A DNA stretch of 30,146 nt from a virus. Below, piece after piece: positions 1 through 30,146 of the stretch (positions within the stretch are counted from its first letter, which is position 1; each line of letters begins with the position of its first letter). Location: IMG/VR virus record IMGVR_UViG_3300035698_010675, positions 1-30,146 of that record. One strand, given 5' to 3'. A program made the position numbers and the translations under genes. Below the pieces are notes generated by a model. The model had not been told where the DNA came from. It did no database searches and saw only the letters and a program-made list of their open reading frames with translations.

Positions 1-2867
1 ATAGCATTCATCTGTCCGGCAAGTAGTCCGGCTGTTTGTTCGCTGATCCCGGCGATAGCCCCGGCAAGCCCTGTTCTTGTGGTTTCGGCTCCCGTAATAT
101 TTATATTTGAGGCTGCGGCAATATCTTGTATTCCTTTTAACGCTGTGGCAATTCCGCCCTCCGGAGCGAATATTTCACTGAATGATTCACTAAGTTCTGC
201 AATTTCGTCCGCCGTTAATCCGCCAATAGCTTTGTTTGTGAAAGATTCATACCAGGGCTCCATAAGCTTTGTCATGATTTCACGATTGAAAGCTCCCCAT
301 AGAGCGTCCTGCATTAATTTTTCAAAGGAGTTGGCGAATATTTCTGCCGAATCCAAGCCCTGCCTGAGTCCCGCTGTTATAGAATCGGCAATCGATTTCG
401 CCGTTGTTCCTGTGAGTATTTCATCATACTGTGAAATAAGATATTCAAGTTCTTCTTCGGCAAGTGCGCGCCGTTCCCTCAATTCTTTTGAGGCTGGATC
501 GAATTTTAATGCTCGGCCTAATGCGATTAATCTTTTTTGTACCCTTGTATATCCGCTTTCGATAGCTCTCAGTTTTTCAGTACCGATAGATTTATCGATA
601 GTCATACTGACATCTCGGAGTACATCATCAAATTCTTCAACTGCGTTAGCTATACGGTTCATCCCTTTTTCGATATCGTCTGTGTTGAATAGGAATTGTT
701 TTGCGAATATATCCATTATTCCCATAGTAGAAGATGCAGCCCCATATCCAGCCGAAGCTTTTCCCCATAATGTTGTCGCAGTTCCTATTTCCCGTATTGC
801 CGATGTGATGCCAGAAATATCACCTACCATTCCACCGAGCTTTGAATCGAATTGACTGATTATATCACCTAAGGATCGGAAAGCATCGCCGATTTCCCCG
901 ATCTTTTTCAACTGCATATCATAGCTTTCTATTATTTTTTTCGCTGCTATTTCGGTCAACTCTTCTCGCAGTGGATCTGTTTTGTCGTAAAGCTTGGCTT
1001 TTTCCTGTAAATATGCAGCGTATTCCAATAACTGTTTTGCGTTATATCCTTTCGTATCTTTCAGAATTTGCTCGAGTGTTTCCTTGTTTGCGCTTACCGT
1101 TGTTTTATTTAATTCTGCAAGGCGTTCTTTATTTTTTGCATCAAACTCTTCCGTTGATCCTCGAAATTCAGCAAAGGAAGCTTTTGTGCCCATGAATGGG
1201 AAAAATTTATATCCGCTTATTCCCTCATCCCTTTTCTTCGCTTCGTCCAATAACATTTGTCCGGTTTTATCCACTTTTACATCTATTACTATATTAATAT
1301 CCTCCCCGCTACGGAGGCGTTCAAGAACTTTCTCCAGTTTTTCTATTTCTAAATTCTGTGATCGCATTTCTGCGGTGCGCTCGACTTCAGTTTTGCGAAA
1401 TTCGAGGTCAAGTCTCAATAGTTTTGTGGATGCGTCTAATACTTCTTTCAATACTTCCGATTCTTCTTTTGATACATTCAGCCCTTTAAACTTCTGTATA
1501 TTGATATTTGTTAATTTTGTCTCTAAATTATCAACAACTATTCCTTGTTCTTTCAACCATCTTGCAGTTTTTTCAGCTTCTCTAACAATACTCGCTTGTG
1601 TTCCTTTTTCTGTAAACCCGATATCAACTCGACCGGCAATTCCCGATACAGCAAATTTTATCTGACTTTCGAGTTCTCCGCGTTGTTTTGCTATAATGCG
1701 TAATCGTTCGGTATTTTCATCTTTCTGTAATTCAAATTGCTGTTTCCTTATTTTAGCTAATTCCAATTCAGCTTCATAAACAGAAACTTGAACGCCCAGC
1801 ATTTCTTTGTCTAAATCAATGGTATGCTGTTTTGCTTTATTATATAAATCGAGCCCCTTAGTTGCTGAATCCAGGGCAAGCGAAAAATCTTCACCGATGA
1901 TTATGGCGAGTTGTTTTTCAAGCTGTTCCAACTCTCGGGTTTGTTCTATTGTGGGCTTTCTTACTTTACGCAATTTACCAATTTGATCAGTAAGTTCTTT
2001 TATTGCATATTTTTCGCTTTTCAAAATATTAACATATTGCGTTCCTGCCTCTTGTAATACTTCATAATCTGATCTTTCTTCTTCAAAAAGTTTCAATAAA
2101 GATTTTAATATTTTTGAATAGGCAAAAATACCCTTCGTGTAAGCCGGTAAAAAAAGTTCCCCCAATATAACTTTCAAGTTTTCATGGTATCTTTGAAGTG
2201 ATAAAGCCTGTTTGCCCGCTGTATCCATAGCGGCTTCATAAGCGCCGAAAATACGGGGACCGTACTCGACCACAGCGTTCATTCGGATTTGTGCTTTTTC
2301 TGCCTCTGTAAACGAATCTGTGGCGCGATCGGTTGCCTCTGCGACTCTTTGATAGCTGTTTTCAAATTGGACGTTTATACCGATAGTTCTCAGTACCCGC
2401 AAATTACCTGACTGAATACCGTAAATCATACGTTCGAAGGCTTCCGATGAATTGATATTACCGATAACTGCGGCATCCTGTGCGATTCGGGCAAGTTCGG
2501 TTGATTTCGTTAAGTCAAGTTGAGCCTGTGTCATACGAATAAGATTCGACCGTGCCATCAACATTGAAATACCGGTCTCTTCGAGTTTAGACTGGAATTT
2601 ATCCATTTCGGCATGTGAATAATTAGCATTTTCACCCACCGTATGCATGACGATGCCAAGCGTTTCATATCTGGCGGCAAGCTTGATTGCTTTTTTGACA
2701 TGATATGCCGCACCAGTAGAAATAGCAGCAAATATATCCATTGCTGATATTTGCCTTGCGAGTCCGGCAAGAATACCCTTTGTTTTTACGGCACCTTTTT
2801 CAAGCCCTTTGGTATCTAATCCGGTTTTCCAGAATAGGCTATTTAAACCTCTGGTATTTAACGCCAC
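1..2867 (-). CDS. Phage tail tape measure protein (C-terminus runs off the window)
   Basis: I checked this frame codon by codon from position 2867 to the left edge over most of its length and found no stop, giving at least 955 codons. The likely start is a GTG at 2867-2865, directly after the TAA of the upstream glycosyltransferase and preceded by a GA-rich stretch. The N-terminus has small-residue and hydrophobic segments (AMDIFAAISTGAAY), followed by long Lys/Glu/Leu/Gln-rich helices, as expected of a protein that sets tail length and occupies the tail tube. The last visible residues (AGAIAGISEQTAGLLAGQMNA) resemble, from memory, the C-terminus of tape measure proteins in Bacteroidetes-type phages, so little of the gene is probably missing. 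Length, composition and place after the frameshifted chaperone support the call. Confidence 0.88.
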   Translation of the reverse strand, partial: MALNTRGLNSLFWKTGLDTKGLEKGAVKTKGILAGLARQISAMDIFAAISTGAAYHVKKAIKLAARYETLGIVMHTVGENANYSHAEMDKFQSKLEETGISMLMARSNLIRMTQAQLDLTKSTELARIAQDAAVIGNINSSEAFERMIYGIQSGNLRVLRTIGINVQFENSYQRVAEATDRATDSFTEAEKAQIRMNAVVEYGPRIFGAYEAAMDTAGKQALSLQRYHENLKVILGELFLPAYTKGIFAYSKILKSLLKLFEEERSDYEVLQEAGTQYVNILKSEKYAIKELTDQIGKLRKVRKPTIEQTRELEQLEKQLAIIIGEDFSLALDSATKGLDLYNKAKQHTIDLDKEMLGVQVSVYEAELELAKIRKQQFELQKDENTERLRIIAKQRGELESQIKFAVSGIAGRVDIGFTEKGTQASIVREAEKTARWLKEQGIVVDNLETKLTNINIQKFKGLNVSKEESEVLKEVLDASTKLLRLDLEFRKTEVERTAEMRSQNLEIEKLEKVLERLRSGEDINIVIDVKVDKTGQMLLDEAKKRDEGISGYKFFPFMGTKASFAEFRGSTEEFDAKNKERLAELNKTTVSANKETLEQILKDTKGYNAKQLLEYAAYLQEKAKLYDKTDPLREELTEIAAKKIIESYDMQLKKIGEIGDAFRSLGDIISQFDSKLGGMVGDISGITSAIREIGTATTLWGKASAGYGAASSTMGIMDIFAKQFLFNTDDIEKGMNRIANAVEEFDDVLRDVSMTIDKSIGTEKLRAIESGYTRVQKRLIALGRALKFDPASKELRERRALAEEELEYLISQYDEILTGTTAKSIADSITAGLRQGLDSAEIFANSFEKLMQDALWGAFNREIMTKLMEPWYESFTNKAIGGLTADEIAELSESFSEIFAPEGGIATALKGIQDIAAASNINITGAETTRTGLAGAIAGISEQTAGLLAGQMNA

Positions 2868-4061
2868 TTAACTCGCTCTCTTTCTTTTGATATGATTGTC
2901 TTTCAGTTTCTTTTTGCCGAGTGTTTCATTCCATATATCCCATCTCACAGGCAATCGGTTTTCGTTCATCCGGATTCCTTCATTTAGATATGTTCCGGCT
3001 TTTTCATAATTGCCTGCCGAAAAATTCAAGATAGCGAGATAGTTCAGAATTTCCGGCATAATCATCGATGTATTTGTTGAGCACAGCATTTCATACTGGC
3101 TTTGAGAACCTTGCTGATAAAGCAAATATGCATCTTCGAAAAGTTGTTGTGCTTTTTTGACTTTCTTTACTGTCAAATAATATTGTCCGAGGATTAAATA
3201 AAGTGATATGAGCCGGTCGGAATATGTGAGCGCTTCTCGGAATATTCTTTCGGCGTTTTTTATATCATCCAGCATAGTATATGATGCTAATATATTTGTA
3301 AACGTTTCAAGATAAGCGAACCAGCCTTCATGATAATCCACCCCCCGCATAAGCTCCATCCAATGATCCCCAAGTTCCGTGACTTTCTTGTGGTCATGGC
3401 ACGCATAATAAGTCTTTATAATATGGGTTAAGATGTGCAGGTCGTCGGGATTCTTTTCGTATTCGGATTGGAGCATCGGCAGGCTGCGTTCTTTTTTCTC
3501 CAGGAACAAATCCGCTTTCGAGAAAATATACCCATAGTGATTAACTATTACATTATCGAGAAAAAGATACGGGATATCAACTCGAGGCTTATTGTGGATG
3601 ATAAATTCATATATTGGTTTGCCGATATTTTTAAAAATCCGTGCTTGCATAACTGGCGCAAATTGCCCGTTTCCCCGTGTATAATAATTATGGATCTTCA
3701 TAAATATAGTGTTGGCTTTTTCGCTCTTGGGACTAAATAAGGCTTCTTCGAGGAAATAAAGGCTCTTTTGGTCGAGTTCTTCATCGGAATCCACTGTCAT
3801 AATTAGTTCGCCTTTTGCGAATGATATACAGTAATTTCGTGCTGCGGAGAAATCCCAGGGTATGAATTCTTTTTCATATACCTGGTCTGTATATTCTTTC
3901 GCCACGTCCAGCGTCCGGTCGGTAGATCCGGTATCGACAATAATAAGCTCACACCATTTTTCGTGTATAATCGGCAGAAATGAATCGAGACACCGTTTTA
4001 GATCAGCTTCTTTATCTTTAGTAATCATACATATACTTAATTTTAATTTATTTTCTTTCAT
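2868..4061 (-). CDS. GT2 glycosyltransferase with C-terminal TPR repeats
   Basis: A 397-residue GT-A fold family 2 glycosyltransferase. Residues 8-14 form the first strand (LSICMIT), D43 and D48 lie in IVDTGSTD, and the metal-binding DXD is D91-S92-D93. A W-x-F-S-A-A-R-N motif (about 69-76) is typical of the SunS/TPR-type GT2 group. The rest (about 190-390) is helical with TPR-like periodicity (ILGQYYLTVKKVKKAQQLFEDA; NYLAILNFSAGNYEKAGTYLNEGI), which probably binds a protein acceptor or partner. It would transfer a sugar from a nucleotide-sugar in the cytoplasm; donor and acceptor cannot be read from sequence. The ATG shares its A with the stop codon of the frameshifted chaperone (TAATG), and its own TAA abuts the tape measure GTG, so it is co-translated with the tail genes. 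That position is unusual. Confidence 0.9.
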   Translation of the reverse strand: MKENKLKLSICMITKDKEADLKRCLDSFLPIIHEKWCELIIVDTGSTDRTLDVAKEYTDQVYEKEFIPWDFSAARNYCISFAKGELIMTVDSDEELDQKSLYFLEEALFSPKSEKANTIFMKIHNYYTRGNGQFAPVMQARIFKNIGKPIYEFIIHNKPRVDIPYLFLDNVIVNHYGYIFSKADLFLEKKERSLPMLQSEYEKNPDDLHILTHIIKTYYACHDHKKVTELGDHWMELMRGVDYHEGWFAYLETFTNILASYTMLDDIKNAERIFREALTYSDRLISLYLILGQYYLTVKKVKKAQQLFEDAYLLYQQGSQSQYEMLCSTNTSMIMPEILNYLAILNFSAGNYEKAGTYLNEGIRMNENRLPVRWDIWNETLGKKKLKDNHIKRKRAS

Positions 4062-4752
4062 TATAATAATCCCCCAAGTTCTGATATATCAGTTATTTCT
4101 CTCGCTTTATTTTCATCTTCCGGTTCGTATCGTGGTATTGATAGCATAAGCATAGTCAAGTTTTTCCATGAATATTTCCATAAAATATCGTCTATTGAGA
4201 ATCTGAAATATTTTACAAGTCCTCCGATGATTTCCCACCAGTTAATGTATTCTCCGTGCTTTTCGCCCCGAACAGGTTGAATTTTTTTATCGAGACGATA
4301 GATGCCAAAAAACCTGGAGTATCCATTTGCGCTACAACAAGCTGAACAAGCGTTAATAACTCCATGGCATCAAGGTTTTTGTTTAAAAACCTAACAAGTG
4401 TCCATTTCCTGAACTTATCCCAAGGTGTTAACATTTCTCTATTAAGTATCGTAATCGCTATAATATTTAACACCTTGTCTTTGTTTTCGATTATACTTTT
4501 TACTCCCAACTCAAATAAATCGTCATTTTCGATCGGTTCAATTCTGGGCATTGTGAGAAGTATTTTCGAAATATTAAATAAAGCACCCAATTTAATAGGG
4601 TAAATTATAAATTTCTTTGTTACCCTAATAATTTTCAGTCTGGTCAAAATACCGGGGCTTCGTGTGACTTCAAAATCCACCCCATCTTGCAATAATGTTC
4701 TGACAGCTTGTGCCGCTAATTGATTTTCGTTAAGTTCTGTTTCTTTTTCCAT
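4061..4752 (-). CDS. Tail assembly chaperone, -1 frameshift product (gpGT-like)
   Basis: Predicted join of 4752..4282 and, after a one-base backward slip, 4282..4061. It gives about 230 residues instead of 179. The -1 frame past the slippery site has no start codon of its own but a clearly protein-like sequence: INWWEIIGGLVKYF, then DDILWKYSWKNLTMLMLSIP and an acidic tail. The W/Y-rich pattern with LTMLM matches my recollection of the gpT-like part of tail chaperones. Its TAA stop overlaps the ATG of the next gene at 4061. Without frameshifting this roughly 220-base coding frame would be orphaned. The heptamer and its position relative to the tape measure are sequence facts; production of the fusion is inferred from lambda-like and other siphoviruses. 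Confidence 0.72.
4213..4752 (-). CDS. Tail assembly chaperone, zero-frame product
   Basis: A 179-residue protein in the slot of lambda gpG, two genes downstream of the tail tube and upstream of the tape measure. I chose the ATG at 4752 (MEKETELNEN) because AAAGGGGG lies at a suitable distance upstream; an alternative start ten codons earlier lacks a good site. The sequence is mostly helical, with a segment reading TKKFIIYPIKLGALFNISKILL that resembles, from memory, tail chaperones of Bacteroidetes-type phages. Near the 3' end the zero-frame codons ATA AAA AAA create a slippery heptamer, allowing some ribosomes to make a longer product. The family normally coats the tape measure protein before tube polymerisation. 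No recognised enzymatic motif is present. Confidence 0.7.
   Translation of the reverse strand: MEKETELNENQLAAQAVRTLLQDGVDFEVTRSPGILTRLKIIRVTKKFIIYPIKLGALFNISKILLTMPRIEPIENDDLFELGVKSIIENKDKVLNIIAITILNREMLTPWDKFRKWTLVRFLNKNLDAMELLTLVQLVVAQMDTPGFLASIVSIKKFNLFGAKSTENTLTGGKSSEDL
4282..4288 (-). promoter_or_regulatory. -1 ribosomal frameshift slippery site A AAA AAA
   Basis: Seven consecutive A on the minus strand (T7 on plus). The zero frame of the chaperone reads ATA AAA AAA TTC, so the heptamer is in exact X XXY YYZ register. Slipping back one base joins the frame that stays open to the TAA at 4063-4061. I did not identify a clear downstream pseudoknot or hairpin. Confidence 0.72.
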
Positions 4753-4774
4753 GATATGTGCCCCCTTTAAAAGA

Positions 4775-4851
4775 GATCGCATCCCGGCCGTGACGGGGGT
4801 TAGCGGGAAAGGAAAAAAGCGCTATTGGGATCAACTGCCGGAGATGCGATC
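4775..4851. promoter_or_regulatory. Long imperfect inverted repeat upstream of the tail chaperone
   Basis: GATCGCATCCCGG at 4775-4787 pairs with CCGGAGATGCGATC at 4838-4851, a 13-14 bp stem with one bulge around a roughly 50-base loop. It fills most of the gap between the small gene ending at 4865 and the chaperone, ending close to the chaperone Shine-Dalgarno. No U-run follows, so it is not a typical intrinsic terminator. It could be a processing site, a translational control hairpin or a protein-binding site. Confidence 0.45.
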
Positions 4852-4864
4852 AAGTAAATAGTCA

Positions 4865-5023
4865 TTATACGACTTTGGTGAAATGACGATATGGTTTTTT
4901 AACAACAGGTTTTTTTTCATCCTTAGCATTCACCCGTTCTTCTTCGCCTGTTGGTTTCTCATCCGGCTTTACGCCTGGTTGTAGTTTGTTAATTTCTTCC
5001 GCTTGTTTTTTTCGACTATTCAT
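4865..5023 (-). CDS. Small Lys/Glu-rich hypothetical protein
   Basis: A 52-residue protein if it starts at the ATG at 5023, which has AAAAAAGG just upstream and lies 12 bases after the tail tube stop. The frame is open further upstream, but that part overlaps the tail tube gene and has no good ribosome site. The product is strongly charged (NSRKKQAEEINKL, then a PDEKPTGEEE stretch and a basic C-terminus KKPYRHFTK) and probably disordered. I do not recognise a family. Its place between tail tube and tail chaperone suggests a minor morphogenesis role, but nothing in the sequence shows it. Confidence 0.55.
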   Translation of the reverse strand: MNSRKKQAEEINKLQPGVKPDEKPTGEEERVNAKDEKKPVVKKPYRHFTKVV

Positions 5024-5034
5024 CGTTACCTTTT

Positions 5035-5571
5035 TTATTCGGCGACCTGTGTGATAACACACGGAGAAATTGCCGTTGAAGAGTTCGGCATAAGAATATC
5101 GCATGTGAAAGCGATTGTGCCTGAATCTGTACGCGCGAATCTCAAATCTCCACTTGCCCGGACAGATGCCCTGGGAATTTCAATCTGGAGTTTGTATCCG
5201 TTCATAGCTTTTGAGAGTGCATAAACAGCTTGCTCATTCACCACGGTAGCTGTAACAGGAAAACTGTATACAGTTGTAACGGCGGCGCCCCCGAATGCTG
5301 CGATCAGTGTTTTTGTCCCCATATCCCGGACACCGAATTCAACGAATTTTCTTGCCCCACCGAGAATCTGGATATCGGGCGTATCCTCTTCCTCGATATA
5401 TAAATCGGTCGATGCTGGTAGTTCTACGACCATATGTGCGCTGTCCGGTACAACATTACCGATAGTATTCAATGAAGATGAAGTGGCCGGAAATGAACCA
5501 TAGGACCGCACATCGCACATTGCCAAATACTCAAGTCCGACGAGCCTTATATCTGAACGAAGGTCACTCAT
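5035..5571 (-). CDS. Major tail tube protein (probable)
   Basis: A 178-residue, beta-rich protein with little charge clustering. Features include VVELPASTDLYIEEEDTPDIQILGG in the middle and a C-terminal half ending KLQIEIPRASVRASGDLRF followed by FTCDILMPNSS. The IPRA-containing strand and size fit siphovirus tail tube subunits, particularly those of Bacteroidetes-type phages as I remember them. The position, after the tail completion gene and before the tail chaperone and tape measure, is the canonical place for the tube protein. Start ATG at 5571, stop TAA. I see no added immunoglobulin-like domain. The call rests more on synteny than on sequence motifs. Confidence 0.65.
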   Translation of the reverse strand: MSDLRSDIRLVGLEYLAMCDVRSYGSFPATSSSLNTIGNVVPDSAHMVVELPASTDLYIEEEDTPDIQILGGARKFVEFGVRDMGTKTLIAAFGGAAVTTVYSFPVTATVVNEQAVYALSKAMNGYKLQIEIPRASVRASGDLRFARTDSGTIAFTCDILMPNSSTAISPCVITQVAE

Positions 5572-5589
5572 TATTTTTCACCTCTTTCA

Positions 5590-5997
5590 TTATGCGTATT
5601 GGATTGAAAAGTTTATACGAATTGACGAATAACTCACACCTGATTGATCAATATCCTCCATAACTGTTTGACTGTTAATTTCAAGATGTAAGTATGAAGT
5701 TGTAGATTTATATGCTTCTAAAACTGTGATCACGGCTGCGGTCATAGCGTCAAGGTTTGCATCGTCCGGGATTCCCGTGGCCACGTCTTTGGCGTAACAG
5801 TTTACAATTAAAGTTCCCGGCTGTAAATCGATGTATTTCCCGCCGGTAATTGGTAGCGCCCCGATGACAATATCTCGATACGCTTCTCTATTTACCGGCC
5901 TGCTGTTTCGATAAACCTCTCCTGTTAAAGTTGCCTTGACGGCAGTCACATTCACAACCGGAAAAACTATGTCCAGAACATCAAAGGTAGACTTCAT
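5590..5997 (-). CDS. Tail completion / tail terminator protein (probable)
   Basis: A 135-residue protein with the alpha-beta mixture typical of SPP1 gp17 or lambda gpU-like terminators: an N-terminal helix-strand unit (STFDVLDIVFPVVN), a GTLIVNCYAKD strand, a helix MTAAVITVLEAY and a C-terminal strand RINFSIQYA. It lies between the HK97 gp10-like gene and the tail tube gene, where the tail terminator normally sits. Its ATG at 5997 overlaps the TGA of the upstream gene (ATGA), indicating coupled translation. Family assignment is mainly by position and fold-like pattern. Confidence 0.6.
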   Translation of the reverse strand: MKSTFDVLDIVFPVVNVTAVKATLTGEVYRNSRPVNREAYRDIVIGALPITGGKYIDLQPGTLIVNCYAKDVATGIPDDANLDAMTAAVITVLEAYKSTTSYLHLEINSQTVMEDIDQSGVSYSSIRINFSIQYA

Positions 5998-6419
5998 ATA
6001 AATTGCGCTCCGAGTTTTTCTTTCATGAACGGCAAAAGTTCCGTATCTGCAAAATGTGAACTGCCTGTGATAACATCATAATGCTTTGATTCTACCGCTG
6101 CCGCATACTCCATGCCTGCGACAACCACGAGCACCATCCCTTCATTAAATTCCTCAGCAAGGTTCTCGACAAGAGAAGCGCCCGTTTCGTGCATCATTAT
6201 TGATTTTTTTAGTTTACCATTATGAATAACGGCATAACCGATTGAACTTGTAAGGTTTCCGGTTTGATCCTCGTATGTATGATTTTTCTTCGCGAAATTG
6301 ACAGCCTGAATACCGATATATGAAAGTATTTTAAACATATCCCGGAGTTTTAATTTCTCAAAGTTATCAATCCTCTTGTTAATATCACCCATCCGAAAGT
6401 CTGGTATCAGTTTTGGCAT
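5994..6419 (-). CDS. HK97 gp10-like head-tail / tail component
   Basis: A 141-residue protein carrying the hallmark YEDQTGNLTSSIGYAV (about residues 48-63), the conserved segment of the HK97 gp10-like family, and a later VVAGMEYAAAVESK strand also seen in that family. These proteins act at the head-tail joint and help finish the tail. The C-terminus is an amphipathic helix (LLPFMKEKLGA). It overlaps the preceding adaptor gene by 13 bases and ends in a TGA shared with the next start codon. It belongs to a compact connector cassette from 7095 to 5590. Confidence 0.8.
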   Translation of the reverse strand: MPKLIPDFRMGDINKRIDNFEKLKLRDMFKILSYIGIQAVNFAKKNHTYEDQTGNLTSSIGYAVIHNGKLKKSIMMHETGASLVENLAEEFNEGMVLVVVAGMEYAAAVESKHYDVITGSSHFADTELLPFMKEKLGAQFI

Positions 6420-6721
6420 TTCATCTCCACATGAGTTTGGTAATTGAAAATCTGAACGAGAATATGGTCAGCGGAGAAAAAGGTCAGTTTTGAACCGTTT
6501 GGTATGCTGTCCGATCCAGAGAATAGAGGTGAGAACACGTGCCAATTATAATCCAAAACTGCCCCTCCTTCTCCTGCTGTTAATCGTCCATTTTTCGGCT
6601 GTATATCACATTCTGCCAACACAATAGTATTAAGCGTTCCGGTACTCCAAACACCGGCAGTGCTCTTCTTCCCGTCGTCGTACCATGCGATAGTTGCCGT
6701 ATGTGGATATTTACTTATCAT
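6407..6721 (-). CDS. Head-tail stopper/adaptor protein (probable)
   Basis: A 104-residue beta-rich protein starting YPHTATIAWYDDGKKS and containing IVLAECDIQPKNGR, a pattern like that of SPP1 gp16 / gp9-10-type stoppers and phage head-tail joining proteins, which begin with a strand followed by a cys- or asp-containing hairpin. Position between the connector (7095-6772) and the HK97 gp10-like gene supports this. It would cap the portal channel. It overlaps the next gene by 13 bases. Sequence similarity alone would not prove the assignment. Confidence 0.6.
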   Translation of the reverse strand: MISKYPHTATIAWYDDGKKSTAGVWSTGTLNTIVLAECDIQPKNGRLTAGEGGAVLDYNWHVFSPLFSGSDSIPNGSKLTFFSADHILVQIFNYQTHVEMKCQN

Positions 6722-6771
6722 TCTTTACTACCGTCCTATGATTTGAAGGGTAGTGGCCTGATTCTTTATCA

Positions 6772-7095
6772 TTACCATACCTGCGGATTCGAGTATAAGT
6801 TTCCTATGCCTGGAGTTATTACTGTATCATCAAGTGAGCCCCATTTTTTAAGGATTTCTCGCCTGAGCGACATCAGCGCTCCTTTAGCATAGTCAATATA
6901 TTTCGAGCCTTCACGAAATTCCGGATGTGCAATTAAGGCAAGATATACATCGGCGGCAGCCAGCTCGACTGATTGCTGATCTGCCGCTGTGTATGTAGCC
7001 GATGAATCCGATACCCCCCTGTCTAATAGTGCCTTTGCCAGCAGGTTAACGTTTTTATATTCAATCATCGACTGAAGAGCTTCTAATTGAGTCAT
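6772..7095 (-). CDS. Head-tail connector protein (gp15/gp6-like, probable)
   Basis: A 107-residue mostly helical protein (LEALQSMIEYKNVNLLAKALLDRGV; QQSVELAAADVYLALIAHPEF; LMSLRREILKKWG), consistent with the small helical adaptor that binds the portal ring in siphoviruses such as SPP1 gp15 or HK97 gp6. It lies immediately after the major capsid gene, the normal place. Start ATG at 7095, stop TAA at 6774-6772. No unusual feature is seen. Confidence 0.62.
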   Translation of the reverse strand: MTQLEALQSMIEYKNVNLLAKALLDRGVSDSSATYTAADQQSVELAAADVYLALIAHPEFREGSKYIDYAKGALMSLRREILKKWGSLDDTVITPGIGNLYSNPQVW

Positions 7096-7098
7096 TGA

Positions 7099-8208
7099 TT
7101 AGCCGCCCCAGGTAGTGTGACTTTCAGTATCCAAGCACCAACAAGAGGTGATGGCGCTGAATGACGGGAATGCGTTACATTCGCCCATTGTCCACTCAAC
7201 AAGCGGATTTACCGTCGACCATTTACTCACGAGTACATGACCTTTTTTGGCAAGTGCAGCTTGTTTAGGCGGATTGGTTTCCATCGCTATCGGTCCCACC
7301 TGAAAACTGCCAAGCGGTAATTCCGGTACAAACATGACGTACCGGTCGGCACCGGAAGTATCGAGCCAGGGATCGGTTGAGGCGATTGCATGTTCGGCGG
7401 TTTCGAGATCGATAGAAGTATCAATAACGATAATCGTCGGCAAACCCTGAGAAACCAACATTTCATTTACTTGCTTGAGTGACGGAGCGAGTTTTACCCA
7501 GGCGCCGGAAACATAGCTCGCGCTCGTATAATTTTGCACCTGAGTCGAAGTCCGGAATGCAATCCATTTTGTACGATTCATAACCATGTACTTAATGGTT
7601 GATCCGGCAGCTTTCGCTTCTGCGATAATCGTTTCAATATCGGTTATCGGTATATTGGTTGCAAAAGCGCCGGTAGTCCAGTAATAATTTGCGGCACCTT
7701 CGACTTCTTTGTTAGCTGACGGCAGTCCGAAATCGATAGTGGCTTGTGTTACAATACCGGCGTTATTTGTGGTATTGAGAATGATTTCCCCGCGTGAAAG
7801 TGCCTGAAGAGCAAGCCATTCCATTCGAGCATTAACGCCATCGACACAAAAGTCGACATCACCGAAAACAATATTTAAAAGTTCGTTCAGCCCGGGGACT
7901 CCCATCGCTTTCATTACATTGTAAGCGTTCAAATCAGATTCTTTGAGCGGACGGGAAATCCTTATGGGCGGAATTTCACCCGACAGGCGTTCAATGATTT
8001 TGCGTCTCTTGATAGGCGCCGTTGAATCGTATGCAACGACATCGGCGGCGACTCGGTTGCCTGTATCGCCTAAAAGTGTTTCATAAGTTAGGGCTTGTAC
8101 CCTTTTGACAGGGAAAAAATCAGGAAAATAAAGCCCTGAATAAACTCGACTCGTAAGGTAAATGTCGAGATTTTTCTTCGTTGCTTCCAATAAAATAGAG
8201 TGTTCCAT
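7099..8208 (-). CDS. Major capsid protein (gpE-type)
   Basis: About 369 residues from the ATG at 8208, preceded by AGGAGG eight bases upstream; a GTG three codons earlier overlaps that ribosome site and is unlikely. The N-terminal part reads LTSRVYSGLYFPDFFPVKRVQALTYETL, then ADVVAYDSTAPIKRRK, which matches the lambda gpE-type major capsid family as I know it. The central GVNARMEWLALQALSRGEI is another typical helix, followed by a long domain ending in NPLVEWTMGECNAFPSF. It forms the icosahedral shell on the scaffold. Upstream neighbours are a decoration-like and a scaffold gene, downstream the connectors, giving a canonical head module. Confidence 0.88.
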   Translation of the reverse strand: MEHSILLEATKKNLDIYLTSRVYSGLYFPDFFPVKRVQALTYETLLGDTGNRVAADVVAYDSTAPIKRRKIIERLSGEIPPIRISRPLKESDLNAYNVMKAMGVPGLNELLNIVFGDVDFCVDGVNARMEWLALQALSRGEIILNTTNNAGIVTQATIDFGLPSANKEVEGAANYYWTTGAFATNIPITDIETIIAEAKAAGSTIKYMVMNRTKWIAFRTSTQVQNYTSASYVSGAWVKLAPSLKQVNEMLVSQGLPTIIVIDTSIDLETAEHAIASTDPWLDTSGADRYVMFVPELPLGSFQVGPIAMETNPPKQAALAKKGHVLVSKWSTVNPLVEWTMGECNAFPSFSAITSCWCLDTESHTTWGG

Positions 8209-8221
8209 CTCGAGCACCTCC

Positions 8222-8881
8222 TTATGCGAATCTCATTCGCGCGGTTAAGGGTGTTTTTACGGCTTCATCCGGTGCACCATAAGGCATTAACGATTCATTT
8301 ACGGTGCCGCGAACAACTCCTGCGGCGGTGATATTCTGTAATGTTGTACCGGATTCGAGTCGTATGCGAACAGATTGACGAAGTAGACAATCGGCTGTGA
8401 ATTTAGCCGCGGCTGCGGTAGTAACATCATTATCGCCTTCCTGTAACAGTGTCCCTGTAATAGCGGTACAGTTCAGTCCGCCTCCGCCTGCCTTGAAATA
8501 GATAATATCCGTTCCGATGCCGTTTGTCCGAGCGCCCTTTGTTATGGAGGCGATGGTTGCCGCAGATCCGCGACCGTCAATCATCATCCATTCATCGGCT
8601 TTAAATTCTTGACTCGCGTCATTCGGTATATCGGAACTATAGACGTAAATCGTGACACATGCGTCTGTGCCGAGAGTTCTCTTTAGCTTTGCAGTCTTTA
8701 CGACATTATAAAGCCCGACCGAAGAAGCGCTCTCCGCTAACGGTGTGCCCGGGAAGAGGAATTTAGTCGTTGTCGGTATGCGAGTTACGTCAATCGTCAC
8801 ACCTCCCATGATATCCTCCAGCACTTCAAGAAAAACAGGCTTATATTGTTTTTCTTCATCGCTTATTATTTGTAAACTCAT
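8222..8881 (-). CDS. Probable head decoration / head fibre protein
   Basis: A 219-residue protein between scaffold and major capsid genes, the position of lambda gpD-like decoration proteins. It begins ISDEEKQYKPVFLEVLEDI, then Gly/Thr-rich beta strands with repeated small loops (DGRGSAATIASI; AGGGGLNCTAITGT), and ends ESLMPYGAPDEAVKTPLTARMRFA. The beta-rich, Gly-rich character fits an external capsid protein, and the C-terminal pattern resembles capsid-associated proteins of unknown fold. AAGGAG precedes the ATG. I cannot name a family with certainty. Confidence 0.55.
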   Translation of the reverse strand: MSLQIISDEEKQYKPVFLEVLEDIMGGVTIDVTRIPTTTKFLFPGTPLAESASSVGLYNVVKTAKLKRTLGTDACVTIYVYSSDIPNDASQEFKADEWMMIDGRGSAATIASITKGARTNGIGTDIIYFKAGGGGLNCTAITGTLLQEGDNDVTTAAAAKFTADCLLRQSVRIRLESGTTLQNITAAGVVRGTVNESLMPYGAPDEAVKTPLTARMRFA

Positions 8882-8887
8882 TTTAGC

Positions 8888-9658
8888 TTACTCCTTCTGA
8901 ACAGTTGTAACAGGCTCTCTTGCTGCCTCTTGTTCTGAGGTTATTTTGCCGGGAAAGTCAGGATTTTTAGTCACTGAACCAGTGCCTTTGTTTTTCGCAT
9001 AATCCTTAATATTGCTTTCCTCGACAGATAGACCGGCAGTCCCCTTTTTCACCGGTGCGAGTTCGCCCGCTTCAATATTTTTGTCAATGTTCACCTGCAA
9101 GTGATTGTTGAGTTTTTTATGGAAACTTTCAACCGCTTCGGTGATTTTCTCCGGATTGTCAACTTTGACATACGTCGCAAATTCCTCGCCCAGCCCTACT
9201 TTTTTAAGTTCTGCGCGAACTTGTGAATCGACATCCCTCGTTGAAAATGTGGTTTTTAAACCATCTAATGTTTCGCCTTGTTCTTTAACCATTTCTTTGA
9301 GTGATGCGATTTCTTTTTGATCCGCTGTCATGGTTTCCTGATCCTTTTGTTTCTGTTTTTCTGCCGCCTCTTTCTCTGAGGAGCTTTTGAGTTTTTCGTC
9401 ATGCGTTTTAATGGCTTCCGTGACACGCCGGTCGGTTTCGCTTTCAAGATATTTCTTGACCGATTCGTCAAGCCCGGCTTTTTTTATGGCAGCCCTTAAA
9501 TCGTCACCTGTTAAATTCTTTGTGTTATCCATGTCTTTTTTGAGTGTTGCAACTGTACCCTCAATTTCTTCCACGGTTTTGACATTGATTTTGTCAACCA
9601 GTTCCTCACTCAACCCTGCTTTTTTCAGTGCAGTTTTGATTTCGGTTTCAAATAACAT
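8888..9658 (-). CDS. Capsid scaffold protein (phage minor structural GP20-type)
   Basis: A 256-residue, highly charged (Lys/Glu) helical protein with a central coiled coil (EKEAAEKQKQKDQETMTADQ region, then EIASLKEMVKEQGETLDGLK), typical of scaffolds that template procapsid assembly and then leave. Three related helix units are visible: IKTALKKAGLSEEL near residue 7, LRAAIKKAGLDESV near 55, and VRAELKKVGLGEEF near 150, an internal repeat. It lies directly before the decoration and capsid genes. AAGGAGA precedes the ATG, with a repetitive ACTTAAACTAAACTTAAAC leader. A protease domain is absent, so maturation proteolysis is not indicated here. Confidence 0.8.
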   Translation of the reverse strand: MLFETEIKTALKKAGLSEELVDKINVKTVEEIEGTVATLKKDMDNTKNLTGDDLRAAIKKAGLDESVKKYLESETDRRVTEAIKTHDEKLKSSSEKEAAEKQKQKDQETMTADQKEIASLKEMVKEQGETLDGLKTTFSTRDVDSQVRAELKKVGLGEEFATYVKVDNPEKITEAVESFHKKLNNHLQVNIDKNIEAGELAPVKKGTAGLSVEESNIKDYAKNKGTGSVTKNPDFPGKITSEQEAAREPVTTVQKE

Positions 9659-9754
9659 TGAATTTGTCTCCTTTTGTTTAAGTTTAGTTTAAGTTATTAT
9701 TCTCTTTCGATTATGATGCCTTGAATTTGTGTTGTAATTGCCGGGAAAACTATA

Positions 9755-10252
9755 TTAAATTTCTTGTATTTCCAGCCAAATAATCGCATTATTACTGCCA
9801 GACTCGGACTTAGAATATCCAGATATTACAGTCCCTTGGTTAAATATAAACTCCGTTCCGCCCGGAGCTGCCAGAACTTCTCGTTTATTCACATTAGTAT
9901 TACCTTCGATTTGCCTATCCATGAATACAGTTGACCCATCCGTAAATTTTATACGGAACTTTTCTGTTGCATCCGCCTCCGCATTAAAACCAATGATACG
10001 GAATGGTTTTGCGGCGGCAGCGCGTATTTGTACAGGGGCTCCTGTCCATGCGGTTCCTGCTCCGGTAGCAACAGTTACACCAATCTTTATCGCCTCGTGG
10101 ACCTTGGTAACTGAATCCTCTATGTCCGGGATCGTGAAATAAATATTACTGCCAGACAGATGAACAGTTTCCGCGTTTGTGTTATAGTTGTCAATCGCAA
10201 ATACTGACAAAATCAGGAGTAAAACGGTGAATCCGATTATTAATTTTCTCAT
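9755..10252 (-). CDS. Exported hypothetical protein with Sec signal peptide
   Basis: A 165-residue protein beginning with a classical signal sequence: basic start (MRKL), hydrophobic core IIGFTVLLLILSVFAI, then a polar mature region. No lipobox Cys is present, so cleavage rather than lipidation is more likely, or an uncleaved anchor. The mature part is beta-rich (FRIIGFNAEADATEKFRIKFTDGS; EVLAAPGGTEFIFNQG; NAIIWLEIQEI), suggesting a small beta-sandwich. It follows another signal-peptide gene by one base and precedes the scaffold. A secreted product in a head operon is unusual; candidate roles are a surface, superinfection-exclusion or accessory virion protein. No family recognised. Confidence 0.7.
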   Translation of the reverse strand: MRKLIIGFTVLLLILSVFAIDNYNTNAETVHLSGSNIYFTIPDIEDSVTKVHEAIKIGVTVATGAGTAWTGAPVQIRAAAAKPFRIIGFNAEADATEKFRIKFTDGSTVFMDRQIEGNTNVNKREVLAAPGGTEFIFNQGTVISGYSKSESGSNNAIIWLEIQEI

Positions 10253-10253
10253 T

Positions 10254-10652
10254 TTAATTGCCTCCGATTAAAATCGCATTATGAGTTATTGAGGCGGCAA
10301 ATCCATCTGCTTCTGAAATCCATTTATAACGAATGGAATCGGCGAGTCCGACACCGAACCATTCAAATCCGTAATTACCATTTGCCTCATAAACGAGTGA
10401 ATCCGCCCAGACATTAGTCCATTCGCTGTCGCCTGTTTTGGTCTGTAGCGAAACACCTACCGAGGTATCAATGTTTTCAACAGTGAAGTACCATAAAAGC
10501 TTATCATATTTTTGCCCGATTCCGATAGCGGCGGAATTGCCCGGGGCTGTCATGGTAACTGCGTCCGTTGTATAAAATCGGATTATTTGAGCTGAAACCG
10601 AAAAACAGAAAACAGTGAGCAAGATTAAAAAAATAAATGTGGTTCTTTTCAT
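10254..10652 (-). CDS. Exported hypothetical protein with Sec signal peptide
   Basis: A 132-residue product from the ATG at 10652, with GGAGG upstream; this ATG overlaps the TAA of the endonuclease gene (TAATG). The N-terminus MKRTTFIFLILLTVFCFSVSA is a strong Sec signal with a likely cleavage after SVSA, so the mature protein starts near QIIRFYTTD. The rest is beta-rich with aromatic residues (LLWYFTVENIDTSVGVSLQT; YGFEWFGVGLADSIRYKWI). It is paired with the next signal-peptide gene and may form a functional pair. Function unknown; the same alternatives apply as for its neighbour, and the sequence does not choose between them. Confidence 0.7.
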   Translation of the reverse strand: MKRTTFIFLILLTVFCFSVSAQIIRFYTTDAVTMTAPGNSAAIGIGQKYDKLLWYFTVENIDTSVGVSLQTKTGDSEWTNVWADSLVYEANGNYGFEWFGVGLADSIRYKWISEADGFAASITHNAILIGGN

Positions 10653-11299
10653 TATGTCACCTCCGAGCAATTTTTTGATAGAATTTGTTTCATAATTTTA
10701 TTAAAACATTCGTGCGAATCTATATTTATTTCATGTTCCCATAAACGAATTACGCTATACCCCTCAAATGAAGCTCGTAAATCTCTATCTGCATCCCTCT
10801 GTGACATACCTTCTCGATTATGCCGATAGTCGCCATCACATTCCACAATCAGTTGATATTCTGGCAGGTAAAAATCAACGCATCCAACCCCTTTTATATA
10901 TTTCTGTTTATCAAAGGATAGTTTTGCCTTTTTGAATTCAGACTCCATTGCGAGTTCTATACTGGTATCTTTATTCTTGAATCTTCCCGCAGAAAGAGCT
11001 TTGGAACATATTTCACTTAATTTATTCCTTGTTTCTTGTGATACATTTCTTCTTTTATTTGCATCTCCTACTTTTCTTCTGGCTTCGGCTGAAAATATTC
11101 GTCCTTTGCTTTTCTCTCCGATTTTTCTTTTTGTTTCTTCTGAATGATGATTACCCAAGCAATTTTTATTACCAATCATATTTTTTCTATTTGCAGTACC
11201 TATTTTATTTTTTGTTTCTTCCGAGTGTCTGCGACCTTTACTCTTTTCCCCAATTTTTATTTTACTTTCTTCCGAATGTCTAAAACCTTTTAATAGCAT
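10652..11299 (-). CDS. NUMOD3-type homing endonuclease with Vsr/DUF559-like nuclease domain
   Basis: A 215-residue protein. The N-terminal ~95 residues contain about five copies of a G-x-x-H/F-S-x-E-x-K/R-x-K-I-G repeat (GFRHSEESKIKIGEKSKG, GRRHSEETKNKIG and later copies), the NUMOD3 DNA-binding module of phage homing endonucleases. The C-terminal domain (about 115-210) has VDFYLPEYQLIVECDGDYRH followed by RDLRASFEGYSVIRLWEHEI, the PD-(D/E)xK/Vsr-like fold of DUF559 or EDxHD-type homing nucleases. It probably cuts a cognate site in related phages lacking it, promoting its own spread. GGAG precedes the ATG. It sits at the left edge of the accessory island. No group I intron was recognised around it, so it seems free-standing. 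Confidence 0.85.
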   Translation of the reverse strand: MLLKGFRHSEESKIKIGEKSKGRRHSEETKNKIGTANRKNMIGNKNCLGNHHSEETKRKIGEKSKGRIFSAEARRKVGDANKRRNVSQETRNKLSEICSKALSAGRFKNKDTSIELAMESEFKKAKLSFDKQKYIKGVGCVDFYLPEYQLIVECDGDYRHNREGMSQRDADRDLRASFEGYSVIRLWEHEINIDSHECFNKIMKQILSKNCSEVT

Positions 11300-11310
11300 G
11301 TTTCACTCCA

Positions 11311-11347
11311 AAATAAAAAAACCGAAATGCTAACTAAGCATCTCGGT
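11311..11347 (-). terminator. Intrinsic terminator-like hairpin upstream of the endonuclease
   Basis: On the minus strand ACCGAGATGCT, a five-base loop, then AGCATTTCGGT (one G-U pair) form an 11 bp stem followed at once by TTTTTTATTTT. This is a textbook intrinsic terminator oriented with the operon. It ends only about a dozen bases before the endonuclease ATG, so that gene would depend on readthrough or antitermination. Confidence 0.75.
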
Positions 11348-11389
11348 CTGACTGGTTCAATACCGATACTGTTATTATATACTCTTAAA

Positions 11390-11465
11390 GGGTGTTGTCG
11401 TTTTATAAATGGCGAGTCGCCGGATCAAGGCGAGTCCCGTACCTCCAAAGCTTTCAACAACACCC
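11390..11465. other. Structured intergenic element of unknown function
   Basis: A 76-base element closed by a 9 bp inverted repeat (GGGTGTTGT at 11390-11398 with ACAACACCC at 11457-11465). Inside are a perfect palindrome GGCGAGTCGCC (11411-11421), a second GGCGAGTC (11429-11436), and an alternative 5 bp stem with a 7-base loop on the minus strand. It lies between a small gene and the terminator. It could be a folded RNA, a protein-binding site or a recombination site. It lacks the T-arm of a tRNA. Confidence 0.4.
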
Positions 11466-11473
11466 CCGTTTTG

Positions 11474-11647
11474 TTATTTTATAGTTTCTTTTTTCTCTAC
11501 ATGAGTAAATCCCCCGTTATCAAAGCATATAGTTATACGTCCGTAAAATAGATTTCCACCACTGTTTCGTACAGCGGAGTTACCTACGATACTCTTAATT
11601 TCGCATATAAAATCGTTTATGTCAAGTCTTTTTTTACTTTTATTCAT
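11474..11647 (-). CDS. Small DUF2292-like protein
   Basis: A 57-residue gene found by reading the gap. It starts at the ATG at 11647, 22 bases after the RlaP-like gene, and ends TAA at 11476-11474. The N-terminus is basic (MNKSKKRLDINDF) and the C-terminus reads FYGRITICFDNGGFTHVEKKETIK, which follows the pattern of the DUF2292 family (G-x-I/V-T-hydrophobic-x-x-D/N-G-x-hydrophobic-x-x-hydrophobic-E-K-x-E-x-I-R/K). The function of that family is unknown to me. The ribosome site is weak (AAGAAAA), so it may be translationally coupled. Confidence 0.6.
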   Translation of the reverse strand: MNKSKKRLDINDFICEIKSIVGNSAVRNSGGNLFYGRITICFDNGGFTHVEKKETIK

Positions 11648-11669
11648 TTTTATTTTCTTTTAGATGTTC

Positions 11670-12395
11670 TTATAGGGCGGATGATATAGTAACGATATCC
11701 ACAAGTAATATGTTAGCCTTTTTAATATTTCCCTCGCTTGGCAATCTGCTTAAACTATGTGCTTTTTTTATTTCAGTTTCAGCAGCAGCTATATATTTCA
11801 TAACCTTATTAACGGGAATTTTTGCTGTCTTTATTTCAATTAACAACTCAGCATTAGGCCGTGGCATTGACAAGTGACCTGTTTTTAAGAGCTCAGACCC
11901 CTCTTCTAATAACCTCAATACATTCATAGCAGCCTTAGGATCATAACCATATTTTTCAAATAATTCCTTGCGTCTTGCCCCACTACGACCAGTTATTTTA
12001 TTTACCCGATTCAGCTCTGATCGTGCAAATCCTGAATATCGGTGATATATCTGTTTTGTTAAAAATAATTCTCTATTCTCTACCAGTAACCGACCTGCGT
12101 CATTGATATATAATATTTTATCTTCTGGAACAAACAGCCACTCAATACAAGATGGATTGCTATTTAATGCTAATCGGATATACTTTTTTATCGGATGAAG
12201 CACAATGTCATAATCTTCTGTGATCCTATCATAGGTCTTGTAATCATATAATGATATATGTGCATTTACAGACTGACTATAAATACCTCGTATATCATTA
12301 TCACTATCATTAGTCGTTGTGCCGTAAACATCAGAACCATAGACGATTTTTAAAATGATATTTTTAATCGCCTCTGTCATGGTTTCTATTTTCAT
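11670..12395 (-). CDS. RlaP/YcgL-like nucleotidyltransferase
   Basis: A 241-residue protein of the polymerase-beta nucleotidyltransferase superfamily. The active-site signature is Y-G20-S21-D-V-Y-G-T-T-T-N-D-S-D32-N-D34 (hG[GS]...DxD), and a downstream KYGYDPKAAMNVLRLLEEGSELLKTG, then PRPNAELLIEIK, is characteristic of the PF10127/COG3541 group, which includes RlaP of RNA repair operons. Such proteins occur in phage genomes. Whether this copy acts on RNA ends, transfers nucleotides to proteins or modifies a metabolite cannot be told. AGGGGGA precedes the ATG, a G-run ribosome site shared with other accessory genes. A 35-residue membrane peptide reading frame lies directly upstream and in the same frame, separated by a TAG. 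Confidence 0.82.
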   Translation of the reverse strand: MKIETMTEAIKNIILKIVYGSDVYGTTTNDSDNDIRGIYSQSVNAHISLYDYKTYDRITEDYDIVLHPIKKYIRLALNSNPSCIEWLFVPEDKILYINDAGRLLVENRELFLTKQIYHRYSGFARSELNRVNKITGRSGARRKELFEKYGYDPKAAMNVLRLLEEGSELLKTGHLSMPRPNAELLIEIKTAKIPVNKVMKYIAAAETEIKKAHSLSRLPSEGNIKKANILLVDIVTISSAL

Positions 12396-12404
12396 CTTTT
12401 CCCC

Positions 12405-12512
12405 CTAAAAGAAACATATCTTTAATAATTGCATAACCACATAAGCGGTCACGGTAACAAAAATCATGAGTTCCAGAATTTCCCTGCATGTAATTCCATC
12501 ATATAATTTCAT
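12405..12512 (-). CDS. 35-residue membrane micropeptide
   Basis: Found by reading the gap. ATG at 12512 overlaps the TGA of the gene upstream (ATGA) and has AGGGGGAATAA before it, so translation is well supported. The product starts MKLYDGITCREILE and continues LMIFVTVTAYVVMQLLKICFF, one transmembrane helix. The TAG stop at 12407-12405 is in frame with the RlaP-like start three codons on, so amber readthrough would give a membrane-anchored nucleotidyltransferase. The first residues resemble those of the 65-residue neighbour (MKFYDDI), hinting at duplication. Function unknown. Confidence 0.55.
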   Translation of the reverse strand: MKLYDGITCREILELMIFVTVTAYVVMQLLKICFF

Positions 12513-12706
12513 TTATTCCCCCTATCTGCAAGACAACAGAAAAGAAAGATTATTATGGGGCAAAAGAGTACTATTGCGAAACCTATTTCCCCTAAATATA
12601 ACGATACAATGGCAGCCAGAGTAAATGGGCTCAGGAATGCTGTGGTAAAAATTTCTAAAGTTGATGGTTCGTATTCAATATTATTAATATCATCATAAAA
12701 TTTCAT
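12509..12706 (-). CDS. Small two-helix membrane protein
   Basis: A 65-residue protein starting MKFYDDINNIEYEP, then two hydrophobic segments (about residues 21-38, FTTAFLSPFTLAAIVSLYL, and 42-58, GFAIVLFCPIIIFLFCCL), ending in a short basic tail ADRGNK. The topology suits a holin-like or glycan-flippase accessory protein, but nothing distinguishes these options and no lysin is nearby. It is coupled to the upstream GT2-methyltransferase gene by ATGA and to the next micropeptide by ATGA, so the three are likely made together. Confidence 0.65.
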   Translation of the reverse strand: MKFYDDINNIEYEPSTLEIFTTAFLSPFTLAAIVSLYLGEIGFAIVLFCPIIIFLFCCLADRGNK

Positions 12707-14217
12707 TTATTCTCCTTTTCCGTAAATAACTTCATGAATTTTCGGTGGAAACCACTAATTTCATCCTTGTATCTGAACAGGAATGAATTGTATTGAAAGC
12801 TTACTTCGACACCGTAAATCTCAATATTTACAGGCTGGAACCCGATTCCGTCGAATATTTCTATGATTTCCGTAATAGAATAGCCCTCATCGATGAATTG
12901 TAGTCGATCCCTGATATGTTCTTTCGCCGATTCCTGATAACGGCCATCCGGTATATTCAGGAATATCCATGTTTTTTCATTTGAATGTCTTTTTATGACC
13001 TGCATTAAATCGGATATATAATGGCGTGGTATATGTTCAAAAACATCCAGCATAACGATACCGTTAAAAATATAGGGAATACCAGCTTTGTCCTTAAAGT
13101 CCATTTCGGTTACATCTCTAATAAAATATTGTATGTTTTTATGTTCGGAATGCTTTTTTGCATATTTAATAAGCTCCGATGATATGTCAGCAGCGGTTAC
13201 TTTCGCTCCCGATTCGGCCATGAATTTTGATATTATACCTGTTCCACAACCAATATCGAGGATATTTTGGGCTTTTATAATCAACGAAGAAAGCTGTACC
13301 TTAATGCGTTCGTGGCGGCCTTTTTTGATTTTAAGGTCATCGATAAGCTTGTCATAGTATTGGGAAATTCTGATCATCGTAGCACGTTTAATATACTCCA
13401 CGAGATTGTGCGCGGCTTTGCCTGTGACTTTATCAAAAGCGTATGCCGTTGTTCCCATGAGTACGGTCAAATCCATTCTGCGGCGGTATTGCTCATGACT
13501 CATGGATTTGGAATTGTCGCCGGTATAGAAATACTCGTTTTGTGTCTCGATTATGCTGTCAAATACACCTTCGGCAAATAAGTAAGTAATGACCACTGAA
13601 TCCTGAACGGCGTTAATTCTTTCGATACCGGCTGCTGTCAAGGCAATGTTGAGTTCCCTGTATGCCGGTATCATTATTTTCCGGTCAAATAATGAACGTC
13701 TGGAAAGCATTCCCTTTCCTTCGGTTAATTGTTTTTCCAGTATTTCAAGAAGTGAACCTTTGGGAGTATTCCATAAATTAATGCTCTTTTTGCCTTTTAG
13801 AATCACTCTGGCCGGTACTGAAATATGGACATTAGAAGGATGATTTCGCCTCAGGGATAAAAGCTCTTGCAAGAGCAGCGGATTGAATGGATCGTCGGCA
13901 TCGTGAAAAAATACAAACTCTCCAGTTGCTTCTAATAAACCTTTAAATTCTGTTATAAAAGTTCCGGCATTATCAGATGAAAGATGCTCGACAAATTCAA
14001 TTCCGTTCCTTTTGAGTATCTTCTCAGCTTTTGTTATTTCTTTTCTTGTCCCGTCTGTCGATCCATCGTCCACAATCACTACTTCGAGCTTTTCGGAATC
14101 ATGCAAGAAAAATCCATCTCCGATTTCCAGGGCGCGTGTCACGATATACTTTTCAGCGTTATATGCCGGTATGATTATGCTGATAATTGGTTGACTCATG
14201 AAATTATAGCCTTTCAT
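12703..14217 (-). CDS. Bifunctional GT2 glycosyltransferase-methyltransferase fusion
   Basis: About 504 residues from the ATG at 14217, which overlaps the TGA of a small upstream gene; an ATG six codons later with AAAGG upstream is an alternative. The first half is a GT-A family 2 enzyme: SIIIPAYNAEKYI, VVIVDDGSTDGTRKEI, then FVFFHDADDPFNP carrying the metal-binding acidic motif. The second half is a class I SAM methyltransferase: ILDIGCGTGIISKFM (motif I), VTAADIS (motif II acidic residue), then GIVMLDVFEHIPRHYI as in Methyltransf_11/23-type enzymes. Linked activities suggest transfer of a sugar and O- or N-methylation of the glycan. Substrates are unknown. It lies in the glycan island with two other transferases and a second methyltransferase. 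Confidence 0.88.
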   Translation of the reverse strand: MKGYNFMSQPIISIIIPAYNAEKYIVTRALEIGDGFFLHDSEKLEVVIVDDGSTDGTRKEITKAEKILKRNGIEFVEHLSSDNAGTFITEFKGLLEATGEFVFFHDADDPFNPLLLQELLSLRRNHPSNVHISVPARVILKGKKSINLWNTPKGSLLEILEKQLTEGKGMLSRRSLFDRKIMIPAYRELNIALTAAGIERINAVQDSVVITYLFAEGVFDSIIETQNEYFYTGDNSKSMSHEQYRRRMDLTVLMGTTAYAFDKVTGKAAHNLVEYIKRATMIRISQYYDKLIDDLKIKKGRHERIKVQLSSLIIKAQNILDIGCGTGIISKFMAESGAKVTAADISSELIKYAKKHSEHKNIQYFIRDVTEMDFKDKAGIPYIFNGIVMLDVFEHIPRHYISDLMQVIKRHSNEKTWIFLNIPDGRYQESAKEHIRDRLQFIDEGYSITEIIEIFDGIGFQPVNIEIYGVEVSFQYNSFLFRYKDEISGFHRKFMKLFTEKENK

Positions 14218-14360
14218 TCTAATTCTGATTCTATGTATTTGAGCCAACAAGCATTACATCTGTGGATATTCACAGTTTTATTCGCTTCTTCAAGGGGACA
14301 ATATGCAAAAGGACATTTTTCATAGGTAAATGATTCAAATAATAATACAATTAATTTCAT
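14214..14360 (-). CDS. Small Cys-rich protein (possible zinc-binding)
   Basis: A 48-residue reading frame in the gap upstream of the GT2 fusion, from the ATG at 14360 to a TGA at 14216 that overlaps the next ATG. The sequence reads MKLIVLLFESFTYEKCPFAYC, then a stretch ending HRCNACWLKYIESELE, with C-x4-C and C-x2-C pairs able to bind zinc. The same frame is open upstream for seven codons to a TAA at 14384-14382, and before that encodes MDLNKKTKGII from an ATG at 14417 that overlaps the preceding gene stop. So a 67-codon gene may carry an in-frame ochre codon, or the 11-codon ORF is a leader with reinitiation. Confidence 0.5.
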   Translation of the reverse strand: MKLIVLLFESFTYEKCPFAYCPLEEANKTVNIHRCNACWLKYIESELE

Positions 14361-14381
14361 TCTCTTTTCATCAGACCACTT

Positions 14382-14417
14382 TTAAATTATTCCTTTTGTC
14401 TTTTTATTCAAATCCAT
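14382..14417 (-). CDS. 11-codon leader ORF or 5' part of an interrupted small gene
   Basis: ATG at 14417 overlaps the TAA of the CgeB-like glycosyltransferase (TAATG) with GGAAGG just upstream, giving MDLNKKTKGII before a TAA. The frame then stays open, after the TAA, into the small Cys-rich gene. It may be a leader that delivers ribosomes to the next start, or the original N-terminus of that gene. Confidence 0.35.
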   Translation of the reverse strand: MDLNKKTKGII

Positions 14418-15442
14418 TATTCACCTTCCTTTTTAATAGACCCGTACAATAGACCCGGTAATATACTCCCCAATCGTTCTGTATATGTATGATCCTCGAG
14501 TACCCTGTGCCGTCCCCAGGCTGCGATTTTCTCCCGGGCTTTGGCGTTTTTGATATAATAAAGGCATTTTTCTATTGCATCTTCGACGTTCTTATAAACG
14601 ATTATTTCCTTGCCCGGTTCAAAGCACTTTCTGATTTCAGCGGAATCCTGTGTCAATAAAAGTGTCCCGCAAGCGGGGATTTCGAAGTCTCTGCCCTTTA
14701 CCTGGTACTTATTCCCTTGAGACGATCCTGACATATTAATGCCGATTTTGCTCTGGTTGTATATTCGGATCATAGTGCCTTGTGATACCTTGAGCTTTTT
14801 TTGTCCCGCCCAGCCTTGTCCGATAGTAAGAATATTAAGTCCTGCTTCCCTCAGCTAGTCGACAAATAGCTGGCGTTCACTGTGACATCTGCCGACAAAC
14901 GATACATCGTATTTTTTAGGCAGCGATAGGTTTTTATAGAGTAGATGATTCGCTCCCCATTGACTCTTGATTACATTCTTTTCGGCGTATTTGCCTTTTC
15001 GCCTCTGATAGCCCTCTTCATCGGTTGTTATGATGTTTTTGAACAGTTCCCAGACAGGCTTTGTTTTCTCGTAACGCCATTGGTCGTCTGCGAGGTGAAT
15101 CACCTTTTCAACTTGCATTTCTTTCCAAACATCGTGATCGATCCAGTCGTGGTAATGAACGTAGAATACCAGATCAGGGTTGTAATAGCAAACAGCTTCC
15201 TTGAGTATTTGAGACATGCTGAAGTTGCCGAATCGCTTTCTTAGCTGTTCATAGTCGAAATAAACGAGGGAAAATCCCATCGCCATGAGTGTATGATAGA
15301 AATTATAATGCTCATAACTCAGCCCCCAATCCATGTGCCCGTAGTCGTATTTCATGCCGACGTATAAGATGGTTTTGCGGTCCGGGATGATTCTCGTTTC
15401 AAGCATTTCGTCAACGAATACTTCCATTGCCATTTTTTTCAT
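14417..15442 (-). pseudogene. CgeB-like GT-B glycosyltransferase interrupted by an amber codon
   Basis: The frame from the ATG at 15442 (with AAAGGA upstream) to the TAA at 14419-14417 encodes about 341 codons, interrupted once by TAG at 14857-14855. Upstream: TILYVGMKYDYGHMDWGLSYEHYNF, a DLVFYVHYHDWID strand, and YDVSFVGRCHSERQLFVD. Downstream in the same frame: LREAGLNILTIGQGW, KIGINMSGSSQG, KGRDFEIPACGTLLLTQ, and a final helix. The order matches the DUF3880 plus Glyco_trans_1_2 arrangement of CgeB-type glycosyltransferases. No frameshift is needed, so a single base change, a sequencing error, or amber suppression would explain it. If the TAG terminates, the product is a 196-residue N-terminal half without the donor-binding domain. 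The second half has an internal ATG at 14773 but no good ribosome site. Confidence 0.8.
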
Positions 15443-15444
15443 CA

Positions 15445-15879
15445 CTATTTTCCTTTCACCTTCAAAAATCTACAATTATGACAAACGGATTTTTTCGAAA
15501 CCTTGGTGAATGGTTTTTTCATTTTAAGCAAAATCGTGTGTCCCATGGAATCTTTTTCCTTCTTTTTATAGTGCAGGAAACTAGCACACGAAGCACTCTC
15601 TTTTAAAAAATGCTGTGGATTTACGTCTCGATATCCAGTCGGATACCCAACTTGACTAGGCCATAGTACTGTGCAGATATATTTTTTCTTCATCATTTTC
15701 CCTCCTGTCGGGTTGTTTCTTAGTTTTGTTGTCTCGCACCTTTTTAGATAATCCTCGTATGAAGATTGAGTGCGTAGGGTGCCCTGAGGTTCTAATTTAG
15801 TCATAAAAAAGAAAAGCGCTGCTAAATGACTATATTGTTCTTCAGTCATTGGTTGTGTTAGATATTTTTTCTTCATCAT
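15445..15879 (-). CDS. Cys-containing hypothetical protein with a second in-frame start
   Basis: A 144-residue frame starting MMKKKYLTQPMTEEQYSHLAAL. At about residue 62 the sequence MMKKKY recurs with its own ribosome site (GGAGGGAAA before ATGATGAAG at about 15697), nearly copying the primary start (GGGGGAAA before ATGATGAAG). The downstream part, about 83 residues, ends in CHNCRFLKVKGK, a zinc-ribbon-like pair. The gene may therefore yield a long and a short product, or be a recent fusion of two genes with duplicated initiation regions. The stop is TAG followed by TGA in frame. Start ATG overlaps the methyltransferase stop. No family recognised. Confidence 0.55.
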   Translation of the reverse strand: MMKKKYLTQPMTEEQYSHLAALFFFMTKLEPQGTLRTQSSYEDYLKRCETTKLRNNPTGGKMMKKKYICTVLWPSQVGYPTGYRDVNPQHFLKESASCASFLHYKKKEKDSMGHTILLKMKKPFTKVSKKSVCHNCRFLKVKGK

Positions 15880-16547
15880 TTTCCCCCGTCCTTTCCACGT
15901 TCGGATGCACGTTGAGTTTCAAAAGCCGGCGTTTGCGGTTTCTTGGCCTTTATTCCCATCTGCCCCATCCATGCAGCAAAGAGAACTCCGGGTTCAATAC
16001 TGGCTTCAAAACAAGCCATATAATTGATAATATCCCCCCTTGCATCTTCATCTGATTTAACTTTTTTATCTTTAATGCCGGTAAATCCAATACTGGGAAA
16101 CTGTTCTATTAATTCATACTCACGCTTATTGAAGCCCACAACAGAGAACATAAAGTTTAATTTTTCTACAGTGAAACCATCGTAATGTGTGCCGTACTGA
16201 ATAGTGTCCTGCGGACCGTAAAGATGGCGAAACCAGAACTGTTGTTCCTGTGCGCTGTCTGATGCCTCGATCATTTTTACTGTTTTTAGGAAATCCGGGA
16301 CTAAAATCGATAAAACACCTCCGTCTGTTTTGAGCCATTTATAAAACTTCCGAAGCTGCATTATCGCAACATGGCGTGGGAAATGCTCGAATACGGCTAC
16401 CATGAGGATTTCGGCTATTGAATCGTCGGGAAAGCTTAAATCCTCGATTTTGCTGTAAAGATCAGCTTTAACCGTGTCTTTATTACCTACGTCGACATTT
16501 ATCCATCCGTCAATGTAGCGATGCCCGCAGCCGAGGTGTAGTTTCAT
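15876..16547 (-). CDS. SAM-dependent methyltransferase (COG4627-like)
   Basis: A 223-residue class I methyltransferase beginning directly with motif I (KLHLGCGHRYIDGWINVDVG), then AEILMVAVFEHFPRHVAIMQLRKFYKWLKTDGGVLSILVPDF, the post-I and central strand region in which the H-E/H-FPR loop is typical of predicted SAM methyltransferases of glycan biosynthesis loci. The C-terminal third is less conserved and ends in a basic tail (QRASERGKDGGK). A likely role is methylating a sugar or related small molecule, consistent with its place among glycosyltransferases. The ATG overlaps the TGA reached if the amber codon of the upstream small gene is read through. Confidence 0.85.
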   Translation of the reverse strand: MKLHLGCGHRYIDGWINVDVGNKDTVKADLYSKIEDLSFPDDSIAEILMVAVFEHFPRHVAIMQLRKFYKWLKTDGGVLSILVPDFLKTVKMIEASDSAQEQQFWFRHLYGPQDTIQYGTHYDGFTVEKLNFMFSVVGFNKREYELIEQFPSIGFTGIKDKKVKSDEDARGDIINYMACFEASIEPGVLFAAWMGQMGIKAKKPQTPAFETQRASERGKDGGK

Positions 16548-16600
16548 ACCATCCTCTCAAATAGTTTATCCCTTGCTGTTCGCTTCGCTGTGACCTCTCT

Positions 16601-16726
16601 CTAGAATTGACGGCGTTCGTACCGTTTGTAGCCGGCGGCGTCCATCCAGTCGTCGAGTAGCTCGAGCACCTTGACACCTTTGCGAAGCCTGCGACGAGCC
16701 CAGAATAGTTTAAACCTTTTTAGCAT
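16601..16726 (-). CDS. Small basic protein with an amber codon and open readthrough frame
   Basis: Found by reading the gap. The ATG at 16726 lies two bases after the TAG TAA end of the Cys-rich gene. It encodes 41 residues (MLKRFKLFWARRRLRKGVKV, then LELLDDWMDAAGYKRYERRQF) to a TAG at 16603-16601. The frame continues as REVTAKRTARDKLFERMV and ends in a TGA overlapping the next ATG (ATGA), the typical junction of this operon. From memory, phage proteins of this type have RRQFW at this point, so the TAG may replace a Trp codon. The segment is visibly more GC-rich than its neighbours. Function unknown. Confidence 0.55.
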   Translation of the reverse strand: MLKRFKLFWARRRLRKGVKVLELLDDWMDAAGYKRYERRQF

Positions 16727-16730
16727 TTTA

Positions 16731-17405
16731 CTACCTTTCTTTCCCAAACTCTTTTAAACATTCTTTGCAACGCTCCGATCTGTCCTCATAAACACTTAGA
16801 CTTTTTTTATATAAATTACAGCATTTTGGAAATACCTTATCCAGATAATTACAATCAAACCCGCAATAATCGTGGGAATGTTCATCAACAATAATAGTAG
16901 TTACTTTCCCGGTTGGCATAATAGACCGAGTACGAGAACAGGTGTAATTCATTTTATCCAATGGCACTTCATTTTCGTATCCGGGATCAGCAATATGTAC
17001 AGCACTATAATCAGTGCTTCTTCTACCATAATTCTTTACTTCGTCAAGCGGCGCTTCATTCCATGAGTAGCCACAGTTGAAACAGGTGCGGGCGATATGT
17101 TCATATTTTACCGCATAGTTCCGTATGTCGATAATTCCGTAAGGAATGACCTTTTCTATAAAATCATTCTTATTCCAATGCTTGTTTTTAATGCCAGTAC
17201 ACCGACATTTCGGGCATTTAGCGTTAGGATTGTACGGTTTCATTTCGTCAATACGTATTCCTATACCCGATGTAGGGAAACTTTGCGCCGTCATGCTATC
17301 TCTTTTAAAAGGACATTTTCCATTAACGAGTTGAAGGCACTCTGATTGATTAGCCCCCTCTTTTGTGCATTGTGCAAAACTTTTAAATCCTGTAGGGCAG
17401 TTCAT
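16731..17405 (-). CDS. Multi-zinc-ribbon hypothetical protein
   Basis: A 224-residue protein with many paired cysteines: an N-terminal CPTGFKSFAQC, CPKCRC near residue 74, CFNCGYSW near 108, then CGFDC and a C-terminal C-K-x-C-L pair (RCKECLKEF). At least three potential zinc knuckles are present. No catalytic motif of a known enzyme is seen. AAGGAAAA precedes the ATG at 17405, which overlaps the stop of the preceding glycosyltransferase gene. It is the largest member of the set of Cys-rich proteins in this window. It could bind nucleic acid or proteins; the sequence does not decide. Confidence 0.65.
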   Translation of the reverse strand: MNCPTGFKSFAQCTKEGANQSECLQLVNGKCPFKRDSMTAQSFPTSGIGIRIDEMKPYNPNAKCPKCRCTGIKNKHWNKNDFIEKVIPYGIIDIRNYAVKYEHIARTCFNCGYSWNEAPLDEVKNYGRRSTDYSAVHIADPGYENEVPLDKMNYTCSRTRSIMPTGKVTTIIVDEHSHDYCGFDCNYLDKVFPKCCNLYKKSLSVYEDRSERCKECLKEFGKER

Positions 17406-18373
17406 TTTTCCTTCTTTCCCTTTCTCCCCAGCCTGTCCACAAGGCTTTTGAGTTGTCTTATCTCGTGCTTACGTGTCCACCCGCGGTCGATGATATGCTG
17501 TCGGATGTTTTCCGGCGACAGAGAACCAACATCCATGTGGATGTGATCAACAGCCTCTTTAACCGTGTTGTACAGCCATGTTTCCGGGTACAGCCCCTTT
17601 GCACCATAGAAATTATGAACTACCGGCCTGAGTCCCCTGGCGGCGCCTTCCATGATGTTCAGCGGATGCCCTTCGTGAATGCTGGTAGACAGGATCGTTC
17701 CTTTGTCTTTCCAGAATGCATTCATGTCTTTGACGAAGCCGTAATAGATGATATTCTTCTCGATCCCCATTTCTTTTATCATGTGTTCCATGTAGATTTT
17801 ATATCGGTCATCCTGGAACGCACCGGCGACATGAAGTTTAAATCCTGGATTAATTTTTACGAGTTCTGCCATAATCTGAAGGGCAAGCGCGGGTTCTTTC
17901 TTGTGATTAATATTACACACATACGCAATATCGTACATGTTATAGGTTTTATTCGGGGGGATCCCTGCGATGTCCAGCCCATTGGGGATTATCTTTGTGC
18001 ATACCTTTTTTTGAATGTCGGGGATGTATCGTTTTACAATTTCCCGGATATGCGGAGCGACAAAAACGAGATAATCGACAACCGTCCAATTAACCTGTTG
18101 CGGCATATTCGACAGAGATTCGTAACTGTGAAGCCGGATAATGATACCTTTTTTTTCAACGTCGTAAATCTTTGTTGCCACGATAGCCGTTTCATTGCAC
18201 CATTCGACGAATAACCTGTCCGCCCACTTGATAGCGGCGATAATTTCCTGTTGTGTTTTGACGTAATACCGGCGGACCTGGTACTGTTTGAACTTCTCAA
18301 ATTCTTGTACAATCGGCTCGATGAAAGTTTCGAGTCCCTTTGCGCATAGAAATGCAAGTTTAACCTTTTTCAT
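17402..18373 (-). CDS. GT-B glycosyltransferase (GT4/GT1-like)
   Basis: A 323-residue protein from the ATG at 18373 (MKKVKLAFLCAKGLETF), chosen because GGAAAGGGAAC lies upstream; the open frame extends further without a good site. The N-terminal domain has a Rossmann-type strand and RLHSYESLS; the hinge is TKIIPNGLDIAGI, followed by YDIAYVCNINHKKEPALALQIM, then FKLHVAGAFQDDRY, IIYYGFVKDMNAFWK and the donor-site loop TSIHEGHPLNIMEGAARGLRPVV with the conserved EGxPLxxxEA-like motif. It would transfer a sugar from a nucleotide-sugar. Donor and acceptor are unknown. It is the upstream-most glycosyltransferase of the accessory island. Confidence 0.88.
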   Translation of the reverse strand: MKKVKLAFLCAKGLETFIEPIVQEFEKFKQYQVRRYYVKTQQEIIAAIKWADRLFVEWCNETAIVATKIYDVEKKGIIIRLHSYESLSNMPQQVNWTVVDYLVFVAPHIREIVKRYIPDIQKKVCTKIIPNGLDIAGIPPNKTYNMYDIAYVCNINHKKEPALALQIMAELVKINPGFKLHVAGAFQDDRYKIYMEHMIKEMGIEKNIIYYGFVKDMNAFWKDKGTILSTSIHEGHPLNIMEGAARGLRPVVHNFYGAKGLYPETWLYNTVKEAVDHIHMDVGSLSPENIRQHIIDRGWTRKHEIRQLKSLVDRLGRKGKKEK

Positions 18374-18396
18374 GGAGTTCCCTTTCCTGTGGGTTT

Positions 18397-18687
18397 TCAA
18401 TTTCCCATAATGTACTGCAAAGCTCTGATTTCTGGTGCATAGAGTATGATATATCCACTCAGTATTGAACAAAGCAGAATTAGCCCTGTAATAATCAGAA
18501 TAATATATTCAGGCAGTTCTAATTTATATCCTGTTATTTTGCAGTAGACTCCCGTAATAATCGCAGTGATTAGAACCCAAAGAATAGCACCATAGAACTG
18601 TAGGCTACCAACAAGAATTGCCTTTTTCATTGCCGCTTCCCATATCATCGGGGAAACTTCTCTGATTGCTTCAATTAATTCTGGCAT
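18397..18687 (-). CDS. Two-helix membrane protein (holin-like topology)
   Basis: A 96-residue protein with an amphipathic N-terminus (PELIEAIREVSPMIWEAAMKKAILV), one membrane segment around 32-50 (GAILWVLITAIITGVYC) and another around 60-80 (IILIITGLILLCSILSGYIIL). The size and two-segment topology are compatible with a class II-like holin or with an accessory protein of a membrane glycan pathway. No endolysin gene is adjacent, so I leave function open. The ATG at 18687 overlaps the previous gene by 13 bases. Stop is TGA. Confidence 0.65.
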   Translation of the reverse strand: MPELIEAIREVSPMIWEAAMKKAILVGSLQFYGAILWVLITAIITGVYCKITGYKLELPEYIILIITGLILLCSILSGYIILYAPEIRALQYIMGN

Positions 18688-18929
18688 TGTTCGATCCTTT
18701 CCACTCTGTACTTGATTTTGTGTTTCCTTCCCGGGTCTGCGTTAAGGTCATCAAGCATAGACGTAAATTCAAGCATTTCGTAATGATGCATGATTGCATG
18801 GCGCTGGTTGCTTTTTAATTTTACCTCTCTGCCGTCTTCGTATATCCGGTATACAGAGAAATACAGCGGCAGTTTATACCAGCCGAAGCGATTCATTATT
18901 CGCTCAAGAATGAGATTAAGTCTTTTCAC
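18675..18929 (-). CDS. Hypothetical protein
   Basis: An 84-residue protein with likely GTG start at 18929; AAGGCG lies upstream, and a later ATG (MNRFGWYKLPLY) is an alternative. The sequence has aromatic and basic residues (YFSVYRIYEDGREVKLKSNQRHAIMHHYEMLEF) and a C-terminal KYRVERIEQC. The pattern of strand (LYFSVYRIYEDGRE) then helix suggests a small alpha-beta fold. I do not recognise a family. It overlaps both neighbours, in keeping with the compressed operon. Confidence 0.55.
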   Translation of the reverse strand: MKRLNLILERIMNRFGWYKLPLYFSVYRIYEDGREVKLKSNQRHAIMHHYEMLEFTSMLDDLNADPGRKHKIKYRVERIEQCQN

Positions 18930-19119
18930 CCCGCGATCGCCTTTCCGCCCGTTTGGGTATGAATCTGTTTTTAATGATCTGGAGTTTGCCGAGTAAAGAT
19001 TCGGTAATGGTGCGGCTTTTTATTGGTTCTACCCCCTTGCCGTGGTAATGCTCCTGTCCTCCGGTTGTTCCGGGAATCCTGGTATTAACTCTGCGGCGTT
19101 GAATCATTCTTGTTTTCAC
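18916..19119 (-). CDS. Small strongly basic hypothetical protein
   Basis: A 67-residue product if it starts at the GTG at 19119, which overlaps the TGA of the upstream gene (GTGA) and has GGGGGGAAAA before it. It is rich in Arg and Lys (RMIQRRRVNTRIPGTTGG; IKNRFIPKRAERRSRGEKT), with a Gly/His patch QEHYHGKG, which suggests nucleic-acid contact or disorder. No family recognised. An alternative is the ATG at 19107. Confidence 0.5.
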   Translation of the reverse strand: MKTRMIQRRRVNTRIPGTTGGQEHYHGKGVEPIKSRTITESLLGKLQIIKNRFIPKRAERRSRGEKT

Positions 19120-19400
19120 TTTTCCCCCCAATGAATACAGCCAAATCCCTCCGCTGTAGAAAGAAATACAGAATACATTTCGCTATCAATGTAGGCGAGT
19201 TGATCAATTTCGTCTATGCTATCATCGAAACCAATAATAAACTTTTTGCATTTACATTCTCCACTTTCAAAACCCCTTCGTTTTGTTACGTTTATTTTTT
19301 TGTGATATCCATTACTGTTTTTTGTTGGTTTAGGCACAAAAACTTCATCATATGCTACAAAACTTTTCCAGAATTTACAGTTCTTGCATATCTTTTTCAT
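19116..19400 (-). CDS. Zinc-ribbon-like hypothetical protein
   Basis: A 94-residue protein from the ATG at 19400 with CTGGGGGAAGCA upstream. It opens with MKKICKNCKFWKSF, a C-x2-C knuckle, and has a second pair ECKCKKF and a late Cys-His pair (FGCIHWGEK) that could complete a zinc site. This C-x2-C-F/W start is common in small phage proteins of unknown function. It overlaps the preceding gene by 26 bases and the next by four. Confidence 0.6.
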   Translation of the reverse strand: MKKICKNCKFWKSFVAYDEVFVPKPTKNSNGYHKKINVTKRRGFESGECKCKKFIIGFDDSIDEIDQLAYIDSEMYSVFLSTAEGFGCIHWGEK

Positions 19401-19812
19401 TGCTTCCCCCAGGGAAATGATAATCAATAACTTCTTTTATATGTTTAGAGCATCTGGCACATCCACATCCACGCAGTTCTTCTAATGCACCCATTACGGC
19501 TGCCCTTTCAAGCCATTCATCTTGACAGGAACTTACAGAATCTCTATCCTTTGTTGGAAATACAATACGTTCCATTGGTAACGATATTATACCACCATTA
19601 ATAAAATACAGTGGATGTGGTTTAAATTCAAGCCTAAGATATCCAGCGGTAGCCATGACACTATTTGCAATTATATCCGTAACCATATTAATTTTTATGT
19701 TTTTAATTTTGGGAAAATAAATTTTGTGGCCATCGATATACAGATAGATTTCCTTTGGCTTCCCTATTTTGCATGAGCTTTCACTTTGTTTCAGTTCATC
19801 AAATCCTTTCAC
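19375..19812 (-). CDS. Hypothetical protein with C-terminal Cys cluster
   Basis: A 145-residue protein, GTG start at 19812 preceded by GGGGGGAGCAA. The middle is beta-rich (KEIYLYIDGHKIYFPKIKNIKINM; YLRLEFKPHPLYFINGG) and the end has a Cys/His cluster (ELRGCGCARCSKHIKEVIDYH) that could bind a metal. No known domain is recognised. It overlaps the next gene by 26 bases, so translation is likely coupled. Confidence 0.58.
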   Translation of the reverse strand: MKGFDELKQSESSCKIGKPKEIYLYIDGHKIYFPKIKNIKINMVTDIIANSVMATAGYLRLEFKPHPLYFINGGIISLPMERIVFPTKDRDSVSSCQDEWLERAAVMGALEELRGCGCARCSKHIKEVIDYHFPGGSNEKDMQEL

Positions 19813-20047
19813 TTGCTCCCCCCTGTTTAGTTAATAGTTCTATAGATTCATGTTCATGCCAAAAAACCGTATGACATCTTTTGCAGAGTTCGATGGTAAT
19901 TACATTTGATATTACTGACTTTTGTTCGTCCCGTGTGGAGAAGTTTATTGTTGTGCTCATACCGATGGGTAATTTCTTTTCAATAATAGGCTTTTGAAGC
20001 TCTTTTCTTTTATGTCCCCAAAATAAACAGATTATCTCTGGTATCAT
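19799..20047 (-). CDS. Hypothetical protein with a zinc-knuckle motif
   Basis: An 82-residue protein from the ATG at 20047, preceded by GGGGGGAGCA, almost the same ribosome site as the following gene. It begins IPEIICLFWGHKRKEL and contains ELCKRCHTVFWHEHE, a C-x2-C-H with more His/Glu ligands nearby. It is the first accessory gene after the minor head protein. No family recognised. Confidence 0.58.
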   Translation of the reverse strand: MIPEIICLFWGHKRKELQKPIIEKKLPIGMSTTINFSTRDEQKSVISNVITIELCKRCHTVFWHEHESIELLTKQGGASERI

Positions 20048-20060
20048 TGCTCCCCCCGTT

Positions 20061-21011
20061 TTATCTGATCTTAACTAACTTCCGCAGCTTTAAATCCTTT
20101 GTGAAATTATCCCGCATCCAATACGGCGTGTTCTTATAATTTAATAACCTTTCCCCGTTCTTGTCAATGTATTTCTGCGCCCGGCCGGGAATACGGGTCT
20201 GGAACCTGCTTTTCTTTATCTTCCCGGTTTTAATGTAGTCGACAAACTCTTCTTTTGGCATTGTATTGTAAGTTGCGTAACAAATGCACAGAGGATGCCA
20301 GCCAACGAATTCAAACCCTTTCGGGTATTCACCTCTCATTTCATCGCAGATATCCTCGACAGGATGCGCCGGCGAAAGATGAACTGTGCATCCGGTTGTA
20401 AATGGTAGTCGGCTATTTTGTAAAAAGTCGCTGGTTCGGAAAGCCATGTTTGTTTCTGTGGCTGCCAATCGGATAGCCTGATATATCAATTTCTTGCCCT
20501 TTAAGAGTTTCCCAGCATATAAAATCGGCTTCCCATCGACATATCCTTTTAGTTCACGGGATAATGTCGCGGCTGATTTCCCTTCGAGCACACCCCGGGA
20601 TATCAGGTCATTCATCTCTTCTTTTATCCCATCGGTAAAATTCCATACTCGATCACTGAGTCTCATACCGTTTTCTGAACGGTCGAGGAAAGCGTTTAAT
20701 GCGGATAGATTGGGAGTGCGGAAACTCTGGTTGAGGCGGTCTGAAATTTTAACGCTGGCAAGGTAGCCGTCCAGCCCTTTGTTATTCATTTTATTCGCAA
20801 GCATCCACTGATTCCGGATCTCCTGTGAACCGTTATTTAATAACTGCTCGTGGAGTTGTTCCAGGCGGTCGTTCATGACACCGGCGAACCGTTTGCCTTT
20901 GACTGTCTTGAATCGGCCGGCGATATCAGCCATAGCATCTTCGACAATTAAGCCGATTTTACGGTTTCGGCGTGCGATGTTCCTGATATGGGCTTTCTCG
21001 AAAGGATTCAT
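20061..21011 (-). CDS. Minor head protein (MuF / SPP1 gp7-like)
   Basis: A 316-residue head morphogenesis protein. The diagnostic C-terminal part reads LAATETNMAFRTSDFLQ (the helix before the core), TTGCTVHLSPAHPVEDICDEMRGEYPKG, and GWHPLCICYATYNTM, matching the MuF domain's H-P-x-C-x-C/H arrangement with SxxHP and CD residues. The N-terminal region is helical and interacts with portal in SPP1. It normally directly follows the portal gene; here five or more small genes separate them. Its first codons (MNPFEKAHIRNIA) are repeated upstream of the inserted genes. The ATG overlaps the TGA of the 55-residue gene before it. Confidence 0.87.
   Translation of the reverse strand: MNPFEKAHIRNIARRNRKIGLIVEDAMADIAGRFKTVKGKRFAGVMNDRLEQLHEQLLNNGSQEIRNQWMLANKMNNKGLDGYLASVKISDRLNQSFRTPNLSALNAFLDRSENGMRLSDRVWNFTDGIKEEMNDLISRGVLEGKSAATLSRELKGYVDGKPILYAGKLLKGKKLIYQAIRLAATETNMAFRTSDFLQNSRLPFTTGCTVHLSPAHPVEDICDEMRGEYPKGFEFVGWHPLCICYATYNTMPKEEFVDYIKTGKIKKSRFQTRIPGRAQKYIDKNGERLLNYKNTPYWMRDNFTKDLKLRKLVKIR
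20973..21011 (-). repeat. Leader repeat copy A (original 5' end of minor head gene)
   Basis: ATGAATCCTTTCGAGAAAGC and then CATATCAGGAACATCGCA. The last 18 bases are identical in copy B. Shorter copies occur at 21942 (MNAFK), 22164 (MNPFE) and 22394 (MNAFD). Copies A, B, 22164 and 22394 all start in an ATGA overlap with the gene before. Confidence 0.7.
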
Positions 21012-21175
21012 TCGGCATCTTCAGGTTTTATGTTAAGTTTTTCGTCCTCAATTTCTTTTAAAGCTTCCAATGCCTCATCGAGCGGCACGCTGAAGCATGT
21101 GTTACAGGAACCTATATATGGCGTAGGAAATATTCCGGCAAATCGTTTCGGACGAAAAACTTTTGTGTTTTCCAT
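21008..21175 (-). CDS. Small hypothetical protein
   Basis: A 55-residue gene found by reading the gap between the minor head protein and the Cys-rich gene upstream. ATG at 21175, TGA overlapping the minor head ATG (ATGA). It begins MENTKVFRPKRFAGIFPTPY, has a C-x2-C pair (GSCNTCFSV), and ends in an acidic helix (LDEALEALKEIEDEKLNIK). The C-x2-C pair and adjacency to other Cys-rich genes place it in the same accessory set. No family recognised. Confidence 0.65.
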   Translation of the reverse strand: MENTKVFRPKRFAGIFPTPYIGSCNTCFSVPLDEALEALKEIEDEKLNIKPEDAE

Positions 21176-21176
21176 T

Positions 21177-21542
21177 TTAACCCACCCACGGATTTGAGTT
21201 TATTGTATCTTTCGGAATGAATGATTTTTCAGGCAATTCACTTCTATTATAAAAATCAACTATGCGCCAGCATTTTAATTCTATATCAATAAATGCCTGC
21301 CGTTTTACTAATTTTTCTCCCATTGGCTTCCCAATGTAAAGACCGCACCATTTACAGAGCCAGCGCCGTCCGCTTGCTTTGCTATCATCAAGCCAACCGC
21401 CGTGAGGTTTCCATGTGCCTACTGATTTACATTCAGGACAGCGGAAACGGTCTCTCATGCCTATAATGCGGGATAGGTCGCAGATTTGATGATAGATAAT
21501 CCATGCGATGTTCCTGATATGTTCGTGTTCAAATGGGTTCAT
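21177..21542 (-). CDS. Zinc-ribbon protein sharing the minor-head N-terminus
   Basis: A 121-residue protein whose first 13 residues (MNPFEHEHIRNIA) nearly copy those of the minor head protein (MNPFEKAHIRNIA), with 18 identical bases. After that it diverges into a two-knuckle zinc ribbon: FRCPECKSVGTWKPHGG and RRWLCKWCGLYIGKP. Thus the 5' end of the minor head gene has been joined to an unrelated zinc-ribbon gene. ATG overlaps the preceding TGA. Function unknown. Confidence 0.68.
   Translation of the reverse strand: MNPFEHEHIRNIAWIIYHQICDLSRIIGMRDRFRCPECKSVGTWKPHGGWLDDSKASGRRWLCKWCGLYIGKPMGEKLVKRQAFIDIELKCWRIVDFYNRSELPEKSFIPKDTINSNPWVG
21504..21542 (-). repeat. Leader repeat copy B (fused to a zinc-ribbon gene)
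   Basis: ATGAACCCATTTGAACACGA followed by the same 18 bases CATATCAGGAACATCGCA as in copy A. After this point the sequences diverge completely, marking a junction between the duplicated minor head 5' end and an inserted gene. Confidence 0.7.
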
Positions 21543-21916
21543 AAAAGATTCCGTTTCATGATTTCAGGATCGCCACAGCAATAAGTATCTGATCCGCATG
21601 CGTATGGTGCTTGGCAATCCCCGGTACAACAAAGACATCGCTCGTCGTAAATGGAATAATATGAAGCTTTTTTAAATAATTTCCCGAACTCCTCATCGTC
21701 GTAAAGATGTATGCCGTCGAACATCTCAACTATCCAATTACCGGGGGTGATTGACCTGTCGTAAGTCCCATCATTATCATCAACGGTATGGATTCTATAT
21801 GTTGATGAATGATGTTTATAGGCTGGTAAAGGACGGCTGAGATAAACCGCCGGATGATCGCCATCTTTAAACCATTGAGTCGCAGCAAAGACATTATTTT
21901 TGAGTTGAACTTCCAT
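21539..21916 (-). CDS. Hypothetical protein with Cys-rich C-terminus
   Basis: A 125-residue protein from the ATG at 21916 with CGGGGGAACCC before it. The central TPGNWIVEMFDGIHLYDDEEFGKLFKKA resembles a motif common in small phage proteins of unknown function (GDWIV...G..Y....F...Y). The C-terminus holds six or more Cys (CLCCTGDCQAPYACGS, then TYCCG), possibly a metal or disulfide cluster. A longer frame starting MNAFKRGNP overlaps its start in another reading frame and looks like a leader. Confidence 0.6.
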   Translation of the reverse strand: MEVQLKNNVFAATQWFKDGDHPAVYLSRPLPAYKHHSSTYRIHTVDDNDGTYDRSITPGNWIVEMFDGIHLYDDEEFGKLFKKASYYSIYDERCLCCTGDCQAPYACGSDTYCCGDPEIMKRNLL

Positions 21917-21952
21917 GGGTTCCCCCGTTTAAAGGCGTTCATACTTTTACTA

Positions 21953-22138
21953 TTAACCAATTTTATTTCGGGAATAAAGAAATCCAAAATACGTTCGTTC
22001 TTCCAAGATTATACCCTTTAAATTAAATAAGGTATAGCAATAATGACATCTGATTTTGGTATGTTCTTTATTTTCCCAATATAAACCATCGCCCAAATCG
22101 CTACAAGAAGGGCATGTAATCCTATTTGTACCTTTCAC
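21953..22138 (-). CDS. Small zinc-ribbon protein
   Basis: A 61-residue protein starting at a GTG (22138) that overlaps the TGA of a nine-codon leader (MNPFERGDL), with CGGGGGGAT as ribosome site. Two C-x2-C pairs (ITCPSCSDLG and IRCHYCYTLF) spaced by about 18 residues make a classical rubredoxin- or ribbon-like zinc site. The rest is IILEERTYFGFLYSRNKIG. Function unknown. Confidence 0.62.
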   Translation of the reverse strand: MKGTNRITCPSCSDLGDGLYWENKEHTKIRCHYCYTLFNLKGIILEERTYFGFLYSRNKIG

Positions 22139-22164
22139 AGATCCCCCCGTTCAAATGGGTTCAT
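22135..22164 (-). repeat. Leader repeat copy C, a nine-codon ORF (MNPFERGDL)
   Basis: ATGAACCCATTTGAACGGGG, then GGATCTGTGA: the minor head start codons run into a G6 ribosome site and a GTG start that overlaps its own TGA. It looks like a duplicated initiation region now acting as leader for the 61-residue zinc-ribbon gene. Confidence 0.6.
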
Positions 22165-22370
22165 TCGTTAAGTGCTTCCGCGTGTGCATCTAAAGGTGAT
22201 ACATTTTTATCCGCCAGCCGCTTTCGTACTCTCCAGATTTCATCATCGTTTTCGTGGTTCATGTAGGCACAAATCTCTTCTGCTTTTTGAATATCCGCAA
22301 ATACTCCGCCGATCCTTCTCACCCAGCCCCTTCCATCCCACATTTCGATCTCAATTACATAGACTTCCAT
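22161..22370 (-). CDS. Small hypothetical protein
   Basis: A 69-residue protein if it starts at the ATG at 22370 (MEVYVIEIEMWDGRGW), which has GGGGAAGC upstream; the upstream in-frame ATG at 22394 (MNAFDGEA) belongs to the repeated leader and overlaps the portal stop. The pattern is strand, loop, helix (ADIQKAEEICAYMNHENDDEIWRVRKRLA). No Cys pair is present, unlike its neighbours. No family recognised. Confidence 0.58.
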   Translation of the reverse strand: MEVYVIEIEMWDGRGWVRRIGGVFADIQKAEEICAYMNHENDDEIWRVRKRLADKNVSPLDAHAEALNE

Positions 22371-22390
22371 AGCTTCCCCATCAAAAGCGT

Positions 22391-23773
22391 TCATTCGTAA
22401 CTCTCCGCAAAAGATTTCAGTGCTGTCTTTTCTTTCGTTAATCTATCGATTTCCTCCTCGGGATCGTCAACATACGGATTGTGCTGTACAGCCGTTTTTT
22501 CACTCATTATCGGATCGCCGGCTCGAGCTACAGACAGACTGTTTATCAGGGCTTCGATATCGGCCGGCAGCACATCGTTAAATTTGATATCGATATCAAG
22601 CTCTTCAATTTTGCCCCGTGAATCAGCATTCGAATAAGAAATCACGGCTTTGATAATATTCAATCGACGTTCGATAGCCGGTCCGAAAATTTCCTGTTTA
22701 TCACGAGCTTTAAAAAGCGCATCCGAAAACATGAGGCGAAGCGCAACCCCACTGACAGCCGACATACCTTTGACATTCGAGAACGAAAGATCAGGCGTTT
22801 GTGTCATTCCGTATATGATATCTTTTAATATTTCGTATTCGGTTTTTATAGCTTCCGGTCCCTGTTCCCATGTCACAAATTCGACACCGCCCGGATAGTA
22901 TACTTTACCATCCGCATCCTCTTCAGGAGCTATTGTTACGATTTTCCCAGGATCTTCTTTTTTGGGCATGTTTGTGACTTTACCCTTTACTTGTATTAAC
23001 GGGGAGCCGTTGTAATCCACTGTATCAGCGAAATTACTGATCGAATATTCTGACCGCGTAATCTGCGTTATTACATCATCCCACTCAGAGTTTTCCTGTT
23101 CGTAATAAACGATCGGTATTAAGCCAATAAGATTATCTCGTGTAGTCAGTTCCCACTCGTTATTTTTCTTCACTGCTTCAATTATTGAATCGGCGGTGTA
23201 GATAGTGACTCTTGTTCGTGGTTTCCCGGCTTCGTCTTTATCTTCGTATTTGACTGTAAAGGCGTCCATATCTCCGTATTCATCGAAGTGTGGGAATATC
23301 TTATACCCTGTGCGTTCGCTTAATAAAGCAACTCTGATGCGCTTATCCGCACTGGCTGGCATATACCACAGTTCAGCAACTTTACACTCTACGAACAAAT
23401 CTCTGGCAAGCTGCTTATTAAAGTAATTGATCTTGTTCTTTTTCCAGACAGCATTTATTTCTTCCATTCCCTCTTCGGTGGCGGCGGATTCCTCGTTGAG
23501 CACAAGCGTAACCGGTTCCCCAAAAAGGAATGTGACGGCACTATTGACGATGCGCTTCGGATAATTCAATATCTCGGTCGTGTATGTTACCGCTCGAGCA
23601 GATGTTCCTTTCCCGATTGTGCGAGTCGCCCTGTTGGTATCAGTCGTGATCTCGTGTTTGCCGTTGTATATCTCACGTTTTTTCGATATACTATCGTCAC
23701 CGAAACTATCGGCTACCGCGAGATGCTCGAGAACCTTGTCGAAAGGTTTCTGTAGTATTTCTTTAATTTCCAT
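22391..23773 (-). CDS. Portal protein (SPP1 gp6-like)
   Basis: A 460-residue portal of the SPP1 gp6-like family. Recognisable segments are NYPKRIVNSAVTFLFGEPVTL near residue 69 (the conserved helix with LFG-P), EYSISNFADTVDYNGSPLIQVKG near 240, and DLSFSNVKGMSAVSGVALRLMFSDALFKARDKQ near 340, corresponding to the crown/wing region, followed by a long C-terminal helix. The C-terminal DDPEEEIDRLTKEKTALKSF is an acidic coiled segment. It forms the dodecameric DNA channel and binds the terminase. Its stop overlaps the first MNxF leader copy (ATGA). Confidence 0.9.
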   Translation of the reverse strand: MEIKEILQKPFDKVLEHLAVADSFGDDSISKKREIYNGKHEITTDTNRATRTIGKGTSARAVTYTTEILNYPKRIVNSAVTFLFGEPVTLVLNEESAATEEGMEEINAVWKKNKINYFNKQLARDLFVECKVAELWYMPASADKRIRVALLSERTGYKIFPHFDEYGDMDAFTVKYEDKDEAGKPRTRVTIYTADSIIEAVKKNNEWELTTRDNLIGLIPIVYYEQENSEWDDVITQITRSEYSISNFADTVDYNGSPLIQVKGKVTNMPKKEDPGKIVTIAPEEDADGKVYYPGGVEFVTWEQGPEAIKTEYEILKDIIYGMTQTPDLSFSNVKGMSAVSGVALRLMFSDALFKARDKQEIFGPAIERRLNIIKAVISYSNADSRGKIEELDIDIKFNDVLPADIEALINSLSVARAGDPIMSEKTAVQHNPYVDDPEEEIDRLTKEKTALKSFAESYE

Positions 23774-23788
23774 GATTAACCGCCTTTG

Positions 23789-23977
23789 TTATGGGTATTC
23801 ATTCCATCCAATGAATTCCAGTATGCCTTTTATATTGTCTTCATTGCAAGAATGGGTGAGAAAATCTCGCCTTTCAAATCTTCTGCCCTCCATGAACATT
23901 GTATGATAACTTCTTAATACCGAAATAGCAACTTCCTTTTTACACCGCTTGCAGCGATAAATGTGTTCAATTTCCAT
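23789..23977 (-). CDS. Small zinc-binding protein
   Basis: A 62-residue protein with MEIEHIYRCKRCKKEVAISV (C-x2-C) and a downstream FLTHSCNEDN, plus a His/Cys that could complete a four-ligand site. GAGGGGAT precedes the ATG. The N-terminal MEIE is also that of the portal, which starts at 23773 just downstream. It is inserted between terminase and portal with the next gene. No family recognised. Confidence 0.6.
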   Translation of the reverse strand: MEIEHIYRCKRCKKEVAISVLRSYHTMFMEGRRFERRDFLTHSCNEDNIKGILEFIGWNEYP

Positions 23978-23978
23978 C

Positions 23979-24203
23979 TTATCCCCTCACAATCTTTTCA
24001 GCAGCTTCGATTACAGTATCTTCGGTAGACATTTCGTCTTCGAATCCTACCCAAAGAATAAGCCCGTAAACCTGTTTTTCTTGATCGCACAAGTGGAATT
24101 GTTTTTCACTCAACATAGGTAATGCTGTTACCTTTTCCCCATCTTCGATTACATGACCGCAATTAATACACTTAAAGATATCCTTGAGTCTTTTAATATT
24201 CAT
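23979..24203 (-). CDS. Small zinc-binding protein
   Basis: A 74-residue protein; ATG at 24203 overlaps the TerL stop (ATGA), using the GGGG within the end of terL as ribosome site. It contains FKCINCGHVIEDGEKV and a later FHLCDQE, a C-x2-C plus Cys/His pattern as in small zinc-ribbon or C2H2-like proteins, then an acidic C-terminal helix. It is co-translated with the terminase, so a DNA-packaging accessory role is possible but unproven. Confidence 0.6.
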   Translation of the reverse strand: MNIKRLKDIFKCINCGHVIEDGEKVTALPMLSEKQFHLCDQEKQVYGLILWVGFEDEMSTEDTVIEAAEKIVRG

Positions 24204-25480
24204 CGCAACCCCATCGCTGTCCGTAAATCACCGATATCTTCCTGTGAATCGGACGGACGGAAAGAAACTCCGCTCAGTGCGTACCTGAGCGCATCGATAA
24301 AATGATTATCTTTGTCAACCGGTGAATTCATGACCTCGCCATCCTTGTTAAGCTCAAATTGATACGTTTGAAATTCGTTTATCGCATACTGCATTTCCCG
24401 GTCTATTATTACCTCGTCGAAATGCTGAATGTACTGGATGCCGTGATTAACCGAGCCCGGACCACCTCGCGCCGAAATGGCGTTAATGCCATGTCCCCGG
24501 AGTTCGGCTGTTGACTTTGGTTCTGAGGGATCACATCGTAGATATTCACGGTTGCCGATTGTCTTTTTCGCCTCGGCTGCAATCTGTTCGTTTTTCATGC
24601 CATATTCGTAAAAACCGTGTGTAATGTAAAGTTTGTTGTCTTTAGGCGCACACCTCGCAAAAGCCGTGGGATCGTTCGTATAGCCATAATCAAGGCCGTT
24701 ATAGTACGTGCTGAATGCATCCCGGAGCCCTGTGAGGTTTGCGGTTTTCCAGTTTTTGAATATGAGATGTCCCAGAACACCCCATTCTCCGAGGGTGTAA
24801 ACCTTGTAATAGTATTCGTTCTTTTCGTTTTCGAGGTAATAAGCATCTTCGGGGGCGAGAAAGAGGTTATCTTTGTACGTGGTTTTCAGGATGGCAAGAT
24901 GCGGATCTCTATAATCACGGTCACTATCTTGGAAGTTTTGAAAGAACTCTTTATAAATCCAGTGTGTTCGCATTATAGGATTGAATGAGAAGGTTAATCG
25001 TTTAGGAACTCTCGATATCCCCCGAAGGCGCTTTGTAAGTTGTAAATAACTATCTTTGTTTATTTCCGTGGCTTCCTCGAGCCAGACATCGGTAATTACT
25101 CCTTTTATCGGACGAATCCCTTTGACTTTTTCAACATCGTCCAGTCCGGTAAAATATATTTGCTGGTTGTTTGCACATGTTACTGTAAGCTCCGATTTAT
25201 TGATCTTAAATAGTCCGTGTAAATTCCAATTATAAATGACCTGTCTAATCTCATTGAAAGTTGACTTTTTATTTGTGTTCCCGGTGTTCCTGACGACTAA
25301 ATAATTTCGATCACCTTTGAGAATATCAGAAATACAGCGCTCCGCGGCAAAAACAGATTTCCCGGAACTCGCACCACCAAAGAATATCTGCGTGCGTGTC
25401 TGGTCGTTAAGATACGGGCGGTATACCGGATTGATATGTCGGGGATCGATATTGACGTTAATCATCGGTTTCGTTCTCAT
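24200..25480 (-). CDS. terL: Terminase large subunit (TerL)
   Basis: A 426-residue packaging motor of the PBSX/Terminase_3 type. Walker A is GGASSGKS at residues 35-42, Walker B with catalytic Glu is VWLEEATE near residue 132, and a coupling Ser/Asn follows (LTFSFNP). The nuclease domain has GLDYGYTNDPTA near 263, LRCDPSEPKS near 312 and HFIDALRYAL near 395, giving the three acidic metal ligands. It powers DNA translocation and cuts concatemers. It overlaps the small subunit by 23 bases and is followed by two zinc-ribbon genes. Length is near normal for this family. Confidence 0.95.
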   Translation of the reverse strand: MRTKPMINVNIDPRHINPVYRPYLNDQTRTQIFFGGASSGKSVFAAERCISDILKGDRNYLVVRNTGNTNKKSTFNEIRQVIYNWNLHGLFKINKSELTVTCANNQQIYFTGLDDVEKVKGIRPIKGVITDVWLEEATEINKDSYLQLTKRLRGISRVPKRLTFSFNPIMRTHWIYKEFFQNFQDSDRDYRDPHLAILKTTYKDNLFLAPEDAYYLENEKNEYYYKVYTLGEWGVLGHLIFKNWKTANLTGLRDAFSTYYNGLDYGYTNDPTAFARCAPKDNKLYITHGFYEYGMKNEQIAAEAKKTIGNREYLRCDPSEPKSTAELRGHGINAISARGGPGSVNHGIQYIQHFDEVIIDREMQYAINEFQTYQFELNKDGEVMNSPVDKDNHFIDALRYALSGVSFRPSDSQEDIGDLRTAMGLR

Positions 25481-25964
25481 TAAATGTGACGTTTATTTTC
25501 ATGTCACCGGTTAATTCATGTTTATCGATGAACATACCGAGATGCTTACCGATCTTCTCCAGGGCTCCAGCCTTATCATGGAGCTTGAATTTAATCGAGC
25601 CGCCGTCCTTTGACTTGGTCACGCTGACTTCCGAAACTGCGGCTGACTGGTCTTTTGTGAGCTCGGTCGATTCTTTCAGCTTGTATTTGTTTCCGCCCCA
25701 TTCGACATAATCCGAGACATCAGAGAAGCCGAGTTTGGCGAGTTCTGTTAAAACTTTATCGGCAGTTATCTCCAGGCGTTTCGAGCGTTTGTCAAGAGCT
25801 TTTTGGATTTCAGCATGGATAATAGGTTTTGTTAAGTTTTCACAACCTATTGCATTTGCCGTCTTTTTACTGTATCCCGCCCGCTCTGCTGCCTTCGTTG
25901 CATTCAGGTCGATGATATACTCTTCACAGAATATTTTCTGCTTTGCCATGAGTTTCTTTTTCAA
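25458..25964 (-). CDS. terS: Terminase small subunit (TerS)
   Basis: About 168 residues if started at the TTG at 25964, which has AAAGGAAG at good distance; an ATG at 25949 (MAKQKIFCEEYI) is an alternative. The N-terminal helix-turn-helix reads QKIFCEEYIIDLNATKAAERAGYSKKTANAIG, the signature of the Terminase_2 family, with the following helix EIQKALDKRSKRLEI. The central coiled helix mediates oligomerisation, and the C-terminus binds TerL in homologues. It recognises the packaging site on phage DNA. It lies directly upstream of terL with overlapping frames. Confidence 0.92.
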   Translation of the reverse strand: MKKKLMAKQKIFCEEYIIDLNATKAAERAGYSKKTANAIGCENLTKPIIHAEIQKALDKRSKRLEITADKVLTELAKLGFSDVSDYVEWGGNKYKLKESTELTKDQSAAVSEVSVTKSKDGGSIKFKLHDKAGALEKIGKHLGMFIDKHELTGDMKINVTFNENETDD

Positions 25965-26002
25965 TGAAATCACTTCCTTTAAATATCAGTCTGTCTTTTC
26001 GT

Positions 26003-26080
26003 TTATTCTAATGTGCATAATATACACCGGTCTTTATTTATATAATATATCACGTTGTATTTTGCTGAATAGTACCACAT
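26003..26080 (-). CDS. Candidate 25-residue micro-ORF upstream of terS
   Basis: ATG at 26080 follows a strong AAGGAG at proper spacing, and the frame runs to a TAA at 26005-26003. The product MWYYSAKYNVIYYINKDRCI ends in LCTLE and has a C-x2-C pair. Most of the 307-base stretch between terS and the TPR gene is AT-rich, and this is one of two candidate ORFs in it. With only 25 codons this is weakly supported; its ribosome site is the best argument for translation. Confidence 0.35.
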   Translation of the reverse strand: MWYYSAKYNVIYYINKDRCILCTLE

Positions 26081-26083
26081 CGG

Positions 26084-26200
26084 TTATACTCCTTTTAAAA
26101 ACTCTATTATAGGCACAAGTATTCTTCTCATTATGAACATTATAAAGCTCCACCAAAGTTGCTTTAATGGTTTACACTCTTTATTAAAAGTTTTGTTCAT
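26084..26200 (-). CDS. Candidate 38-residue micro-ORF
   Basis: ATG at 26200 with AAAGGG 10 bases upstream, running to a TAA four bases before the next micro-ORF start. It encodes MNKTFNKECKPLKQLWWSF and then IMFIMRRILVPIIEFLKGV, a basic start followed by a hydrophobic amphipathic stretch that could be membrane-active. No similarity recognised. The surrounding bases are AT-rich and may also hold the late promoter, though I see no clean -35/-10 pair on the minus strand. Confidence 0.35.
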   Translation of the reverse strand: MNKTFNKECKPLKQLWWSFIMFIMRRILVPIIEFLKGV

Positions 26201-26257
26201 TTAAACGATTCCCTTTAAAAATTCATTGACAATATTGACAAAACTACCGGATGATAA

Positions 26258-26284
26258 CTATCCCCCCCTCTTTATCTCCCCCCT
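26258..26284. repeat. Direct repeat copy 1 (C7 - TYTTTATCT - C6)
   Basis: On the plus strand ACTAT, seven C, TCTTTATCT, six C, T. It matches copy 2 near 28346-28375 with few differences and one indel. It overlaps the 3' end of the TMTC-like gene. The two copies bracket that gene and the 88-residue gene before it. Confidence 0.6.
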
Positions 26285-28059
26285 ATCAATACAGAGCTTC
26301 TTTTTATTTTCTGTCTATAAGCAAGACCGAGATTCTTTTGTATTGAGGCTATATCCGGTCTATAGAATATTGCTTCCTCAAAAGTCTGGATTGCCTCGTC
26401 GAGTTTTCCCATACTCACAAGTGCTACTCCGAGATTATTATACGCCTCGATATAGGTTCGATCATATTTTATTGCTAAATTATACAGTTCTATTGCCTCT
26501 TCGTACTTCCCTTGTTTTGCAAGAGCCAGCCCAAGATTATTATACGCATCAAAATTGATGGTGTCAAGCTCTAATACTGTGCGGTATTGTTCCATTGCCT
26601 CATCTATATATCCAAGGCGGGCAAGAGCGAGTCCATAATTGTTTAAGGCGCTGATATAAGACGGATTAATTTGGAGCGCCTTTTCATAATACCTGACAGC
26701 TTCTTTCGTTTCGCCCACCAGATAGTAATACCTGCCAAGGGCAAAATATGGCCTCGCCTTGTTAGGGTGTTTTTTTATGACATCGTTCCAGAGGACAACG
26801 TTGTTTTCCCAGACCTTGTTTCTCTCGAATGTCATAACGGAAAAAATACTGATGATTACGCATAGTGCTATTAGAATTATCTTCTTATGCTTTTTCCACC
26901 CGAAGGTGAATATCATACTAAGACAAAAAAGAATAACTCCGACCATCGGCAGATATAGACGGTGCTCAAAAATAACGTTGTGAAGCGGCTTGATGCTCGA
27001 CTCGACAAATAGAGTGCAGAAAAACCAGAGAATCCCGAATGAAGCTATCCTGTACTTGGAAGAGTAGCGTACAGCCCAGAATACGATAGCGGCAAGAATG
27101 AATAAGCTCATTATTGTCGGTGCATGAAACAGGGTCTGCGAGGCCGGGAAATCATAGTCGAGACTCTGGTTTATTGGAAAAAACAGGAGCCGAATGTAAG
27201 TCACTAATACTCTGAACTGAGTAATTAGGTATATCCAACTCGTTAAGGGCGGGTCAAGGTGACGTTGCGATTCAACGGTCAGTAAAATGAGCGACAGCCT
27301 GAATTTAAAGAAAAAAGGAACTATGAGAAAAAACAAGATAGCGGGAATGAGCAATACCCAGAACTTCCTTGTGCGTACTATTAGAAGAATATCACTCAAT
27401 CCTGACCTGAAGAAAAAAAGCTCTATCAGAAGTAGAGTTACCGGGAGAGTAACAAGAGTTTCTTTGGTGAATATTCCCATAATAGCAGAAAAAACCATGG
27501 CGGTGTAACATATATATTTTTTTGATCCCCCTGAAAGTCTGCCCTTTACAAACAGGCTTACCGAAAGCAGATAAAACACAGCCGCCAGAGCAGCAAGTCG
27601 CTGGACAATGTAAGTAACAGCCTGAGTTTGTAGAGGGTGTGAAACAAATATAAGGGCTGCCAGTAAAGCTATAAGGCGTCTGTGAGAACTGATCTCTTCC
27701 CCACGCATACGGGGTGTCGAAAATATCAATAGCACAAACCAGTATACGAGGAATGAAGCGCAGATGTGTATGAGCAGATTAAAAACATGATAGCCAAAAA
27801 CATCGAGCCCGTGCAAATAATAGTTTAGTGCAAAGGTAAGATATCCCACGAAGCGCTGCCGTGAAAATCCCCATAGACCTCCGATATTCCTGATATTCCT
27901 GATGGATAAATTTTCTACTATGCTCTCGGTATCATCAAAATAAAAAGTACAGTCAAAACTATTGGAATAGATAATTATACCGAGAAAACATATGAGAAAA
28001 AACGGAAGAACTTTTGTAGCGCTCCACTTATTTGTGAGTTTCTTTTTTAAACAAAACAA
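26272..28059 (-). CDS. TMTC/GT-C-like polytopic membrane protein with TPR repeats
   Basis: A 595-residue protein. Start is a TTG at 28059, eight bases after GAGGAG. The N-terminal ~400 residues contain about ten hydrophobic helices (VLPFFLICFLGIIIYSN first). Soon after the first lies FYFDDTESIVEN (D42, D43), the acidic pair in the first extracytoplasmic loop typical of GT-C lipid-linked-sugar transferases. The C-terminal ~160 residues form four to five TPR units (RPYFALGRYYYLVGETKEAV; ALNNYGLALARLGYIDEAM; AYNNLGLALAKQGKYEEAI; AYNNLGVALVSMGKLDEAI). This matches the TMTC/PMT-like architecture of bacterial and eukaryotic O-mannosyltransferases. It would glycosylate exported proteins or lipids from a polyprenyl donor. 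Very unusual beside phage terminase genes; direct repeats flank it. Confidence 0.82.
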   Translation of the reverse strand: MFCLKKKLTNKWSATKVLPFFLICFLGIIIYSNSFDCTFYFDDTESIVENLSIRNIRNIGGLWGFSRQRFVGYLTFALNYYLHGLDVFGYHVFNLLIHICASFLVYWFVLLIFSTPRMRGEEISSHRRLIALLAALIFVSHPLQTQAVTYIVQRLAALAAVFYLLSVSLFVKGRLSGGSKKYICYTAMVFSAIMGIFTKETLVTLPVTLLLIELFFFRSGLSDILLIVRTRKFWVLLIPAILFFLIVPFFFKFRLSLILLTVESQRHLDPPLTSWIYLITQFRVLVTYIRLLFFPINQSLDYDFPASQTLFHAPTIMSLFILAAIVFWAVRYSSKYRIASFGILWFFCTLFVESSIKPLHNVIFEHRLYLPMVGVILFCLSMIFTFGWKKHKKIILIALCVIISIFSVMTFERNKVWENNVVLWNDVIKKHPNKARPYFALGRYYYLVGETKEAVRYYEKALQINPSYISALNNYGLALARLGYIDEAMEQYRTVLELDTINFDAYNNLGLALAKQGKYEEAIELYNLAIKYDRTYIEAYNNLGVALVSMGKLDEAIQTFEEAIFYRPDIASIQKNLGLAYRQKIKRSSVLIGGR

Positions 28060-28313
28060 GCGAGACTCTCCTCATCTATCATCCAGTTCAGATCATTCAA
28101 GGCAACGGCATCTTCTTCGGTAATCCCGGCTTCGATTAGTTCATATATATCAGCCGCAAATACTATATCATGTTCAGCCACTTCAATATCTGCTCCGGGT
28201 AAATACTTTCTTATAATTTGTAGTCCCCTAAAAATGTTATCAGTGGGGGATTTTACTCCATAATTATTATCACCCTCAAATATCTCCGTAAATCTTTCTT
28301 CAGTGATTACCAT
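28047..28313 (-). CDS. Acidic hypothetical protein
   Basis: An 88-residue acidic protein (MVITEERFTEIFEGDNNYGV; VFAADIYELIEAGITEEDAVALNDLNWMIDEE). The helical acidic C-terminus looks like a protein-binding or anti-type small phage protein but no family is recognised. AAGGGAAGG precedes the ATG. It overlaps the membrane TPR gene by 13 bases, so both travel together inside the direct-repeat-bounded cassette. Confidence 0.6.
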   Translation of the reverse strand: MVITEERFTEIFEGDNNYGVKSPTDNIFRGLQIIRKYLPGADIEVAEHDIVFAADIYELIEAGITEEDAVALNDLNWMIDEESLACFV

Positions 28314-28345
28314 CGTTAACCTTCCCTTCTCGTTACTTTACGTAA

Positions 28346-28375
28346 TAGACTGTCCCCCCCTTTTTATTCCCCCCT
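28346..28375. repeat. Direct repeat copy 2 (C7 - TTTTTATT - C6)
   Basis: On the plus strand GACTGT, seven C, TTTTTATT, six C, T. It lies in the 86-base gap before the 88-residue gene, about 2.09 kb from copy 1 and in the same orientation. On the minus strand both copies are G-runs around an A/T-rich core. Confidence 0.6.
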
Positions 28376-28399
28376 TAAAATAATCCCGTTTGCGAGCTT

Positions 28400-28720
28400 T
28401 TACAGTTCCATCCTTTTGATAAGCTCTTCCTGCAGTTTTCCCGGCTCGAATATATCGAGTAATCCCTCGAGCTTCTTCCTCCCCTCGTGATCGTCGGCGG
28501 CCAGTTCAGCGTACTTTTCCCGGACCAGCCCGTGGATCTGAATGACGGTCATTGTCCGGATTTTGTTCTTTGCGGTGTCGGAAAACAGTTCGGCTTCCGC
28601 CGGCAAATTAAGAGGTGTTTCGGTATCTTGTTCCGGAGCCATCGGCTCTGCCTGAATAGGTTCAGGTTCTTTCTTGACTGTGGTTTTCTTTCTTACCGCT
28701 GTTTTGCGTGGTCGTCCCAT
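28400..28720 (-). CDS. Hypothetical protein with basic N-terminus
   Basis: A 106-residue protein starting MGRPRKTAVRKKTTVKKEPEP, a basic AT-hook-like (GRPRK) or disordered tail, then an acidic proline-rich linker, then a helical domain (FSDTAKNKIRTMTVIQIHGLVREKYAEL; KLQEELIKRMEL). AGGAGG precedes the ATG inside an ACTAAACTAAACAGGAGG leader. The GRPRK start may contact DNA. It lies upstream of the terminase operon on the early-side gene set. No family recognised. Confidence 0.6.
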   Translation of the reverse strand: MGRPRKTAVRKKTTVKKEPEPIQAEPMAPEQDTETPLNLPAEAELFSDTAKNKIRTMTVIQIHGLVREKYAELAADDHEGRKKLEGLLDIFEPGKLQEELIKRMEL

Positions 28721-28736
28721 TGTAAAATCCTCCTGT

Positions 28737-29120
28737 TTAGTTTAGTGAGTCGGGTTCTGGAGACTTATTAAGTAACTCACACAGCCTTTTTGCTATCACC
28801 GTAATATCCCTTCTCTTAAACGCATAAGCCTCCTTGATTTGTTTGGAAGTTGCGAGGGTGAGTTCGCCTTCCCTAACAGATATAGGGTTGTCTATCCCCG
28901 TTATTATACATCTTATGTAATAATATCTTTCAGACAACCATATCATACTTGTAAGTTCTACCAATCCACCCTGCCACATATACAACCTCTTCACATCAAG
29001 CTGTTCTGGTTCAGGCTCTTTAGGTTCATCTTCCTCTATCATTTTCAAATACTTCTCATAACTGAAAGCTGTCATAGTTTCCACTATTTTGTTATACTCT
29101 TCTTCGGTTAATGTTTTCAT
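28737..29120 (-). CDS. Hypothetical protein
   Basis: A 127-residue protein from the ATG at 29120, which overlaps the TGA of the preceding small gene (ATGA). It starts MKTLTEEEYNKIVETMTAFSY, then an acidic linker EEDEPKEPEPEQL, a strand-rich middle (RLYMWQGGLVELTSMIWLSERYYYIRC) and a C-terminal ITVIAKRLCELL helix. Aromatic-rich middle resembles small phage proteins of unknown role. No family recognised. Confidence 0.6.
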   Translation of the reverse strand: MKTLTEEEYNKIVETMTAFSYEKYLKMIEEDEPKEPEPEQLDVKRLYMWQGGLVELTSMIWLSERYYYIRCIITGIDNPISVREGELTLATSKQIKEAYAFKRRDITVIAKRLCELLNKSPEPDSLN

Positions 29121-29293
29121 GTCCCAAGACTCCTTTCTTGTCGCCAAATAGATATTGCTTTCTTATGAATATCACACACCCATGAATGCCCAGTATTATG
29201 TTCTGGCTCCCACCTATCAAGGTTACAATTACATTGTGTGGTTTTCTCAACCTCACGAACAATTTCGTCCAGTGTTCGAATCATTACTACCAT
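29117..29293 (-). CDS. Small Cys/His-containing hypothetical protein
   Basis: A 58-residue gene found by reading the gap. ATG at 29293 overlaps the previous TGA (TGATG) with GGAGGAG upstream; TGA overlaps the next ATG. It reads MVVMIRTLDEIVREVEKTT, then QCNCNLDRWEPEHNTGHSW and VCDIHKKAISIWRQERSLGT. The C-x-C, H, C-x2-H set could bind zinc. The strong coupling at both ends argues that it is real. A start at the next ATG (MIRTLDE) is equally possible. Confidence 0.65.
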   Translation of the reverse strand: MVVMIRTLDEIVREVEKTTQCNCNLDRWEPEHNTGHSWVCDIHKKAISIWRQERSLGT

Positions 29294-29733
29294 CACTCCT
29301 CCTTATCATAGATTGAACCGATGCGTTTAGCGTTTACTAATTCATATTTGGCATGATTTCCTCTACCACGACCGCCCTTCCTGCCGATGGACAAATAATG
29401 TATATCCTCCTCCTCATCCCAGCATAAAGTAAAAAATCCATAGACTTCATGATTGCCAGTATCCCCTTCAAACCACCATTCATCACCGACTTTAATGCCT
29501 TGCTCGAAGGAATCAGGATCATAAACCCCGTGTACTACACTGAAATTTTTCGGAGTACTGGAGCGTGTCATTACTTCTATGCAGTGGTCGTCATTTAGCT
29601 TCATCCAGCCTCTAAGTATTGCCTTATCTGATTCAGGTACTATATTCATTGCCTTGCTTATTAATAAGAAGTATTTATGCCCGACAATTTTTCCATCCTT
29701 CAACAGGCGTTTCATGTCCTCAGTTCGTGGCAT
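29293..29733 (-). CDS. Hypothetical protein (YopX-like appearance)
   Basis: A 146-residue protein from the ATG at 29733, preceded by AAGGAGG at ideal spacing. The middle has KVGDEWWFEGDTGNHEVYGFFTLCWDEEED, whose VGD-x-x-W-F-E-G-D resembles the GD-loop of YopX-type or small beta-barrel phage proteins, but I cannot confirm the family. The start MPRTEDMKRLLKDG could alternatively be the ATG at 29715 that overlaps the preceding stop. The C-terminus is basic (GRKGGRGRGNHAKYEL). Confidence 0.6.
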   Translation of the reverse strand: MPRTEDMKRLLKDGKIVGHKYFLLISKAMNIVPESDKAILRGWMKLNDDHCIEVMTRSSTPKNFSVVHGVYDPDSFEQGIKVGDEWWFEGDTGNHEVYGFFTLCWDEEEDIHYLSIGRKGGRGRGNHAKYELVNAKRIGSIYDKEE

Positions 29734-30146
29734 CCTTCAGCCTCCTTCTTGTCAATATACCAAACCCAGCTATCCCCGTTTAGCTCTGGGTGTTCTATAT
29801 CAAGCCATGATTTTATCACATCATGCAACACGGAAAACTGCATTGTTTTAATTCCAATGGAACGTAATTGTGAGAATGTAAGACCCTTCACCTGCACTGC
29901 CTCGACCTTTCCTATAGTCCAGACATGCCTGCAAGCTTTGTTGGGCATGGTGACTGAGAAACGCCAAGGCAGGGGATTAGGGTTGTCTGTTGTGAAATGA
30001 TATCTTTCAGTTTCCTCATTAAAAGGGAATTTTAGTTCCGCAAGTTCCTCACTAAGAGATACCCATTCATCCTCAAATTTTTCAGTATCTTCATACTCAA
30101 TCCACTTAGTTTTCCCATCCTTATATTCGATCTGTACTTCGCCGTC
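29712..30146 (-). CDS. Phage hypothetical protein, ASCH/morphogenetic-protein-like (N-terminus outside window)
   Basis: The frame is open to the right edge, giving at least 144 residues; the ATG at 29948 is internal, not the start. The visible part begins DGEVQIEYKDGKTKWIEYED, later has FTVTMPNKACRHVWTIGKVEAVQVKGLTF-like segments (actual: FSVTMPNKACRHVWTIGKVE) and ends DSWVWYIDKKEAEGCHELRT. The order MP-x-x-A-x-R, hydrophobic strand, LTFSQLRSIGI, then SWVWYI follows a common phage protein whose C-terminus reads PRWASR...VERLQDI...NPWVWV, which I recall as ASCH-related. A left-facing TGA overlaps a later ATG. Function unknown. Confidence 0.6.
   Translation of the reverse strand, partial: DGEVQIEYKDGKTKWIEYEDTEKFEDEWVSLSEELAELKFPFNEETERYHFTTDNPNPLPWRFSVTMPNKACRHVWTIGKVEAVQVKGLTFSQLRSIGIKTMQFSVLHDVIKSWLDIEHPELNGDSWVWYIDKKEAEGCHELRT

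Follow-up and report, generated by a model that had tools for sequence, protein, structure and literature searches.

Two conserved glycosyltransferase genes within the structural gene block of an uncultivated siphophage clade suggest glycosylation of a virion protein

We asked whether the glycan-type enzymes encoded among the head and tail genes of a viral DNA, the 30,146-base linear record IMGVR_UViG_3300035698_010675 (hereafter the window), are likely to act on the phage particle itself or on another target. Phage glycan genes are usually filed as host-takeover morons, and documented cases of glycosylated virions come from a few mycobacteriophages. An earlier sequence-only reading had described a multi-enzyme glycan modification system coupled to the structural genes and had preferred the virion as its target.

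Analysis of the window indicated that it is part of the genome of an uncultivated tailed siphophage. The minus strand holds nearly all genes from terminase through tape measure, in the series terminase, portal, MuF, scaffold-like, head-fibre-like, major capsid, connectors, major tail, chaperone-like, GT2-TPR and tape measure. The structural genes and their close neighbours are as follows.

24200-25480, minus strand: large terminase
22391-23773, minus strand: portal protein, SPP1-type
20061-21011, minus strand: MuF-like minor head protein, marking the upstream side of the cargo site
16731-17405, minus strand: Cys-rich protein, 4 bp overlap with the end of the GT-B gene
8888-9658, minus strand: scaffold-like protein, marking the downstream side of the cargo site
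8222-8881, minus strand: head-fibre/decoration-like protein, candidate acceptor
7099-8217, minus strand: major capsid protein with a Ser/Thr-bearing C-terminal tail, candidate acceptor
5035-5571, minus strand: major tail (tube) protein, candidate acceptor
4213-4782, minus strand: tail-assembly-chaperone-like gene between the major tail protein and the GT2-TPR, with syntenic homologues in Riemerella and Porphyromonas phages
3-2867, minus strand: tape-measure protein (partial), adjoining the GT2-TPR stop and matching a Riemerella phage protein annotated as tape measure

The glycan-type enzymes share the strand of terminase, portal, MuF, capsid and tape measure, in agreement with the co-orientation noted earlier.

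2868-4061, minus strand: GT2-TPR glycosyltransferase between the chaperone-like gene and the tape measure, predicted polypeptide (priming) glycosyltransferase of the GmaR/SunS type
12703-14250, minus strand: GT2-methyltransferase fusion (GT2 at about residues 20-285, class I methyltransferase at about 295-507), likely true start near 14199
14417-15445, minus strand: CgeB-like GT-B gene in two halves, 14855-15445 and 14417-14854, with an in-frame TAG at 14855-14857
15876-16547, minus strand: separate class I methyltransferase, with a single relative recovered, in L146 (68% identical)
17402-18373, minus strand: GT-B, GT4-like glycosyltransferase; the frame opens at 18472 (TTG), the conserved start is 18373
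26272-28059, minus strand: polytopic membrane protein ending in TPRs and encoded upstream of TerS; possibly a GT-C, without relatives in the clade

Promoter-like sites were slightly above the level in shuffled sequence and terminator-like sites were at chance level; since these scans were uninformative, the operon structure is drawn from orientation and spacing only. Two proteins of the window, encoded in the same block, have signal-peptide-like N-termini.

Loci from 57 contigs, the window counted, were collected by scanning with the GT2-TPR, the capsid protein and two alignments, the relatives being mostly contig fragments from a limited number of metagenomes; E-values of the locus scans are relative to the candidate stretches. 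As regards the host, the large-terminase relatives hint at Clostridia and Marinitoga phages and the capsid and tail synteny at Bacteroidota phages. Relatives found through the terminase alone had no glycosyltransferase genes in common with the window.

The GT2 domain of the TPR-GT2 protein was recovered with PF00535 (6e-17) and phrog_13126 (8e-20), and both aspartates of its DxD motif, D91 and D93, were invariant in nine sequences. The TPR models of Pfam, taken singly, were at or below cut-off in this protein; the helical repeat is backed by the AlphaFold model (helical pairs mostly at pLDDT 80-92) and by Foldseek matches to TPR proteins and SunS. The model is of medium confidence (pLDDT 67), and its first six Foldseek matches were ThuS/SunS, with both domains covered and with low TM-scores of 0.25-0.30 (SunS 0.26) that presumably reflect uncertain placement of the two domains relative to each other. 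Profile search matched GmaR over about 200 residues and SunS (4e-11) over about 235 residues, and judged by these matches the nearest solved relatives with known function are both polypeptide glycosyltransferases.

GmaR is a GT2 and TPR enzyme that transfers N-acetylglucosamine to flagellin in Listeria, and recognition and binding of the substrate protein by the TPR domain have been proposed by its authors (PMC9638930). GmaR (PDB 22ao) is the best PDB match of the GT2-TPR (7e-32), and in both an N-terminal GT2 domain is followed by the TPR region, but the phage protein is without the MogR antirepressor domain. The SunS/ThuS glycocin S-glycosyltransferases (PDB 7msk, 7msn, 7msp) have a similar two-domain layout at about 15% identity; unlike in those systems, no precursor peptide or transporter gene was recognised here. 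The earlier argument that TPRs by themselves are a sign of a protein acceptor found no support.

The GT2-TPR gene was found in 37 contigs (31 groups at 95% identity). Where the contig extends beyond this gene, in 34 cases, the tape measure always follows, as the next gene in 28 and as the next but one in six, and the chaperone-like gene lies at most four genes upstream in 34 of the 37. In most relatives the following gene, which is nearly always the tape measure, is 0-6 bp away or overlaps slightly. This invariant position beside the tape measure, together with the second binding role that GmaR shows to be possible for GT2-TPR proteins (PMC9638930), would also fit a protein that is mainly a tail-assembly factor whose catalysis was lost or never needed, the GT-B block then being an unrelated cargo site. 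We regard such a role as improbable given the invariant DxD motif and the co-inheritance of GT2-TPR and GT-B (r 0.97, n 15).

The GT-B at 17402-18373, likewise present as the sequence-only reading had it, matched PF00534 (1e-13). Its E-x7-E motif (E233 and E241 of A3) was invariant in 24 sequences, and the confident structural model (pLDDT 91) revealed a GT-B fold with GT4 matches. Structural matches included the peptide O-GlcNAc transferases SdgB and GtfA and also LPS/teichoic and small-molecule enzymes such as TarM and BshA, a mixture from which the acceptor cannot be told by the GT-B alone. The GT-B fold and the EX7E motif are common to the phage protein and the retaining GT4 enzymes BshA, SdgB, GtfA and TarM; the phage protein is shorter than these. 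The gene was found in 36 contigs (29 groups) and through its profile in three more, with MuF upstream in 29 contigs and the scaffold gene downstream in 23, and neither was ever on the wrong side. In the divergent L095 a sulfotransferase-like gene lies at the expected place of the GT-B.

The fixed places of both genes, in 37 and 36 contigs respectively, exceed chance. Median pairwise dN/dS was 0.09 for the GT2-TPR, 0.12 for the GT-B, 0.12 for the methyltransferase (the pairs mixing separate and fused forms), as against 0.12 in the capsid and 0.17 in the tail protein; the purifying selection on both core genes, strong in the GT2-TPR, is thus like that on the capsid. The distance matrix of the GT2-TPR correlated with those of the GT-B, the chaperone-like gene (r 0.95) and the capsid (r 0.83), all at p 0.001 by permutation, which is a sign of common descent and not of interaction. 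Core genes of an uncultivated clade are the GT2-TPR and the GT-B; the other glycan genes are variable cargo, and the proposal that all the listed genes form one fixed system is not supported. The whole clade retains in its tail module, among the core genes, a glycosyltransferase predicted from its relatives to be of polypeptide type.

Cultured Riemerella and Porphyromonas phages of Bacteroidota keep the order capsid, connectors, tail protein, chaperone-like gene and tape measure with detectable homology, and the GT2-TPR and GT-B profiles found nothing in the corresponding stretches. That cultured phages of this gene order lack the core enzymes indicates that the uncultivated clade either acquired the module or is alone in having kept it. 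A tblastn search of the GT-B against the 50,697 phage records of a cultured-phage collection gave no match, and the GT2-TPR gave only nine partial matches in the phage-record search. The core genes beside the tape measure and between MuF and scaffold offer simple markers for cultivable relatives.

Between MuF and scaffold the gene set varies from phage to phage. The GT2-methyltransferase fusion was verified in the window by PF00535 (1e-16) and PF13489 (6e-17). L046, L072 and L144 have GT2 and methyltransferase as two neighbouring genes, and L149, L150, L152, L154 and L157 carry another fusion whose GT2 part is only 27% identical; in L154, the one scanned, the domain order is the opposite, methyltransferase then GT2. 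Their occurrence as fused, adjacent or reversed partners suggests that both activities act on one product. The separate methyltransferase at 15876-16547 matched PF13489 weakly (0.0066), and its L146 relative matched better (1.2e-6), which upholds the assignment made earlier.

The CgeB-like GT-B was confirmed as a domain, since PF13524 matched the C-terminal half at 14417-14854 (9e-27), but not as an intact gene; the window holds no intact reading frame for it. Complete copies of 324-398 aa occur in four relatives (L143, L146, L150 and L157/L088), and L152 has a fragment at the contig end. Recoding of the stop codon was rejected: TAG also ends the genes 15445-15879, where a TGA follows directly, and 16731-17405, and a search of the window gave no tRNA. 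This TAG, and a TAA inside the GT-B match of one relative, would be expected if the glycan genes were neutral or decaying accessory genes, an explanation to which we give very little credence in view of the core-gene dN/dS of about 0.1. Decay, which the sequence-only reading had named as evidence against itself, does not describe the two core genes or the methyltransferase family in relatives, and it does apply to the CgeB-like gene here.

Genes for nucleotide-sugar synthesis, which the earlier reading had proposed to look for, are present at this locus in relatives. L148, L155, L156 and L167 each have genes for a DegT aminotransferase, a Gfo/Idh dehydrogenase and a hexapeptide acetyltransferase close together, and the closest solved relatives of these enzymes include the 3q2i dehydrogenase (3.6e-74), which we take to be WlbA, QdtB (3frk), WbpE and QdtC (3fs8). 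A short NDP-sugar dehydrogenase gene occurs in 18 contigs, between portal and MuF where it could be placed. The combined product of these genes would be an acetamido sugar, probably a uronic acid. The three enzyme types clustered in the four relatives are those of the UDP-acetamido-uronic acid and QdtABC pathways, and are absent from the window; unlike in such pathways, the 6-dehydrogenase of the relatives is only about 265 aa long and lacks the C-terminal domain. At the cargo site glycan-building and donor-making enzymes are exchanged like surface-antigen genes.

Glycosylation of phage DNA bases was also considered. Phage glycosyltransferases able to hypermodify DNA appear among the work cited in PMC12619734, and some relatives carry MT-A70-type DNA methyltransferase-like genes. 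However, a thymidylate-synthase-type base-hydroxymethylating enzyme was found in none of 10 contigs, some perhaps incomplete, with control genomes positive, and a TPR domain and a position in the tail module would be unexpected; we hold this target to be very unlikely. Base hydroxymethylation itself is disfavoured by the lack of the thymidylate-synthase-type enzyme. A search for TET/JBP oxygenases gave no match, and its control was likewise without any match.

The membrane protein at 26272-28059 had been counted as a GT-C member of the system. About 11 hydrophobic stretches followed by TPRs were indeed found, but the gene lies outside 2868-18373, and the N-terminal 430 residues matched no Pfam family and no solved structure, so that a GT-C identity is only plausible. 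Single-sequence pattern scans of viral contigs returned no close relatives of this protein, the GT2-methyltransferase fusion or the CgeB half; later alignment scans with both core enzymes recovered relatives of the fusion and of CgeB and never of the membrane protein. With no relative in the clade, its membership in the glycan system is doubtful.

The main rival to a virion target is that the enzymes remodel secreted proteins or a glycan of the host surface, such as capsule, LPS or teichoic acid, and so block superinfection or alter adsorption. It keeps this standing because signal-peptide-like proteins are encoded in the same block, with the membrane TPR protein also in the window. TarM, BshA and LPS enzymes are among the structures that the GT-B fold resembles, relatives carry sugar genes similar to bacterial LPS acetamido-sugar genes, and an integrase in 2 of the 10 longer contigs makes a change during lysogeny possible for some members. 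On the other hand, the GtrA flippase was absent from all 10 contigs, with control genomes positive, the constant genes lie inside the capsid and tail blocks and in no lysogeny region, the GT2-TPR resembles polypeptide glycosyltransferases, and the membrane protein is not conserved. On balance we consider such a target rather unlikely. Conversion of O-antigen of the gtr type is disfavoured by the lack of GtrA.

Glycosylation and methylation of a virion protein is the best-supported reading. The preference stated earlier gains support in that the GmaR/SunS matches, the tape-measure adjacency, the purifying selection, the co-inheritance and the nucleotide-sugar genes of relatives all agree with it, the protein acceptor staying a conjecture from distant homology and gene position. 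The genes probably build a glycan, in the cytoplasm and late in gene expression, on at least one structural protein that the phage itself encodes. In the scheme that we infer, from activity and late expression to protein acceptor, order of steps, target protein, sugar and benefit, the GT2-TPR, made beside the tail genes, would most likely bind a folded or assembling virion protein through its helical repeat and then put the first sugar on side chains. With a nucleotide sugar as donor, the GT4-type GT-B would then add another sugar. In phages that have them intact, the CgeB-like enzyme and the GT2 half of the fusion might lengthen or branch the chain, and the methyltransferases could cap or methylate it. 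In relatives the phage dehydrogenase, aminotransferase and N-acetyltransferase would supply the acetamido sugar donor. The decorated particle would gain an altered surface, with a possible effect on stability, shielding or adhesion.

Virion glycosylation of mycobacteriophages is attributed to Freeman et al. 2023 as cited in PMC12619734 and PMC12691614, and capsid and tail-tube subunits of mycobacteriophages are reported to bear glycans at their C-termini (PMC12619734). The glycosyltransferase genes of the present clade are under selection and linked to structural genes, as expected of virion glycosylation of the mycobacteriophage type, and here as there the enzymes are phage-encoded and the proposed target is a capsid or tail-tube protein. 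The two clades are unrelated, and the glycan has been observed in mycobacteriophages whereas here we infer it; in contrast to mycobacteriophages, the main enzyme is a GT2-TPR that is locked beside the tape measure, and methyltransferase and donor-synthesis genes accompany it. If virion glycosylation is true, these phage particles vary their sugar coat much as bacteria do theirs, with bearing on stability, adsorption, recognition and phage annotation.

A more specific version, which we advance tentatively and think rather unlikely, is that the GT2-TPR, translated with the tape measure, uses its TPRs to bind the tail-tube or tape-measure protein and glycosylates that protein, perhaps on cysteine in the manner of SunS, as an obligatory step of tail morphogenesis throughout the clade, with the GT-B, the methyltransferases and phage-made donors diversifying the glycan. 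Inspection of the clade's capsid proteins revealed that most end in a short Ser/Thr tail, for example LDTESHTTWGG, a possible glycosylation site.

Analysis of the region around the GT2-TPR core glycosyltransferase gene indicated that in many relatives of the phage it is preceded by a small C39-peptidase-like gene (L082:4113-4475; weak match, E 0.003), which is directly followed by a second small conserved gene (cluster c19), likewise upstream of GT2-TPR in many relatives. A C39 peptidase is similarly paired with a SunS-type enzyme in glycocin operons. The interval between the major tail protein and GT2-TPR carries a large inserted protein of unassigned family in four relatives:

Large inserted proteins in the interval from the major tail protein to GT2-TPR
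L079:6737-8926, large inserted protein
L083:6660-9692, large inserted protein
L085:735-3464, large inserted protein
L154:11084-12421, large inserted protein

The complete ones span 729-1010 aa, and these proteins are possibly virion adhesins or glycan acceptors. The near-identical relatives L053 and L054 carry a tandem duplicate of the major tail protein gene (12567-13675 in both).

The GT-B match of one relative (G013:C1:30723-31640) contains an internal TAA, and therefore this core glycosyltransferase gene may be broken or misassembled in that relative. The divergent relative L095, which lacks GT-B, harbors a sulfotransferase-like gene (L095:2427-3167; PF13469, 1e-7) at the cargo site between MuF and scaffold.

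Two small proteins with signal-peptide-like N-termini (9755-10252 and 10254-10670) are encoded in the stretch that separates the scaffold gene from the glycan genes, and their homologues or other secreted-looking proteins were identified near the equivalent position in L046, L073, L074, L095 and L144; the two products are possible periplasmic or surface partners. A homing-endonuclease-like protein (10652-11299) has an N-terminal repeat and a Vsr/DUF559-like C-terminal part, and its relatives (L051, L075, L079) are inserted at many positions in the clade, that of L075 being located between GT2-TPR and the tape measure. The structural block also harbors an RlaP-like RNA-repair nucleotidyltransferase (11670-12395; PF10127, 4e-27; phrog_388, 2e-48).
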